From: Streptomyces sp. I6
GTDB taxonomy: Bacteria > Actinomycetota > Actinomycetes > Streptomycetales > Streptomycetaceae
Length of the DNA: 64,000 bases
Direction of reading: 5' to 3'
Assembly: GCA_003725745.1 (NCBI GenBank)
Contig: RHDP01000001.1
Coordinates: 1,395,501-1,459,500, forward strand
Shown here: positions 1 through 64,000 of the stretch, piece by piece
Layout: every line of letters starts with the position of its first letter
Numbering within the stretch: position 1 is the first letter of the stretch
Notes under the pieces: generated by a model
The model's input: the letters and a program-made list of their open reading frames with translations, nothing else
Databases searched by the model: none
Told to the model about the DNA's origin: nothing
Position numbers and translations under genes: made by a program

Positions 1-791
1 TGCTTGCCCTGGTTGGCCTCGGCGACCCACTTCCGCAGGTTCTCGGGGCTGATCTGCTCGCCGTCCTTCTGCGGGAACACGGACTCGCCGTTGAGGAGCA
101 CCGTCGGGGTGCCCCGGAAGTTCTTCTCCTCGAAGGCCTGGTCGGACTTCGCCACCCAGGCGTCGTGCCTGCCGGACTCCACGCACTCGGTGAACGCGGG
201 GGTGACCAGGCCCGGCACCTTGCCCGCCAGTTCGATCAGCCGCTCGTTGTCCCCGAAGGCGTCCTCGGGCTCCGGAGGCTGGTTCTGGTACAGCACGTCG
301 TGGTACTCCACGAACTTCCCGGCGTCCTGCGCGCACGCGGCGGCGTTCGCCGCCCGGAGCGAGCCGCTGCCGCCCATACCGCCGTCGATGATCGTCGCGA
401 GGTGGTACCTGACCTTGAGCTGACCCGAGTCGGTCAGCTCGTGGATCGTGTCCCTCATCACGTTCTCGAACTGGGCACAGGCGGGGCAGCGGAAGTCCTC
501 CCAGACCGTGAGCGTGGACGGCGCGCCGTCGGGGCCCGCGGGAAGCGCGAGCGCGTCCTCGCCCTGGGCTCCGCTCGGGGCGACCACCGGGCCGCCCGCG
601 GTGGAGCCCTCGTCCTTCCCGCCGCCGCCCGCCGCGATCACGCCGACCACCGCGGCCAGGCCCAGCACGCCGACCACCGCGGCGGACACGATCAGCAGGC
701 GCCGTCGCTTCTCGCGGTTCTTCTGCATCTCGCGTTCGCGCTTGAGCCGCTCGCGCGCGGCCCGCATTCCGTCTTGGTTGTTCTCGCTCAC
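1..791 (-). CDS. DsbA-like membrane-anchored thiol-disulfide oxidoreductase, 3' end outside window
   Basis: Probable extracytoplasmic thiol-disulfide oxidoreductase of the DsbA/thioredoxin-fold family. The N-terminus is a basic, charged cytoplasmic segment (about residues 1-33) followed by one hydrophobic anchor (about 34-55). The thioredoxin-like domain carries the redox motif CPAC, within WEDFRCPACAQFE, at about residue 100. A cis-Pro candidate lies in FRGTPTVLLNG near the C-terminus. The start is GTG at 791, because the basic N-terminus reads from there; an in-frame ATG eight codons later is an alternative. The reading frame is intact for about 263 codons to the window edge. It lies downstream of the trp genes and is separated from them by a hairpin terminator, so it is probably transcribed separately. 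A paralogue lies at 31213-32025. The substrate is unknown. Confidence 0.85.
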   Translation of the reverse strand, partial: MSENNQDGMRAARERLKREREMQKNREKRRRLLIVSAAVVGVLGLAAVVGVIAAGGGGKDEGSTAGGPVVAPSGAQGEDALALPAGPDGAPSTLTVWEDFRCPACAQFENVMRDTIHELTDSGQLKVRYHLATIIDGGMGGSGSLRAANAAACAQDAGKFVEYHDVLYQNQPPEPEDAFGDNERLIELAGKVPGLVTPAFTECVESGRHDAWVAKSDQAFEEKNFRGTPTVLLNGESVFPQKDGEQISPENLRKWVAEANQGK

Positions 792-805
792 GACCACAGC
801 AACGA

Positions 806-835
806 ACCGGGGAGGCGCGCAGGCGCCTCCCCGGT
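806..835 (-). terminator. Perfect 13-bp hairpin after trpA
   Basis: The arms at 806-818 (ACCGGGGAGGCGC) and 823-835 are perfectly complementary, with a GCAG loop. The hairpin lies 70 bases beyond the trpA stop and just ahead of the downstream DsbA-like gene. It has no U-tract, which is normal for actinobacterial intrinsic terminators. It probably ends the trpCMBA transcript. Confidence 0.75.
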
Positions 836-905
836 CCCATGTCCACCCGTTCGGGTGAGCCGGTCGATCAGATCGCTCGTCGCGCCGGCGGGCGGCCCCC
901 GCCGG

Positions 906-1730
906 TCACCGCTTGCGGACGCCCTCCGCCAGCTCGCCGGCCAGCGCCCGCACCGCCTCGACTCCGGCCTCCCGGTCGCCGGCGTCGAGCAGCCGCTTGA
1001 CGAAGGCCGAGCCGACGATCACACCGTCGGCGAAGCCCGCGACCTCGGCGGCCTGCTCGGCGTTGGAGACGCCCAGCCCGACGCACACCGGGAGGCCCGC
1101 TCGGCCTGCGGCGGTCGCACGGGTGCGCCGCACCAGGTCCTGGGCCTGGGTCCCGACGGACTCACGGGTCCCGGTGACGCCCATCAGCGAGGCGGCGTAG
1201 ACGAAGCCCGAGCCCGCGGCGGTGATCTCGGCGAGCCGCGCGTCCCGGCTGCTGGGCGCCACGACGAACACCGTGGCGAGCCCGTGCCTCCCGGCGTGCT
1301 CGCGCCATGTCGCGGACTCCTGGACCGGCAGGTCCGGCAGGATGCAGCCCGCGCCGCCGGCCTCGGCGAGTTCGGCGGTGAAGCGCTCGACGCCGTACCG
1401 GTCGATCGGGTTCCAGTAGGTCATCACGAGGACCGGTTTACCCGTGGCCGTGTGGGCCTCCCGCACGGTGCGCATCACGTCCGCGATCCTGACGCCGCCG
1501 CGCAGGGCGATGTCGTCGGCGGTCTGGATGACCGGCCCGTCCAGCACCGGGTCGCTGTGCGGCAGGCCCACCTCCACGATGTCGGCGCCGCCGTCGAGGA
1601 CGGCCTTGATCGCCTCGATTCCGCCGTCCACGGTGGGGAAACCTGCCGGGAGGTAGGCGATCAGGGCGGCCCGGTCCTCGGACTTCGCCTGCGCGAGGGT
1701 GTCGTTCAGCAGCCTGATGTTCCCGCTCAC
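906..1730 (-). CDS. trpA: Tryptophan synthase alpha chain
   Basis: It cleaves indole-3-glycerol phosphate to indole and glyceraldehyde-3-phosphate in the cytosol and channels indole to TrpB. The 274-aa TIM-barrel has the expected length. The catalytic Glu lies in [15 protein letters not shown] (about residues 48-62), which also holds the second acid (Asp). The phosphate-binding end is [11 protein letters not shown]. The GTG start at 1730 overlaps the trpB stop in a GTGA quartet, which implies translational coupling and the usual 1:1 stoichiometry. It is the last gene of the trpC-M-B-A run and is followed by the hairpin at 806-835. Confidence 0.97.
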
Positions 1731-3030
1731 GTGGCGTCTCCCTCGATCTCCGCGACCTCGCCCGCGGCGTCCGCCGCCACCGAGGCGTCGGTCGCGGCGC
1801 CGCCGTCGGCGTCGTACAGCCCGAAGTAGCGGGCGGCGGTGTCCATGTCCTTGTCGCCCCGGCCGGACAGGCTGACCAGGATCAGCCCGTCCTTGCCGAG
1901 TTCGTGGCCGAGTTCGATCGCGCCGGCCAGGGCGTGCGCGGACTCGATGGCCGGGATGATGCCCTCCGTGCGGGAGAGCAGCCGCAGCGCCTGCATGGCG
2001 GCGTCGTCGGTCACGGCCCGGTACTCGCCGCGTCCGGAGTCCTTGAGGTACGCGTGCTCGGGGCCGATGCCCGGGTAGTCCAGACCGGCCGAGATCGAGT
2101 ACGGCTCGGTGATCTGGCCCTCGTCGTCCTGGAGGACGTAGCTGCGCGAGCCGTGCAGGATGCCCGGCTCGCCCGCGGTCAGGGTGGCCGCGTGCTCGCC
2201 GGTCCCGACCCCGTGGCCCGCGGGCTCGCAGCCCACCAGGCGCACGCTCTCGTCCGGGATGAACGCGTGGAACAGGCCGATGGCGTTGGAGCCGCCGCCG
2301 ACGCAGGCGACGGCGGCGTCCGGGAGACGCCCCGCGCGCTCCAGGATCTGGCGCCGGGCCTCGACGCCGATGACCCGGTGGAAGTCGCGGACCATTGCCG
2401 GGAAGGGATGCGGGCCGGCGACCGTACCGAAGAGGTAGTGGGTGTGGTCGACGTTGGCGACCCAGTCGCGGAACGCCTCGTTGATGGCGTCCTTCAGGGT
2501 GCGGCTGCCGGACTTCACCGGCACGACCTCGGCGCCGAGCATGCGCATCCGGGCGACGTTCAGCGCCTGGCGCTCGGTGTCGATCTCGCCCATGTAGATG
2601 GTGCAGTCGAGGCCGAAGAGGGCGCAGGCGGTGGCGGTGGCCACACCGTGCTGACCGGCGCCGGTCTCGGCGATGACACGGGTCTTGCCCATGCGCCGGG
2701 TGAGCAGCGCCTGCCCCAGCACATTGTTGATCTTGTGCGAGCCGGTGTGGTTGAGGTCCTCGCGCTTGAGGAAGACCCGCGCGCCGCCCGCGTGCCCGGC
2801 GAACCGTGGCACCTCGGTCAGGGCACTGGGCCGGCCGGTGTAGTGGACGAGCAGGTCGTCGAGTTCGGCGGCGAAGGCCGGGTCGGACTTGGCCTTGTCG
2901 TACTCGACGGCCACCTCGTCGACGGCGGCGACGAGCGCCTCGGGAATGAACGTGCCGCCGAACTCGCCGAAGTAGCCGGCGGCGTCCGGCACCCGGCCCT
3001 CGGGTCGGGAACGAAGTATTGGCTGGGCAT
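1727..3030 (-). CDS. trpB: Tryptophan synthase beta chain (one-base frame break near 5' end)
   Basis: PLP enzyme that condenses indole with serine to give tryptophan. The PLP lysine lies in HTGSHKINN, the phosphate loop is GGGSNAIG, and [12 protein letters not shown] is also typical. The start is ATG at 3030, seven bases after a strong GAGGAG ribosome-binding site, giving [10 protein letters not shown]. The frame then breaks at about 2997-3004 and resumes as [12 protein letters not shown]. One extra base there gives the usual ...[14 protein letters not shown]... and a length of 1305 bases (434 aa). Without it only an internal start at 2992 is available. The break looks like an assembly error rather than a mutation. 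The gene overlaps trpA by 4 bases and follows trpM by 70 bases. Confidence 0.95.
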
Positions 3031-3100
3031 GCCAGAACTCCTCGTGTGCGTGTGAGCCGAAGAGATGGTGGGTGATGACGTGCGGTGCCGAGCGGATCGC

Positions 3101-3319
3101 TCAGCGGCGCCATCGCATGCCGTTGACCTGGCCGGGCTCGTCCCCGATGACGTATCTGACCCGTCGTCCGTGCACCCGCCGGGCCGGGGCGCGGCAGCCG
3201 CGCGGACGGCAGCCGCGCGCCAGCGGGGCGTGCGGTTCGCCGGCACCCGCCGCCGCCCGGCCCGGCCGGTGGAGGCCGGGGGCGGTGGCGGTGGGCGTGC
3301 GGCGGACGACGGCGGTCAT
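3101..3319 (-). CDS. trpM: TrpM, small actinobacterial trp-cluster protein
   Basis: A 72-aa, Arg-rich protein between trpC and trpB. Its C-terminal half (GCRAPARRVHGRRVRYVIG and GDEPGQVNGMRWRR) matches my recollection of the streptomycete TrpM/TrpX family, which is described as modulating tryptophan levels and differentiation. No catalytic motif or membrane segment is visible. ATG start at 3319; the trpC stop lies 8 bases upstream, so it is co-transcribed. The N-terminal third looks poorly conserved, so the true start could be internal. Confidence 0.75.
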   Translation of the reverse strand: MTAVVRRTPTATAPGLHRPGRAAAGAGEPHAPLARGCRPRGCRAPARRVHGRRVRYVIGDEPGQVNGMRWRR

Positions 3320-3327
3320 GGAGCGGG

Positions 3328-4136
3328 TCAGTCCCTGCCCTGCCGCAGCGCCGGGTGGGCGCCGGCGGCGACCAGATCGGCCACCGCGGCCTTCGGGTCA
3401 CGGCCGGTGACCAGGGACTCCCCCACCAGCACCGCGTCGGCGCCGGCGTTGGCGTAGGCGATCAGGTCGTGCGGACCGCGGATGCCGGACTCGGCGATCT
3501 TGACGACTCCCGCGGGAATCTCGGGGGCGACCCGCTCGAAGGTGGACCGGTCGACCTCGAGGGTCCTGAGGTTGCGCGCGTTGACCCCGATGATCTTGGC
3601 TCCGGCGTCCACGGCCCGCTCGACCTCGTCCTCGTCATGGACCTCGACGAGCGGGGTGAGCCCGATGGACTCGGCGCGCTCGATCAGGGAGACGAGGGCC
3701 TGCTGGTCGAGTGCGGCGACGATCAGCAGGACCAGGTCGGCACCGTACGCACGGGCCTCCCACAGCTGGTACGACGTCACGATGAAGTCCTTGCGGAGCA
3801 CCGGCACGTCCACCCGGGCCCGCACGGCTTCCATGTCCTGGAGCGAGCCGCCGAACCGGCGCTGCTCGGTGAGGACGGAGATGACGGCCGCGCCGCCCGC
3901 CTCGTAGTCGGCGGCCAGCCCGGCGGGGTCGGCGATGGCGGCGAGCGCGCCCTTGGACGGGCTGGAGCGCTTCACCTCGCAGATGACCTTCACGCCGTCG
4001 CCGCGCAGCGCGGCGACACCGTCCTTGGCCTGGGGCCCTTGGCCGCACGCTCCTTGAGTCCGTCGAGGCTGACGCGCGCCTGCCGCTCCGCGAGGTCGGC
4101 GCGCACGCCGTCGATGATCTCGTCGAGCACACTCAC
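3328..4136 (-). CDS. trpC: Indole-3-glycerol phosphate synthase (one-base frame break)
   Basis: It closes the indole ring of CdRP to give indole-3-glycerol phosphate. Motifs seen: [13 protein letters not shown] (catalytic Lys and phosphate binding), VLRKDFIV (second catalytic Lys) and GVNARNL. The N-terminus reads [17 protein letters not shown] from GTG at 4136. It then leaves frame at the G run 4032-4035, where one extra base restores [15 protein letters not shown] and 810 bases (269 aa). It is the first gene of trpC-M-B-A. The 170 bases upstream hold the only obvious promoter space; I see no Trp-rich leader peptide. No trpF accompanies it, which fits the use of PriA. Confidence 0.95.
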
Positions 4137-4308
4137 GCGAGCGGCCCCTTCCGGGAGGTTGATGATGGATCACTGTCGGCAATCCCGATGGTATCCGGAT
4201 ACGGGCGATGGCTCCGCATCCGGTTGACGCCGATCCCACTACCTGGGACTTCTTTCGCGGTTCCACCTGCGATTCTCTCGCAAATCCGCCCGAGAGCCCG
4301 CCCGGGAC

Positions 4309-5066
4309 TCAGGGTGCGAGCCCCGAGCCGAACGGCAGGTTCCGGACAACCGTGAAGACGGCGAGGACCGCGCCGAGACCCCACCACCAGGCGGGTCCGA
4401 GCGTGATCCGCACCGGTTTCGCCCTGACGGCGCGGACGAGCCAGAAGACCCAGAGCACGGCGAAGAGCAGATAGCCGGCGACGGCGAGCGCGTTGGCGCC
4501 GACGGCGGTGCCCAGCTCGCCGTGGACGAACGCGTGGGCGCTCCGCAGTCCGCCGCAGCCGGGGCAGTAGATGCCGGTCAGCTGGAGCAGCGGGCAGACG
4601 GGGTAGTGGCCGGGCTCGTTGGGGTCGACGGCGCCGACGTAGGCGAAGGCCCCGGCGACGGCGGCCAGCGCGGCCAGCGGCGGCGCGAGCCTGCGGTGCA
4701 CCGGCTGGGGACGGTCCGGGCGCGGGGGCGGCGGAACCGGCCGGTGGTGGTGCCCGGGCGGGTCCGCCGGCACGGGCCCGGGTCCCGCCGCGGCGGCGGG
4801 GGACGAGCCCGGCGCAGGGGACGAGCCCGGCACGGGAGACGGGCCCGGTGCGGGGGCGGGTCCCGCCGCGACGGCGGGGACGAGCCCGGCACGGGAGACG
4901 GGCCCGGTGCGGGGGCGGGTCCCGCCGCGACGGCGGGGGACGAGCCCGGCACGGGAGACGGGCCCGGTGCGGGGGCGGGTCCCGCCGCGACGGCGGGGGA
5001 CGAGCCCGGCACGGGGGATGGTCCCGGCGCGGGGGCGGCGGCAGGCGCCTCCCCTCCGCGGTTCAT
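4309..5066 (-). CDS. DUF2752 membrane protein with Pro/Gly repeat tail (frame break)
   Basis: Its function is unknown. The C-terminal half is a DUF2752-type membrane domain: a hydrophobic helix, then PVCPLLQLTGIYCPGCGG (paired Cys and a CPGCG knuckle), then further transmembrane helices. The N-terminal cytoplasmic tail is Pro/Ala/Gly/Ser rich and made of 20-aa repeats encoded by 60-bp repeats. The first repeat copy is 59 bp long, having GGGG at 4876-4879 where the others have GGGGG. Restoring that base joins tail and domain into one 252-aa frame. The ATG at 5066 is chosen; a GTG at 5090 is possible. It sits ahead of trpC with the small membrane gene at 5152-5412, but nothing links it to Trp synthesis beyond position. 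Confidence 0.75.
4820..5036. repeat. 60-bp tandem repeat, about 3.6 copies, coding
   Basis: The word GACGAGCCCGGCACGGG starts at 4820, 4879, 4939 and 4999, giving spacings of 59, 60 and 60 bp. The unit is a multiple of three and encodes a Pro/Ala/Gly-rich 20-aa unit in the DUF2752 gene. The short copy lacks one G of a five-G run. Confidence 0.95.
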
Positions 5067-5151
5067 GGCTTCCACCCCGCGATTGTCCACGGTGGTACGC
5101 AGCGGCGCAGCCCGGGCTCGCCGGGCCGCGCCGTGGACGGGGACCTCGCGG

Positions 5152-5412
5152 TCAGGAGGCCGTCGCCTCCGCCGCCACCGGCTGCCCGGCCGGGGTACGG
5201 GCCGGGACGGCCGCGGCCGTCTCCTTCTGTCCGAGGCCGGCGGCCTTCATCGCGGCACCGACGACCCCGCCGGCGAGGATCACGGCCATGCCGGCCCAGA
5301 ACCCGAGCGGGTTTGCGGCCACCATGAAGACTCCCGCGATGCAGAAGCCGATGAAGGAGATGGTGACGCCGGTCCAGGCGGCCGGGGTGTGTCCGTGGCT
5401 GCTGCCCGCCAT
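5152..5412 (-). CDS. HGxxPAAW-type small two-helix membrane protein
   Basis: An 86-aa protein of unknown function. The N-terminus MAGSSHGHTPAAWTGV holds the HGxxPAAW motif that names this actinobacterial family. Two hydrophobic helices follow (about residues 17-35 and 40-58), then an Ala-rich tail. ATG start at 5412 with AGGAG a few bases upstream. It lies between the Trp-associated membrane gene and the DUF2752 gene on the same strand. Its retention next to trp genes suggests co-expression only. Confidence 0.85.
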   Translation of the reverse strand: MAGSSHGHTPAAWTGVTISFIGFCIAGVFMVAANPLGFWAGMAVILAGGVVGAAMKAAGLGQKETAAAVPARTPAGQPVAAEATAS

Positions 5413-5659
5413 GAAGTGCTCCTCGTTGGTGTTGCGCTGGGGTGGTGGGTCGGTTGGTCCCGCCCCATTGTCCCGTACCCGTGGGGCTGCCGGGACGTGG
5501 GGGTCGTCACTGATCGAGAGGGGGACGCCTCACCGGCCGCCCGCCGGGTGCTCGGCGCTTGACCGGTCGCGCGCCGGGCCCTCCGGGGCACTGGAGGCGG
5601 CCACCGAGAGGGAGGCGGCTTCACCGGTCGCCGGCGGGGTCCCCTCGCCGGTCTACTCC

Positions 5660-6310
5660 TCACCGGTCGCCGGTGGGGTCCTCACCGCGGTCGAGGGCCT
5701 TCCACAGCTCCTCGGGCCGGTCGGGGTCGGCGGGCGCCGGGCGGGCCCCGCCCGGGGCACCGCCCTCGCGCTCGTAGCGCCCGGACATGGCGGGCCACGA
5801 CGCGCCGTACCGCAGGGCGAGCAGCCCGGCGGCCAGGATCAGCAGTCCGGCCAGTCCGGTGACGTACGGCCAGGCGGTATGGGTGAGGCCGGCGGCGGCC
5901 GCCGCCGTGTCACCCGTCGTCTGCCGGGCCCTCTCGTCGAGCGCCGCGCTGTCGGAGGCCCCGAGGAAGGCGGCGGCTGCGGCTCCGGCCCCGCTCAGCG
6001 CCAGCAGTGCGGAGACGATCGCACGGCCCGCCCGGCGGACCGCGAAGACGGCGACGAGGGCGGCGAGCCCGACGACGGCGAGCGCAGCCGGGAGCCCGGT
6101 GACTCCGCGGCCGTCGGCCTCGATCGGCACGCTGCCGGCCCCGACGGCCGCCGTTCCCTCGGCCCAGGTCTGCCCGGAGGCGAGCAGCACCGCGGCGGCG
6201 CCGGCGGCGCCGAGGAACAGGGCCGCCGCGAGGCTGCGCCGGCCGCGCGCGGCCGCACGGGCCGTCCGCTCGGTCTCGGCGCCGGAGTGGGTTACGGGTA
6301 CGGCGGTCAC
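5660..6310 (-). CDS. TIGR02234-type Trp-associated membrane protein
   Basis: A 216-aa membrane protein with four predicted helices (around residues 28-46, 73-92, 97-118 and 150-172) and a polar C-terminal tail. Composition and position directly after trpE match the family of actinobacterial membrane proteins found beside trp genes (TIGR02234); no biochemical role is known to me. GTG start at 6310, 7 bases after the trpE stop, so it is co-transcribed with hisI-trpE. A transport or sensing role for Trp would be inference. Confidence 0.85.
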   Translation of the reverse strand: MTAVPVTHSGAETERTARAAARGRRSLAAALFLGAAGAAAVLLASGQTWAEGTAAVGAGSVPIEADGRGVTGLPAALAVVGLAALVAVFAVRRAGRAIVSALLALSGAGAAAAAFLGASDSAALDERARQTTGDTAAAAAGLTHTAWPYVTGLAGLLILAAGLLALRYGASWPAMSGRYEREGGAPGGARPAPADPDRPEELWKALDRGEDPTGDR

Positions 6311-6317
6311 GCCCCCA

Positions 6318-7868
6318 CTATCCCTCACGGGTCCCGCCGCCGTGGAGCCGGTTCGCGGTGTGCACCGCGCGCAGCACCGCCGCCGCCTTGTTGCGGCACT
6401 CGATGTCCTCGGCGACCGGGTCGGAGTCGGCGACGATCCCCGCTCCGGCCTGCACATGGGCGGTGCCGTCGCGGAGCAGCGCGGTGCGGATGGCGATCGC
6501 GGTGTCGGAGTCGCCGGCGAAGTCGAGATAGCCGACGGCGCCGCCGTACAGCCCGCGCCGCGAGGGCTCCAGCTCCTCGATGATCTGCATCGCGCGGGGC
6601 TTGGGGGCGCCGGAGAGCGTACCGGCGGGGAAGCAGGCGGTGAGCACGTCGAAGGCGGTACGCCCCTCGGCGACCCGGCCCGTCACGGTGGAGACGATGT
6701 GCATCACATGCGAGTACCGCTCGACCGACATGAAGTCGACGACCTCGACGGAGCCGGGCTCGCAGACCCGGCCCAGGTCGTTGCGGCCGAGGTCGACGAG
6801 CATGAGGTGCTCGGCACGCTCCTTGGGGTCGGCGAGCAGCTCCTCGGCGAGTGCCTGGTCCTCGCGCGGGGTCGCGCCGCGCGGGCGGGTGCCGGCGATG
6901 GGGTGCAGCATCGCGCGCCCGTCCTCGACCTTGACCAGTGCCTCCGGACTGGAGCCGACGACGTCGAAACCGCCGTCCTCGTGGGGGAAGCGCAGCAGGT
7001 ACATGTACGGGCTGGGGTTGGTGGCCCGGAGCACCCGGTAGACGTCGAGGGCGCTCGCCTCGCACGGGGTCTCGAACCGCTGCGACGGCACGACCTGGAA
7101 GGCCTCGCCCGCGCGGATGCGCTCCTTGACGTCCTCGACGGCCGCCCGGAACTCCTCTCCGCTCCACATCGGGCCGGTGTACGGGGGCAGCTCGGAGGGC
7201 GGCAGTGCGTGCGGCCGGCTCTCCACGGAGCGGGCCAGGTCGGCCTCCATGGCGTCGAGGCGGGCGACGGCGTCCGCGTACGCCTCGTCGACACCGGTGT
7301 CGAGGTCGTTGTGGTTGATCGCGTTGGCGATCAGCAGCACGGAGCCGTCCCAGTGGTCGAGGACGGCGAGGTCGGAGGTGAGCAGCATGGTCAGCTCGGG
7401 AAGCCGCAGATCGTCCCGGCCGTGCTCGCCGATCCGCTCCAGCCGGCGGACGATGTCGTACCCGAGGTAGCCGACCATGCCCCCGGTGAACGGCGGCATT
7501 CCCTCGTCGAGGTCCTGCCGCGGGGTGTGGAGGGCCTGGACGGTCGCCCGGAGGGCCCCCAGCGGGTCCCCTCCCGTGGGGACGCCCACGGGAGGGGTGC
7601 CCAGCCAGTGCGCCTGCCCGTCGCGGACGGTGAGGGTGGCGGCGGACCGTACGCCGACGAAGGAGTAACGGGACCAGGAGCCCCCGCCCCCGCCGCCCAC
7701 GGTGTGGGAGGTGCCGCCGTCGGCGGACTCGAGGAGGAAGGTGCCGGGGCGCTCGCCGGCGAGCTTGCGGTAGAGGCCGACCGGGGTATCGCCGTCCGCG
7801 AGGAGGCGACGGCTGACGGGGATGACGCGGCGGTCGGCCGCCAGCTTGCGGAAGGTCTCGAGATCCAT
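6318..7868 (-). CDS. trpE: Anthranilate synthase component I
   Basis: It converts chorismate plus ammonia (from a TrpG partner not in this window) to anthranilate, the committed step of Trp synthesis. The N-terminal regulatory domain keeps FLLESADGG, the LLES element of the Trp feedback site. The catalytic domain shows [40 protein letters not shown] and [12 protein letters not shown]. Length 516 aa, as usual. ATG start at 7868, 11 bases after the hisI stop, so there is no room for an attenuator and it depends on an upstream promoter. The gene order hisI-trpE ties Trp and His expression together. Confidence 0.97.
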
Positions 7869-7879
7869 GGCGTACGACC

Positions 7880-8239
7880 CTACCGGCCCAGGGGGAGCAC
7901 GTCGTTGTCGAAGCAGGTGCGGTCGCCGGTGTGGCAGGCGGCCCCGACCTGGTCGACCTTCACGAGGACGGTGTCCGCGTCGCAGTCGAGGGCGACGGCC
8001 TTCACGTGCTGGACGTGACCGGAGGTGTCGCCCTTGACCCAGTACTCCCGGCGGCTGCGGGACCAGTAGGTGGCGCGTCCGGTGGTGAGGGTGCGGTGCA
8101 GTGCCTCGTCGTCCATCCAGCCGAGCATCAGCACCTCTCCGGTGTCGTACTGCTGGGCGATGGCCGGGACCAGGCCGTCGGCGCTGCGCTTGAGGCGGGC
8201 GGCGATGGCGGGGTCGAGTGCGCTGGGTGTGCTGGACAT
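7880..8239 (-). CDS. hisI: Phosphoribosyl-AMP cyclohydrolase
   Basis: It opens the adenine ring of PR-AMP, the third step of His synthesis. The 119-aa single-domain form lacks the HisE pyrophosphohydrolase domain, as is usual in actinobacteria. Metal-binding motifs are visible: DCDADTV (Mg) and CHTGDRTCF (Zn cysteines), with [17 protein letters not shown] before them. ATG start at 8239. The TIGR03085-type gene at 8324 diverges from it, leaving 84 bases for two promoters. The gene is separated from hisF by an inserted plus-strand gene and a non-coding gap, so it heads a separate hisI-trpE unit. Confidence 0.97.
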
Positions 8240-8323
8240 GCCGCCATTGTGCCGCGCCGGCCGGGCCGTGACCGAAACGCCTCCACTGGGCGGACGCGGC
8301 GCGCCGGTCGTAGGCTGGCGGCC

Positions 8324-8956
8324 ATGTCGACCCATGCGAAGCGTGAACGACTTCTGCTCGCCGACCTGCTGGAGGCGGCGGGCCCGGACGCCCCGACACT
8401 GTGCGAGGGATGGAGCACCCGGGATCTCGCGGCGCACGTCGTGGTGCGCGAACGGCGCCCGGAGGCCGCCGGGATCGTGCTGGGGCCCCTGAGGAGCCGG
8501 CTGGACCGGGTGCAGGCCGAGTTCGCCGCCAAGCCGTACGAGGAGCTGATCCGGCTGATCCGCACGGGCCCGCCGAAGATGTCGCCGTTCGCGATCAAGC
8601 AGGTGGACGAGGCGTCGAACACGGTCGAGTTCTATGTGCACGCCGAGGACGTGCGGCGGGCCCAGACCGGCTGGACGCCGCGGGAGCCGGACCCGGTTTT
8701 CGCGGACGCGCTCTGGTCCCGGCTGGAGAGGTCTGCCCGGCTGCTGGGCCGCAAGGCGCCGGTGGGACTGGTGCTGCGGCGCCCCAACGGGCAGACGGTG
8801 GTGGCGCACCGCGGTGCTCCGGTGGTGACGGTGACCGGTGAGCCCGGCGAGCTGACCGTGTACGCCTTCGGCCGGCAGGACGCGGCGCAGGTGGAGGTGG
8901 AGGGCGACAAGGAGGCGGTCGACCGGGTGGGCAGGACACAGCTCGGGATGGGCTGA
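8324..8956 (+). CDS. TIGR03085-type metal-binding protein (DinB-like/mycothiol family)
   Basis: A 210-aa protein of the actinobacterial TIGR03085 family, related to the four-helix DinB/maleylpyruvate-isomerase N-terminal fold. Visible features are [21 protein letters not shown] (first metal His), the central [20 protein letters not shown] (further His/Glu ligands) and a beta-rich C-terminal half. The family is often linked to mycothiol-dependent or unknown reactions; no substrate can be named. ATG start at 8324. It is the only plus-strand gene in this stretch and diverges from hisI. Confidence 0.85.
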
Positions 8957-9534
8957 GCCGGGGCGGGCGCGGACGCCGTCCGGCGCTGCCGCCGCACCCC
9001 TGCCGGGCCGCCGGACACCATTCACACCCCGGCCCGGATGACACCCACCGCACCTCGGCGGGGTCCCGTCGTACCGGGCCGCCGGCCCGCCCGCCGGCCG
9101 GTACCCCGGCCGGTGGTGGCCGCCTCCGGTGGGCGCCTCGGTGGCGCCGCGCCTCTCCCGGGCCGGTGCCGCGCGCCCGGGCCGGGGCCGCCCTCGGTGG
9201 CTGCCGCGCCGCCGCTGGATGATGCCGCACCCGCCGCCGGTGGCAGCCCCCGGCAGCCGCGCCCCTCGCCGGTGCCCGCGGTGACGCCGGCTCCCGCGCC
9301 CGGGGCGGCTGCGGTCGCCGTGCCGCCGGCAGCCGCCTTCAGGCACGGGGTGCCCGGAGTGAGCGGGGTGCCCGGGGTGAGCGGCCTCGGCGGTCCCGTT
9401 TCACGCGGTCCCGGCGGGCCGCCCTCCGGGGCTTCCCCGCCCCGGGCCGTCGCGACGGCGATCGCGAGCCGTTCGGCGGCGGCGTACGCCCGGACGACGG
9501 CCGCGTACCCGGGGTACGAGGCGGGGACCGGGGC
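8957..9534. other. 578-bp gap between the TIGR03085-type gene and hisF; no gene I can support
   Basis: Very G+C-rich sequence with many Pro/Gly/Ala/Arg codons in every frame and two GGTGAGCGG-type near-repeats at about 9352-9385. A minus-strand stretch just past hisF has a coding-like look ([21 protein letters not shown]) but no start codon or ribosome site. The plus-strand open frame is low-complexity and runs into hisF antisense. It may be a decayed gene or a spacer; I assign nothing. Confidence 0.5.
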
Positions 9535-10304
9535 TCAGCGGACGGGGTGCCCCGCCTCCCGCAGCGACTGCTTGACCTGGGAGATGCGCAGATCGCCGAA
9601 GTGGAAGACGGAAGCGGCGAGCACCGCGTCCGCTCCGGCCGCGATGGCGGGGCGAAGTCGGCCAGTCTGCCCGCGCCGCCGGAGGCGATCACCGGGACCG
9701 TGACGTGCCTGCGGACGGCCTCGATCATCCCGGTGTCGTAGCCGTCCTTGGTGCCGTCCGCGTCCATCGAGTTGAGCAGGATCTCACCCGCGCCCAGTTC
9801 GGCGGCACGGTGGGCCCATTCGACAGCGTCGATGCCGGTGCCGCGGCGGCCGCCGTGGGTGGTGACCTCGTAGCCGGACGGTGTGGAGGTGCCCTCCGGG
9901 GTGCGGCGGGCGTCGACGGAAAGCACCAGCACCTGGCGGCCGAAGCGCTCGGCGATCTCGCGGATCAGCTCGGGCCGGGCGATGGCCGCCGTGTTGACGC
10001 CGACCTTGTCGGCGCCCGCCCGCAGCAGCTTGTCGACGTCGTCCGCGGAACGGACCCCGCCGCCGACGGTGAGCGGGATGAACACCTGCTCGGCGGTGCG
10101 GCGCACGACGTCGTAGGTGGTCTCCCGGTCACCGGACGAGGCCGTGATGTCGAGGAAGGTGAGTTCGTCGGCACCCTCCGCGTCGTACAGCTTGGCCATC
10201 TCGACGGGGTCGCCGGCGTCGCGCAGGTTCTGGAAGTTGACGCCCTTGACGACCCGGCCCGCGTCCACGTCCAGGCAGGGGATGACTCGGACGGCGAGGG
10301 TCAT
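9535..10304 (-). CDS. hisF: Imidazole glycerol phosphate synthase cyclase subunit (one-base frame break)
   Basis: It uses ammonia from HisH to turn PRFAR into imidazole glycerol phosphate plus AICAR. Motifs: [16 protein letters not shown] (catalytic Asp), [26 protein letters not shown], and [16 protein letters not shown] (second catalytic Asp). The frame breaks at GGGG 9649-9652 after [11 protein letters not shown]. One added base gives [19 protein letters not shown] and a normal end HPVR, with 771 bases (256 aa). ATG start at 10304 overlaps the ridA stop by 4 bases. Confidence 0.95.
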
Positions 10305-10698
10305 GCGGTCCCTCCCCGGTACGCCTCGACCTCGACCTCGACGACCAGCCGGGGTCGACGAAGCCCGAGACGATGAGCATCGACGAGGCCGGGCGCACGG
10401 CGCCGAACAGTTCCTTGTGGGCCCGGCCGACCTCGTCGACGTCCCGGGCGTGCGTGATGTACATGCGGGTGCGCACGACGTGCTCGCTGCCCAGGCCGAG
10501 CCGCTTCAGCGCGGCCAGCGCCGCGTTGAAGGAGTTGACGGCCTGCTCGTACGGGCCGCCGTCGACGACCGCGCCGTCGACGATCGACGTGCAGCCGGAG
10601 ACCAGTACCAGGCCGTTCGGCAGCTCGACGGCCCGGGAGTACCCGAAGGCGTCCTCCCAGGGGCCTGCGGAACCGACGCGCCGGATCTCGTCGCTCAC
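10301..10698 (-). CDS. RidA/YjgF-family protein inside the his operon (frame break)
   Basis: RidA-family trimeric enamine/imine deaminase fold, about 132 aa. It reads [20 protein letters not shown] from GTG at 10698, then [33 protein letters not shown] and [12 protein letters not shown]; the Arg of VRTRMYI is the usual carboxylate-binding residue. The frame breaks at GGGG 10351-10354, where one base restores [16 protein letters not shown] and a stop overlapping hisF ATG. It overlaps priA by 4 bases upstream. Its place between priA and hisF suggests clearing of reactive imines from this or nearby PLP reactions; this is inference. Confidence 0.9.
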
Positions 10699-11423
10699 CG
10701 GGCCACCGCCTCCAGTGCCTCTTCCAGGGTGAACGCCTCGGCGTAGAGCGCCTTGCCGACGATCGCGCCCTCGACGCCCAGCGGGACGAGGCCGGCGAGC
10801 GCCCGCAGGTCGCCGAGGGAGGAGACGCCGCCGGAGGCGACGACCGGCTTGTCGGTGGCGGCGCAGACGTCGCGCAGCAGCTCCAGGTTGGGTCCCTGCA
10901 GCGTGCCGTCCTTGGCGATGTCGGTCACGACGTACCGCGCGCAGCCCTCGGAGTCGAGCCGGGCGAGGGTCTCGTAGAGGTCGCCGCCGTCGCGGGTCCA
11001 GCCGCGGCCGCGCAGGGTGGTGCCCCGTACGTCCAGGCCCACCGCGATCTTCTCGCCGTGCTCGGCGATGACCTTGGCGACCCACTCCGGGGTCTCCAGG
11101 GCGGCGGTGCCGAGGTTGACCCGGGTGCAGCCGGTGGCGAGGGCGGCGGCGAGCGAGGCGTCGTCGCGGATGCCACCGGAGAGCTCGACCTTGAGGTCCA
11201 TGGCCCCGGCCACCTCGGCGATCAGCTCCCGGTTGTCGCCGGTGCCGAAGGCGGCGTCCAGGTCGACCAGATGCAGCCACTCGGCGCCCGCACGCTGCCA
11301 GGTGAGGGCGGCCTCCAGCGGGGATCCGTAGGAGGTCTCCGTGCCGGACTCGCCGTGGACGAGGCGGACGGCCTGGCCGCCGCGGACGTCGACGGCGGGG
11401 AGGAGTTCAAGCTTCTGAGCCAT
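10695..11423 (-). CDS. priA: PriA: bifunctional ProFAR isomerase (HisA) and PRA isomerase (TrpF)
   Basis: A 242-aa beta/alpha barrel that isomerises ProFAR in His synthesis and, in actinobacteria, also phosphoribosyl anthranilate in Trp synthesis. Motifs: [15 protein letters not shown] (first catalytic Asp), [39 protein letters not shown], and [14 protein letters not shown] (second catalytic Asp). The trp gene groups in this window contain no trpF, which agrees with the dual role. The ATG at 11423 lies 2 bases past the hisH stop. The dual activity is family knowledge, not shown by sequence alone. Confidence 0.93.
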
Positions 11424-11425
11424 GA

Positions 11426-12066
11426 TCAGAGGGTCTCGATCCAGTTGGTGAGCAGCTGGGCTCCGGCGTCGCCGGACTTCTCGGGGTGGAACTGGGTCGC
11501 CCACAGCGCGCCGTTCTCGACGGCCGCGACGAAGGGCTCGCCGTGGGTGGCCCAGGTGACCTTCGGGACGGCCATGGCCGCACTGGTCACCTCGAAGTCC
11601 CACTCGCGTACGGCGTAGGAGTGCACGAAGTAGAAGCGGGCTCCGGCGTCGAGGCCGGCGAACATCTCCGAGTCCCCGGGGCCTTGACGGTGTTCCAGCC
11701 CATGTGCGGCACGACCGGGGCGTTCAGCGGGCCGACGACGCCGGGCCACTCGTCGAGGCCCTCCGTCTCGACTCCGTGCTCGATACCGCGCTCGAAGAGG
11801 ATCTGCATGCCGACGCAGATGCCCATGACGGGACGGCCGCCGGAGAGCCTGCGGTCGACGACCCAGTCGCCGCGGGCCTGCCGCAGCCCGGTCATACAGG
11901 CCGAGAAGGCGCCGACGCCGGGCACCAGCAGCCCGTCGGCGTTCATGGCCGCATCGAAGTCGCGGGTGATCTCGACGTCCGCGCCGGCCCGGGCGAGGGC
12001 GCGCTCGGCGGAGCGGACGTTGCCGAAGCCGTAGTCGAAGACGACGACGCTCTTCCGTCCGCTCAT
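11426..12066 (-). CDS. hisH: Imidazole glycerol phosphate synthase glutaminase subunit (one-base frame break)
   Basis: Class I glutamine amidotransferase that feeds ammonia to HisF. The nucleophile Cys is in [14 protein letters not shown]; His and Glu of the triad are in [14 protein letters not shown]; the oxyanion region is [11 protein letters not shown]. The frame breaks in CCCCGGGG at 11674-11681 between WNTVKAP and [20 protein letters not shown]. One base restores it, giving 642 bases (213 aa). ATG start at 12066 overlaps the stop of the small membrane gene (ATGA). The IGP-synthase partner HisF is four genes downstream by transcription order. Confidence 0.94.
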
Positions 12067-12227
12067 GACCACACGTCCAGTCGCAGGACGCCGGCGGTCA
12101 GGCACATCGCGGCGGCGGCGGACAGCAGCACGATGAGGCCCTTGGGCATCTGCTGCCTGGTGAAGGAGATGATGCCGCCGACCAGGAAGAGCCCGACGAC
12201 GATCAGCACCGTGGAGACACCGTTCAC
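12063..12227 (-). CDS. 54-aa two-helix membrane protein within the his operon
   Basis: The small frame starts at GTG 12227 ([19 protein letters not shown]) and ends overlapping hisH. Two hydrophobic helices (about residues 5-20 and 27-47) are split by a short basic loop FTRQQMPKG. It lies 2 bases past the hisB stop and overlaps hisH by 4 bases, which makes it part of the coupled his reading chain rather than spacer. I recall similar small frames at this place in other streptomycetes but know no function. Confidence 0.8.
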
Positions 12228-12229
12228 GA

Positions 12230-12823
12230 CTACAGGGCACCCTTCGTGGACGGCAGGATCCCGGTCGCGCGCGGGTCGCGCTCCGAGGCGTGGCGCAGCG
12301 CCCGCGCCAGCGCCTTGAACTGGCACTCCACGATGTGGTGGGCGTTGCGCCCGTACGGGACGTGGACGTGCAGCGCGATCTGCGCCTGGGCCACGAAGGA
12401 CTCCAGGATGTGCCGGGTCATCGTGGTGTCGTACGCGCCGATCATCGGCGCCATGTTCTCCGGCTCGGTGTGCACGAGGTAGGGGCGGCCGGAGAGGTCG
12501 ACCGTCACCTGGGCGAGCGACTCGTCCAGCGGCACGGTGCAGTTGCCGAAGCGGTAGATCCCGACCTTGTCGCCGAGGGCCTGCTTGAAGGCGGCGCCCA
12601 GCGCGAGGGCGGTGTCCTCGATGGTGTGGTGGCTGTCGATGTGCAGATCGCCGTCGGTCTTGACGGTGAGGTCGAACAGACCGTGGCGGCCGAGCTGGTC
12701 CAGCATGTGGTCGAAGAAGCCGACCCCGGTCGACACATCGACCTTCCCGGTGCCGTCGAGATCGATCTCGACGACGACGGACGTCTCCTTGGTGGTCCGC
12801 TCGACGCGTCCTACGCGGCTCAT
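12230..12823 (-). CDS. hisB: Imidazoleglycerol-phosphate dehydratase
   Basis: It dehydrates IGP to imidazole acetol phosphate. The 197-aa single-function form shows the duplicated metal motifs [15 protein letters not shown] and [14 protein letters not shown] in the first half and [20 protein letters not shown] in the second. ATG start at 12823 overlaps the corrected hisC stop as ATGA. The reading frame is intact. It lies between hisC and the small membrane gene on one transcript. Confidence 0.97.
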
Positions 12824-13987
12824 CGCTTCTGCTCCTTCGGGGTGTGGGGGTGTCCCCCACCGGACTCTTCAGTGCGCGCACCGCATCGAGGAACGCGTCG
12901 TTCTCTTCGGGGGTGCCCGCGGTCACCCTCAGCCGGCCCGGTACGCCGTTGTCGCGGACCAGCACGCCCGGTCGAGGATCTTCTGCCAGGCGGCGTGCGC
13001 GCCCCCCTCGCCGTCGAACCGCCCGAACTGGACGAAGTTGGCGTCGGAGTCCGTCACCTCGTAGCCGATGTCGCGCAGCCCGGTGACCAGCCGGTCCCGC
13101 TCCTCCTTGAGCTGCTCCACGTAGGTCAGCAGCGCGTCGGTGTGCTCCAGAGCGGCCAGCGCGGTGGCCTGGGTCACGGCCGAGAGGTGGTACGGGAGCC
13201 TCACCAGCTGCAGGGCGTCGACCACGGCGCGGTGCGCGGCCAGATAGCCGAGGCGCAGTCCCGCGGCGCCGAAGGCCTTGGACATGGTGCGTGAGACCAC
13301 GAGGTTGGGCCGGCCCTCGAGCAGCGGGAGCAGGGAGGGGCGGTGGCTGAACTCGACGTACGCCTCGTCCACGACGACGAGCGCACCCGCCGTGTCCGCC
13401 CTGGCCTGCTGGGCGGCGTCGTACAGCGCGAGGACCGTTTCCGGCGCGACGGCGGTGCCGGTGGGGTTGTTGGGCGAGGTGATGAAGACGACGTCGGGCC
13501 GGTGCCCGGCGATCGCGTCCGCCGCCGCCTTCTCGTCGATGGTGAAGTCGTCGTGGCGCGGGCCGGAGACCCAGCCGGTGCCGGTGCCGCGCGCGATCAG
13601 CGTGTGCATCGAGTACGACGGCTCGAAGCCGATGGCGGTACGCCCGGGCCCGCCGAAGGTCTGCAGCAGCTGCTGGATGACCTCGTTGGAGCCGTTGGCC
13701 GCCCACACGTTCTCCGGCCCGACCGGGTACTTCCCGGTGCGGGTGAGGTACCCGGCCAGCTCGGTGCGCAGCTCGACCGCGTCCCGGTCCGGGTAGCGGT
13801 TGAGGCCGCGCGCGGCCTCGCGCACCCGCTCGGTGATCCGCTCGACGAGCGGTTCGGGCAGCGGGTAGGGGTTCTCGTTGGTGTTCAGCTGCACGGGCAC
13901 GTCGAGCTGCGGCGCGCCGTACGGCGACTTGCCGCGCAGCTCCTCGCGGATGGGCAGATCGTCGATGCCGATGTCGGTCGTGCTCAC
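12820..13987 (-). CDS. hisC: Histidinol-phosphate aminotransferase (two frame breaks)
   Basis: PLP-dependent aminotransferase of His synthesis. Motifs: [41 protein letters not shown], and [17 protein letters not shown], which holds the PLP Lys. The frame breaks at CCC 12967-12969, where one base turns ILDRACW into [19 protein letters not shown]. After [12 protein letters not shown] a second missing base in the G run 12839-12842 is needed to end in PKEQKR with a stop overlapping hisB ATG. With both, the length is 1170 bases (389 aa). The second site is inferred from the stop/start overlap and is less certain than the first. GTG start at 13987 overlaps hisD. Confidence 0.92.
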
Positions 13988-15425
13988 TTGCTCGGGGGCA
14001 CCTTCCCGTCACTGTGCTTGTCCGGTTCGTCTCCGGCACTGTGCTTGTCCGGGTCGCCTCCGGCGCTGTACTTGTCCGGGTCGCCTCCGGCACTGCGCTT
14101 GTCCGGTCCGCCTCCGTCGAAACGCGCCTTGACGGCGGCGCCGTGCGCCGGGAGGTCCTCCGCCTCGGCGAGGGTCACCACGTGGTGGGCGACGTCGGCG
14201 AGTGCCTCGCGCGTGTAGTCGACGATGTGGATGCCGCGCAGGAAGGACTGGACGGACAGGCCGGAGGAGTGGCAGGCGCAGCCGCCGGTCGGCAGCACGT
14301 GGTTGGAGCCGGCGCAGTAGTCGCCGAGGGAGACCGGCGCCCAGGGGCCGACGAAGATCGCTCCCGCGTTGCGGACCCGGCCGGCCACGGCGGCCGCGTC
14401 GGCGGTCTGGATCTCCAGGTGCTCGGCGCCGTACGCGTCGACGACGCGCAGGCCCTCGTCGATGCCGTCGACCAGGACGATCGCGGACTGCCTCCCGGAC
14501 AGGGCGGGGACGATCCGGTCCGCGACGTGCTTGGTCGCGGCGATCTGCGGCGCCAGTTCTCGCTCGACCGCGTCCGCGAGCTCGGGGGAGTCGGTGACGA
14601 GCACGGCGGCGGCCAGCGGGTCGTGCTCGGCCTGGCTGATGAGGTCGGCGGCGACGTGGGCGGGGTCGGCGGTGGCGTCGGCGAGTACCGCGATCTCGGT
14701 CGGGCCGGCCTCGGCGTCGATGCCGATACGGCCGGTGAAGTAGCGCTTGGCGGCGGCCACCCAGACGTTGCCCGGACCGGTCACCATGTTCGCGGGCGCA
14801 CACCCGTCGGGCCCAGAGGTGCCGTACGCGAACATCGCGACGGCCTGGGCGCCGCCCACGGCGTACACCTCCTCGACGCCGAGCAGCGCGCAGGCGGCGA
14901 GGATGGTCGGGTGCGGCAGCCCGCCGAACTCCTTCTGCGGCGGTGAGGCGAGCGCCACGGACTCGACGCCGGCCTCCTGCGCCGGCACGGCGTTCATGAT
15001 CACGGACGAGGGGTAGACCGACCGGCCGCCCGGCGCGTACAGGCCGACGCGTCCGACCGGAACCCACTTCTCGGTCACCGTGCCACCCGGCACGACCTGG
15101 GTGGTGCGGGTCTCGCGGCGCTGGGCGCGGTGCACGGTCCGCGTCCGGCGGATGGACTCCTCCAGGGCGTCCCGGACGGCGGGGTCAAGCTGCTCCAGCG
15201 CCTCCACGAGGGCCTTCTCGGGCACCCGTACCCGGTCCAGCGTGACGCCGTCGAACCGCTCCGCGTACTCGATCAGCGCCGCCGTCCCGCGATGATGCAC
15301 GTCCTCGCAGATGGGCCGCACCTTCTCCAGGGCGGCCTCCACGTCGAACTCGGCACGGGGAAGCAGGTCGCGCAGCGCGGCGCCCTCGGGAGGGCGTCGC
15401 CGCGGAGGTCGATACGAGAGATCAC
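13984..15425 (-). CDS. hisD: Histidinol dehydrogenase with repeat-extended C-terminus (frame break at 5' end)
   Basis: It oxidises histidinol to histidine in two NAD steps and uses Zn. Motifs: [41 protein letters not shown] (catalytic Glu/His region) and SNHVLPTGG. The start is GTG at 15425, giving [15 protein letters not shown]. One base is missing at GGG 15388-15390 before [15 protein letters not shown]; with it the length is 1443 bases (480 aa). After the usual end ([11 protein letters not shown]) there is an extra tail of about 45 aa made of nine-residue units such as GGDPDKHSA. Being outside the catalytic core, the tail is probably tolerated rather than functional. First gene of the his run. 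Confidence 0.95.
14011..14118. repeat. 27-bp tandem repeat, 4 copies, in the 3' end of hisD
   Basis: The word CTTGTCCGG recurs at 14017, 14044, 14071 and 14098, exactly 27 bp apart. In the hisD frame each copy encodes nine residues (GGDPDKxSA type). The copies differ by a few substitutions but keep frame, so the array extends the HisD C-terminus without breaking it. Confidence 0.95.
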
Positions 15426-15465
15426 GGGTCAATTCTCTCAGACGGGATCCGCGGACCGGCCGTCA

Positions 15466-15482
15466 GTATCACTGGCTGATAC
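15466..15482. promoter_or_regulatory. Palindromic operator candidate between hisD and the divergent gene
   Basis: GTATCA at 15466-15471 and TGATAC at 15477-15482 form a 6+6 inverted repeat with a 5-bp spacer. It is A+T-richer than its surroundings and lies in the 250-bp divergent intergenic region, about 40 bp before the hisD start. It is a plausible regulator or promoter-overlap site for the his operon. The regulator is unknown. Confidence 0.35.
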
Positions 15483-15675
15483 ACGCCCACCCGTCGGGCG
15501 GTCACCGGCGGCGAGCGCACCCCTCTTCCCACCCGCCCCCGGGGCCCCGGGCGGCAGGTCCGCCCCGCACGGCGCGGACGACGGTCATGACCACTCGTGT
15601 TCAGCCCGTTACCCAGTGGGAAGAACGGCAGTACGGGACCGGGTAGTCGGACCGGGGGAAAGCGAGGGAGCGGCA

Positions 15676-17281
15676 TTGACCGAGCCGCAGGGCGTCGACA
15701 TGCCCAACGATCTCACCACGGCGGAACGCACCATGTGGACCTCGTTCGAATACGGCATGACCTGCGATCTTCGCGACGGCAATCCGCTGCTGAACGATCC
15801 CTTCTCGGAACTGGAGTGGGGCCCCGGACGGAGCGTGCGCGCCGACGTGATCGCGCTGCTGCTGCTCAGCGGCCCGCCCGCACGTCCGGGGCGGGTCAGC
15901 GCGCTGAAGCTGCTGGGCGCGTACGTGACGGGGAAGCTCACCCTCGCGGGCGGCACGATCGGCCCGTACGTCGAGCTGACCGGGTGCCGTTTCGAACGCG
16001 AGCTGACGCTGCCGGAGTCGCGGTTCTCCACCCTGCGGCTGGTGGGGTGCGCGATACCGCGGCTGGAGGCCGCCCGGCTGCACACCGAGGGCGATCTGCA
16101 TCTGCCGCGCTGCCGCATCGAGCACGGGATACGGCTCACCGACGCCCATATAGGCACGGATCTGCTGATCAACCAGATCCGGGTGCGGCCGGACCGGCTC
16201 GGCCGGGCCATCACCGCGGACGGCCTGTCCGTGGCACAGGACCTCCAGGCCGAGCTGATCGAGACGTACGGGGAGGTCAGTCTGCGCGGAGCGAAGGTCG
16301 GCGTGTCGCTGAGCCTGCGCGGCAGCCGGCTGCGGGCGGTCGAGGGCCGGCGCGCGCTCAACGCCCCCAGCTGACGGTGGAGCGCTCGCTGTACCTGACC
16401 AGGGCGTGGGTGGACTCCGCCGGCGACCAGGGCGCCACTCCCCCGTTCGGCCTCTCCTTCGACACGCCGGGGCACGGGGCCGGTGCGCGGGAGCAGCACT
16501 TCGAGTGCCACGGCGCGGTGCGGCTGGACGACGGCCGCTTCGGCGACGCCGTCGACCTCCACCACGCCCGGTTCGTACTGTCGGGAGCGCGCCGGGAGGA
16601 GCTGTCGCTGCGCCGGATCGTCACCCCGAACTCCGGTTCACCGCGGAGCGGCCGGAGCAGGGCCGTGTGGTGCTGAACGGCGCGAGGGTCGTCACGCTCA
16701 TCGACCTGTCCACGAGCTGGCCCGGTCCGGGCGGGCTGGCGATGGGCGGCTTCGTCTACGAGAACCTCGTGCCCTACAGCCGCTTCCCGCTCTCACGGCG
16801 GCTGGAGTGGCTCGCCGCGGCCACCCCCGAGTACCAGCCGGAGCCGTACGAACGGCTGGCGACCGTGCTGCGCGGCAGCGGGGAGGACGCCGACGCCCGG
16901 GAGGTGCTCCTCGCCAAGCAGCGCCGCCGCCGGGAGACGCTGCCGCTCGCCGCGAAGCTCTGGGGTTATGTCCAGGACTGGACGGTGGCGTACGGCTACC
17001 GCCCGGGCCGCGCGGCGCTGTGGATGGCGGTGCTCTGGGCGGCCGGTGCGGTGGCCTTCTCCCGCTACGCCCCCGAGGCGCTGAAGCCGGGCGAGCAGCC
17101 TGAGTGGAATCCCTCGCTCTACGCCCTCGATCTGCTCCTGCCGGTGATCAATCTCGGGCAGGACGGCCACTGGCGGCTGGAAGGCCACTGGCAGTGGCTC
17201 GCCGCGGCGCTGGTGCTGCTGGGCTGGATACTCGCCACGACGGTGGCGGCGGGCGCGTCCCGGCTGCTGAGGCGCAGCTAG
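15676..17281 (+). CDS. Beta-helix-like membrane-anchored protein (often named membrane-associated oxidoreductase); two frame breaks
   Basis: The N-terminal two thirds repeats a short pattern of hydrophobic-x-Gly-x-x-Leu (for example LLGAYVTGKLTLAGG, GPYVELTGCRFERELTL, VSLRGAKVGVSLSLRG), as expected of a right-handed beta-helix or pentapeptide-like fold. The C-terminus has a helical linker and two transmembrane helices (AALWMAVLWAAGAVAF and WLAAALVLLGWILATTVA). I see no NAD or flavin motif, so the oxidoreductase name is not supported. The frame breaks at CCCCC 16364-16368 and CCCC 16624-16627; two added bases give 1608 bases (535 aa). A TTG start at 15676 is chosen because GAGGGAG lies 6 bases upstream; ATG 15700 is the alternative. 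Confidence 0.75.
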
Positions 17282-17490
17282 CTGGTGCCGCGACCGGTAC
17301 CGCCGCTGCGGGGTCCGGGAGGCCGAGCGCAGTGGCGTGCGGGGAGGCGCTCACCGGAGGCCGCCGAGCGCCCCCCACGCCGCCAACGCGCCCTCCTTTG
17401 CGCTTTCTTGACCTGAGTCAGGACAACCATTCCACCTGCTACCAAAACTTCACAGATGCCCTCTGGCGCGGCCCCTACCTGCGCCTTTCA

Positions 17491-18567
17491 ATGGTCCGCA
17501 CCATGTCTCTGCTGCGCGCCCTGATCGGCACCGCCCGCATCGTCCGGCACACCCCGAGGCTCGCCGACGGACTGCCCCCGGACGATGCGGTCCTGCTCGA
17601 CGCCCCGGACGGGGAACTCGGCCCGGCGCTCGTGGCCGCCGCGTTCGGCGACCACGAACCGGCCGCCAAGCTGCTCGCGGCCACGCGGGGCGCGGCCGAG
17701 TGGGAGAACCGCGACCGCCATGTCATGCGGCTGGCGGCGTTCGCGTACAGCCGGGAGGGCTGGCTCGACGAATGGCTCGCCGTCTCCGCGCACGATCCCG
17801 ACGCCCTGCTGGTGAAGGCGGAACTCGAGGTCCGAAGGGCCTGGGAGTCACCCGCGAGGGCCGAGCGGCTGCGCGAGGCCGGACCGCTGGTCCGCGCCGC
17901 GGCCGAGGCCGATCCGCGCGATCCGGTGCCCTGGCGGCTGGCCCTGGACCACGCGCGCGGTGTGCACGCCGGGCACACGGTCTTCGAGGCGCTGTGGGAA
18001 CAGGCGGTCCGCCGCTCCTCGCACCACTACGGCTGCCATGTGGCAGCGCTCCGGTACCTGGCGGCGGTCTGGCACGGCTCGCACCGGGAGTGCCTCGACT
18101 TCGCCGAGCGCGCGGCCGAGGACTCCCTGCCCGGCTCGCTGGTGCAGGCCCTGCCGGCGCGCGCGGCACTGGCGCCGCTGCTCGAGGGGGGCGTGGCGGC
18201 CGCGGGGGCGGACCGGATCGACGCGGCCGCCGACCGGGCGGCCCAGCTGTCCGCCCGGTACCGGGCCGGCGATCCGTGGGCCGCCGAGGTCCGCAATCTC
18301 CTGGTGTACGTGCTGATCGCCCGGGGCCGCTGGCACGAGGCCCTGGAGCAGTTCCGGGCGATCGGCCCGCACGCCACGTCGTTCCCGTGGGAGCGGGTGA
18401 CGGACGATCCGCTGGGCCAGTTCCTGGAAGCGCGTGACGGGGTCCGCATCGAGGTGGCGTCCGCGACGCCGCTCCGCCGCGCCCGCCGTGCCCGCGCCGC
18501 GGGCACGGCGGGCGCCGGCCGTGGGCGGGTGGCCGGACGGGCCGTGCCCGGCGACCATTACGCTTGA
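17491..18567 (+). CDS. Helical protein of unknown function (DUF4034-like resemblance)
   Basis: A 358-aa, mostly helical, soluble-looking protein with no signal peptide. Ala/Arg/Trp-rich helix pairs such as DPDALLVKAELEVRRAWESP and AEADPRDPVPWRLALDHARG, and a later VAALRYLAAVWHGSHREC, loosely resemble DUF4034 proteins, which look TPR-like. This is from memory of the pattern, not a search. ATG at 17491 is preferred; ATG 17503 is possible. The 200 bases before it include a relatively A+T-rich stretch (17398-17460) that suits a promoter. The stop abuts the following Lon-N-domain gene. Confidence 0.7.
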   Translation: MVRTMSLLRALIGTARIVRHTPRLADGLPPDDAVLLDAPDGELGPALVAAAFGDHEPAAKLLAATRGAAEWENRDRHVMRLAAFAYSREGWLDEWLAVSAHDPDALLVKAELEVRRAWESPARAERLREAGPLVRAAAEADPRDPVPWRLALDHARGVHAGHTVFEALWEQAVRRSSHHYGCHVAALRYLAAVWHGSHRECLDFAERAAEDSLPGSLVQALPARAALAPLLEGGVAAAGADRIDAAADRAAQLSARYRAGDPWAAEVRNLLVYVLIARGRWHEALEQFRAIGPHATSFPWERVTDDPLGQFLEARDGVRIEVASATPLRRARRARAAGTAGAGRGRVAGRAVPGDHYA

Positions 18568-18572
18568 CCGCT

Positions 18573-19313
18573 GTGACCACCGCTCGCCTGCCGCTGTTCC
18601 CGCTCAACGCGGTGCTGTTCCCCGGCCTCGTGCTGCCGCTGAACGTCTTCGAGGAGCGCTATCGCGCCATGATGCGCGAGCTGTTGAAGACCGACGAGTC
18701 CGAGCCCCGCCGATTCGCCGTGGTCGCCATCCGCGACGGCCGCGAGGTCGCGCCGACCGCGCCCGGGATGCCCGACCAGACCGCCCGGCCCGAGAAGGGC
18801 CCGGCCGCGGGGTTCGGCCCGGACCCGATCCAGGCGTTCCACCGCGTCGGCTGCATCGCGGATGCCGCGACCATCCGGGAACGCGCCGACGGCAGCTTCG
18901 AGGTGCTGGCCACCGGCACGACCCGGGTCGCACTGCGCTCGGTCGACGCCGCCGGCCCGTTCCTGACGGCCGAACTCGAGGAGATCCCGGAGGAGCCGGG
19001 CGAGGGCGCGGGCACCCTGGCCGAGGGCGTGCTGCGGGCCTTCCGCAACTACCAGAAGCGGCTGGCCGGAGCGCGGGAGCGGTCGCTGTCGACGACCTCG
19101 GAGCTGCCCGACGAGCCGTCCGTGGTCTCGTACCTGGTGGCTGCGGCCGCCGTGCTCGACACACCGTCGAAGCAGCGGCTGCTGCAGGCTCCGGACACGG
19201 CGACCCGGCTGCGCGAGGAACTGAAGCTGCTGCGCTCCGAGACCGCGGTGATACGGCATCTGCCGTCGCTCCCGGCGATCGATCTGACACGCTCGCCGAC
19301 GAGCCCGAACTGA
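18573..19313 (+). CDS. Lon N-terminal substrate-binding-domain protein
   Basis: A 246-aa protein that opens with TTARLPLFPLNAVLFPGLVL and LNVFEERYRAMMRELL, the hallmark of the Lon protease N-terminal (PUA-like) domain. No ATPase or protease domain follows, so it is a stand-alone substrate-recognition or adaptor protein. A helical second half contains AFRNYQKRLAGAR and KQRLLQAPDTATRLREEL. GTG 18573 is preferred because homologues begin near MTTARLPLFPLN. Its start lies 5 bases past the preceding stop, so the two are coupled. The ybaK-type gene follows after 31 bases. Confidence 0.88.
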   Translation: MTTARLPLFPLNAVLFPGLVLPLNVFEERYRAMMRELLKTDESEPRRFAVVAIRDGREVAPTAPGMPDQTARPEKGPAAGFGPDPIQAFHRVGCIADAATIRERADGSFEVLATGTTRVALRSVDAAGPFLTAELEEIPEEPGEGAGTLAEGVLRAFRNYQKRLAGARERSLSTTSELPDEPSVVSYLVAAAAVLDTPSKQRLLQAPDTATRLREELKLLRSETAVIRHLPSLPAIDLTRSPTSPN

Positions 19314-19344
19314 GCCGGACCGAACGGGGCGAGGGAGAAGGACC

Positions 19345-19845
19345 GTGGCGAAGAAGAACGGAAGGCAGCAGGGCGGGACGCCGGCGACGGTGGCGCTGAC
19401 GGCCGCCGGCACGGCCTTCACCGTGCACGCGTACGAGCACGACCCGGCCTCCGCGTCGTACGGGGAGGAGGCGGCGCGGGTACTGGGCGTGGCGCCCGAG
19501 CGGGTCTTCAAGACGCTGGTCGCCGACGTGGACGGCGAGCTGACGGTCGCCGTCGTGCCCGTCGCGGGGCAGCTGGACCTCAAGGCGCTGGCCGCGGCCG
19601 TCGGCGGCAAGCGGGCGTCGATGGCCGACCCGGCGGCGGCGGAGCGCACCACGGGCTACGTCCGGGGCGGCATCTCCCCGCTGGGGCAGCGCAGGCGCCT
19701 GCGCACCGTGCTGGACTCCTCGGCCTCCGGGTACCCGACGATCTGCGTCTCGGCGGGCCGGCGCGGGCTCGAGGTGGAGCTGGCACCGGCGGACCTGGCC
19801 TCGCTGACGAAGGCGGTCCTGGCCCCGATCGGGCGCGCCCAGTAA
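19345..19845 (+). CDS. ybaK: YbaK/EbsC-type Cys-tRNA(Pro) deacylase
   Basis: Trans-editing enzyme that hydrolyses Cys mischarged on tRNA-Pro. The 166-aa protein shows the family's YbaK pattern: YGEEAARVLGVAPERVFKTL (with the key Lys), VAVVPVAGQLDLKALAAAVG, TTGYVRGGISPLGQRRRL and TVLDSSASGYPTICVSAGRRG. GTG start at 19345 behind GGAGAAGG. It ends a three-gene plus-strand group with the Lon-N-domain gene. The deacylase assignment rests on the family, and related members differ in substrate. Confidence 0.9.
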   Translation: MAKKNGRQQGGTPATVALTAAGTAFTVHAYEHDPASASYGEEAARVLGVAPERVFKTLVADVDGELTVAVVPVAGQLDLKALAAAVGGKRASMADPAAAERTTGYVRGGISPLGQRRRLRTVLDSSASGYPTICVSAGRRGLEVELAPADLASLTKAVLAPIGRAQ

Positions 19846-19943
19846 CGCATCAGGCGGGATTCGCCCGTCAAGCCCGTCAAGGAGCGGCGTCCGGTGCGGT
19901 GCATCGCAAGGCGCCGGATCGGCCTCGTCGTGGGCGTACTCGG

Positions 19944-19989
19944 CCGATTCAGCCGATTCGGTGGATTCGGTGGATTCGGTGGATTCGGC
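19944..19989. repeat. 9-bp GGATTCGGT tandem repeat, non-coding
   Basis: GGATTCGGT (or a one-base variant) starts at 19963, 19972 and 19981, and CGATTC variants precede them. The array lies in the 575-bp stretch between ybaK and the bL37 gene. Apart from this repeat and a possible gene remnant at 20175-20384, I see nothing in that stretch. Confidence 0.85.
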
Positions 19990-20174
19990 AACGCAGCGAT
20001 TCGCCGAGCCTGCCGTGCCGGGCGTCGCGACGGGGCGAACGCTGCCTGATGCGGCGCCGGGCTCCCGCCCTCAGAGGCCGGGTACCCGCCCGCGTGGCCC
20101 GCGGCCCGCGGTCGTCCGATCCGGCGCTCCGCTCCCGAAGCTGCCACGCACTCCGTTCGTCGACCGGGCCGGCC

Positions 20175-20384
20175 TCAGCGCGGCGCGGTGGAGCTGCTCG
20201 GCACCACCTTGGTGAGGTGGTAGCGGCCGGAGCGGTGGCGGAGGACGGCGGCGAGCCGGTAGCGGGGGTCGAGGTGCGCGAGGCCGGCATCGGTGTTCCT
20301 GTTGTTGGCCAGGAGCCGGCCTCCAGGGCGCAGGCAGCGGGTGGCGTGTCCCGCGCACCCTCTCGACGGCGCGCCCGTCCTCGG
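20175..20384 (-). pseudogene. Possible remnant of a methyltransferase-like C-terminus
   Basis: An open minus-strand stretch between stops at 20385-20387 and 20175-20177 reads CLRPGGRLLANNRNTDAGL, then HLDPRYRLAAVLRHRSG and RYHLTKVVPSSS. LRPGGRLLANN resembles the motif of class I SAM methyltransferases, and codon use looks like coding sequence. It has no start codon and nothing recognisable upstream, so it looks like a 5'-deleted relic. A frame error upstream cannot be excluded. Confidence 0.4.
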
Positions 20385-20421
20385 CTACGACCGAAGGACG
20401 TCCCGTCCCGAGGGGGTGCCA

Positions 20422-20496
20422 GTGTCCAAGCGCACACGCAAGCGGAAGTGGCGGCTGAGGAAGCGCCGGGCGAACCACGGCCGCCGGCCGGCCTGA
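20422..20496 (+). CDS. Small basic ribosomal protein, bL37 type
   Basis: A 24-residue protein from GTG 20422, with GAGGGGG five bases upstream. It starts VSKRTRKRKWRLRKRR and ends ANHGRRPA. The Lys/Arg-rich body and the end ANHGxRP match the actinobacterial 50S protein bL37 as I recall it from mycobacterial ribosome structures. It is too short for standard gene callers. It sits alone between ybaK and the convergent DUF2567 gene. Confidence 0.75.
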   Translation: MSKRTRKRKWRLRKRRANHGRRPA

Positions 20497-20563
20497 CGGA
20501 AGGGCCGCCGTCCGCCGGGCCCCTCTCCCGGGCGGCGGGGGCGACCCGCCCCGGCCCCGAGCC

Positions 20564-21187
20564 TCAGCCCCGGTGGTCCGGGCCCGGCGGCAGCCACTCC
20601 AGCTCGGGGTCGCGCGGCGCGAAGAGCGCCGTGAGGGCGAGGTGCACGATCATCGCCGCGACGGGCCAGGCCAGCAGGGCGCCCTTCGCGCGAAGGCCGA
20701 GCGGCGCGTCGAAGACGACGCCCCGGCCGACCTCGCGGGCGTGGGCGACGACGTCCTGCTCGGGGCCGAGCAGATAACCGGTACCCCAGGCCAGCAGGGA
20801 CCCGAGGATCCCGCCCAGGGCGAGCGCGACGACGGTCGCGATGCCCCCGCGGCGGTTGAACCAGAAGACGACCGCGGCGCTGAGCACGCCGAAACCGAGT
20901 GCCAGCAGCACGAACGTACCGTCCACGCCCGCCGTCTCCTCGCCCTCGGTGTCGGCGGAGAAGACCGCCTTGCCGTTCGAGATCAGCGGCACCCGCGGAG
21001 CCAGCCACAGCCACAGCAGGCCGAGCGCGATCCCGGCGAGGGTCACGCCCGCCAGGACGACCGCCGCCCGGCGCAGTTCGCTCCTCATCTCCAGCCCTTC
21101 TCCGTCCGGGTGGTGCGCGGGACGCGGGTGGTTCCGGAGGCTGTCGTTCGGGGCGGGCCGGTGGGGCGGCGTCAAGGGAGCTGTCAC
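20564..21187 (-). CDS. DUF2567-type membrane protein
   Basis: A 207-aa protein with four hydrophobic helices: AAVVLAGVTLAGIALGLLWL, FVLLALGFGVLSAAVVFWF, IATVVALALGGILGSLLAWG and LLAWPVAAMIVHLALTALF. Acidic DTEGEETAGVDGTF follows the first helix. This organisation fits the actinobacterial DUF2567 family; its role is unknown. GTG 21187 (VTAPLTPPHRPAP) is used because homologues often start this way. An ATG at 21088 has the better ribosome site (GAAGGG, 6 bases) and is a real alternative. It lies downstream of the ABC exporter genes on the same strand. Confidence 0.8.
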   Translation of the reverse strand: MTAPLTPPHRPAPNDSLRNHPRPAHHPDGEGLEMRSELRRAAVVLAGVTLAGIALGLLWLWLAPRVPLISNGKAVFSADTEGEETAGVDGTFVLLALGFGVLSAAVVFWFNRRGGIATVVALALGGILGSLLAWGTGYLLGPEQDVVAHAREVGRGVVFDAPLGLRAKGALLAWPVAAMIVHLALTALFAPRDPELEWLPPGPDHRG

Positions 21188-21236
21188 CCTGACATCGTGC
21201 CAAACGTCCCCGTGACCCGCCTCACCGGCAGCGGAG

Positions 21237-22070
21237 TCAGCGGACCGCTGCCCGCCGGTACGCCAGGGTCGCGACGGCCAGCGAGACGACGCCCACGACC
21301 CCGCAGACGGCGAGGTCCAGCGCGACCGAGGGCCAGTGCGGATGCGCGTCGAACGTGCGGGCGAACGCCTCCACCCCGTATGTGGACGGCAGCAGTTCCC
21401 GCGCGAAGGCGATCGGCTCGGGCAGCCGCCCCGCCGGGAGCACCCCCAGCAGCAGGGCCGCCGACATGCCCAGCTGGCCGAGCAGCGTCGCCAGCTCCTG
21501 TCGCGGCGCGAGCAGCCCGAGCGCCGCGCCGAGGCCGGCCAGCGCGGCGCCCGCCAGCGGGATCACCGCCGCCAGCACCCACAGATGGGTGAGCGGCAGG
21601 CCGAACAGCACCGAGCCGGCGACCGCCGTCACGACCGTACCCGGCACGGTGAAGGAGGCGTAGGCCCCCGCGGCCCCGAGCACCACCGCGGCCGGCGGCA
21701 CCGGCAGCGTCGCATAGTGGTCCAGACCACCGGAAGCGCGGAGCTGGCCGAAGTACTGGGCCAGCAGATTGAGCGCGACGAACGCGACGACCAGGACGGA
21801 CGACCCGGCGACCACGGCCCGCGCCTCGGCTCCGCCGTCCACGACCCCGCGCATCAGCACCATGATCCCGACGGACTGGAACGTGGCGACGAAGAGCAGC
21901 GGTATCCGGGCGACGCGGGCCCGGGACAGCTGGGCGCGGTACACCGCCGCGAGGGCCGGCAGCAGCCGGGCTCGCGGGGCGAGCGGCGCGACACCCCCGT
22001 CGCCCCCGCTCCGGGCGTCGTCCGCCCGACGCACACGCGCGGACGCGGCCTCCGCAGGCACGATGCTCAC
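21237..22070 (-). CDS. ABC-2 type exporter permease
   Basis: A 277-aa membrane subunit that pairs with the ATPase gene upstream. Six hydrophobic helices are visible, including LLFVATFQSVGIMVLM, VLVVAFVALNLLAQYFG, VLGAAGAYASFTVPGTVVT and LAVCGVVGVVSLAVATLAY, in the usual ABC-2 layout. GTG 22070 (VSIVPAEAASARVRR) has AGGAG 9 bases upstream. The 205 bases between the ATPase stop and this start are repetitive and open in two frames, so the protein may have a longer repeat-rich N-terminus. The substrate is unknown; the family exports drugs, lipids or polysaccharides. Confidence 0.85.
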   Translation of the reverse strand: MSIVPAEAASARVRRADDARSGGDGGVAPLAPRARLLPALAAVYRAQLSRARVARIPLLFVATFQSVGIMVLMRGVVDGGAEARAVVAGSSVLVVAFVALNLLAQYFGQLRASGGLDHYATLPVPPAAVVLGAAGAYASFTVPGTVVTAVAGSVLFGLPLTHLWVLAAVIPLAGAALAGLGAALGLLAPRQELATLLGQLGMSAALLLGVLPAGRLPEPIAFARELLPSTYGVEAFARTFDAHPHWPSVALDLAVCGVVGVVSLAVATLAYRRAAVR

Positions 22071-22160
22071 CTGGCGCTGCTCCTGTTCGGTGCGGACGAT
22101 GACGGTACGGACGACGACAGTACCGACGACGACGGCACGGCGGGCACCCGCACCGGCTGC

Positions 22161-22260
22161 ACCGGCACGAGCGACGCACGCAAGGACGGTACCGGCACGA
22201 GCGACGCACGCACGGGCGGTACCGGCACGAGCGACGCACGCACGGGCGGCACCGGCACGG
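22161..22260. repeat. 30-bp tandem repeat, about 3.3 copies, between ABC exporter genes
   Basis: ACCGGCACGA begins at 22161, 22191 and 22221, with a partial copy at 22251, all 30 bp apart. The array lies between the ATPase stop (22276) and the permease start. On the minus strand one frame reads Val/Pro-rich ten-residue units starting at a GTG that overlaps the ATPase stop. That frame ends in TGA overlapping the permease GTG at 22070. Confidence 0.95.
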
Positions 22261-22275
22261 ACCACGGCTCACGGC

Positions 22276-23259
22276 TCACGCCTTCACCAGTCCCTTCGTC
22301 GCGTGCCCGCCGAGCGAGAGGTACACGTCCTCCAGGCTCGGCGTGGCCAGGGTGAAGTCGTCGAGGGCCGCGAACGCCTCGCCGCCGGTCACGGCGGCGA
22401 CGGCCGCCCGGGCCTCGTCCGGGGCGAGCCGGAGGACCCAGCGGCGCCCCGACTCCTGCGCGGACGCCCGGAGCGCCGCGACCTCGGGCACGTCGAGCGG
22501 GGCCCGCTCGCGCCACACCAGTACCACCCGGACCTCGCCGGCGACGCGCTCCTTGAGCCCGGCGGGCGTGTCGCAGGCGATGACCTTGCCCCGCTCCAGC
22601 ACCGCGACCCGGTCGAGGACCGTCTCCGCCTCGATGACGTTGTGGGTGACGAGGAGGACGGTCACCCGGTGCTCGGCACGCCGCCGGTCGACCGCCGCCC
22701 AGACCGCACGCCGGGCCACCGGGTCCATGCCGGTGGTGGGCTCGTCCAGCACGAGCACCGGCCGCTCCCCCACCAGCGTGGCCGCGAAGCAGGCGAGCCG
22801 CCGCTGCCCGCCGGAGAGCTTCTTCAGCGGGCGCCCGGCGAGGCCGGTCAGGCCGAGTTCCTCCAGGACCGTGTCGCGTTCGGCACGCGCCCGCCGCACC
22901 CCGAGCCCGCGCAGCCGGCCCGTGGTCTCGGCGGCCAGCGCGACGGTCAGCTCGTCGAGGGCGGTCGACTCCTGGCCCAGGTAGCCGATGAGCCGCGACG
23001 CCCGTTCGGGATGGCGTACGAGGTCGTGGCCGAGCACTTCGACGCTGCCGGAGTCCGGGCGCATCAGACCGGTGAGCTGCCGGACGAGGGTCGACTTCCC
23101 GGCGCCGTTGGGGCCGAGCAGCCCGAAGATCTCCCCGCGCCCCACAACGAGGCCGATCCCGTCGTTGGCACGCACCTCGGGGGTTTCGGGAAGCCCCCGC
23201 CGGGCGCGCGCGGCGGGGTACGTCTTGACCAGATCCCGCACCACGCACACCGTACTCAC
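22276..23259 (-). CDS. ABC exporter ATP-binding protein
   Basis: A 327-aa ATPase with all the nucleotide-binding motifs: Walker A GLLGPNGAGKSTL, Q-loop YLGQES, signature KKLSGGQRRLACFAATL, Walker B PVLVLDEPTTGMDP and H-loop LLVTHNVIEAE. A C-terminal accessory domain (DVPEVAALRASAQESG, ATPSLEDVYLSLGGHATK) is typical of drug- or lipid-exporter ATPases of the DrrA/CcmA type. GTG 23259 (VSTVCVVRDLVKTYP) is chosen because it lies past the NYN-domain gene stop. The next gene by transcription is the ABC-2 permease. Confidence 0.92.
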   Translation of the reverse strand: MSTVCVVRDLVKTYPAARARRGLPETPEVRANDGIGLVVGRGEIFGLLGPNGAGKSTLVRQLTGLMRPDSGSVEVLGHDLVRHPERASRLIGYLGQESTALDELTVALAAETTGRLRGLGVRRARAERDTVLEELGLTGLAGRPLKKLSGGQRRLACFAATLVGERPVLVLDEPTTGMDPVARRAVWAAVDRRRAEHRVTVLLVTHNVIEAETVLDRVAVLERGKVIACDTPAGLKERVAGEVRVVLVWRERAPLDVPEVAALRASAQESGRRWVLRLAPDEARAAVAAVTGGEAFAALDDFTLATPSLEDVYLSLGGHATKGLVKA

Positions 23260-23287
23260 GAGGGACGAGCCTAAGGGGTCGCCCGGC

Positions 23288-24553
23288 CTAGTCCCCGGCC
23301 GGGGCGCGTTCCGTGGCCGCTCGGACATCGATCTCCCGCCAGAATCCGGCCCTGATGGCATAGCGGTCGTGCTCGTCGATCTGGTCGTCCTTGTGCGCGA
23401 GCAGCCCGAAGCGCGCCGCGTACCGCAGCAGTTCGCCGTCGATGCGGTGCGGGACGCGCGGATACATGCCCGACAGCTTCTCCACGTGCGCCGGGTCCGG
23501 CAGCCGCTCCATCCAGCGCCGGGCGAAGACCTGCCCGACCTCGAACGGGTCGCCGCCCACGGTGGTGATGTCCTCCTCGCGGTCCGCCCAGCGCTGTTCG
23601 GCGCTGGTGAGCTGGGCGAGGGTCGGCAGCGACGCCACCTCCGGGGACTCGGCGGGCACGCCGCCCGGGCGTTCGATCCAGCCCTTGTCGGAGGACCAGC
23701 GCAGCGTCGCCCCGGCGGCCGGATGGCGCTCCGCCTGACCGGAGGGACCGCGCAGGCCCGCCAGGTCCTTGGGGGTGGGGACGCCCTTCGGGTGCTGGTG
23801 GGCGGCGGGGGCGCCGTCGCCGGTTCCGCTCGCGGCGGCCGGGGCGGGGCGGGCCGTGCCGTTGCCGCCCGTCACCGGGCTGCCCGTCTCCTCCGAGCGC
23901 TCCGTCGCGGAGGGCGCCGACTCGGGCAGCGGGGCGGACAGGATGGCCGCGATCTCGGGCCGGGGCGCGGGCGGCGGGGCGCAGACGCCGGTGAGTTCCT
24001 TGACGCGCACGGCCTGGGTGATCCAGACGCGGTCGAGGACGCGGCGCTCGTCGGCCTCGGCGACCAGGTCCTCGGACTGGTTGTAGTCGCCGTCGGCGGC
24101 CTGGACGGCCCAGAGATGGACGGCGACGCCGTGCTCCTTCGCCGACATCAGCCCGGGGAGCAGATCGCCGTCCCCGGTCACCAGCACCACGTCCGAGCAG
24201 GCCCGGTTCCTGGCGAGTTCGGTGAGTTCGGCGTGCATGGCGGCGTCTACGCCCTTCTGGGCCCAGCGGCCGTCGCTGCGGGTGAGCGCGCCCAGCCGCA
24301 CGGTGACCCGGGGCATGACCCGCAGGCGCCGGTGCTCCGGCTGGGGGACCCGGTCGGGGGCTCCGTCGAACCAGTAGATGCGCAGCAGCGGGCGCTCGGT
24401 GTCGGCCTCGGCGCGCTCGCGCAGGGCCTGGATGAGGGCGGCGTGGTCGACGGTGATGCGGGAACGGGCCGGTTCCCCGGCGAGGAGGCTCGCGGCGGCT
24501 CCCAGCAGATAGCCGGCGTCCACCAGGACGACGCAGCGGTCCACGCGTTCCAC
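23288..24553 (-). CDS. NYN/PIN-like nuclease-domain protein
   Basis: A 421-aa protein whose N-terminal half is a NYN domain of the PIN-like nuclease fold: RCVVLVDAGYLLGAAASLL (first Asp), RIYWFDGAPD, QKGVDAAMHAELTELAR and DVVLVTGDGDLLPGLMSAK (further acids). A Pro/Ala-rich linker (about residues 225-290) leads to a conserved helical C-terminal region with EDITTVGGDPFEVGQVFARR and YAARFGLLAHKDDQIDEHD. Such proteins are conserved in streptomycetes; RNA cleavage is a family inference. GTG 24553 is chosen; GTG 24544 has better spacing from AAAGAGG. Confidence 0.85.
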   Translation of the reverse strand: MERVDRCVVLVDAGYLLGAAASLLAGEPARSRITVDHAALIQALRERAEADTERPLLRIYWFDGAPDRVPQPEHRRLRVMPRVTVRLGALTRSDGRWAQKGVDAAMHAELTELARNRACSDVVLVTGDGDLLPGLMSAKEHGVAVHLWAVQAADGDYNQSEDLVAEADERRVLDRVWITQAVRVKELTGVCAPPPAPRPEIAAILSAPLPESAPSATERSEETGSPVTGGNGTARPAPAAASGTGDGAPAAHQHPKGVPTPKDLAGLRGPSGQAERHPAAGATLRWSSDKGWIERPGGVPAESPEVASLPTLAQLTSAEQRWADREEDITTVGGDPFEVGQVFARRWMERLPDPAHVEKLSGMYPRVPHRIDGELLRYAARFGLLAHKDDQIDEHDRYAIRAGFWREIDVRAATERAPAGD

Positions 24554-24776
24554 CCTCTTTCGGGAACCTCGGGATCGGAGTTGCTTCGGGTTTCCTTCGA
24601 GTCTGCCCGAACGCCGGAGGGTTGACCGCCGGAACTCGATCATCGGCGTGGCGGGGAGTGAAGCCGCACCGTAACAGCAGCCGGTTACTCACTGCAATGA
24701 TCCGACATGCGCAGAGTATTCGGCTGTGTGAGGCTGAGGGCGGCCCTGGCCCCTACATCCCACGGGAGGCATCACC

Positions 24777-24931
24777 ATGGCCAAGAACAAGAACCGAGAA
24801 CGCAAGGCCCGAGCGGCTCCCCCGCCGAGCGCGGCACCCAGGAGGCCCGGACCCCGGAGGTCCAGGCGGAGGTGCCGATGGCGACGGGCACGCCCCACAA
24901 GGGGCGGCAGAAGCGCTTCGGCCACAACTGA
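24777..24931 (+). CDS. Small basic protein ending KGRQKRFGHN (one-base frame break)
   Basis: ATG 24777 behind GGGAGG (7 bases) gives MAKNKNRERKAR. The frame then breaks at CCCCC 24819-24823, and the shifted frame reads AERGTQEARTPEVQAE and ends TPHKGRQKRFGHN. One added base joins them into a 51-aa protein, 156 bases in all. I recall streptomycete small proteins with the same beginning and end. Its high charge suggests RNA or ribosome contact, but no function is known. The following 16-bp hairpin supports a real transcript end. Confidence 0.7.
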
Positions 24932-24971
24932 CGCGCCGGGACCGGCCGGCGGACCCTGCTGTGACGTATGC

Positions 24972-25010
24972 GTGAGGGGCGCGCCCGAAGATCACGGGCG
25001 CGCCCCTCAC
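24972..25010. terminator. Perfect 16-bp hairpin between convergent genes
   Basis: The arms at 24972-24987 (GTGAGGGGCGCGCCCG) and 24995-25010 are perfectly complementary around a 7-base loop. The hairpin lies between the small plus-strand gene and the minus-strand dnaE end, so it can serve as a bidirectional terminator. The remaining 115 bases before dnaE hold nothing I recognise. Confidence 0.8.
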
Positions 25011-25125
25011 TCACGCCGGGCCGGGCGGGCCGTGCGTCCCGGACGCCGCCGACGGCCCGGCACTGCCGTCGGGGCGCGGCCGTCGACGGTGCCGGGACCG
25101 CTCCCGGTACCGCGGGGGCCCGGCC

Positions 25126-28100
25126 TCAGCCGGCCAGGCAGGACGGGCCGAGCAGCACCTTCAGGTCGCCGAACAGCGCGGGATCGGGCTGGACCCGGTG
25201 CCGGTCGAGACGGAGCACGGTGGTCTTGCGGGCGCCCTGGAGCTTGATCCGCACCTCCGTGTTGCCCTTGTGGTGGCCGAGGATCTCGCCGAGCCGGCTG
25301 ACCATGGGCGGAGTGACCTTCACCGTCGGAATGGTGATCACCACGGGTGCGTTGGCGCCCGCCGAGGACAGGTCGGGGACCATCAGCTCCATCGCGACCA
25401 GCCGCGGGACGTCCTCGCGCTTGTCGAGCCTGCCCTTCACGAAGACGACCGTGTCCTCGACGAGCTGGGTGGACACCAGCTGGTACGTCGCCGGGAAGAA
25501 CATGCACTCGATCGAGCCCGCCAGATCCTCGACGGTGGCGATCGCCCAGGCGTTGCCCTGCTTGGTCATCTTCCGCTGAAGGCCCGAGATGATCCCGCCG
25601 ATGGTGACGACCGCGCCGTCGGCGTGCTCCCCGCCGGTGAGCTGGGCGATGGCCGCGTCGGTCTTGTCGCTGAGGACGTGCTCGATACCGAAGAGCGGGT
25701 GGTCGGAGACGTACAGACCGAGCATCTCCCGCTCCTGGGCGAGCAGGTACGACTTCTCCCACTCCACGTCGGAGAACTCGACGTCGAGTCCGAAGCCCGG
25801 CTCGCCGCTCGTCTCGTCGCCCATGCCGCCGAAGAGGTCGAACTGGCCCTCGGCCTCCTTGCGCTTGACCGCCACCACGTTGTCGATCATCGGTTCGTGC
25901 TGGGCGACCAGGCCCTTGCGGGTGTGGCCCATCTCGTCGAAGGCACCGGCCTTGATGAGCGACTCGACGGTCCGCTTGTTGCAGACGACCGCCTCGACCT
26001 TGTCCAGGAAGTCCGGGAAGGTGGCGTACTTCCCCTTGGCCTTGCGGCACTTGATGATCGAGTCCACGACGTTCTGCCCGACGTTCCGGACGGCCGTGAG
26101 GCCGAAGAGGATCACGTCGTCGCCCTGGGCCGCGAAGTTCGGCTCCGACTCGTTCACATTGGGCGGCAGGACCTTGATGCCCATGCGGCGGCACTCGTTC
26201 AGATAGACGGCGGACTTGTCCTTGTCGTCCTTGACCGAGGTGAGCAGGGCCGCCATGTACTCGGCCGGGTGGTTGGCCTTGAGGAAGGCGGTCCAGTACG
26301 AGACGAGGCCGTAGGCGGCGGAGTGCGCCTTGTTGAAGGCGTACCCGGCGAAGGGGACCAGCACGTCCCACAGCGCCTGGACGGCCTCGTCGCTGTAGTC
26401 GTTCTTGCGGGCGCCCGCCTGGAAGATCGTGAAGTTCTTGGCCAGTTCCTCGGGCTTCTTCTTGCCCATGACGCGCCGGAGGATGTCGGCCTCGCCGAGC
26501 GAGTAGCCGGCGATGATCTGGGCGGCCTTCTGCACCTGCTCCTGGTAGACGATCAGGCCGTAGGTGACGTCCAGGACCTCCTTGAGCGGCTCCTCCAGCT
26601 CCGGGTGGATCGGGGTGATCTCCTGCTGGCCGTTCTTGCGCAGGGCGTAGTTGGTGTGCGAGTTCATGCCCATCGGGCCCGGCCGGTAGAGGGCCGACAC
26701 GGCGGAGATGTCCTCGAAGTTGTCGGGCTTCATCAGCCGCAGCAGCGAGCGCATCGGGCCGCCGTCGAACTGGAACACGCCCAGGGTGTCGCCGCGCTGC
26801 AGCAGCTCGAACGTCGTGGGGTCGTCGAGCGGCAGGCTCAGGAGGTCGATGTCGATCCCCTTGTTGGCCTTCACCATCTTGACGGCGTCGTCCATGATCG
26901 TGAGGTTGCGCAGGCCCAGGAAGTCCATCTTCAGCAGGCCGAGCGACTCGCAGCTCGGATAGTCCCACTGGGTGATGGTGACGCCGTCGGTGTGCCTCAC
27001 CCACACCGGGACATGGTCGGTGATGGTCTCGCTGGACATGATCACGCCGGCGGCGTGCACACCCATCTGCCGGACCAGGCCCTCCACACCGCGGGCGGTG
27101 TCGATGACCTTCTTGACGTCCGGCTCGTTCTCGTACATCCCGCGGATCTCGCCGGCCTCGCTGTAGCGCGGGTGCTGGGGGTCGAGGATGCCGGAGAGCG
27201 GGATGCCCTTGCCGAGGACGTCGGCGGGCATGGCCTTGGTGAGCCGGTCGCCCATCGCGTACGGGTAGCCGAGCACCCGGGCGGAGTCCTTGATCGCGTT
27301 CTTGGCCTTGATGGTGCCGTAGGTACCGATCATGGCGACCTTGTCGGCGCCGTACTTCTCCGTCACGTACCTGATCACCTCGACGCGCCTGCGCTCGTCG
27401 AAGTCGATGTCGACATCGGGCATCGAGATGCGCTCGGGGTTGAGGAACCGCTCGAAGATCAGGCCGTGCGGGATGGGGTCGAGGTCGGTGATGCCCATGG
27501 CGTACGCCACGATCGAGCCTGCCGCGGAGCCCCGGCCGGGGCCGACCGCGATGCCCTGGTTCTTGGCCCACATGATGAAGTCGGCGACGACGAGGAAGTA
27601 GCCCGGGAAGCCCATCGAGATGATCGTGTCCATCTCGTACTCGACCTGCTGCATGCGGTCGTCCGGGATCCCGTCGGGGAAGCGCCGGTGCATGCCGCGC
27701 ATGGTCTCCTCGCGGAACCAGGAGACCTCCGTGTGCCCCTCGGGGATGTCGAACCTCGGCATCAGGTCGCGCTTCTCGAACATCCCGGTCGTGTCGACCT
27801 GCTCGGCGACCAGCAGGGTGTTGCGGCAGCCCTCCTGCCAGGCGTCGGAGGCGTCGATCGCATACATCTCGTCGGTCGACTTCAGGTAGTAGCCGGTGCC
27901 GTCGAACTTGAAGCGGTCCGGGTCCGAGAGGTTCTTGCCGGTCTGGATGCACAGCAGCGCGTCATGGGCGCCGGCCTCGTGGGCGTACGTGTAGTGCGAG
28001 TCGTTGGTGACCAGCGGCGGGATACCGAGCTTGCGGCCGATCTCCAGCAGCCCGTCCCGGACGCGGCGCTCGATCTCGATGCCGTGGTCCATCAGCTCCA

Positions 28101-28665
28101 GGAAGTACCGGTCCTTGCCGAAGATGTCCTGGTACTCGGCCGCCGACTTCAGGGCCTCGTCGAACTGGCCGAGGCGCAGCCTGGTCTGGAGCTCGCCCGA
28201 GGGGCAGCCGGTGGAGGCGATCAGGCCCTCGGACCACTTGGAGATCGTCTCCTTGTCCATCCGCGGCCACTTCTGGAGCCAGCCCTCGGCGTACGCGTCC
28301 GAGGAGAGGCGGAAGAGGTTGTGCAGACCCGTCGCGTTCGCCGCCCAGATCGTCTTGTGGGTGTAACCGCCGGAACCGGAGACGTCGTCCCGCTTCTGGT
28401 GCGGCTGACCCCAGAGGATCTTCCGCTTGTTCCGCCGCGACTCGGGGGCGACATAGGCCTCGATGCCGATGATCGGGGTGACCCCGGCCTTCTGCGCGGA
28501 GTGGAAGAAGTCGTAGGCGCCGTGCAGGTTGCCGTGATCGCTCATGGCGATGTGCGTCATGCCCATCTCGTTGCAGGCGTCGAACATGTCCTTGAGCCGC
28601 GCGGCACCGTCCAGCAGCGAGTACTGGGTGTGGACGTGAAGGTGCGTGAAGGGCGGCTTGGTCAC
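25126..28665 (-). CDS. dnaE: DNA polymerase III alpha subunit
   Basis: The main replicative polymerase, 1179 aa. The PHP domain comes first (THLHVHTQYSLLDGAARL, MSDHGNLHGAYDF). The catalytic Asp pair is in ISMPDVDIDFDERRR, preceded by GPGRGSAAGS; the third acid lies further on. Then come YQEQVQKAAQIIAGYSLGEAD and the fingers with MGKKKPEELAKNF, a helix-hairpin-helix region around FPDFLDKVEAVVCNKRTVESL, and an OB domain (AVVTIGGIISGLQRKMTKQG). GTG start at 28665 gives VTKPPFTHLHVHTQ, the expected beginning. The frame is intact over 3.5 kb. A perfect palindrome lies between its start and the divergent DUF2252 gene. Confidence 0.98.
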   Translation of the reverse strand: MTKPPFTHLHVHTQYSLLDGAARLKDMFDACNEMGMTHIAMSDHGNLHGAYDFFHSAQKAGVTPIIGIEAYVAPESRRNKRKILWGQPHQKRDDVSGSGGYTHKTIWAANATGLHNLFRLSSDAYAEGWLQKWPRMDKETISKWSEGLIASTGCPSGELQTRLRLGQFDEALKSAAEYQDIFGKDRYFLELMDHGIEIERRVRDGLLEIGRKLGIPPLVTNDSHYTYAHEAGAHDALLCIQTGKNLSDPDRFKFDGTGYYLKSTDEMYAIDASDAWQEGCRNTLLVAEQVDTTGMFEKRDLMPRFDIPEGHTEVSWFREETMRGMHRRFPDGIPDDRMQQVEYEMDTIISMGFPGYFLVVADFIMWAKNQGIAVGPGRGSAAGSIVAYAMGITDLDPIPHGLIFERFLNPERISMPDVDIDFDERRRVEVIRYVTEKYGADKVAMIGTYGTIKAKNAIKDSARVLGYPYAMGDRLTKAMPADVLGKGIPLSGILDPQHPRYSEAGEIRGMYENEPDVKKVIDTARGVEGLVRQMGVHAAGVIMSSETITDHVPVWVRHTDGVTITQWDYPSCESLGLLKMDFLGLRNLTIMDDAVKMVKANKGIDIDLLSLPLDDPTTFELLQRGDTLGVFQFDGGPMRSLLRLMKPDNFEDISAVSALYRPGPMGMNSHTNYALRKNGQQEITPIHPELEEPLKEVLDVTYGLIVYQEQVQKAAQIIAGYSLGEADILRRVMGKKKPEELAKNFTIFQAGARKNDYSDEAVQALWDVLVPFAGYAFNKAHSAAYGLVSYWTAFLKANHPAEYMAALLTSVKDDKDKSAVYLNECRRMGIKVLPPNVNESEPNFAAQGDDVILFGLTAVRNVGQNVVDSIIKCRKAKGKYATFPDFLDKVEAVVCNKRTVESLIKAGAFDEMGHTRKGLVAQHEPMIDNVVAVKRKEAEGQFDLFGGMGDETSGEPGFGLDVEFSDVEWEKSYLLAQEREMLGLYVSDHPLFGIEHVLSDKTDAAIAQLTGGEHADGAVVTIGGIISGLQRKMTKQGNAWAIATVEDLAGSIECMFFPATYQLVSTQLVEDTVVFVKGRLDKREDVPRLVAMELMVPDLSSAGANAPVVITIPTVKVTPPMVSRLGEILGHHKGNTEVRIKLQGARKTTVLRLDRHRVQPDPALFGDLKVLLGPSCLAG

Positions 28666-28782
28666 GGCGGGAGGCCTCCAGGACGGTCCGGTTCGACAGC
28701 GTGGAAGTCTATTCCTCCTCACCGACAGAAGGCGGCCGGGTGCCCCGGCGGCGGGGAGTGGCGGGCGGACGCGCCGCGCGCC

Positions 28783-28827
28783 CGGTAGTGCGGAGTGCCC
28801 GGACGCGCCGGGCACTCCGCACTACCG
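28783..28827. promoter_or_regulatory. Perfect 20-bp palindrome in the dnaE/DUF2252 divergent region
   Basis: The arms at 28783-28802 and 28808-28827 match without mismatch (CGGTAGTGCGGAGTGCCCGG and its complement) around a 5-base ACGCG spacer. It lies 117 bases before dnaE and 60 bases before the DUF2252 start, inside the 222-bp divergent promoter region. It may be an operator, an RNA hairpin in a 5' leader, or a terminator insulating the two promoters. Confidence 0.6.
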
Positions 28828-28887
28828 TCGTGCGTTGACCCGGACGGAAACCCGTCCCCCACGTCCCGCACCAGGAGGCACCCAGCG

Positions 28888-30213
28888 ATGTCGGTCCACC
28901 AGCCCCCGGCCGGCGAGCGCGGCGAGGAGATCCTCGCCGTGTTCGGAACCGCCTTCGGCGAGCTCCTGGCCGCCGACCCGGCCGCGTTCCGGGTGAAGTT
29001 CCGCAAGATGGCGGCCTCGGCCTTCGCCTTCTACCGGGGCTCGGCGAGCCTGTTCTACGCCGACCTGGAGCGCGAGCAGCACACCGGCCCGTATCTGGAC
29101 GACCGCACCGGCCGGGTGTGGATCCACGGCGATCTGCACGCCGAGAACTTCGGCACCTACATGGACTCCAACGGGCGGCTGATCTTCAACGTCAACGACT
29201 TCGACGAGGCGTACGTGGGCCCCTTCACCTGGGACCTCAAGCGGCTCTCCGCCTCGCTGGCTCTGATCGGCTACACCAAGGCGCTCAGCGACGAGCAGAT
29301 CACCGGGCTGGTGCGGGTCTTCGCCGCCGCCTACCGCGAGCGCGTCCACGCGCTGGCCACCGGCGCGAAGAACGACGAGGTGCCGCCCTTCACCCTGGAC
29401 ACCGCGGAGGGCCCGCTGCTGGAGGCGCTGCACAGCGCCCGCTCGCTGACCCGCTTCGGGCTGCTGGACTCGATGACCGAGATCCGCGACTTCGAGCGGC
29501 GCTTCACCGGGGGCGGCGGGGCGATCGAGCTGGACGCGGCGACCCGCTACAAGGTGCTGGCGGCGTTCGACGGCTATCTGGAGACGCTGCCCGAGTCCAG
29601 CCTCGCCCGGCCCGACTCGTACCGGGTGAAGGACGTGGTCGGACGGCGCGGCATCGGCATCGGCTCCGCCGGCCTGCCGTCGTACAACATCCTGCTGGAG
29701 GGCAACAGCGACGCCCTCGAGAACGACGTCGTGATCTACCTGAAGCAGGCGCAGACCCCGGCGGTGTCCCGGCACGTCACGGACGAGCGGGTGCGGAGCT
29801 ACTTCCACCACGAGGGGCACCGCACGGTGATCTCGCAGCGCGCCCTGCAGGCGCACGCGGACCCGTGGCTGGGCTGGACGGAGCTGGACGGCTCGGGTCA
29901 GCTGGTCGCCGAGGTCTCCCCGTACGCGGTGGACCTGGACTGGTCGGACATCGACGACCCGGAGGAGATCGCCGCGGTCGTCGCCGACCTCGGCCGGGCG
30001 ACGGCCGCCATGCACGCGGCGGCGGACGACGAGAGCGGCCACTCCCTGGTCCCGTTCTCCACCGAGCGGGCCATCGACGCGGCGATCGCGGCGGACGAGG
30101 ACGGCTTCGGGGAACTTCTGGTGGACTTCGCACACGGCTACGGCGCCCGGGCCCGCGCCGACCACCAGATCTTCGTGGACCTGTTCCGCAACGGCCGGAT
30201 CCCCGGGCTGTAG
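28888..30213 (+). CDS. DUF2252 family protein (kinase-like fold)
   Basis: A 441-aa protein of the DUF2252 family, which resembles aminoglycoside-phosphotransferase-like kinases. Features: FRVKFRKMAASAFAFYRGS, a catalytic-loop-like VWIHGDLHAENFGTYMDSNG, FNVNDFDEAYVGPFTWDLKR (DFD, as a DFG equivalent) and VVIYLKQAQTPAV (candidate ATP Lys). The substrate is unknown. ATG 28888 follows AGGAGG with 9 bases. It diverges from dnaE and is followed by a hairpin. Confidence 0.9.
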   Translation: MSVHQPPAGERGEEILAVFGTAFGELLAADPAAFRVKFRKMAASAFAFYRGSASLFYADLEREQHTGPYLDDRTGRVWIHGDLHAENFGTYMDSNGRLIFNVNDFDEAYVGPFTWDLKRLSASLALIGYTKALSDEQITGLVRVFAAAYRERVHALATGAKNDEVPPFTLDTAEGPLLEALHSARSLTRFGLLDSMTEIRDFERRFTGGGGAIELDAATRYKVLAAFDGYLETLPESSLARPDSYRVKDVVGRRGIGIGSAGLPSYNILLEGNSDALENDVVIYLKQAQTPAVSRHVTDERVRSYFHHEGHRTVISQRALQAHADPWLGWTELDGSGQLVAEVSPYAVDLDWSDIDDPEEIAAVVADLGRATAAMHAAADDESGHSLVPFSTERAIDAAIAADEDGFGELLVDFAHGYGARARADHQIFVDLFRNGRIPGL

Positions 30214-30230
30214 CCGACCGGTCACGTGCG

Positions 30231-30278
30231 GGAGGGCCGGGGCAGTGCGCCGGCCCCGCCGGGACGGCCCGGCCCTCC
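30231..30278 (+). terminator. Hairpin after the DUF2252 gene
   Basis: GGAGGGCCGGG at 30231-30241 pairs perfectly with 30268-30278. The 26-base interior can fold into a further G+C stem. It starts 18 bases past the stop codon. The 185 bases from here to the next gene probably carry that gene's promoter; nothing else is seen. Confidence 0.6.
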
Positions 30279-30463
30279 GGGGCGGCGGCCGCGCGATTCC
30301 CGGACGGCGCAGCGCCGTACCGCTCGGTGCCGGAGGCGCGAAGGCCGGATCCTTAGAGGCCTCTTACCGAGCGGCATGGCACACTCCAGACGATGCCCGG
30401 ATTCCCCGCGGGCACCGCCGGGGAGCCGGAGTCGCAAAGGACGTCCACCCAGTCAGGAGCCCC

Positions 30464-31144
30464 GTGCACATAGGCGAGACCCGCCTCAGAGGGCTGCGGG
30501 CGGCGGTTTTCACGGCATTCGCCGTGACGCTGTCCGTGGCCTCCCATGTGCTGCTCTCGGGGGTGCCGCTGCCCGTTCCGGCCGTCGCGGCGGTCGCCGG
30601 CGGAGTGTTCCTCGTCACGTACGCCCTGGCGGGCCGGGAGCGTGGGTACGGACCGATCGCGGCCGTGCTGGTCCCCCTGGAGCTGGCGGCGGACACGGTC
30701 TTCACGGCCGGCCAGCACGTCTGCTACGGCGCCGCGGGCGGGCCCGTCGCCGGTTCGCTCCGGGCGGTCGGGGTGGACGTGCTCTGCGGCGGCGCCGCCG
30801 GGACGCAGCTGCCCGGAGTGGCGGCGGCCGAAGGCCGGCTCGCCGCGCTGGTCGACTCCCCCGACCCGCACGTGCCCTGGCTGCTGCTCGCGGCCCATGT
30901 CGCCGTCGGGCTGCTCGCCGCGGCCTGGCTGCGCCGCGGCGAGTCGGCGCTCGCGGGTCTGCTGCGCACGGCGGCCCTGGCCGCGTTCCGGCCGCTGCTG
31001 ATCGCCGTCGCGGTCGTCCACCGCCGCACCGCCGCCCGTCCCCCGGCGCGGGTGGCGACCCGCCCGTTCACCGCCCGCACCCGCCACTTCGTGCACTCCG
31101 TGCGACGCAGGGGACCGCCTCGGCCGGCTCCGGCTCCCGTCTGA
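30464..31144 (+). CDS. Conserved streptomycete membrane protein of unknown function
   Basis: A 226-aa protein with about four hydrophobic segments: AVFTAFAVTLSVASHVLLSG, VAAVAGGVFLVTYALAG, YGPIAAVLVPLELAADTVF and PWLLLAAHVAVGLLAAAWL, then a basic, Pro/Arg-rich cytoplasmic tail. A GQHVCYG segment lies in an outer loop. GTG 30464 has CAGGAG 4-5 bases upstream. It is directly followed by the second DsbA-like gene (68 bases), a pairing I recall in other streptomycetes. An accessory role in extracytoplasmic redox is possible but unproven. Confidence 0.8.
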   Translation: MHIGETRLRGLRAAVFTAFAVTLSVASHVLLSGVPLPVPAVAAVAGGVFLVTYALAGRERGYGPIAAVLVPLELAADTVFTAGQHVCYGAAGGPVAGSLRAVGVDVLCGGAAGTQLPGVAAAEGRLAALVDSPDPHVPWLLLAAHVAVGLLAAAWLRRGESALAGLLRTAALAAFRPLLIAVAVVHRRTAARPPARVATRPFTARTRHFVHSVRRRGPPRPAPAPV

Positions 31145-31212
31145 GCCCCGGCACGTCCCCGAACGGCCTCTTCCCCACCCTTCCCACGGATTTCCCCACG
31201 GAGAAAACAATC

Positions 31213-32025
31213 ATGAGTGCACGCAACAGCCGCGCCAACAAGGCCGCCGCCCGCGAGCGTCTGCGTCTGGAGCGCGAACGCCAGGCGAAGAAGGACAAGA
31301 TCAGGCGGCAGCTCGTCGTCGCCGTCTCGACCGTCGCGGTCCTGGCGGCCGCCGGCGGCATCGGCTACGCCGTCATGCAGGCCAACAAGCCCTCGGCCTG
31401 GGAGGCGGCGAAGGACGCGAAGGTCGTCGAACCCCGGAACACCGAGGGCGAGAACGGCACCACGGTCGTCGTCGGCAAGCCGACCGCGAAGAAGACCCTG
31501 GAGGTCTACGAGGACTCGCGCTGCCCGGTCTGCGCGACGTTCGAGCAGGCGGTCGGCGAGACCATGAAGAAGGACGTGGACGCGGGCAAGTACAAGCTGA
31601 AGTACGTCGGCGCGACGTTCATCGACAACAGCGACAACGGCGAGGGTTCCAAGAACGCCCTCTCCGCCCTCGGCGCCGCGCTCGACGTGAGCCCCGAGGC
31701 GTTCCTGGACTTCAAGGCGGCGCTCTACTCCGCGAACTTCCATCCGGAGGAGAGCGACGACAAGTTCGCCAAGGACGCGTATCTGCTGGAGATCGCCGAC
31801 TCGGTGGACGCGCTGAAGAACAACGCCGGGTTCAAGAAGAACGTCGAGAACGGCACCTTCGACGCCTGGGCGCTGAAGATGTCCGAGACCTTCGACGACA
31901 GCGGGGTGACCGGCACGCCGACCCTGAGGATGGACGGCAAGAAGGTGGTCGCGGAGGGCAGCGAGAACGCGCCGATGACGGTCGAGCAGTTCAACGCCGC
32001 GGTCGACAAGGCGCTCAAGGGCTGA
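31213..32025 (+). CDS. DsbA-like membrane-anchored thiol-disulfide oxidoreductase
   Basis: A 270-aa paralogue of the protein at 1-791. It has a basic N-terminus (MSARNSRANKAAARERLRLE), one anchor helix (QLVVAVSTVAVLAAAGGIGY), then a thioredoxin-like domain with CPVC in YEDSRCPVCATFEQAVGE. A helical insert follows and a cis-Pro candidate lies in GVTGTPTLRMDG. It probably forms or shuffles disulfides in secreted proteins. ATG start at 31213 behind a weak Shine-Dalgarno-like GGAG. A hairpin follows its stop. It lies next to a PhoD-type secreted phosphatase, a possible client. Confidence 0.88.
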   Translation: MSARNSRANKAAARERLRLERERQAKKDKIRRQLVVAVSTVAVLAAAGGIGYAVMQANKPSAWEAAKDAKVVEPRNTEGENGTTVVVGKPTAKKTLEVYEDSRCPVCATFEQAVGETMKKDVDAGKYKLKYVGATFIDNSDNGEGSKNALSALGAALDVSPEAFLDFKAALYSANFHPEESDDKFAKDAYLLEIADSVDALKNNAGFKKNVENGTFDAWALKMSETFDDSGVTGTPTLRMDGKKVVAEGSENAPMTVEQFNAAVDKALKG

Positions 32026-32049
32026 CGCCGCACCGCAGCGGCCTTGGAC

Positions 32050-32087
32050 GTGGGCCGTGCGCCGGGACTTCCCAACGCACGGCCCAC
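32050..32087 (+). terminator. Hairpin after the second DsbA-like gene
   Basis: GTGGGCCGTGCG at 32050-32061 pairs perfectly with 32076-32087 around a 14-base loop, 25 bases past the stop. It is the likely transcript end of the membrane protein plus DsbA pair. Confidence 0.65.
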
Positions 32088-32199
32088 TCGCCTTAGGGGC
32101 CCCGGTACCGGCGGCCGGAGCGCCCCGCGTCCGGGCGGGCCGCATCGGGCCGCATCCGGGCCCACCGCTTCCCGGGCGGAGACCGCCGTCTGCCACCCG

Positions 32200-32269
32200 G
32201 TCGCCCCATCGCCCCATCGCCCCATCGTCCGGTCGTCCGGTCGCCCGGTCGCCCGGTCGCCCGGTCCGG
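32200..32269. repeat. 9-bp tandem repeats, non-coding
   Basis: About seven to eight copies of CGCCCCATC, grading into GGTCGTCCG and GGTCGCCCG, run through 32200-32269. The array fills much of the 335-bp gap between the DsbA-like gene and phoD. Only the upstream hairpin and the phoD promoter region are otherwise expected there. Confidence 0.85.
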
Positions 32270-32360
32270 GCAACGGACGGGCGGACAGTCGGGATCCGGC
32301 AGACGAACTTTCCTGAATTCGCCTGCCAGTTCGCCCTACCGGTCAGTAGTCTGACCGCCC

Positions 32361-34008
32361 GTGACCAGTAGACTCACCTCATCCCCAGCCGCCGCTCGGT
32401 CGTCAAAGCCGCCGCCGCCACCGCTGTCGCCACCGCCGCCGTCCCCGCGTTCGCGGCCCCTCCGCCGCCTTCCCTCGGAACAGGGCACGGCCTTCCTCCA
32501 CGGGTCGCCTCCGGGATCCGCTCCCCGACGGCGTACTGCTGTGGACCCGGGTCACCCCGTCCCCCGACGCGCTGCCCGGCTCCGGCAAGGGCCCCGCCAC
32601 CGAGGTGGGTTGGGAGATCGCCGAGGACAAGGGCTTCGCCAGGGTCGTCGCAGGCGGCCTGACCACGACCACCGCGGCCACCGACCACACCGTCAAGGTC
32701 GACGTCAGGGGCCTGCGCCCGGCGACCGCCTACTTCTTCCGCTTCACCTCCGGCGGCAACGTGTCCGCGACCGGCCGCACCCGGACCGCGCCCGCGGCGG
32801 ACGCCGCCGCGCCGGGGGTGCGCTTCGGCGTGGTGTCCTGCGCCAACTGGGAGTCCGGGTACTTCGCCGCGTACCGCCATCTCGCGGCCCGCGCCGACCT
32901 GGACGCGGTCCTGCACCTCGGCGACTACATCTACGAGTACGGCACCGGAAGCTACCCCGCGGAAAAGTACGTCGTGCGCCGCCACGAGCCCGCCCACGAG
33001 ATCACGACGCTCTCCGACTACCGCGCCCGGCACGGCACGTACAAGACCGACACCGACCTCCAGGCGATGCACGCCGCCCATCCGCTCGTCGCGATCTGGG
33101 ACGACCACGAGATCGCCAACGACGCCTGGTCCGGCGGCGCGGAGAACCACACGCCCGGCACCGAGGGCGACTACGCGGCCCGGGCCGCCGCGGCGAAGCA
33201 GGCCTACTTCGAGTGGATGCCCGTGCGCACCTCCACGGAGGGCACGGTCTACCGCCGGCTGCGCTTCGGCAAGCTGGCCGATCTGCATCTGCTGGACCTG
33301 CGGTCGTTCCGCTCCGAGCAGGTGTCCGTGGGCAGCGGCAAGGTCGACGACCCGGAGCGCACGATCACCGGCCGGGCCCAGCTGGACTGGCTGAAGGCCG
33401 GCCTGGCGTCCTCGGACGCCGCCTGGAAGCTCGTCGGCACCTCGGTGATGATCTCACCGGTGGCCTTCGGTTCCGTGCCCGCCCATCTGCTGGGGCCGAT
33501 CGCCGGGCTGCTCGGGCTGCCCAAGGAGGGGCTCGCGGTCAACGTGGACCAGTGGGACGGCTACACCGACGACCGGAAGGAGCTGCTGAGGCATCTGACG
33601 GACCGGGGGATCGAGAACACCGTCTTCCTCACCGGTGACATCCACATGGCGTGGGCCAACGACATACCGGTCACGGCGGCCACGTACCCGGTGTCGCGGT
33701 CGGCCGCGACCGAGTTCGTGGTGACGTCGGTGACCTCCGACAACCTGGACGACATCCTGCGCGTCGCCCCCGGCACGGTGTCCCTGGTGGCGGCCACCGC
33801 CGTCAAGGCCGCGAACCGCCATGTGAAGTGGCTCGACATGGACCACCACGGCTACGGCGTGCTGGACGTGACCGCCGAGCGCTCGCAGATGGACTACTAC
33901 ACCCTCTCCGACCGGACGCGGCAGGACGCCACCGCGTCCTGGGCGCGCTCGTACCGGACGCTGAGCGGCACGCAGAAGGTCGAGCGCGTCAGCCGGCCGG
34001 TGCGCTGA
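32361..34008 (+). CDS. phoD: PhoD-type Tat-secreted alkaline phosphatase (two frame breaks near 5' end)
   Basis: Secreted, Ca/Fe-dependent phosphodiesterase/phosphatase of the PhoD family, usually induced by phosphate starvation. After correction the N-terminus reads [18 protein letters not shown], a Tat twin-Arg signal with an Ala-rich h-region. Metal-site motifs: [36 protein letters not shown] and [13 protein letters not shown]. Single bases are missing at CCCC 32383-32386 and CCCC 32457-32460; adding both gives 1650 bases (549 aa). Uncorrected, only an internal GTG 32605 start is open, which loses the signal peptide. GTG 32361 is inferred from the signal sequence; its ribosome site is weak. 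Confidence 0.88.
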
Positions 34009-34376
34009 GGCCCACCCCGCGCGTGCGGGATCCGGCGGCCGGCCCCTGCCCCTCCGCTCCCGGAGGCCGGGGCCGGGGCCGGCCGCTCCACTCCCGGAGG
34101 CCGAGGCCGGCCCGTCCCTCGCTGTCACCGTGACCACCGTGGCGGTCGAGAGGCCACCGCCGCCTCCGTGGCGGCTCCGGTCCGGCGGCACCCCGGCGGC
34201 GGGCCTCGGGCGGCGCGAAGGGCCCCGCCCGGCCGTCGGGCCGCGTGGTGTCGGCGTGGCCGCCACCGCCCCGGGCCGGCACCGGACACGCTCCAGCGCC
34301 CACGGCCACAGCGCCGGAAGAGGGGCGCGCCGCACGCAGGGCGGCGGCCGCCGGGGGTCCGGTGCGCGCCCCTCGG
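34009..34376. terminator. 368-bp convergent gap with hairpin after phoD
   Basis: GGCCGGCCCC at 34037-34046 pairs with 34075-34084, with an inner CTCC/GGAG stem, about 30 bases past the phoD stop. CTCCCGGAGGCCG-type words recur at 34058 and 34091. The rest is G+C-rich with no supportable gene. Confidence 0.5.
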
Positions 34377-34967
34377 CTACCCGGGATCCGCTGCCTCCTC
34401 GAGCGTCTCCAGAAAGCCGAGCGCCACGCGCCACGTCCGGTCCGCCGCCTCCTCGTCGTGGTCGGGGAGGTCCGGGTCGGTGTACAGATGCCCCGCCCCG
34501 GGGTAGCGGTGGACCTCGACGTCCGCCCCGGCCCTGCCCATCCGCAGATACCAGGCGGTGAGCCAGTCGTGCGGCTCGAACGGGTCCGGATCGGCGACGT
34601 GCAGCTGTACGGGCAGGTCCTGCGCGTGCGCGTGCTCCGCGATGTCGGAGGTGCCGTGCAGCAGCAGGAGCCCGCGGGCCTTCTCGTCGCCGAGGGCGAG
34701 GTTCTGGGCGATGGCGGCACCCAGCGAGAACCCCGCGTACACGAGCCCGCGCTCGGAGTGCGGCGCGGCGGCGGCGATCGCCCGCTTCAGCAGCTCGTCC
34801 ACTCCGGCCTCGTCCTGGTACGCCCTGCCCTCCTCCACGGAGGAGTACACCCGGCCGTCGAACAGGTCGGGGGTCCACACCCGGTGGCCTGCCGCTCGCA
34901 GCCGCTCGGCGGCGGCGAGCACGGCGGGGCGCAGGCCGTACACCGAAGGGAAAAGCATGATGTCCAT
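34377..34967 (-). CDS. Dienelactone hydrolase family protein
   Basis: A 196-aa alpha/beta hydrolase of the dienelactone-hydrolase family. The nucleophile elbow is YAGFSLGAAIAQ, with Ser where classical dienelactone hydrolases have Cys. The acid lies in LHVADPDPFEP and the His in YPGAGHLYTDPD. The N-terminus MDIMLFPSVYGLRPAV is typical of this subgroup. ATG 34967 is used; ATG 34958 is possible. It diverges from the MscS gene with only 23 bases between start codons, so at least one transcript is probably leaderless. The substrate is unknown. Confidence 0.88.
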   Translation of the reverse strand: MDIMLFPSVYGLRPAVLAAAERLRAAGHRVWTPDLFDGRVYSSVEEGRAYQDEAGVDELLKRAIAAAAPHSERGLVYAGFSLGAAIAQNLALGDEKARGLLLLHGTSDIAEHAHAQDLPVQLHVADPDPFEPHDWLTAWYLRMGRAGADVEVHRYPGAGHLYTDPDLPDHDEEAADRTWRVALGFLETLEEAADPG

Positions 34968-34990
34968 CCGGTCAGGTTACGTTCGAGGGC

Positions 34991-36081
34991 ATGGAGAACG
35001 TGCTTCGCCCGTTGATCGTCCTCGTCGGCTCTGTGCTCCTCACACTGCTGCTGGGGTGGCTCACCGACCGGCTGCTGCGCCGTGCGGACGTCCGCCACAG
35101 CGATACACCGCTGTGGGGCCTCCTCCGCCGCTGCCGGGTGCCGCTGCAGGTGGTGGTGCTGGCCGCGCTGCTGCGAGGGACCTACACGGAGACCGCCATC
35201 ACGATCATCGAGGAGAACGAGGGCCTGATCGGTCATGTCCTGACACTGGTCCTGATCGCCGCGTCGGCCTGGCTGGTGGTGCGGATCGCCACTGCCGTGG
35301 TGGAGGCCTCGTACTCCCGCTTCGCGGCAACCTCCCGGGACCTGGCACGGGTGCGCCGGGTGCGCACCCAGGTCGCACTGGTCCAGCGGATCGTCACCGC
35401 CGTGGTCGCCGTGGTGGCCGTCGCGGCGATGCTGCTCACCTTCCCCGGCATGAACAAGCTGGGCGCCTCGCTGCTGGCCTCCGCCGGTGTCCTCGGCATC
35501 GTCGCCGGTGTAGCGGCCCAGTCAACCCTGGGCAACCTCTTCGCCGGCTTCCAGATCGCCTTCGGCGACATGGTGCGCATCGGGGACACCGTCGTCGTGG
35601 ACGGCGAGTGGGGCACGGTGGAGGAGGTGACGCTCACCTTCCTCGCGGTGCGGACCTGGGACGAGCGGCGGATCACGATGCCGGTGTCGTACTTCACCAG
35701 CAAGCCGTTCGAGAACTGGTCGCGCGGCGGCGTGCAGATGACCGGCACGGTCTTCTTCCACCTCGACCACACGGCACCGGTGCACCAGATGCGCGAGAAG
35801 CTGCACGACGTCCTGCGCGGGTGCCCGGCCTGGGACGGCCGCGACTGGTCGCTCGCCGTCACGGACACCACCCGAACACCATGGTGGTCCGGGCCGTGGT
35901 CACCGCGAAGGACGCGAACGACATCTGGACGGTGCGGTGCGCTGTGCGCGAGCAGCTGATCACCTGGCTCTGCGACCACCACCCGTACGCCCTTCCCCGC
36001 ATCGCCACCTCCCAGGCGGTCCCCCCGCCCGCGGTGCACACCCAGCCGGAGACGCCCACCCAGCGCACCGGCCGGGGGTAG
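34991..36081 (+). CDS. MscS-family mechanosensitive channel (one-base frame break)
   Basis: Small-conductance mechanosensitive channel, corrected length 363 aa. Hydrophobic helices run through residues about 5-27, 48-67, 80-100 and 130-150. The pore helix is ASLLASAGVLGIVAGVAAQS and the conserved beta-domain entry is TLGNLFAGFQIAFGDMVRIGD. The cytoplasmic part contains RITMPVSYFTSKPFENWSR. The frame breaks at CCC 35871-35873; one base restores PNTMVVRAVVTAKDANDIW and a Pro-rich tail, 1092 bases in all. ATG at 34991 lies only 23 bases from a divergent start. Confidence 0.9.
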
Positions 36082-36186
36082 CCGCGGCCGGGCGGCGGCG
36101 CCCCGGGCCTCGCGAGGTCCGAGGGCGCACGGGCCTGCGGGGACACACACGGGTGCGCGGGTACGGAAGTACAGCGGCGGTACCGG

Positions 36187-36932
36187 CTAGTGGCCGCGCT
36201 CCGCACCCCCGTTGACCTGGACGACCTGGGACGTGATGTGGGACGCGGCGTGGGAGGCCAGCCAGCGGAGGGTCTGGGCGACGTCGCCGGGACGGCCGGC
36301 CCGGCCGGTGGACGTCTCGGCGATGAGCTGCCTGCGGCGGTCCTCCTCGATCCCGTCGCCGAAGAACCCGGTCTCCTCGACGTAGCCGGGGCCACCAGGT
36401 TCACCGTGATGCCGCGCGGCCCGAGCCGGCGGGCCAGGTCGTGGGCGTAGGGGTGCAGGGCCGCCTTGGAGGCCGCGTACGGGGGCGAGCCGGACCCCCG
36501 GTAGGCCGCGATGGAGCTGAGGAAGAGGACGCGGCCGCCGGGTGTGGCCAGATGGCCCTCCAGGGCCTCGGTGAGGAGCGCCGCGGTGAGGGTGTTGAGA
36601 CGGAAGTTGAGCATCCAGTCGTGGGCGGCCTCCTCCAGCGGGTCCTCGCTTGCGGCACGCCCCTCCAGCCTGCCGCTGCCGCCCGCGCTGTGCACCAGCA
36701 CGTCCACCGTGCCGTACTCCCGCGCGGCGAACCGAGCGGCCCGGTGGGCGCCCCGGGGCTCGCTGAGGTCCGCGGCGCAGTAGCGTGCGCCGGGAATCCG
36801 CTCGGCCGCCCGTGCGAGCACCTCCTCGCGCCGCCCGAGCAGCAGCACCCGCTCACCGTCCGCGGCGAACGCCTCCGCCGCCGCCAGCCCGATTCCGGTA
36901 CCCCCGCCACTGATCACCACGGTGCGCGCCAT
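36187..36932 (-). CDS. Short-chain dehydrogenase/reductase (one-base frame break)
   Basis: Classical SDR, 248 aa when corrected. The NAD(P)-binding motif is VVISGGGTGIGLAAAEAF, then LLGRREEVLARAAERIP, DVLVHSAGGSGRLEGR (the NNAG position) and FLSSIAAYRGSGSPPYAASKAAL with catalytic Ser, Tyr and Lys. The frame breaks at GGGG 36388-36391 after NLVAP; one base gives GYVEETGFFGDG, then GRPGDVAQTLRWLAS and SQVVQVNGGAERGH, ending at 36187. ATG start at 36932. It converges with MscS. The substrate is unknown. Confidence 0.9.
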
Positions 36933-37019
36933 GCACCGATCCTACGGCTCCGCCACCTCCCTGAGCCGGTCCGAAACCGTCGACGGCGGGCCCGGGGCGG
37001 TGCGCCCGCACCGGGCCGC

Positions 37020-38604
37020 TCAGCGCAGACTGCGCATGTCCAGGTGCTGCAGGACGCGGTCGACGACCTCGGGGTCCACGCCCGGCTCGCTGCGCGCGGC
37101 GAGCACCTCGTGCCGGGCGGCCGACAGCAGTTCGCGCTGCACCCGCAGGAACGTCCGCTGCCGGCCCGCCCGCCTGGTGAACCACTCACGGCGCTCCTCG
37201 TCGACGATGTCCGGACTGATCCGGGTACCGATGTCGTACGCCGCCCGCTGAAGCCGGTCCCCGACGTCCTCCGGCAGTTCCTCGACCTCCTCGATCTCCT
37301 TCAGCCGGCGCTTGGCTGCCCGCGCCGCGCGCAGCGCGAGGTCACGCTCCAGCGCGCGTTCGGCGCCGGTGTCGGCATGTACGCCGAGCCGCTTGACGAG
37401 CCAGGGCAGCGTCAGCCCCTGGAGGAGCAGGGTCGTCATGATCACCGCGAAGGCGATGAAGACGATCACGTCCCGGCCCGGGAACGGTGATCCGTCCTCG
37501 GTGCGCAGCGGGATCGCCAGGGCCAGCGCGACCGAGGCCACGCCCCGCATCCCGGACCACCACATGACCACGGTCTCGCGCCAGCCGACGGGAATCTCCT
37601 CGTCGTAGTCGCGGCGCCGGTGGAGCCGCTTGGTGAGCCAGGTGGCGGGCAGCAGATACAGCAGCCGTACTCCGATGACGGTGGCGACGACGAACACGGA
37701 CCCGCCACAAGCCGTCCGCCCAGGCTGTCGGCGGTGCCGAACACGTGGTAGAGCTCCAGCCCGATGAGGCCGAAGGCGACACCGGTCACCAGGGTGTCCA
37801 CGACCTGCCAGAAGGTGTTGCCCGCGAGCCGCCAGAGCACGTCGTCGGCCTCGACGGCGTGCTCGGCCAGATAGAGGGCGGTGACCAGCACCGCGAGCAC
37901 ACCGGAGCCGAGCAGGTCCTCGGCGATCACATAGCTGACGAACGGCACGAGCAGGGTGAGCCCGATCTGCAGGGTCGGCTCGTCGAGCAGGCCCATCAGC
38001 CACGTGGAGAGCCGGCCGAGCGCGAGTCCGACGACCACGGCGACGACGCCGGAGAGCACGAGCTCACCGGCGGCCCCGGGCCACGAGAACGTGCCGCTGA
38101 CGACCGCGCCGACCGCCACGTGGTACAGCACGATCGCGGTGACGTCGTTGAACAGCCCTCGCCCTCCAGGATCGACACGAGTCTGCGGGGCAGCCCGAGG
38201 GATCCCGCCACGGCGGTCGCGGCGACCGGGTCCGGCGGAGCCACGAGCGCGCCCAGGACGACCGCCGCGGCGATCGGCAGCGCGGGGAAGACCGCCTGCG
38301 CGACGGCCGCGACGGCGGTGGTGGTGACGAGGACCAGCGCTACGGCGAGCAGCATGATCGGCCGGATGTTCGCGGTGAACTGCCGCCAGGACGTGCGCTG
38401 GACGGCGGCGTACAGCAGCGGGGGGAGCAGCAGCGGGAGGATGAGATCGGGCGGGAGGGCGACGTTCGGGACGAAGGGCAGCAGGGCGAGGACGGCTCCG
38501 AGGAGCGTCATCAGCACCGGCGCGGGCAGCCCGAGCCGCTCCCCGAGCGGCACGGTGACCACGGCCCCCAGCAACAGCACGAACAGCAGAGCCAGTTGGT
38601 CCAC
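37020..38604 (-). CDS. Na+/H+ antiporter, CPA1/NhaP type (two frame breaks)
   Basis: Monovalent cation/proton antiporter with about 12 transmembrane helices and a charged helical C-terminal domain, corrected to 528 aa. Ion-site motifs: LGALVAPPDPVAATAVA and ILEGEGLFNDVTAIVLY, the latter spanning the first break. Single bases are missing at CCC 38156-38158 and CCC 37701-37703. Adding both gives 1587 bases and joins LGGRLVAG to SVFVVATVIGVRLLYLLP. Later MWWSGMRGVASVALALAIP is the usual conserved helix. It starts at 38604. It probably contributes to pH and salt homeostasis. Confidence 0.9.
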
Positions 38605-38741
38605 GAGCGCCCCTCGACGGTCTGTCCTGCGACGATCACCGCCTCCAGCGTGCCATGCGTTTCACCGGATTCGTCCGCATGGGCCCAGCCCGACCGCCTG
38701 CTGAACGCCCGTCACGGGGCCGCGCCGGGGCCCCGTCGCAC

Positions 38742-38809
38742 GGCGACGCGGCGGAACGGCGACGCGGCGGAACGACAACGCGGCGGAACGACAACGCGGC
38801 GGAACGGCG
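38742..38809. repeat. 16-bp tandem repeat, 4 copies, in a 312-bp gap
   Basis: ACGCGGCGGAACG begins at 38746, 38762, 38778 and 38794, exactly 16 bp apart. It lies between the antiporter start and the GNAT stop, in a stretch (38605-38916) with no gene. A unit of 16 is not a multiple of three, which fits a non-coding place. Confidence 0.9.
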
Positions 38810-38916
38810 GAACGGGCCGCGGCGGACCCGGGTTACGGGGACCGGGCACGGCAGACGCGGCGTACCCGGCCCGGGCGCGACGGGCCTCCCGTCGCGCCGG
38901 CCGCGGGGACGCGCCG

Positions 38917-39432
38917 TCAGAGCGCTCGGCGCATGGCGCGGTGGGGGATGCCCGCGTCCGGGAACTCCGGGCCGTAGGCCTCGTAGCCCAGGCGCTCGTA
39001 GAACGGCAGCGCATGGGTCTGCGCGTGCAGGTCGACGGCGGTGAGTCCGCGCCCACGGGCCGCGGACTCGATCGCGCGGACCAGCGCCGCCCCGACGCCG
39101 AGGCCGCGGGCGGCCCTGGTCACCGCGAGACGCCCCAGGGAGCCGACCGACGGGTCGCCCCCGGTCTTGCCGGCCGCCGCCGGGCCGTACAGCAGCCGCC
39201 CCGTGCCCAGCGGGCCCTCCGGGCCGACCGCCAGGACGTGGATCGTGTCCGCGCCCTCGGCGTCGTACGCGTCGTACTCGATCTCCTGCGGCACCCGCTG
39301 CTCGACCACGAAGACCTCCTTGCGCACCGAGAAGCACGCCTCGCGGTCCGCGGGGTCCGTCGCCTCACGGACGGCGTAACCGCCCGGGGCGCCGTCCGAC
39401 GGCGGGAGCCCCGCTTCCGGGCGCCCGCTCAT
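38917..39432 (-). CDS. GNAT family N-acetyltransferase
   Basis: A 171-aa acetyltransferase. The acetyl-CoA-binding region [20 protein letters not shown] carries the R/Q-x-x-G-x-G/A motif, followed by [21 protein letters not shown]. The front part [20 protein letters not shown] is typical of the ElaA/YybJ-like branch. ATG 39432 overlaps the rluD-like stop in ATGA, so it is coupled to it. The substrate is unknown. Confidence 0.88.
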
Positions 39433-40370
39433 GCGCTCTCCGCGGCGATCCGGTCCAGCGCCGCCTGGAGATCCTCGGGGTAGTCGCTGGCGAACTCGAC
39501 CCAGCGGCCGTCCGCCGGGTGCTCGAAGCCCAGGCGCACCGCGTGGAGCCACTGGCGGGTCAGCCCCAGCCGCCGCGCCATCGTCGGGTCGGCGCCGTAG
39601 GTGAGGTCGCCGACGCAGGGGTGCCGGTGGGCGGCCATGTGCACCCGGATCTGGTGCGTACGGCCGGTCTCCAGCTTGATGTCCAGCAGCGACGCGGCGC
39701 GGAACGCCTCGAGCAGGTCGTAGTGCGTGACGGAGGGCTTGCCCTCGGCGGTCACGGCCCACTTGTAGTCGTGCTGGGGGTGGCGGCCGATGGGCGCGTC
39801 GATCGTGCCGCTCAGCGGGTCCGGGTGGCCCTGCACCAGCGCGTGGTACCGCTTGTCGACCGTACGCTCCCGGAACTGCTGCTTCAGCAGGGAGTAGGCG
39901 CGCTCCGACTTGGCGACCGCCATCAGCCCGGAGGTGCCGACGTCCAGCCGGTGCACGATGCCCTGCCGCTCCGCCGCGCCCGACGTCGAGATCCGGTACC
40001 CGGCCGCGGCCAGTCCGCCGATCACCGTCGGCCCGGTCCATCCCGGGCTCGGGTGGGCCGCCACCCCGACCGGCTTCACGACCACGACGATGTCCTCGTC
40101 GTCGTGCACGATCTCCATGCCCTCGACCGGCTCGGCGACGACCTGCACCGGCGCGGGGGCCTGCGGCATCTCCACCTCGAGCCAGGCCCCGCCGCGCACC
40201 CGCTCGGACTTGCCCACGACGGAGCCGTCGACCTGGACCTTGCCCGCGGCAGCGAGCTCGGCCGCCTTCGTCCTGGAGAAGCCGAACATGCGCGATATGG
40301 CGGCGTCGACGCGCTCGCCCTCGAGGCCGTCGGGAACGGGCAGGGTGCGGGTTTCGGGAATCGTGCTCAC
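39429..40370 (-). CDS. rluD: RluD-type 23S rRNA pseudouridine synthase
   Basis: A 313-aa protein with an N-terminal S4 domain ([21 protein letters not shown]) and an RsuA/RluA catalytic domain. The catalytic Asp is in [19 protein letters not shown]. Further motifs are [13 protein letters not shown] and [19 protein letters not shown]. It probably modifies uridines in 23S rRNA helix 69, as RluD does; the exact site is inference. GTG start at 40370. lspA lies upstream after 109 bases, the usual actinobacterial order lspA-rluD. Confidence 0.92.
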
Positions 40371-40479
40371 CCGTCGAGTATGCCTTGCCGGTCCCGGTCG
40401 CCGGACCCGCCTGTGGCCAACCCCCGGCCGTCCGCTGGGCCCGGGACCCCCGGTCCTCGCGGACGGTACTTTCGCGGGC

Positions 40480-41040
40480 TCAGTCCCTGTGGACGGTGCC
40501 GTCCGGGTCCAGTCCCCTGAACGACAGGATCACGATCAGGATGCCGCCGCAGACGATCGCCGAGTCCGCCAGGTTGAACACGGCGAAGTGCTTCGGCGCG
40601 ATGAAGTCGACGACCGCGCCCTCGAAGACCCCCGGTGAACGGAAGATCCGGTCCGTGAGATTGCCCAGCGCCCCGCCCAGCAGCAACCCCAGCGCGACGG
40701 CCCACGGAAGGCTGTAGAGCTTGCGCGCCAGCCGCACGATCACCACGATCACCACAGCCGCGATGATCGTGAAGATGACCGTGAACGCCTCACCGAAACC
40801 GAACGCGGCACCGGGATTGCGGACCGCCTCGAACGTGAGCCAGTCACCGATGACCTGGATCGGCCGGTGGTGCTCCAGCTTCGCGACGACCAGCATCTTG
40901 CTGGCCAGGTCAAGCGCGTAGGCCACGGCCGCCACCGCGAACAGGACGAAGATCCGGCGCCTGCCCCCGGGCCGCTCGGCGGGAGCCGCGGCCCCGTCGT
41001 CTACGTCCGGCGTACCGATGATGCGCTCCGCCTCTGCCAC
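40480..41040 (-). CDS. lspA: Lipoprotein signal peptidase II
   Basis: A 186-aa membrane aspartyl protease that cleaves prolipoproteins ahead of the lipidated Cys. Four helices are visible, with conserved blocks [29 protein letters not shown] and [18 protein letters not shown]. The catalytic Asp residues lie in the last block (VVDF and NLADS). A hydrophilic N-terminal extension (about 27 residues) precedes the first helix. ATG 41040. It sits between the DksA/TraR-type gene and rluD. Confidence 0.97.
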
Positions 41041-41143
41041 GTGAGTCCCTCAACCTAGGTGCTGACTGGTCACGAGGGTACGGCACACAGAGGGCGCACC
41101 CGGCTCCGGACACCGTGCGGACGGGCCGGAGCCGGGTGCGGGG

Positions 41144-42528
41144 TCAGCCCCGCCGCTCCTGCTTCTGCTTGTCCTCCACACACAGGGTCGCCCGGGGAAT
41201 GCCTGCATCCTGGCCTTCCCGATCGGGTTCCCGCACACCTCGCACAGGCCGTAGGTACCCGCGTCCAGTCGGTGCAGGGCCCGCTCGGTCTGCTCGACCA
41301 TCTCGCGGGAGTTGGCGGCCAGCGCCATCTCGTGCTCCCGCGTGATGTTCTTGGTACCGGTGTCGGCCTGGTCGTCCCCCGCTCCGTCCCCGGAGTCCCG
41401 CATCAGCCCGGTCAGCGCCTCCTCGGAGTGGCTGATCTCCGCCACCAGCCGGGCCAGCTCGCTCTCCAGCTCAGCGCGCGCCTCGGCGACCTCGTCGGGC
41501 GTCCACGGGTCCTCCCCCGGCCGTACCGCGAGGTCCCCCGGTGCCGCGGCGACACGGGCCTGCGGCACCGGCGGCGCGGTGTCCTCAGCGGCCGTGGCGG
41601 ACCCGCCCGCGCTCTTCTTGGCTGCCACCGTCCTGGCTCCTGTCTGCTCCGCGGCCTCGGCCGCTTCCTCGGCCGCCCTGGCGGCCTTCCCGGCGCCTGC
41701 CCTCGCAGCCGCCTTCCTACCGGACACCTTCCCGGCCGGCGCCTTCTCCGCGGCGGCCGCCTCGCCTGCCGCGGACTTCTTCCCGGCCGCGGCCTTCCTC
41801 GCCACCGCGGTCTTGGGTGCGCTCTCGGCCTTCTTCGCCACCGCGGTCTTCGGTGCGGCCCCGGTCCTTGCCACCGCGGCCTTCTTCGCCGCCGCGGTCT
41901 TCGGTGCGGCCCCGGTCCTCGCCGCCGCCGTCTTCTTCGCCGCCGCCGTCTTCGGTGCGGCCCCGGTCCTCGCCGCCGCCGTCTTCTTCGCCGTGGCGCT
42001 CTGCTTCGCGGCCGCCGCGGTCCTGCCCGCGCCGGAGGTCCTCGTGCCCGCGTCCGCGCTCCGCGCCGCGCCGGCGCTCTTCGAGCCGGCGCCCGTCTTC
42101 GCCGCGGCCCGGGCCGTCGCCTTCCTCGCCGCCTTGCGGCCCGGCTCCTTCGCGGGCCCGGCGGTCGCTCCGCCAAGCCCCGCCGCCTCCTCGGCCGGGT
42201 GCTCCCGGGCACGGCCCTTCGACCCCCTCGCCGCCGCGGGCCGCCCCGTGCCGGCGGACCGGGCCGTGGCGGACCGCCTGGCCGACGTTGTGCTCCTCCG
42301 CGCGGTGCTCCTCGGGGGCTCAGCAGCCTTCCCCGTGGTCTCCGCGGAGCCGCCGGCACCGGCTGCGGTGTGCGCGTCCGCACCGGAGGTGACCTCCTCG
42401 GCCACCCTCCCGGCGGTCTTCTTCGCGACGACGCGCTTCCTGCCGTTCGTCTCCTTGGCCGCCGCCCCCGCAGCGGCGGTGGTCCTTGCTGACGCCGTCT
42501 TCTTCACGGCGGTCTTCTTCGCCACCAT
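41144..42528 (-). CDS. DksA/TraR zinc-finger protein with histone-H1-like Lys/Ala tail (one-base frame break)
   Basis: A 461-aa corrected protein. The first 330 residues are Lys/Ala/Arg-rich and histone H1-like, starting MVAKKTAVKKTASARTT and containing 17-aa repeats. The C-terminal 120 residues are a DksA/TraR domain: EVAEARAELESELARLVAE, the coiled region, then the C4 zinc finger CEVCGNPI...CVED. The frame breaks at GGGG 41194-41197 inside the finger; one base restores ARMQAFPRATLCVEDKQKQE and 1386 bases. ATG 42528 follows GAAGGGG by 8 bases. DksA-like domains bind RNA polymerase and the tail should bind DNA; a chromatin-linked transcription role is inference. Confidence 0.85.
41835..41990. 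repeat. 51-bp tandem repeat, about 3 copies, in the histone-like tail
   Basis: CTTCGGTGCGGCCCCGGTCC begins at 41848, 41899 and 41950, exactly 51 bp apart. Each copy encodes a 17-aa unit with AAPKTAAAKK and AAARTG. Shorter, more diverged units flank it. Confidence 0.92.
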
Positions 42529-42829
42529 GGCCGCGGCCCCTTCACATATTGTGATCTTGCTCGCGCATCGTGCTGGGACGATAAATCGACCCCAGCGCCG
42601 CGGCAACGGGGCACGCCGCTCATCCGGCCCGCCCCGCGCCTTCCCCAACGCGAGCCTGCATCCGTTGTGCCCAGCTCCCCGCCCCTAATCCGCCGGGCGC
42701 GCGCCGCCGGGACCGGCCCGGCCCGATGTGGCCATTCGGGTCATGCGCAGGCCCGGTCCGGGCCGGTCCGCCGTCCGGGAAATCCGGTCGGCCCCGTGGC
42801 CGCCGGGCCCGTACACTGGGCGAAGCGAA

Positions 42830-43098
42830 AGGCATGGATGGGGACGAGTAGCGTCGTACGCGGCCATGAGCGACCCGGGGACGGTGAGAGCCCGGGGGCG
42901 AGCGCGGTGCGAAGGATCACCCCGGAGCCGCCGGAAGAACGCCCGCGGGGACACCGGGGCCAGTAGAACCGGCATCGCTACCCCAATGAGGGGGCTCCCC
43001 GGCCGCGCGCCGGAGGGCCAAGGAGGGTGGTACCGCGGGAGCGCAGCGCATCGGCTCTCGTCCCTCCGACGGAACAGACACACTCCGTTGGAGGAGCC
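42830..43098 (+). promoter_or_regulatory. T-box leader of ileS (translational type)
   Basis: The 260 bases before ileS hold a T-box riboswitch. The diagnostic T-box word GGGTGGTACCGCGG is at 43025-43038; its TGG bulge pairs with the tRNA acceptor end. A likely Ile specifier codon ATC is at 42916-42918, inside GAAGGATCACC. There is no terminator; instead a hairpin at 43063-43094 covers the ribosome site. Uncharged tRNA-Ile would therefore open ileS translation. The exact 5' end and stem I limits are estimated. The 300 bases upstream (42529-42829) hold the two divergent promoters and nothing else I recognise. Confidence 0.9.
43063..43094 (+). promoter_or_regulatory. Shine-Dalgarno sequestering hairpin of the ileS T-box
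   Basis: CCTCCGACGG (43063-43072) pairs with CCGTTGGAGG (43085-43094), with one G-U pair, around a 12-base loop. The 3' arm contains GGAGG, the ileS ribosome-binding site, 9 bases before ATG 43104. The 5' arm is downstream of the T-box word and can instead take part in the antisequestrator. Confidence 0.8.
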
Positions 43099-43103
43099 CG
43101 CAC

Positions 43104-46100
43104 ATGACGCCGCCGCAGTACCGCCAGGTACCCGCCCAGGTCGACCTCCCCGCGCTCGAGCACGCCGTACTCGACTTCTGGCGCGAGAACAAGGTCTTCG
43201 CGAAGAGCCTCGACCAGTCCGAGGGCCGCCCCGAGTGGGTCTTCTACGAGGGCCCGCCCACGGCCAACGGCATGCCCGGCGCCCACCACATCGAGGCCCG
43301 CGTCTTCAAGGACGTCTTCCCGCGCTTCCGGACCATGCGGGGCTACCACGTGGCCCGCAAGGCGGGCTGGGACTGCCACGGCCTGCCCGTCGAGCTCGCC
43401 GTCGAGAAGGAACTCGGCTTCAACGGCAAGAAGGACATCGAGGCGTACGGCATCGCGGAGTTCAACGCGAAGTGCCGCGAGTCCGTGACCCGCCACACCG
43501 ACGCCTTCGCCGAGCTGACGACCCGCATGGGCTACTGGGTCGACCTCGACGAGGCGTACCGGACCATGGACCCCGAGTACATCGAGTCCGTGTGGTGGTC
43601 CCTGAAGCAGATCTTCGACAAGGGCCTGCTGGTCCAGGACCACCGCGTCGCCCCCTGGTGCCCGCGCTGCGGCACCGGTCTGTCCGACCACGAGCTGGCG
43701 CAGGGCTACGAGACCGTCGTCGACCCGTCCGTCTTCGTCCGCTTCCCGCTGACCTCGGGCCCGCTCGCGGGCGAGGCGTCGCTGCTGGTCTGGACGACGA
43801 CCCCGTGGACCCTGGTGTCCAACACCGCGGTGGCCGCCCACCCCGGTGTCACCTATGCGGTGGCCACCAACGGCGAGGAGCGGCTCGTCGTCGCCGAACC
43901 GCTGCTGGAGAAGGTCCTCGGTGTGGGGGCGGCTCCCGGGCCGCAGGGACCAGGGGGAGTCTGGGAGACCACCGGCGAGACCTTCACCGGCGCCGAGATG
44001 GAGCGGTGGGGCTACCGCCGCCCGTTCGACCTCGTCGACTTCCCGGCGCCCGCGCACTACGTGGTCAACGCCGAGTACGTGACGACGGACGACGGCACCG
44101 GACTGGTCCACCAGTCCCCCGCCTTCGGCGAGGACGACCTCAGGGTCTGCCGCGCCTACGGGCTCCCCGTGGTGAACCCGGTCCGCCCCGACGGCACCTT
44201 CGAGGAGGACGTGCCGCTCGTCGGCGGCGTCTTCTTCAAGAAGGCCGACGAGGCCCTCACCCAGGACCTGGCCGCGCGCGGCCTGCTCTTCCGGCACGTC
44301 CCGTACGAGCACAGCTACCCGCACTGCTGGCGCTGCCACACGGCGCTGCTCTACTACGCGCAGCCGTCGTGGTACATCCGCACCACCGCGATCAAGGACC
44401 GGCTCCTCGCGGAGAACGAGAACACCAACTGGTTCCCGGAGTCGGTCAAGACCGGCCGGTACGGCGACTGGCTCGACAACAACATCGACTGGGCCCTGTC
44501 GCGGAACCGCTACTGGGGCACCCCGCTGCCGATCTGGCGGTGCGAGGAGGACCACCTCACCGTCGTCGGCTCGCTCGCCGAGCTGAGCGCGCTCACCGGC
44601 AAGGACCAGTCGGGCCTGGACCCGCACCGCCCGTTCATCGACGCCGTCACCTTCGACTGCCCGCAGTGCTCCTCGACGGCCACCCGGGTACCCGAGGTCA
44701 TCGACGCCTGGTACGACTCGGGGTCCATGCCGTTCGCGCAGTGGGGCTACCCGTACCGGAACAAGGAGATCTTCGAGAAGCGCTACCCGGCGCAGTTCAT
44801 CTCCGAGGCGATCGACCAGACCCGCGGCTGGTTCTACACGCTGATGGCCGTCGGCACGCTGGTCTTCGACAGGTCGTCGTACGAGAACGTCGTCTGCCTC
44901 GGCCACATCCTCGCCGAGGACGGCCGCAAGATGTCCAAGCACCTGGGCAACATCCTGCAGCCGATCCCGCTCATGGACCAGCACGGCGCCGACGCCGTGC
45001 GCTGGTTCATGGCCGCCGGAGGATCACCCTGGGCTGCTCGGCGGGTGGGGCACGGCACCATCCAGGAGGTCGTGCGCAAGACGCTGCTCACGTACTGGAA
45101 CACGGTGGCCTTCCAGGCGCTGTACGCCCGCACCTCGGGCTGGGCGCCCTCGGCCGCCGACCCGGCGCCGGCGGAGCGCACGGTGCTCGACCGCTGGCTC
45201 CTCTCGGAGCTGCACACGCTGGTCGACCAGGTGACGCAGGCACTGGAGGCGTACGACACCCAGCGCGCCGGCAAGCTGGTCTCGTCCTTCGTGGACGATC
45301 TGTCGAACTGGTACGTCCGCCGCTCCCGCCGGCGGTTCTGGCAGGGCGACGCGGCGGCGCTGCGCACCCTCCACGACGTGGTCGAGACCGTGACGCGGCT
45401 GATGGCCCCGCTCACCCCGTTCATCACCGAGCGCGTGTGGCAGGATCTCGTGGTCCCGGTGACGCCGGAGGCCCCGGAGTCCGTGCACCTCGCGACCTGG
45501 CCGGAGGCCGACCTGTCCGCCGTGGACCCGGAGCTGTCCCGGCAGATGGCGCTGGTCCGCCGGCTGGTGGAGCTGGGCCGTGCGACCCGCGCGGAGTCGG
45601 GTGTGAAGACCCGGCAGCCGCTGTCGCGGGCGCTGGTCGCTGCCCCCGGCTTCGCGTCCCTGTCGCCCGAGCTGCACGCGCAGATCACCGAGGAGCTCAA
45701 CGTCTCCGCCCTGGCGTCGCTGACTGATTCCTCCGCCGGCCCAGCGGGCGGCGGATCCCTCGTCGACACGACGGCGAAGGCGAACTTCCGGGCTCTGGGC
45801 AAGCGCTTCGGCAAGGGCGTGCAGGACGTCGCCAAGGCCGTGGCCGCGGCGGACGCGGCCGGGCTGTCGTTGGCGCTGCGGTCCGGTTCGGCCGTGATCG
45901 AGGTCGCCGGCGAGCAGGTGACCCTCTCCCCGGAGGAGGTCATCATCACGGAGACGCCCCGCGAGGGCTGGTCGGTCGCCTCCGACCAGGGCGCCACGGT
46001 CGCGCTGGATCTGGAGATCACTCCGGAGCTGCGGCGGGCGGGGCTCGCCCGTGACGCGATCCGGCTGATCCAGGAGGCACGCAAGAACAGCGGCCTGGAC

Positions 46101-46292
46101 GTCGCGGACCGTATCGCGCTCCGGTGGTCGTCCTCGGACGCCGAGGTCGCCTCGGCGCTCACCGACCACTCCGGGCTGATCGCCGACGAGGTCCTGGCGA
46201 CGGACTTCGCGACGGGCGAGGGCGACGACGCCTACGGATCGCCGTTCACGGACGAGGGTCTCTCCCTGACGTTCCGCCTCCGCAAGGTGTGA
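43104..46292 (+). CDS. ileS: Isoleucyl-tRNA synthetase
   Basis: A 1062-aa class I synthetase that charges tRNA-Ile. The HIGH-equivalent region reads GPPTANGMPGAHHIEARVF, so HHIEA replaces the textbook HIGH, a form I recall from actinobacterial enzymes. The KMSKS loop is DGRKMSKHLGN. An editing domain (LLVWTTTPWTLVSNTAVAAH) lies between them. WDCHGLPVELAVEKELG and WYDSGSMPFAQWG are further family marks. The length and KMSKH resemble the eukaryote-like class that is less sensitive to mupirocin, but that is inference. ATG 43104 is controlled by the T-box leader. Confidence 0.97.
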   Translation: MTPPQYRQVPAQVDLPALEHAVLDFWRENKVFAKSLDQSEGRPEWVFYEGPPTANGMPGAHHIEARVFKDVFPRFRTMRGYHVARKAGWDCHGLPVELAVEKELGFNGKKDIEAYGIAEFNAKCRESVTRHTDAFAELTTRMGYWVDLDEAYRTMDPEYIESVWWSLKQIFDKGLLVQDHRVAPWCPRCGTGLSDHELAQGYETVVDPSVFVRFPLTSGPLAGEASLLVWTTTPWTLVSNTAVAAHPGVTYAVATNGEERLVVAEPLLEKVLGVGAAPGPQGPGGVWETTGETFTGAEMERWGYRRPFDLVDFPAPAHYVVNAEYVTTDDGTGLVHQSPAFGEDDLRVCRAYGLPVVNPVRPDGTFEEDVPLVGGVFFKKADEALTQDLAARGLLFRHVPYEHSYPHCWRCHTALLYYAQPSWYIRTTAIKDRLLAENENTNWFPESVKTGRYGDWLDNNIDWALSRNRYWGTPLPIWRCEEDHLTVVGSLAELSALTGKDQSGLDPHRPFIDAVTFDCPQCSSTATRVPEVIDAWYDSGSMPFAQWGYPYRNKEIFEKRYPAQFISEAIDQTRGWFYTLMAVGTLVFDRSSYENVVCLGHILAEDGRKMSKHLGNILQPIPLMDQHGADAVRWFMAAGGSPWAARRVGHGTIQEVVRKTLLTYWNTVAFQALYARTSGWAPSAADPAPAERTVLDRWLLSELHTLVDQVTQALEAYDTQRAGKLVSSFVDDLSNWYVRRSRRRFWQGDAAALRTLHDVVETVTRLMAPLTPFITERVWQDLVVPVTPEAPESVHLATWPEADLSAVDPELSRQMALVRRLVELGRATRAESGVKTRQPLSRALVAAPGFASLSPELHAQITEELNVSALASLTDSSAGPAGGGSLVDTTAKANFRALGKRFGKGVQDVAKAVAAADAAGLSLALRSGSAVIEVAGEQVTLSPEEVIITETPREGWSVASDQGATVALDLEITPELRRAGLARDAIRLIQEARKNSGLDVADRIALRWSSSDAEVASALTDHSGLIADEVLATDFATGEGDDAYGSPFTDEGLSLTFRLRKV

Positions 46293-46312
46293 CGCGCAGC
46301 CCGCACCGCATC

Positions 46313-46343
46313 AAGGGTCCGGCCCTCTCGGGGCCGGACCCTT
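46313..46343 (+). terminator. Perfect 13-bp hairpin after ileS
   Basis: AAGGGTCCGGCCC at 46313-46325 pairs with 46331-46343 around TCTCG, 20 bases past the ileS stop. It is a strong terminator. The next 320 bases (46344-46665) are degenerate short repeats of GGCGTCC/GGCACCC type with no gene. Confidence 0.85.
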
Positions 46344-46665
46344 CGCGTCGGCATCGATCGGCGTCCACGGGCGTCTTCCGCCGTCCGTCGGCGTACGTCG
46401 GCATCCGGCAGCGTGATCGGCACCCGGCGGCACCCGGCGGCATGGTCGGCGTCCGCGCACCGGCACCCGGCATCCGCCGGCGGCCGGCGCGGTGGTCCGT
46501 TCCGGCGGCCGGCGCGGCGGAGCGACCGGCCACCGAGCGGGGCCGCCACCGGGGCCTCCGCCAGGCGGGGACCCCGGGGAGCCGCGGGGTCGTGTTCGGG
46601 CGCCCGGGCTTCGTGTCCGGCGGCGAGCGCGGCCCCCGCTTCCGGGGCGGCGCCGTCGGACACGA

Positions 46666-46711
46666 GCAACGGGCCGGGCCCGGGACTGGAGTCCCGGGCC
46701 CGGCCCGTTGC
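46666..46711 (-). terminator. Perfect 22-bp inverted repeat after divIVA
   Basis: The arms at 46666-46687 and 46690-46711 are perfectly complementary with only 2 bases between them (the apex opens to CTGGAG). It lies 42 bases past the divIVA stop. It is exceptionally stable, all but the ends being G/C. It probably ends the division-cluster transcript. Confidence 0.8.
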
Positions 46712-46753
46712 GGCCTGCCGACGGCCGAGCGCGCTTCGCGCCCTAACCCGCCG

Positions 46754-47832
46754 TCAGTTGTCGTCCTCGTCGATGAGGAATCCGCGCATCGGCGACGGCG
46801 CCTGCTGCATCGGCTGCGGGCCGCCCTGCGGCCGGACCGGCGCCATCGGCTGGGTCATCGCCGGGGACATCTGCTGCTGACCGCCGTAGGACGGGGCGCC
46901 GCCCATGCCCTGGTTGCCGCCCATCGTCTGGTTGCCGCCGAACGACGGGGCACCGGCGCCGGCCGGAGCCATCGAAGGCGACGGGGGCAGCGAGGCGGCC
47001 GCCGGCGTCCGCGGCGGGGCCAGCGAATCGTCGGCCTGGGTCTCCAACTGGCGCAGCTGGCTCTCCAGGTACGACTTCAGGCGTGTGCGGTACTCGCGCT
47101 CGAAGCCGCGCAGGTCCTCGACCTTGCGCTCCAGCGTGGCGCGGGCGGACTCCAGCGAGCCCATCGCGACACGGTGCTTCTCCTGAGCGTCCCGCTCCAG
47201 CGCGTCGGCCTTGGCGCGGGCGTCCCGCTCCAGACCCTCGGCGCGCGAACGGGCCTCGCCGACGATCTTGTTGGCCTCGGAACGGGCCTCCGCGATCGCC
47301 TGGTCGGCGGTCTGCTGCGCCAGCGACAGCACACGTGCGGCGCTGTCTCCGCCCGGGCCCTGGCCCGGCAGCTGCGGACCGCCGTGACCACCCATCGGTC
47401 CGCCCATCGGGCCGCCCATGGGACCGCCCTGCATCGGGCCCGGACCCATCGGTCCGCCCTGCGGGTGACCCTGGGGACCGTGGCCACCGGGACCGGCCGG
47501 CAGCTGAGGAGCACCACCGGGCAGCTGGGGGGACCCATCTGCGGGGGCTGCTGCTGGACCGGGGGTCCGGATATGGCGGCGGGAACGGGAGCCCCGGGAC
47601 CGCGGCCGTCCTGCGGCTCCGGCGGCTTGCGCATCCCCTGCTGCTGGTTCTGAGCGGCCGCCCGGGTCGCCGCCGCCAGCTTCGCGCGCAGGTCCTCGTT
47701 CTCCCGGAGGAGGCGCGTCAGCTCGGCTTCGACCTCGTCGAGAAAGGCATCGACCTCGTCCTCGTCATAGCCTTCTCGGAGGCGGACGGTCGTGAACTGC
47801 TTGTTCCGCACGTCCTCGGGGGTCAGCGGCAT
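46754..47832 (-). CDS. divIVA: DivIVA (Wag31-type) polar growth protein (one-base frame break)
   Basis: Coiled-coil protein that marks hyphal tips and directs apical wall growth; essential in streptomycetes. The N-terminal membrane-binding domain is MPLTPEDVRNKQFTTVRLRE, then EDEVDAFLDEVEAELTRLL. A Gln/Pro/Gly-rich linker follows, then a long coiled coil (SLAQQTADQAIAEARSEANK, ARAKADALERDAQEKHR) and a Gly/Met/Gln tail ending RGFLIDEDDN. The frame breaks in the linker at GGGGGG 47527-47532; one base gives 1080 bases (359 aa). The ATG at 47832 is fixed by the conserved N-terminus. Last gene of the fts/ylm series. Confidence 0.94.
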
Positions 47833-47881
47833 CTCTACTTCACCTCTACGTAGTCGTCGGCAGTCGGCAAGACCGTACCGT

Positions 47882-48178
47882 TCACATCCCTCTCCCCACG
47901 CTGCTCACGACGGAGATCAGGATGTACACGATGATCATCAGAACGAAGAAGGACAGATCGAGTGCCACGCCCCCGAGACGCAGCGGCGGAATGAACCGCC
48001 GCAGAAGCTTGAGCGGTGGATCGGTGACAGTGTAGGTGGCCTCCAGGACGACCACCATCGCCCTCCCGGGTTGCCACGAGCGGGCGAACTGGAAGACGTA
48101 GTCCATGACCAGTCGGAAAATCAGCACGATGAGGAAGCACATCAGAGCGATGTAGATCACCTGCAGTGCGACGCTCAT
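47882..48178 (-). CDS. YggT family membrane protein (YlmG)
   Basis: A 98-aa protein with two hydrophobic regions, VIYIALMCFLIVLIFRLVMD and SFFVLMIIVYILISVVSS, and the conserved loop TDPPLKLLRRFIPP. This is YggT/YlmG, usually found between sepF and divIVA and tied to division or septum structure in Gram-positives and cyanobacteria. ATG 48178. The molecular role is not settled. Confidence 0.93.
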   Translation of the reverse strand: MSVALQVIYIALMCFLIVLIFRLVMDYVFQFARSWQPGRAMVVVLEATYTVTDPPLKLLRRFIPPLRLGGVALDLSFFVLMIIVYILISVVSSVGRGM

Positions 48179-48256
48179 CCCGTGCTTCCCTCTCCCCTGG
48201 CTCTCGTTGTCCGGCCCTGTGGCCGGGTCGTTCCCTCGGCCGTGTTCTGGCTCGTT

Positions 48257-48904
48257 CTAGCTCTGGTTGAAGAACCCGCCCTCTGCGATGCGGGCCTTGT
48301 CCTCCGCCGTGACGTCGACGTTAGCAGGCGAGAGGAGGAAGACTTTCTGAGTCACCCGCTCAATGCTGCCATGGAGGCCGAAGACGAGCCCCGCCGCAAA
48401 GTCGACAAGTCGCTTCGCGTCGGTGTCGTCCATCTCGGTCAGATTCATGATCACCGGGGTGCCCTCACGGAAGTGTTCCCCGATGGTACGGGCCTCGTTG
48501 TAGGTCCGCGGGTGCAGCGTCGTGATGCGGTAGGGCTCCCGCTCGGACACGACCTTGGGCATGATCACCGGTGCGTTCTTCTCCAGACTGGGACGTTCAG
48601 GTGTGATGGATGCCACGGGGGCGATTCGCGCCGGACGTCCGGATTCCGCGGCGAGCTGGGCCGCCGGGGACGGGGACCCGACAGCCGGTCGCGGCGCGGG
48701 ATCGCGCGGGGCCGGCGGTTGAACCACGCGCACCGGCTCCTCCCGTTCCACCTGATGCGGGGGCTGGTGCCGGCGACGGTCCCGCTCGGGCTCCGGCTCC
48801 ATCTCGGGTTCGAAGTCGTCGTCGGGGTCGAATCCCCGGCCGTCGTACCCATCGTCCTCCACGAGGCCGAGGTAGACCGCCATCTTGCGCATAGCGCCGG
48901 CCAT
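48257..48904 (-). CDS. sepF: SepF, FtsZ-bundling cell division protein
   Basis: A 215-aa protein. The N-terminal amphipathic membrane-binding segment is [20 protein letters not shown], followed by an acidic, Pro/Arg-rich linker. The globular C-terminal domain has [40 protein letters not shown] and [20 protein letters not shown]. It anchors FtsZ filaments to the membrane, which matters in actinobacteria lacking FtsA. ATG 48904 with GGAGG 9 bases upstream. Confidence 0.96.
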
Positions 48905-49038
48905 TCTCTGAGTCCTCCGCTCTGTGGTGGATCGGCTTCGTTCGGCTTCGTCACCAAGTGCCCGCGATCCACTCGGCCCGTCCGCCTTTCGACGGAAATG
49001 ACCATATTTTCTACTGTGGTCCGACTTGCTTCGCGACG

Positions 49039-49758
49039 TTACCCGAGCCGGGGTCGGACTCCGAGTACCGCCGTACCGACGCGCACATGTGTCGCTCCGG
49101 CCGCCACGGCCTGCTCGAGGTCCCCACTCATCCCCGCCGACACCATGTTCGCAGTCGGATGGTTCGCGTGCATGCGGGATGAGAATTCCCTCAGCCGCTC
49201 GAAAGCGGCCTGTTGACGCCCGGCGTACGGCCCCGAGAGGGGGGCGACCGTCATCAGTCCGTCGAGCCGGAGGCCCGGGGCCCCGTCCACGGCGGCGGCC
49301 AACTCCTCGATGCCGTCCGGCGCCACGCCCCCCCGGTCGCCCCGCCGGCCGGACTCCGCGTCGAGGGCGACCTGGACGAGGCAGCCCAGTTCGCGTTCGG
49401 CGCGTACCGCCGCCGCCGAGAGGGCGCGTACGAGCTTGGGCCGGTCGACCGACTGCACGACATCGGCATAACCAGCGACGGAACGGGCTTTGTTGGTCTG
49501 AAGTTGACCGACGAAGTGCCAGGTGAGCGACAGGTCCGAGCAGGCGGCCGCCTTCGGGGCCGCCTCCTGGTCCTTGTTCTCGGCCACGTGGCGCACCCCG
49601 AGTTCGTGCAGCAGACGGACGTCGCCCGCCGGATAGGTCTTGGTGACCACGATCAGCGTCACCTCGTCCCGCCTGCGCCCGGCCGCGGCGCAAGCGGAGG
49701 CGATACGTTCCTCCACCCGCGCCAGGTTCTCGGCGAGTTCGGTCCTGCGCTCGGTCAT
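49039..49758 (-). CDS. YggS/PLPBP-type PLP homeostasis protein
   Basis: A 239-aa PLP-binding barrel protein without known catalysis that buffers the cellular PLP pool. The PLP Lys is in [18 protein letters not shown]. Other blocks are [20 protein letters not shown] and [33 protein letters not shown] replaces the common GENRVQE. ATG start at 49758 overlaps the pgeF stop by 4 bases. Confidence 0.93.
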
Positions 49759-50501
49759 GCGTCGTCTTCCTCGCGGTCCAGCCAGACATATCCGGCAAGC
49801 CGCCCGGTGGTGCGGTCGCGCCGGTAGGAGAAGTGGTCTCCCGACTCCAGTGTGCAGACCGGCGAGGCGCTCCGCTCACGCACACCGAGCGCCTCGAGCT
49901 GCGCGTGCACTCCTGCGGCGACGTCCACGGCGGGGGTGCCCCAGGCCGTCTCGGCCCACGCCGCCGGCTCGGCCGCGGCGACCTCCGCCCGCATCGCCGC
50001 GGGCACTTCGTAGCACCGCCCGCAGACCGCGGGGCCGGTCCGGGCGGTGATACGGGAGGGGTCGGCACCGAGCGCGACCATCGCCCCGACCGCCGCCGGC
50101 ACCACCCCGGCGACCATCCCGGGGCGTCCGGCGTGCGCCGCGCCCACCACGCCGGCGACCGGATCGGCCAGCAGCACCGGAGTGCAGTCGGCGGTGAGCA
50201 CCGCGAGCGGGAGCCCGCGCCGGGCGCTGACCACCGCGTCGGCGGCGGGGACGTCCGCGCCGGTCCAGGGACCCTCGACGACGGCGACCTCCCGGCCGTG
50301 CACCTGGTTCATCCAGACCACGAGCGCGGGGTCGACACCCAGCCGCCCGGCCGCGAGTTCCCGGTTCGCACGCACGGCGACGGGGTCGTCACCGACCGCG
50401 CCGCCGAGATTGAGCTCGTCGTACGGAGCGGCGCTCACCCCGCCCCACCGGTCGGTGAAGGCGAAGTGGGCGCCGCCCACTCGGTTGTACTCCGCTATCA
50501 C
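49755..50501 (-). CDS. pgeF: Peptidoglycan editing factor PgeF (laccase-domain, YfiH/YlmD)
   Basis: A 248-aa multicopper-oxidase-like protein. The conserved metal site is [28 protein letters not shown] and [15 protein letters not shown]. The last block has GRPG where many members have GWRG. In E. coli the homologue removes wrongly inserted residues from peptidoglycan precursors; laccase naming is older. GTG 50501 lies 7 bases after the ftsZ stop. Confidence 0.92.
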
Positions 50502-50508
50502 TTCACGA

Positions 50509-51714
50509 TCACTTCAGGAAGTCCGGGACGTCCAGCTCCTCCGCCGAGCTGTCGTACGGCCGGGCCGGCGGCACCTGCGGCGAGGCCGACTGCGGTACGG
50601 AGACCTCGCTCGCCGCGGGGGCCGGCTCGGCGGGGGCGGTCTCCTCGCGCGGCGTCACGGTCCCGAGTCCGCCGAGGGAGCGCGGCGGCTCCGGCCGGGA
50701 CACCGGGGCGGGCTCCTCGCGCTTGGCGGAGGCGGCGCCGATCACGTTGTCACGGCGGGCGGGGGGCTGGCCGCCGTCGAACCCGGCCGCGATGACGGTG
50801 ACCCGCACCTCGTCGCCCAGCGCGTCGTCGATGACGGCACCGAAGATGATGTTGGCTTCGGGGTGGGCGGCCTCGCTCACCAGCTGGGCGGCCTCGTTGA
50901 TCTCGAACAGGCCGAGGTCGGAGCCGCCGGAGATGGAGAGCAGCACACCGCGGGCCCCGTCGATGGACGCCTCCAGCAGCGGCGAGGAGATCGCCATCTC
51001 GGCCGCGGCCACCGCGCGGTCGTCGCCGCGGGCCGAGCCGATGCCCATGAGGGCGGAGCCGGCCTCGGACATGACGGACTTGACGTCGGCGAAGTCGAGG
51101 TTGATGAGACCGGGCGTGGTGATGAGGTCGGTGATGCCCTGGACGCCGGACAGCAGCACCTGGTCCGCGGACTTGAACGCGTCGAGCACGCTGACCTGGC
51201 GGTCCGAGATGGACAGCAGCCGGTCGTTCGGGATGACGATCAGGGTGTCGACCTCCTCGCGGAGCTCGGCGATGCCGTCCTCGGCCTGGTTGGCGCGGCG
51301 GCGGCCCTCGAAGGTGAAGGGCCGGGTGACCACGCCGATGGTCAGGGCGCCCAGCGAGCGCGCGATGTTGGCCACGACGGGTGCGCCGCCGGTGCCGGTG
51401 CCGCCGCCCTCACCGGCGGTCACGAAGACCATGTCGGCCCCCTTGAGGACCTCCTCGATCTCCTCTCGGTGGTCCTCTGCCGCCTTGCGACCGACGGCCG
51501 GGTTGGCTCCGGCCCCGAGGCCGCGGGTGAGTTCGCGGCCGACGTCGAGCTTGACGTCGGCGTCGCTCATCAACAGTGCTTGCGCGTCCGTGTTGATCGC
51601 GATGAACTCGACGCCCTTGAGACCGACCTCGATCATTCGGTTGATGGCATTGACACCACCGCCGCCGACACCGATGACCTTGATGACTGCGAGGTAGTTC
51701 TGCGGTGCTGCCAC
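50509..51714 (-). CDS. ftsZ: Cell division GTPase FtsZ
   Basis: Tubulin-like GTPase that forms Z-rings and ladders at vegetative and sporulation septa; 401 aa. The N-terminus has [20 protein letters not shown]. The tubulin signature is [18 protein letters not shown] (about residues 98-115), and the T7-loop region has [15 protein letters not shown] disordered Pro/Ala-rich linker ends in the partner-binding tail [17 protein letters not shown] 51714. A 280-bp region upstream carries its own promoters, as in other streptomycetes where ftsZ is raised during sporulation. Confidence 0.98.
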
Positions 51715-51813
51715 GTCGAAGGCCTCTCGCCTCGAGTTACGAGTCGCCGCTTCGCGGTGGTGGCCGCGCCGCGACGACGGATGCCGATGGGGACGGTCCG
51801 AAATGCCGACCCG

Positions 51814-51838
51814 AACCCTAACGTTGAAGTTTAGGGTT
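51814..51838. promoter_or_regulatory. Inverted repeat upstream of ftsZ
   Basis: AACCCTAA (51814-51821) and TTAGGGTT (51831-51838) form a perfect 8-bp inverted repeat with a 9-bp spacer, 100 bp before the ftsZ start. It is A+T-rich for this genome and lies in the 280-bp ftsQ-ftsZ spacer (51715-51994). The spacer should contain the developmental ftsZ promoters, so this may be an operator or part of a promoter. Confidence 0.5.
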
Positions 51839-51994
51839 ACCAGTGTCCCTGCTTCCTGGACCCTCTCGAACGAGACACTAAGTCGACACGTGGCGTGCGT
51901 TCAACGAACACGCCGAACCTCCCGTTTTTCTTTTCACCCTATGTGATCAGCCGTTGCGCTGACCAACCAGGGTGCTGGCCTGCGCATTTGTGCG

Positions 51995-52795
51995 TCAACT
52001 CGCCGATGCCGCAGGGGCGGTGGGGACACTCACGTCGTAGCGTCCGGCACGGGGGGCGGCTTTCATCAGGGCGCCGAGCGCACGGGCCTTGAGTTCGCCG
52101 TCCTCGCTGCTGCCCCACATCACCTCGCGGTCGCGCGTCAACTTCAGAGTAAGCGAATCGTACGAAATGACTTGCACACTCAGGAGATCCTTGACGATCG
52201 GGGCCGGGAGCCGGGAGACGACCAGGGCCGCCTCCTTCAGCAGGCGCTGCTCCCCGAACCGCCGGGCACCCGGCTGCTGATTCACCGTCAATTCCGCCAG
52301 CGGTACCGCCTTCGGCGCTTTGTCCACCGTGGCGTACCGGACGCCCTTCGCGTCGACCTCGACGTACCGGGCGCCCTTGCGCATCAGCAGGACCGGCTTC
52401 CGCTCCGTCACGTTCACTTCGACCCCGTGCGGCCAGGAGCGCTCCACCTCGACCGAGTCGATCCGTGCGAGCCGGTCGCGGAGCCTGCCCTCGATCCCTT
52501 CCAGGTCCACAGAGACCAGGGGGCTGCCGAGCGGGACACCGGCCGCCACCTCGACCTCACGGACCGTCAGGACCCGGGTGCCGGACACCTCGACGCGCTC
52601 CGCCCGGACCCAGGAGGAGCCGTACAGCACCCAGAGGCCGCCGCCGGCGAGCACGGCGGCGGAGAGCAGGGAGGCCAGGAGCCGGGGGGCGGGGAGCCGG
52701 CGGCGGCGCGGAGCCGGGCCCTTGCGGTCCCGGCCGGCCGGCGGCCGTCCGCCGGGCTTGCGCGTACCGCGTTCGGCGGTCGTCGGTCCGGCCAT
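51995..52795 (-). CDS. ftsQ: Cell division protein FtsQ/DivIB
   Basis: A 266-aa bitopic divisome protein. A basic cytoplasmic tail (about residues 1-40, ending RRRRLPAP) leads to one helix (LLASLLSAAVLAGGGLWVLY). The POTRA domain follows (AERVEVSGTRVLTVREVEVA), then the beta domain (VEVNVTERKPVLLMRKGARY, RRFGEQRLLKEAALVV). It links FtsL/FtsB with the septal synthase. ATG 52795 lies 21 bases after murG. Confidence 0.95.
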   Translation of the reverse strand: MAGPTTAERGTRKPGGRPPAGRDRKGPAPRRRRLPAPRLLASLLSAAVLAGGGLWVLYGSSWVRAERVEVSGTRVLTVREVEVAAGVPLGSPLVSVDLEGIEGRLRDRLARIDSVEVERSWPHGVEVNVTERKPVLLMRKGARYVEVDAKGVRYATVDKAPKAVPLAELTVNQQPGARRFGEQRLLKEAALVVSRLPAPIVKDLLSVQVISYDSLTLKLTRDREVMWGSSEDGELKARALGALMKAAPRAGRYDVSVPTAPAASAS

Positions 52796-52816
52796 GCTCC
52801 CTGCCCTTCGCCGTGC

Positions 52817-53905
52817 CTATCGGCGTGAGGCGATCGCCTCGTACACCATTCCGACAAGCAGATCGTCCGCGTCCCGGCGCCCGAACTCGGAGGCGGCGCG
52901 GGACATCTCGTACAGCCGGTGCGGATCGGCGAGCACCGGGAGCACATGGCCCTGGACCCACTCGGGAGTGAGCTCGGCGTCGTCCACCAGCAGTCCGCCG
53001 CCGGCCTTCACCACGGGCTGCGCGTTGAGCCGCTGTTCGCCGTTGCCGATCGGCAGCGGTACGTACGCGGCGGGCAGGCCCACGGCGGAGAGCTCGGCGA
53101 CGGTCATGGCGCCCGCGCGGCACAGCATCATGTCGGCGGCGGCGTACGCGAGATCCATCCGGTCCACGTACGGTACCGGGAGGTACGGTGGCATTCCGGG
53201 CATGTTGTCCACGTGCGGCAGTTCGTTCTTCGGCCCGACCGCGTGCAGGATCTGGATGCCCGAGCGCTGGAGCAGCGGAGCGACCCGCTGGACCACCTCG
53301 TTGAGCCGGCGCGCGCCCTGCGAACCGCCGGAGACCAGCAGGGTCGGCAGATTGGGGTCCAGCCCGAAGGCGGCACGCGCCTCGGGCCTCACCCGGGCGC
53401 GGTCGAGGGTGGCGATGGAGCGGCGCAGCGGGATCCCGATGTAGCGGGCGTCCCGCAGCTTGCTGTCGGGCGTGGACACGGCGACCGCGGCGGCGTACCT
53501 CGATCCGATCTTGTTGGCCAGACCCGGGCGGGCGTTGGCCTCGTGGACGACGATCGGCACCCCCAGCCGCTTGGCGGCGAGGTATCCGGGCAGGGCGACA
53601 TACCCGCCGAAGCCCACGACGGCGTCGGCCTCGGTGCGCTCCAGGACCTGCTCGGCGGCCTTGATGGTGCCGCGCAGCCGGCCCGGGACCGTGATCAGCT
53701 CGGGCGTCGGCTTGCGCGGCAGCGGCACCGCGGGGATCAGCGCCAGCTCGTAGCCCCGCTCGGGGACGAGCCGGGTCTCCAGGCCGCGCTCGGTACCGAG
53801 GGCCGTGATGCCCACCGTCGGATCCTGCCTCCGCAGGGCGTCCGCGAGGGCGAGCGCGGGCTCGATGTGGCCGGCGGTCCCCCCGCCGGCGAGTACGACA
53901 TGCAC
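52817..53905 (-). CDS. murG: UDP-GlcNAc:lipid I GlcNAc transferase MurG
   Basis: It makes lipid II on the inner face of the membrane; GT-B fold, 362 aa. The N-terminal glycine loop is VVLAGGGTAGHIEPALALAD and a second is FGGYVALPGYLAAKRLGVP. The donor-binding half has LLVSGGSQGARRLNEVVQR and CRAGAMTVAELSAVGLPAAY, then PLPIGNGEQRLNAQPV. ATG 53905 follows the ftsW stop by 6 bases. The frame is intact. Confidence 0.97.
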   Translation of the reverse strand: MHVVLAGGGTAGHIEPALALADALRRQDPTVGITALGTERGLETRLVPERGYELALIPAVPLPRKPTPELITVPGRLRGTIKAAEQVLERTEADAVVGFGGYVALPGYLAAKRLGVPIVVHEANARPGLANKIGSRYAAAVAVSTPDSKLRDARYIGIPLRRSIATLDRARVRPEARAAFGLDPNLPTLLVSGGSQGARRLNEVVQRVAPLLQRSGIQILHAVGPKNELPHVDNMPGMPPYLPVPYVDRMDLAYAAADMMLCRAGAMTVAELSAVGLPAAYVPLPIGNGEQRLNAQPVVKAGGGLLVDDAELTPEWVQGHVLPVLADPHRLYEMSRAASEFGRRDADDLLVGMVYEAIASRR

Positions 53906-53911
53906 CGAAAT

Positions 53912-55372
53912 TCACCGCTCTCCGGACGGACGCTCCTTGACGCGCCGTCTCATCGTCTTCCATCTCATCCCGGGCCGCACGGCCAGGGCCGCCTTCGCCG
54001 CGGGGTCCTCCCGCGCGAAGGCGATCAGCAGTCCGACCGCGAACATGGTCGGCAGCAGGGCGGAACCCCCGTAGGAGAACAGCGGGAGGGGGACACCGGC
54101 GATCGGCAGCAGCCCGAGCACCGCACCGATGTTGACCACGGCCTGGGCCGTGATCCAGGTGGTCACACCTCCCGCGGCGTATCTCACGAAGGGGTCCTCC
54201 GTGCGTCCGGCCACGCGGATACCCGCATAGCCTAGAGCCGCGAACAGCGCGAGCACCGACAGCGTCCCCGCGAGGCCCAGTTCCTCCCCGGTGATGGCGA
54301 AGATGAAGTCGGTGTGCGCTTCGGGAAGTTGACCCCACTTTTCCACACTCGCCCCGATTCCGGAACCGAACCATCCGCCGGAGGCGAGGGCGTAGATCCC
54401 GTGCACGGCCTGCCAGCAGCTGTCGTCCGGGCCGGGGTCGGTGGCGCCGACGCACTGGAAGCGGGACATCCGGTGGGGGTTGGTCCTGATCAGGACCGCC
54501 CCGATCACCGCGGCGACGGACAGCACGCCCACGAACAGCCTCGTCGGGGCGCCGGCCAGCCAGAGCAGCCCGAAGAGGATCGCGGTCAGGATGATCGCGG
54601 TCCCCATGTCACCGCCGAGCATGATCAGCCCGAGCAGGGCGAAGGCCACCGGGACGAGCGGGACGAGCAGGTGCTTCCACTGCGTGAGCAGCCGCTTGTC
54701 CTGCTTGCGGGCCAGCAGGTCGGCACCCCAGAGGATCAGGGCCAGCTTGCCGAACTCGCTGGGCTGGAGCTGGAAGGGGCCGCCGAGCGAGATCCAGTTC
54801 TGGTTGCCGTTGACCGACTGCCCTATCCCGGGGATCTGCACCAGGACCATCAGGCAGGCGCTGACGACGAGGATCGGGTAGGCGAGGGCGCGGTGGAGCC
54901 GGAGGGGCATCCGGGAGGCGATCAGAAGCAGTCCGGTGCCGATGACGGCGGCCAGGAACTGCTTGCGGAAGAAGTACGAGGACGGCAGCGAGTACTTCAG
55001 TGCCGTGATCATCGAGGCGGAGTAGACCATCACCAGGCCGAGCACGGTGATCAGCAGGCCGGCGCCGAGGATCACGTAGTAGGCGGTCAGCGGCCGGTCC
55101 CAGGCCCGGCGGGCCTGCTCGTACAGCTGCCGCAGTCCGCCGCCGCGGGGCGGGCGGGACCGGCCGCCGCCGCCCCCGGCCCAGTGGTACGCCGGCCGCG
55201 ACGCGGACCTGGCGGTCCTGCCGCGCAGCGCGACCCCCGGCAGCCCGGCGAGGGCGGGCGCGGCCACCAGGCCCCGGCCGGGCGCGCGCACGCGCTCGGT
55301 GTGCGGCTCGCGCCGGACCGCCCGGGCGCCGGGTCGGTGGGGGTCGGGCGTCGTGGTCGCGTCGGGTGGCAT
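53912..55372 (-). CDS. ftsW: Septal peptidoglycan glycosyltransferase FtsW
   Basis: SEDS-family lipid II polymerase that works with FtsI; 486 aa with about ten transmembrane helices. The N-terminal 90 residues are a long hydrophilic, Arg/Gly/Pro-rich tail. Core motifs: GLVMVYSASMITAL, GNQNWISLGGPFQLQPSEFG (with the conserved Q-PSE-F/GK region), GGDMGTAIIL, GEELGLAGTLSV and PLPLFSYGGSALLPTM. ATG 55372; an internal start nearer the first helix cannot be ruled out. Confidence 0.95.
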   Translation of the reverse strand: MPPDATTTPDPHRPGARAVRREPHTERVRAPGRGLVAAPALAGLPGVALRGRTARSASRPAYHWAGGGGGRSRPPRGGGLRQLYEQARRAWDRPLTAYYVILGAGLLITVLGLVMVYSASMITALKYSLPSSYFFRKQFLAAVIGTGLLLIASRMPLRLHRALAYPILVVSACLMVLVQIPGIGQSVNGNQNWISLGGPFQLQPSEFGKLALILWGADLLARKQDKRLLTQWKHLLVPLVPVAFALLGLIMLGGDMGTAIILTAILFGLLWLAGAPTRLFVGVLSVAAVIGAVLIRTNPHRMSRFQCVGATDPGPDDSCWQAVHGIYALASGGWFGSGIGASVEKWGQLPEAHTDFIFAITGEELGLAGTLSVLALFAALGYAGIRVAGRTEDPFVRYAAGGVTTWITAQAVVNIGAVLGLLPIAGVPLPLFSYGGSALLPTMFAVGLLIAFAREDPAAKAALAVRPGMRWKTMRRRVKERPSGER

Positions 55373-55434
55373 GTCGCTGTCCCCTCCAGGTCGTGGCCCG
55401 CGCCGCCGGGTCGTGACGGCGGGGCCAGGGCCGG

Positions 55435-56942
55435 TCAGGCGCGCTCGGCGGCGAGGGCGCGGACCGCGTCCGCGAACGCCTCGCCTCGCTTGTTGTAGTT
55501 GGCGAACATGTCCATGGAGGCGCAGGCGGGGGCCAGCAGGACCGTGTCCCCGGGCCGCGCGAGCCGTGCCGCCTCGCGGACCGCCGCCGACATCGCCCCA
55601 GTGTCGGTCCGGTCGAGGCCGACCACCGGGACCTCGGGGGCGTGTCGCGCCAGCGCTTCGGCGATCAGCGCGCGGTCCGCGCCCATCAGCACCGCGCCGC
55701 GCAGCCGCTTCGCGGACCTTCCGACGAGTTCGTCGAACGTCGCGCCCTTGGCCAGACCGCCCGCGATCCAGACGATCGGCTCGTAGGCCGCCAAGGACGC
55801 TTCCGCGGCATGGGTGTTGGTGGCCTTGGAGTCGTCCACGTACGCGACGCCGTCGACGTCGTCCACGTACTCGATGCGGTGCGGGTCGGGGCGGAACGCC
55901 CGCAGCCCGTCCCGTACCGCGGCCGCCGGGACCCCGAAGGCGCGCGCCAGGGCGGCCGCGGCGAGGGCGTTGGCGATGTTGTGCGGGGCCGGGGGCCCGG
56001 CGCCCGCCCCCCGCGAGGAGGACGCTCCGATGTCGGAGACCTCGGCGAGTTCCTGCGCCTGCTTCTGCCGGTTCTCGACGAAGGCGCGGTCGACGAGGAT
56101 GCCGTCCACGACGCCGAACTGCGAGGGGCCGGGCGTGCCGAGGGTGAAGCCGACCGCGCGGCAGCCCTCGACGACGTCCGCCTCCCGCACCAGGGCCTCG
56201 GTGGCGGGGTCGGCGGCGTTGTAGACGCAGGCGACCGTGTTGCCTTCGTAGACGCGGCCCTTGTCGGCGGCGTACGCCTCCATGGAGCCGTGCCAGTCGA
56301 GGTGGTCCGGAGCGAGGTTGAGGACGGCGGCGGAGTGGGCGCGCAGCGAGGGGGCCCAGTGCAGCTGGTAGCTGGAGAGCTCGACGGCGAGCACGTCGTA
56401 CTCCTCTCCGCCGAGCACCGCGTCCAGGAGCGAGACCCCGATGTTCCCGACGGCCGCGGTCTTCAGCCCCGCGGCCGTCAGGATCGAGGCGAGCATCCGC
56501 ACGGTCGTGGTCTTGCCGTTGGTGCCGGTGACGGCGAGCCAGGGTGCCGCCCGGCCGCCGTCCGTCCCGCGCAGCCGCCAGGCCAGTTCGACGTCGCCCC
56601 AGACCTCGGCGCCCGCCGCGGCGGCCGCCGCGAAGAGGGGCTTGCCGGGATTCCAGCCGGGCGCGGTGACGACCAGCTCGGTGCCCTCGGGCAGGGTGTC
56701 GCCGTCACCGAGCCGGACGGTGATGCCCGCCCGCCGGCCGCCACCGCCGTCGTCGTTCGAGGCGCTGTGCGCCGCCCCCGGGACTCCAGCTCAGCCGCCT
56801 GTGCCCGGGCGCCCTCGTCGTCGCGGTCGTCGACGACCGTGACGACCGCGCCGAGGCCGTGCAGGACGCGGGCGGCCGGGATGCCGCTCACGCCCAGCCC
56901 GGCGACGGTGACGTGCTTGCCCTGCCAGTCCCGCGTGCTCAC
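55435..56942 (-). CDS. murD: UDP-MurNAc-Ala:D-Glu ligase MurD (one-base frame break)
   Basis: Adds D-Glu to UDP-MurNAc-L-Ala; corrected 502 aa. The N-terminus is [20 protein letters not shown], followed by the Rossmann part. The ATP site is [20 protein letters not shown]. Later blocks are [20 protein letters not shown] and [20 protein letters not shown]. The frame breaks at CCCCC 56776-56780, between AAELESRG and [10 protein letters not shown]; one base gives 1509 bases. GTG 56942 overlaps mraY by 4 bases. The essential role argues that the break is an error. Confidence 0.95.
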
Positions 56943-58009
56943 TTGTCGGCCGCCCAGCCCGCGTAGAAGATGCCCAGTCCCACGATGACGCACATGCCCT
57001 GAATGATCCAGAAACGGACCACGACCAGGACCTCGGACCATCCCTTGAGTTCGAAGTGGTGCTGCAGCGGGGCCATCCGGAAGACGCGCTTCCCGGTGAG
57101 CCGGAACGAGCCGACCTGGATGATCACGGAGAGGGTGATCAGGACGAACAGGCCGCCGAGGAGCGCCAGGAGCAGCTCGGTACGGGAGCAGATCGCCAGG
57201 CCGGCGAGTGCGCCGCCGAGCGCCAGCGAGCCGGTGTCGCCCATGAAGATCTTCGCCGGCGAGGTGTTCCACCACAGGAAGCCGAAGCAGGCGCCCATCA
57301 GCGCGGAGGCCACGACCGCGAGGTCGAGGGGGTCGCGCACCTCGAAGCAGGCGGCGGGGTTGGTCAGGGTCATCGCGTTGGCGCAGGACTCCTGGAACTG
57401 CCACAGGCCGATGAAGGTGTACGCGCCGAAGACCATCACGGAGGCGCCGGTGGCCAGGCCGTCCAGGCCGTCGGTGAGGTTCACGCCGTTCGACATCGCG
57501 AGGATCATGAACAGCGCCCAGACCACGAACAGCACCGGCCCGATCGACCAGCCGAAGTCGGTGACGAACGACAGCTTGGTGGAGGCCGGCGTGTTGCCCC
57601 GGTTGTCCGGGAACTGCAGCGCCAGCACCGCGAAGGCGATGCCGACGATCAGCTGGCCGGCCATCTTCGCCTTGGCCCGCAGGCCCAGCGACCGCTGCTT
57701 GACGATCTTGATGTAGTCGTCGAGGAACCCGACCAGTCCCATGCCGGCCATCAGGAACAGCACCAGCAGCCCCGGGATGGTCGGGTCCTCGCCGGTGATC
57801 ACCTTGGTGAGGGCGTACGCGATCAGCGTGGCCAGGATGAAGGCGATGCCGCCCATCGTGGGCGTGCCCTTCTTGCTGCCGTGGCTGCGCGGGCCGTCGT
57901 CGCGGATGAACTGGCCGTAGCCCTTGCGGGCCAGCAGCTTGATCAGCAGCGGCGTACCGATGAGCGTCAGGAAGAGCCCGATGGCTCCCGCGAAGAGGAT
58001 CTGCCTCAT
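56939..58009 (-). CDS. mraY: Phospho-MurNAc-pentapeptide translocase MraY
   Basis: It forms lipid I from UDP-MurNAc-pentapeptide and undecaprenyl phosphate; 356 aa, about ten helices. Active-site blocks: [20 protein letters not shown] (DD pair), [16 protein letters not shown] (third Asp), [16 protein letters not shown] and [15 protein letters not shown] (HHH-type element). ATG 58009 overlaps the murF stop. The frame is intact. Confidence 0.98.
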
Positions 58010-59442
58010 CGGCCGGCGACCTGCCCCTCGGCCGGACCGGTGTCTGCGAGCAGCGCCTCGGCGATCCGCTCGAGCCCGGCCGACCTGGAAGCCTTCACCA
58101 GCACGACGTCTCCCGGGCGCAGCTCTCTGCGCAACAGGTCGACCGCCGCCTGCGCGTCGGACACGTGCACCGACTCCTCACCCCACGAACCCTCGTTATA
58201 TGCGCCCAGTTGCAGCCAGGACGCTTCCCTGCCCCCGACCGCGACGAGCTTGCTGACGTTGAGCCGGACGGCGAGCCGTCCGACCGCGTCGTGCTCGGCC
58301 AGCGCCTCGCCGCCGAGCTCGGCCATCGGACCGAGCACCGCCCACGTGCGCCCCCCGGCGGCCTCGGCGGCCGCGCCCATGGCGGCGAGCGCACGGAGTG
58401 CGGCGCGCATGGACTCGGGGTTCGCGTTGTAGGCGTCATTGACGATCGTGACGCCGTCCGGACGCTCGGTGACCTCCATACGCCAGCGGGAGAGGGTGCC
58501 GGCCTCCGAGAGCGCGGTGGCGATCTCGTCGACGGACATGCCCAGCTCATGGGCGACGGCGGCCGCGGCGAGCGCGTTCGACACGTGGTGCTCACCGTAC
58601 AGCCGCAAGGTCACGTCGCTGCACCCGGAGGGTGTGCGAAGCAGGAATGCGGGCCGTCCACCGGGCAGCAGGCGGACGTTCTCGGCGCGTACGTCCGCTT
58701 CGTCCGACTCCCCGAACAGCACGACCCGTGCCTTGGTGCGGGCCGACATGGCGCGGACGAGGGGGTCGTCGGCGTTGAGGACGGCCACCCCGCCCGCTTC
58801 GGCGGAGGGCAGCGTCTCCACGAGTTCGCCCTTGGCCTCGGCGATCTGCTCGCGGCCGCCGAACTCGCCGATGTGGGCGCTGCCGACGTTCAGCACCACA
58901 CCGACGCGGGGCGGGGTGAGCTGGGTGAGGTAGCGGATGTGGCCGATGCCGCGGGCGCCCATCTCCAGGACCAGGAACCGGGTCTCGCCGGTGGCGCTGA
59001 GCGCGGTCAGCGGCAGGCCGATCTCGTTGTTGAGCGAGCCGGGCGTCCAGACGGTCGGCGCCTTGCGGCACAGCACCTGCGCGATGAGGTCCTTGGTGCT
59101 GGTCTTCCCCGCGGAGCCGGTGAGGGCCACGAGGGTGGCGCCGAGCCGCTGCACCACGGCGCGGGCCAGCGCGCCGAGGGCCCGGGGGACGTCGTCCACG
59201 ACGACGGCGGGCACACCGACGGGCCGCGAGGCCAGGACGCCGGCCGCGCCCGCGGCGACCACGTCCGCGGCGTAGTCGTGGCCGTCGACGCGGGCGCCGG
59301 CGAAGGCGACGAACAGGCTGCCGGGCACGACCTCGCGCGAGTCGCGCACGACGGGCCCGGTGACGCGTACGGACGGATCCGGTATGTCGTGCGGCTGCCC
59401 GCCCACGATCTCGGCGATCTCGGCGAGGGAGAGACTGATCAC
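58006..59442 (-). CDS. murF: UDP-MurNAc-tripeptide:D-Ala-D-Ala ligase MurF
   Basis: Adds D-Ala-D-Ala to complete the pentapeptide precursor; 478 aa. ATP site: [20 protein letters not shown]. Other blocks: [39 protein letters not shown] and [23 protein letters not shown] 59442 ([15 protein letters not shown]) is chosen because homologues start so and GGGGGA lies 7 bases upstream. GTG 59457, five codons earlier, overlaps the end of murE and is the alternative. Confidence 0.96.
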
Positions 59443-59446
59443 GGAT

Positions 59447-61143
59447 TCATCCCCCACTGTTGTTCTTGCGGCTGTGCTCGATCGCCTCGCGGAGCACCCG
59501 GCGGTCGTCGAAGGGGCGGACCACCCCGGCGATGTCCTGCCCCTGCTCGTGCCCCTTGCCGGCGATCAGCACGGTGTCACCGGGCGCGGCGCGGGCGACG
59601 GCGGCCGCGATGGCGGCGGCCCGGTCCTCCTCCACGAGCACGTCGCCGCGCTTGTGCGCGGGTACCTCCGCCGCGCCCGCGAGCATCGCGGCGAGGATCG
59701 CGAGAGGGTCCTCGGAACGGGGGTTGTCCGAGGTGAGGACGGCGGTGTCGGCGTAGCGGGCGGCGGCCGCGCCCATCGGGCCGCGCTTGGTCCGGTCGCG
59801 GTCGCCGCCGCAGCCGAGCACGATGTGCAGTCTGCCCTCGGTGACCTTGCGCAGGGAGCGCAGGACCGATTCGACCGCGTCCGTCTTGTGCGCGTAGTCG
59901 ACCACCGCGAGATAGGGCTGGCCGGCGTCGACGCGCTCCAGCCGGCCGGGGACGCCCGGTACCGCGGCGACACCGTCGGCCGCGGTCTGCGGGTCGATGC
60001 CCGCGACGGCGAGGGCGACGATGGCGGCGAGGGTGTTGGCGACGTTGAAGGGGCCCGGCAGCGGGGCCTTGGCCCGCACCCGCTCGCCCTCGGGGCCGAC
60101 GGCGGTGAACGTGGAGCCGAGCGGGCCCACTTCGACGCCGTCGGCGCGCCAGTCGGCGTCGGGGTGGCCTTCGGCGGAGAACGTGACGACGGGGATCGAG
60201 GACTCCCCCACCAGCCGCTGCCCGTACTCGTCGTCGAGGTTGACGACACCCCGCCGGGCGCGCGCCGGGGTGAACAACTGGGCCTTCGCCTGGAAGTAGT
60301 CCTCCATGCCGGAGTGGAACTCCATGTGCTCCGGCGAGAGGTTGCTGAAGACGGCGACGTCGAACACGCAGCCGTCGACCCGGCCGAGCACCAGGGCGTG
60401 GCTCGACACCTCCATGGCCACCGACTCGACGCCGCGCTCGCGCATCACGGCGAACAGGGCCTGCAGATCGGTGGCTTCGGGGTGGTGCGCTCCGACTTGA
60501 TGCGCTCCTCGTCGATGCGCATCTCGACCGTGCCGATCAGGCCGGTGCGGCGGCCGGCGCCGCGCAGGCCGCCCTCGACGAGGTACGCCGTGGTGGTCTT
60601 GCCGGAGGTGCCGGTGATGCCGATCTGCAGCAGCGCCCGTCCGGGGCGCCCGTAGATCTCGGCCGCGAGTTCTCCCATGATGCCGCGCGGGTCCCCGGTG
60701 ACCAGGACGGGCAGCCCGGTCCCGGCGGCGCGCTCGGCACCCGCCGGGTCGGTGAGGATCGCAGCGGCGCCGAGATCCCTGGCCTGGGCGACGTAGTCGG
60801 CGCCGTGCAGCCGGGCGCCGGGCAGAGCGGCGTAGACGTCTCCGGGGCGCACCGCGCGGGAGTCGTGCGTGATGCCGGTGACCGCGCCGGAGCCCGGGGG
60901 CTCGACCCCCAGCCGGGCGGCCAGCTCTGCGAGGTCGGTCGGGCGGACCTCGGCCGGACGGGGAGGGGCGGTTCGGTACTGATCAGCTTGTGGCACGGCG
61001 GTGAGCGTACCGGCAGTACCGGGACCGGCGCTAAATGAGGGGCCTTCCCGGGGTCCGCGGTCGCCCGGGGAGGGGGTGCCGGCGGGCGGGGGCGGGGCGG
61101 ACCCCGGGGAGCGGTTCCCGGGGTCCGGCGTGATGGTTGTCAC
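59447..61143 (-). CDS. murE: UDP-MurNAc-Ala-Glu:diaminopimelate ligase MurE (one-base frame break)
   Basis: Adds diaminopimelate (LL form in streptomycetes) to the stem peptide; corrected 565 aa. There is an unusually long Pro/Gly-rich N-terminal stretch (about 70 residues) before the catalytic domains. ATP site: IGITGTSGKTTTAYLVEGGL. Substrate loop: TSDNPRSEDPLAIL. The frame breaks at GGGG 60479-60482 inside ERTTPEATDLQALFAVM; one base joins the halves and gives 1698 bases. GTG 61143 (VTTITPDPGNRSPG) lies 17 bases after the ftsI stop. Confidence 0.95.
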
Positions 61144-61160
61144 TGGCTGTTCCTCCCGGG

Positions 61161-63125
61161 TCACGCGCCGGGGTCGAAGCTGACCGGCAGCCGCGCGGGA
61201 GCCGCGCCGGTCGGTGCGACCTGCTGGGTCTTGAGCGCGAACTCCATGACCTTCTTGTAGACGGGTCCGCAGATCTGGCCGCCGAAGTAGCTGCCCCGCG
61301 TGGGGTTCTGGATCGCGCAGTAGACGGTGATCCGGGGCTTGTCGGCGGGCGCGAAGCCGGCGAACGAGGCGGTGTAGCCCCGGTAGCGGCCGAGTTCGGG
61401 ATCGACCCGGTTCGCTGTGCCGGTCTTCCCCGCGACCCGGTAGCCGGGGATCCGGGCCTTGGTTCCGGTGCCCTCCTCGTTCCCCACGACCGACTCCAGC
61501 ATGGTCGCGAGGGTCTTCGCGGTCTTCTCGCTCACCACGCGGGTCCGCTCCGGCGCCTGGGCCGGGACGAAGCGCCCGCCGGGGCCTCGGGTGCCGCGCA
61601 CCAGGGTGGGTTCGACGCGCACGCCGCCGTTGGCGATGGTCGAGTAGACGGAGGCGGCCTGCATGGCGTTGATCGACAGGCCCTGGCCGAAGGGGATCGT
61701 GTACTGCTGGGAGGTCGACCAGTCCTGCGGCTTGGCGAGGATGCCGGGGCTCTCGCCCGGGTAGCCGAGGCCGGTCGGGCTGCCGACGCCGAACTTCCTC
61801 AGGTAGGAGTACAGGACGCGGTTGGCCTCGGCCTGGGTCTTCCCCAGCTGTCCGGTCGCCAGGATCGTCCCGATGTTGCTGGACTTGGCGAGGACGCCGT
61901 TGAGGGTCAGGTACCAGGTGGGGTGGTCGATGTCGTCCTTGAAGAGCCGGTCGCCGCGGTGGAGCCGGTTGGGCACGGTGACATGGGTGGCCGGGGTGGC
62001 GGCCTGCTCCTCCAGCACCGCGGCGATGGACATGACCTTGCTGGTGGAGCCGGGCTCGTAGACGTCCTGGAGGGCCGCGTTGCCCAGGGCGTTGACGTCG
62101 GCCCGCGAGATGTCGTTGGGGTTGAAGCCCGGCGCGTTGGCCATCGCCAGGACCTCGCCGGTCCCGGTGTCCTGGACCAGCACATAGCCGCGGTCCGCCT
62201 TGGACTTCGCCACCTGCTCGCTGATCGCGCGCTGCGCGGCCCACTGGATGTCGCGGTCGATCGTCAGCTCGATGTCGGAGCCGGGGACGGCGGGCTTCTC
62301 CCGGGTCCCGGCGGTGGGCACCCGGCGCCCGCCCGACTGCGCGTAGGTGATGCTGCCGTCCTTGCCCGCGAGTTCCTTGTCGAACATGGACTCCAGGCCG
62401 CCGGCGCCGCGGCCCTCGGCGTTGACCCAGCCCAGTATCCCGGCCGCGAGATCGCCGTTGGGGTAGACCCGCTTGCTGCTGGTCTCCTGGAAGACCCCCG
62501 CGAGGACGTTGGCGCCGGGACCGCCCCTGGTCCTGTCGGCTGCGGCCCTCTCGGCGAAGACGCCCTTGAGGTCCTTGATCTGCTTCCAGACCTGCGGGGT
62601 CTGGCGGCGGGCGAGGACGGTGTACCGGGACTTCGGGGCCTTGAGCTTGTTCGCGAGTTCCGCCGGGTCGGCGCCCAGGATGGGCGCGAGCAGCGCGGCG
62701 GCCTGCTCCGGCGCGTCCGGTGCCTTGCTCTCCTCGGGTGTGAACATCTTCGGGTCGGCCGTGATGTCGTGCGCGTCGACGGTGGTGGCGAGCGCGATCC
62801 CGGCACGGTCCGTGATCCGGCCGCGCTCGGCCGCCAGCTTGTGGCTCGTGTAGCGGTTCTTCTCCGCCATCGCGGCGTACGTACCGGCGTCGACGGCCTG
62901 CACCTGCAGCAGCCGGACCACGAACGCGAGCATGACGAGGGTGAGGGCGAGGCTGACGAGCCTCAGCCGGGGGCGGGGGTTGCCGAGCCGGATCCGGTCG
63001 GGTGCATCGGGCCGCCGCGGCGGTGCGGTTCGGCGGGGCCGTGGAGCGGGCCGGCCCCTCCCGGCCGGTCCGCCGCGGCGCGCGGGGCCCGGCACACGGC
63101 GCCGCGGAGGTTCCTTGGGTGGCAC
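61161..63125 (-). CDS. ftsI: Septal transpeptidase FtsI (PBP3-type)
   Basis: Class B penicillin-binding protein, 654 aa, that crosslinks septal wall with FtsW. It has a basic, Pro/Arg-rich cytoplasmic tail from GTG 63125 (VPPKEPPRRRVPGPARR). One helix follows (LRLVSLALTLVMLAFVVRLL), then the pedestal domain and the transpeptidase domain: EPGSTSKVMSIA with the active Ser, AKSSNIGTILATG and YRVAGKTGTANRV. The open frame runs on upstream into ftsL only because of a missing base there; the true start lies 4 bases past the ftsL stop. Confidence 0.96.
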   Translation of the reverse strand: MPPKEPPRRRVPGPARRGGPAGRGRPAPRPRRTAPPRRPDAPDRIRLGNPRPRLRLVSLALTLVMLAFVVRLLQVQAVDAGTYAAMAEKNRYTSHKLAAERGRITDRAGIALATTVDAHDITADPKMFTPEESKAPDAPEQAAALLAPILGADPAELANKLKAPKSRYTVLARRQTPQVWKQIKDLKGVFAERAAADRTRGGPGANVLAGVFQETSSKRVYPNGDLAAGILGWVNAEGRGAGGLESMFDKELAGKDGSITYAQSGGRRVPTAGTREKPAVPGSDIELTIDRDIQWAAQRAISEQVAKSKADRGYVLVQDTGTGEVLAMANAPGFNPNDISRADVNALGNAALQDVYEPGSTSKVMSIAAVLEEQAATPATHVTVPNRLHRGDRLFKDDIDHPTWYLTLNGVLAKSSNIGTILATGQLGKTQAEANRVLYSYLRKFGVGSPTGLGYPGESPGILAKPQDWSTSQQYTIPFGQGLSINAMQAASVYSTIANGGVRVEPTLVRGTRGPGGRFVPAQAPERTRVVSEKTAKTLATMLESVVGNEEGTGTKARIPGYRVAGKTGTANRVDPELGRYRGYTASFAGFAPADKPRITVYCAIQNPTRGSYFGGQICGPVYKKVMEFALKTQQVAPTGAAPARLPVSFDPGA

Positions 63126-63129
63126 TGCG

Positions 63130-63740
63130 TCACCTGCCGGGGGTCGTGGGAGACGGCTGCGGCGCGCCGGACGCGGGGGCTGCGGCGCGGAGGGTGCCGC
63201 GGGCGCCGCGGGTGCGCCGGCGGCCGACGGCTCCGGTGGGGCGGGAGCCGGCGGGGGCGCGCCGGACGGCTGCACGGGTGCGGACGGCTCGGCGGTTGCG
63301 GACGGCTGCACGGGCAGGGGCGGGCCGACCGGGCGGGGCGGCGGCTCCGAGTGCCGGACGGCCGACGGGTCGGCCTTCGCCCGCTTCGGGATCCCGCGGA
63401 CCGTGCCGTCGGGGCCGAGGAAGGCGGGGTTGCCGCCCGGCACCATGCCGAGTTCGCGCGCCCGCCGCTCCAGTGCGTCCGGGGCGGAGCGCTCGTCCAC
63501 GTCCCGCTGCAGCGCCTGCTCCTGGTCGGTGAGTTCGGTGGTCTTCTTCCTGAGTTCGCTCAGTCTGAACGAGCCCTCGTTGAGGGAGGTGTTGAGCAGC
63601 AGCAGGGTGATCAGCCCGCCGCCGAGCAGCACGACGACCAGCAGGACGAAGGGGGTGCGGGCCGCGGTGCTCGGCCCGGACGGCATGAGCCGGGCGAGCC
63701 GGGCGGCACGCCCCTTCAGCTGTCCGGCGGGCGTCCTCAC
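63130..63740 (-). CDS. ftsL: Cell division protein FtsL-like (one-base frame break fuses it to ftsI)
   Basis: Bitopic divisome scaffold, corrected 203 aa. Basic N-terminus (VRTPAGQLKGRAARLARLMP), one helix (FVLLVVVLLGGGLITLLLLN), then a coiled-coil/leucine zipper (SLNEGSFRLSELRKKTTELT, QEQALQRDVDERSAPDALER) and GMVPGGNPAFL. A Pro/Ala tail follows. One base is missing in GGGGG 63175-63179. With it the tail ends SPTTPGR and a TGA at 63130-63132 (612 bases), just ahead of ftsI. GTG 63740. FtsL forms a complex with FtsQ and FtsB. Confidence 0.9.
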
Positions 63741-63800
63741 CCCTCGCCCTCCTTCACCGCGGTCGTCGTCACCGGACCCGCTCCCTCGGCGCGGCCGCCG

Positions 63801-64000
63801 TCACCGCACGTCCTCGCGGATGCGCTCGGCGCCGCGCAGCCGCGCGGGCGCCGCCCGGCGGTTCCGGGCGACCTCTTCCTCGGTAGGGAGTTCGGCGCCG
63901 CGGGTGAGGAGCTTGAGCCGCGGCTGGTACCGATCGGGGACGACGGGCAGTCCGGGCGGTGCCGTGGTCGCCGCCCCCTCCGCGAGGACCTGCTTGACCA
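63801..64000 (-). CDS. rsmH: 16S rRNA (cytosine1402-N4)-methyltransferase, C-terminal part
   Basis: The last 65 codons read [16 protein letters not shown], then [40 protein letters not shown] and IREDVR before a TGA at 63801-63803. The E-x-x-x-N-x-R-A/S-R-like tail matches the conserved C-terminus of RsmH (MraW), which N4-methylates C1402 of 16S rRNA. It lies immediately upstream of ftsL, as in nearly all bacteria. The 5' part is outside the window. A 60-base gap separates it from ftsL. Confidence 0.9.

Follow-up and report, generated by a model that had tools for sequence, protein, structure and literature searches.

Long-read consensus sequences carry homopolymer indels that lead to frameshifts (PMC9262707), and residual homopolymer deletions in long-read bacterial assemblies have been described to frameshift or fragment genes (PMC12007338, PMC9262707, PMC8812927). 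In one such assembly, of a genome with 59% G+C, false deletions dominate the indels, most of them follow runs of four to five bases, and A/T runs are hit more often than G/C runs (PMC12007338). Within the genus Streptomyces, a PacBio assembly of Streptomyces albus SM254 required the correction of 205 indels in 7.17 Mb by Illumina polishing, nearly all of them in G or C runs (PMC4832174). The fault described below for the assembly of Streptomyces sp. I6 is of the same kind as those already published for long-read assemblies. It resembles that of PMC12007338 in consisting mostly of false deletions that frameshift genes; however, nearly all longer runs in the present DNA are G/C, so that the base preference is not comparable. 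With the S. albus assembly, it shares the genus and the concentration of indels in G or C runs, but its density (0.32 losses per coding kb) is about eleven times higher by extrapolation, which would correspond to approximately 2,300 losses in the whole assembly.

The window, the complete stretch of 64,000 bases that we analyzed, lies within the Streptomyces chromosome (G000:C1:1395501-1459500), whose DNA has a G+C content of about 73%. The assembly comprises 7,054,598 bases in two contigs and has a completeness of 87.42%; six of the seven other listed Streptomyces genomes with one or two contigs reach 99-100%. The two-contig Streptomyces genome G010 also shows a completeness of only 93%, perhaps for the same cause. 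The nearest named relative found was Streptomyces pacificus CWH03 (G031), in a search that may omit the records closest to the genome of the window. The query used to find relatives was a long open frame that, according to our codon model, is probably antisense to a real gene; the loci obtained are nevertheless orthologous DNA. S. pacificus and the window are syntenic, most of their long alignments having an identity of 91-96%, and four further Streptomyces (G004, G005, G006, and G015) served as outgroups. Each site was compared with S. pacificus and the outgroups without adding any base, in windows of ±12 and ±25 around the site.

The initial annotation proposed at least 23 one-base losses in 19 genes of the window and suggested a close relative as a check. 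This comparison gave some support at every listed site, and S. pacificus shows the one-base loss at most of them. At 16 of the 23 sites, S. pacificus and two to four outgroups, which are all the relatives that align there, have one base more (modulo 3). On the reverse strand, these sites lie in trpB (2997..3004; Pfam PALP in the S. pacificus gene), trpC (4032..4035; IGPS), hisF (9649..9652; His_biosynth), the RidA-like gene ridA (10351..10354; Ribonuc_L-PSP), hisH (11674..11681; GATase), hisC (12967..12969; Aminotran_1_2), hisD (15388..15390; Histidinol_dh), an Na+/H+ exchanger gene with two losses (37701..37703 and 38156..38158; Na_H_Exchanger), a gene with a dksA/traR zinc-finger end (41194..41197; zf-dskA_traR), divIVA (47527..47532; DivIVA), and murE (60479..60482; Mur_ligase_M). 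All five relatives agree at each of them except trpB, where S. pacificus and three outgroups are one base longer and G005 did not align; at 37701, five of five agree in the ±25 window and three of five in the ±12 window, G006 and G005 being one base longer only in the former. On the forward strand, the set includes two losses in a gene of 535 amino acids without a Pfam match (16364..16368 and 16624..16627), one in phoD (32383..32386; PhoD, five of five relatives modulo 3), and one in a mechanosensitive-channel gene (35871..35873; MS_channel_2nd, three of three aligned relatives). The second site of the 535-amino-acid gene is supported by all five relatives; the first is supported by five in the ±12 window and three in the ±25 window, G015 and G004 being longer only in the former. 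Searches with tblastn matched trpC, hisF, hisH, hisC, the mechanosensitive-channel gene, divIVA, and murE in two frames, and the 535-amino-acid and exchanger genes in three.

The seven remaining sites have thinner evidence. S. pacificus is the sole support for a loss near the end of hisC (12839..12842, reverse strand), the second listed loss in phoD (position 32457, forward strand), and a loss near the end of an ftsL-like gene whose Pfam DivIC match is below the cut-off (63175..63179, reverse strand); the outgroup alignments, with large jumps at hisC and inconsistent lengths at ftsL among them, were left uncounted. For murD (56776..56780, reverse strand; Mur_ligase_M), the outgroup DNA jumps as well, and the S. 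pacificus alignment is joined by two-frame tblastn matches with both the S. pacificus and G015 proteins. A gene encoding a DUF2752 protein has one frame in S. pacificus and two in the window, with the loss in its repetitive N-terminal part (4876..4879, reverse strand; Pfam DUF2752), where the outgroups did not align; the exact position is uncertain owing to the tandem repeat. The proline-rich N-terminal repeat of this protein (window 4800-5030) is strongly divergent from that of S. pacificus. A small conserved gene of about 50-75 amino acids (24819..24823, forward strand) occupies a single frame in S. pacificus and the outgroups, and its two-frame reading in the window relies on a conserved start in one frame and a conserved end in another; a tblastn search with the G006 protein matched the window as one single-frame stretch at 44% identity. 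Finally, in a short-chain dehydrogenase gene (36388..36391, reverse strand) for which no relative aligned, the adh_short_C2 profile is split between two frames: its positions 6-185 match before the site, and positions 182-235 match in the other frame after it. S. pacificus lacks a counterpart of this gene (window 36100-36990) at the corresponding position.

The two losses initially listed for phoD both find support, but the count was too low, as about three more were found. Across 32386-32515, within 130 bases, phoD is a net five bases shorter than its S. pacificus counterpart, so that two losses, proposed as a minimum, were an undercount. Two losses fall in 32457..32470, with S. pacificus as the supporting relative; the one at 32470 is unlisted. 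Two further unlisted losses at 32504 and 32515 (32504..32515, forward strand) agree with all five relatives, each of which is longer by a net two bases in windows centered on 32515, as well as with the alignment and a second copy in the same genome. This second PhoD-like gene, about 91% identical to phoD (window 32304-34012), is located far away on the same chromosome (G000:C1:6776598-6778311), and two matching G4 runs have their full length there. This suggests a stochastic error that is not dictated by the sequence alone.

Beyond the listed sites, there is a candidate further loss at 5438, in a gene whose start is uncertain. An apparent net loss of four bases in the gene at 5736-5756 was rejected, as realignment gives a net difference of 12 bases, which is in frame. 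G/C runs outside predicted genes at window positions 4144, 28855, and 42681 are one base shorter than in S. pacificus in the pairwise comparison, as expected for errors blind to coding. The stretch at window 19881-19955 is a dispersed repeat: among the matches listed from eight genomes searched with window 1-20000, it recurs with approximately 74-94% identity at several to many places in four Streptomyces genomes and once in a fifth, one further, partial copy lies in the 464 kb compared below, and it gave no Rfam match.

The fault is present in the window, as initially described, but, judged from 464 kb around the window and two distant regions, it extends over the whole assembly, which corrects the earlier reading. 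We compared these 464 kb with 475 kb from contig C3 of S. pacificus (mean identity 92.5%), using genes predicted with our own simple codon model rather than an annotation. S. pacificus genes were retained (279 of 378) if they had a minimum of 300 bases, a codon score of at least 25, and a coverage of 97%, and gap clusters no more than 30 bases apart were merged. Seventy-six of these 279 testable genes (about 27%) contain at least one out-of-frame cluster, and 74 contain a loss cluster. Of the 105 out-of-frame clusters, 98 amount to a net one-base loss modulo 3 and the other seven do not, and 89 of the 90 isolated one-base events are losses, with a single gain. In the predicted genes of the window that align with S. 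pacificus, we found no uncompensated one-base gain, in keeping with the single direction noted initially. Out-of-frame clusters occur in all 18 aligning 25-kb bins, and losses also occur in two regions sampled about 2 and 4 Mb away from the window on contig C1: the stretch at 3.50-3.58 Mb has 10 isolated losses and no gain, with 8 of 33 genes broken, and in the mere 12 kb that aligned at 5.50-5.58 Mb, one of nine genes is broken, with one loss. The losses are thus spread over the assembly.

When genes matched by tblastn in two frames were counted (identity thresholds of 60% for S. pacificus against the window and 40% elsewhere), the window gave such matches for 10 of 53 queries from S. pacificus and 9 of 53 from G015, and none of five control pairs, each with 55-64 hits, had a gene split between frames. 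This test misses breaks near gene ends and, therefore, detects 10 of the 19 genes with S. pacificus queries. In 20 control pairs that did not include the window (coverage of 95%, gene ends ignored, clusters no more than 60 bases apart), zero to eight genes had out-of-frame clusters and zero to four isolated one-base events were seen; we take these clusters to be mostly alignment noise between more distant genomes. With the same settings, the window compared with S. pacificus has 13 of 48 genes out of frame, with 14 isolated losses and no gain; against the other relatives, it has 14-16 of 41-45 genes out of frame and 7-9 losses, with one gain in the comparison with G005. The converse situation, in which the assemblies of the relatives carry insertions and that of Streptomyces sp. 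I6 is correct, could draw on the fact that only one close relative covers the 464-kb comparison. However, the relatives that align, three to five genomes per site, all agree with one another at 16 of the 23 sites, and the genes of the relatives are in one frame, so we give this possibility practically no credence, the least of all those considered.

The losses depend strongly on run length. Only runs flanked by four identical bases on each side were counted. Among coding G/C runs, the share that had lost one base was 3/5573 for length 3, 14/1167 for length 4, 20/262 for length 5, and 11/31 for length 6, a rise from 0.05% through 1.2% and 7.6% to 35%. Non-coding G/C runs, taken as those lying outside any predicted gene with 300 or more bases and a score of at least 25 and hence including small genes, had lost one base in 5 of 197 (length 4), 6 of 52 (length 5), and 3 of 9 cases (length 6). 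At lengths 4 and 5, coding runs have nominally lower loss rates than non-coding runs, and the difference between the two sets is not significant (Mantel-Haenszel odds ratio 0.63, z -1.4), with small non-coding counts. Because a few gains and longer losses also occur among the non-coding runs, in line with natural indels between species, the comparison is a blunt one. As selection against frameshifts would push the coding rates far lower, we conclude that coding runs are not significantly spared.

The initial annotation placed all losses at G/C runs, which is mostly the case: 72 of the 98 losses lie no more than three bases from a G/C run of at least four in the assembly, compared with 8.4% of random coding positions. 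An exception is formed by 13 of the 89 isolated losses, which align to A or T of S. pacificus. Of the 73 coding losses that could be placed cleanly, 25 coincide with S. pacificus runs that are one or two bases long; 15 of these 25 have a G/C run of 4-6 no more than two bases away in the assembly, seven a run of three, and three a shorter one. A substitution adjoining a shortened run would produce the same appearance. Coding A/T runs number 58, 7, and 2 at lengths 3, 4, and 5, with no loss among them and about 0.3 predicted from the G/C rates; the clean comparison thus holds only nine coding A/T runs of length 4-5. Since this coding DNA has hardly any long A/T runs, the restriction to G/C runs carries no information. 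Accordingly, the sequencing artefact proposed initially as a homopolymer deletion bias gains support, but its G/C restriction is no evidence of a base-specific fault. No clear flanking motif was seen beside the shortened runs, whose counts are small.

The losses could instead be real, arising in a recent hypermutator or a decaying lineage with many new pseudogenes. Genuine one-base losses at runs also become more common with run length, and the nominally lower rate in coding runs would fit this reading as well. Against it, coding runs are not significantly spared, and gains are nearly absent (1 of 90). The broken genes include murD, murE, and divIVA, which are essential; the losses in these three, noted from the start, are supported by the relatives or by two-frame tblastn matches. 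Moreover, the broken genes retain a bias of substitutions toward third positions. The third-position share is 0.589 in the 74 broken genes, 0.635 in the 205 others, and 0.595 beyond the first break. This share is slightly lower in the broken genes but far from one third, and hence not that of relaxed constraint, although very recent breaks would be invisible to this measure; the frames were thus maintained until recently at least. Broken genes are also slightly more diverged (56.6 versus 50.0 substitutions per kb). Taken together, we consider real losses of this kind very improbable.

Coding constraint that persists past the breaks would also be expected if the losses were real and slippage at G/C runs, during translation or transcription, rescued them and left the proteins whole. 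In the sense strand, however, losses affect 17 of 616 G runs and 28 of 778 C runs, with no significant difference, which speaks against slippage on RNA. Non-coding runs are shortened as well, two matching G4 runs are complete in the second phoD copy, and the losses are absent from the compared relatives, whose frames are intact. We regard such a rescue as extremely improbable, and the strong form of this idea, a strain that decodes hundreds to thousands of one-base-short genes by slippage at G/C runs, as a shade less credible even than that.

The losses are almost certainly an assembly artefact, with the genes intact in the organism and short G/C runs under-counted in the consensus. They are, very probably, ordinary sequencing error rather than a property of the organism. 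We infer consensus deletion errors from the one-sided losses, their rise with run length, coding runs that are not significantly spared, constraint beyond the breaks, broken essential genes, the spread over the assembly, and the intact related assemblies. The one-sided loss, the run-length dependence, the apparent blindness to coding function, and the spread, each observed directly above, are the features expected of long-read homopolymer deletion errors, and the pattern bears the marks of an under-polished single-molecule consensus. The cause probably lies in base calling or consensus building for a long-read assembly made without enough accurate reads. In such a scenario, the genes would be whole in the organism, single-molecule reads would disagree on run length, and the consensus would settle on one base too few at G/C runs, with a chance of dropping a base that grows with run length. 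In DNA of this G+C content, short G/C runs would occur in many genes, and the observed share of tested genes would consequently be displayed out of frame.

The finding is a warning about an assembly record rather than a discovery. About one-quarter of the tested genes would pass as pseudogenes or fragments, so that claims drawn from this assembly need to be checked against relatives first, in particular those of missing genes, auxotrophy, truncated proteins, and odd overlapping reading frames. The rate of loss by run length, compared between coding and non-coding DNA, offers a simple means of telling such errors apart from real losses.
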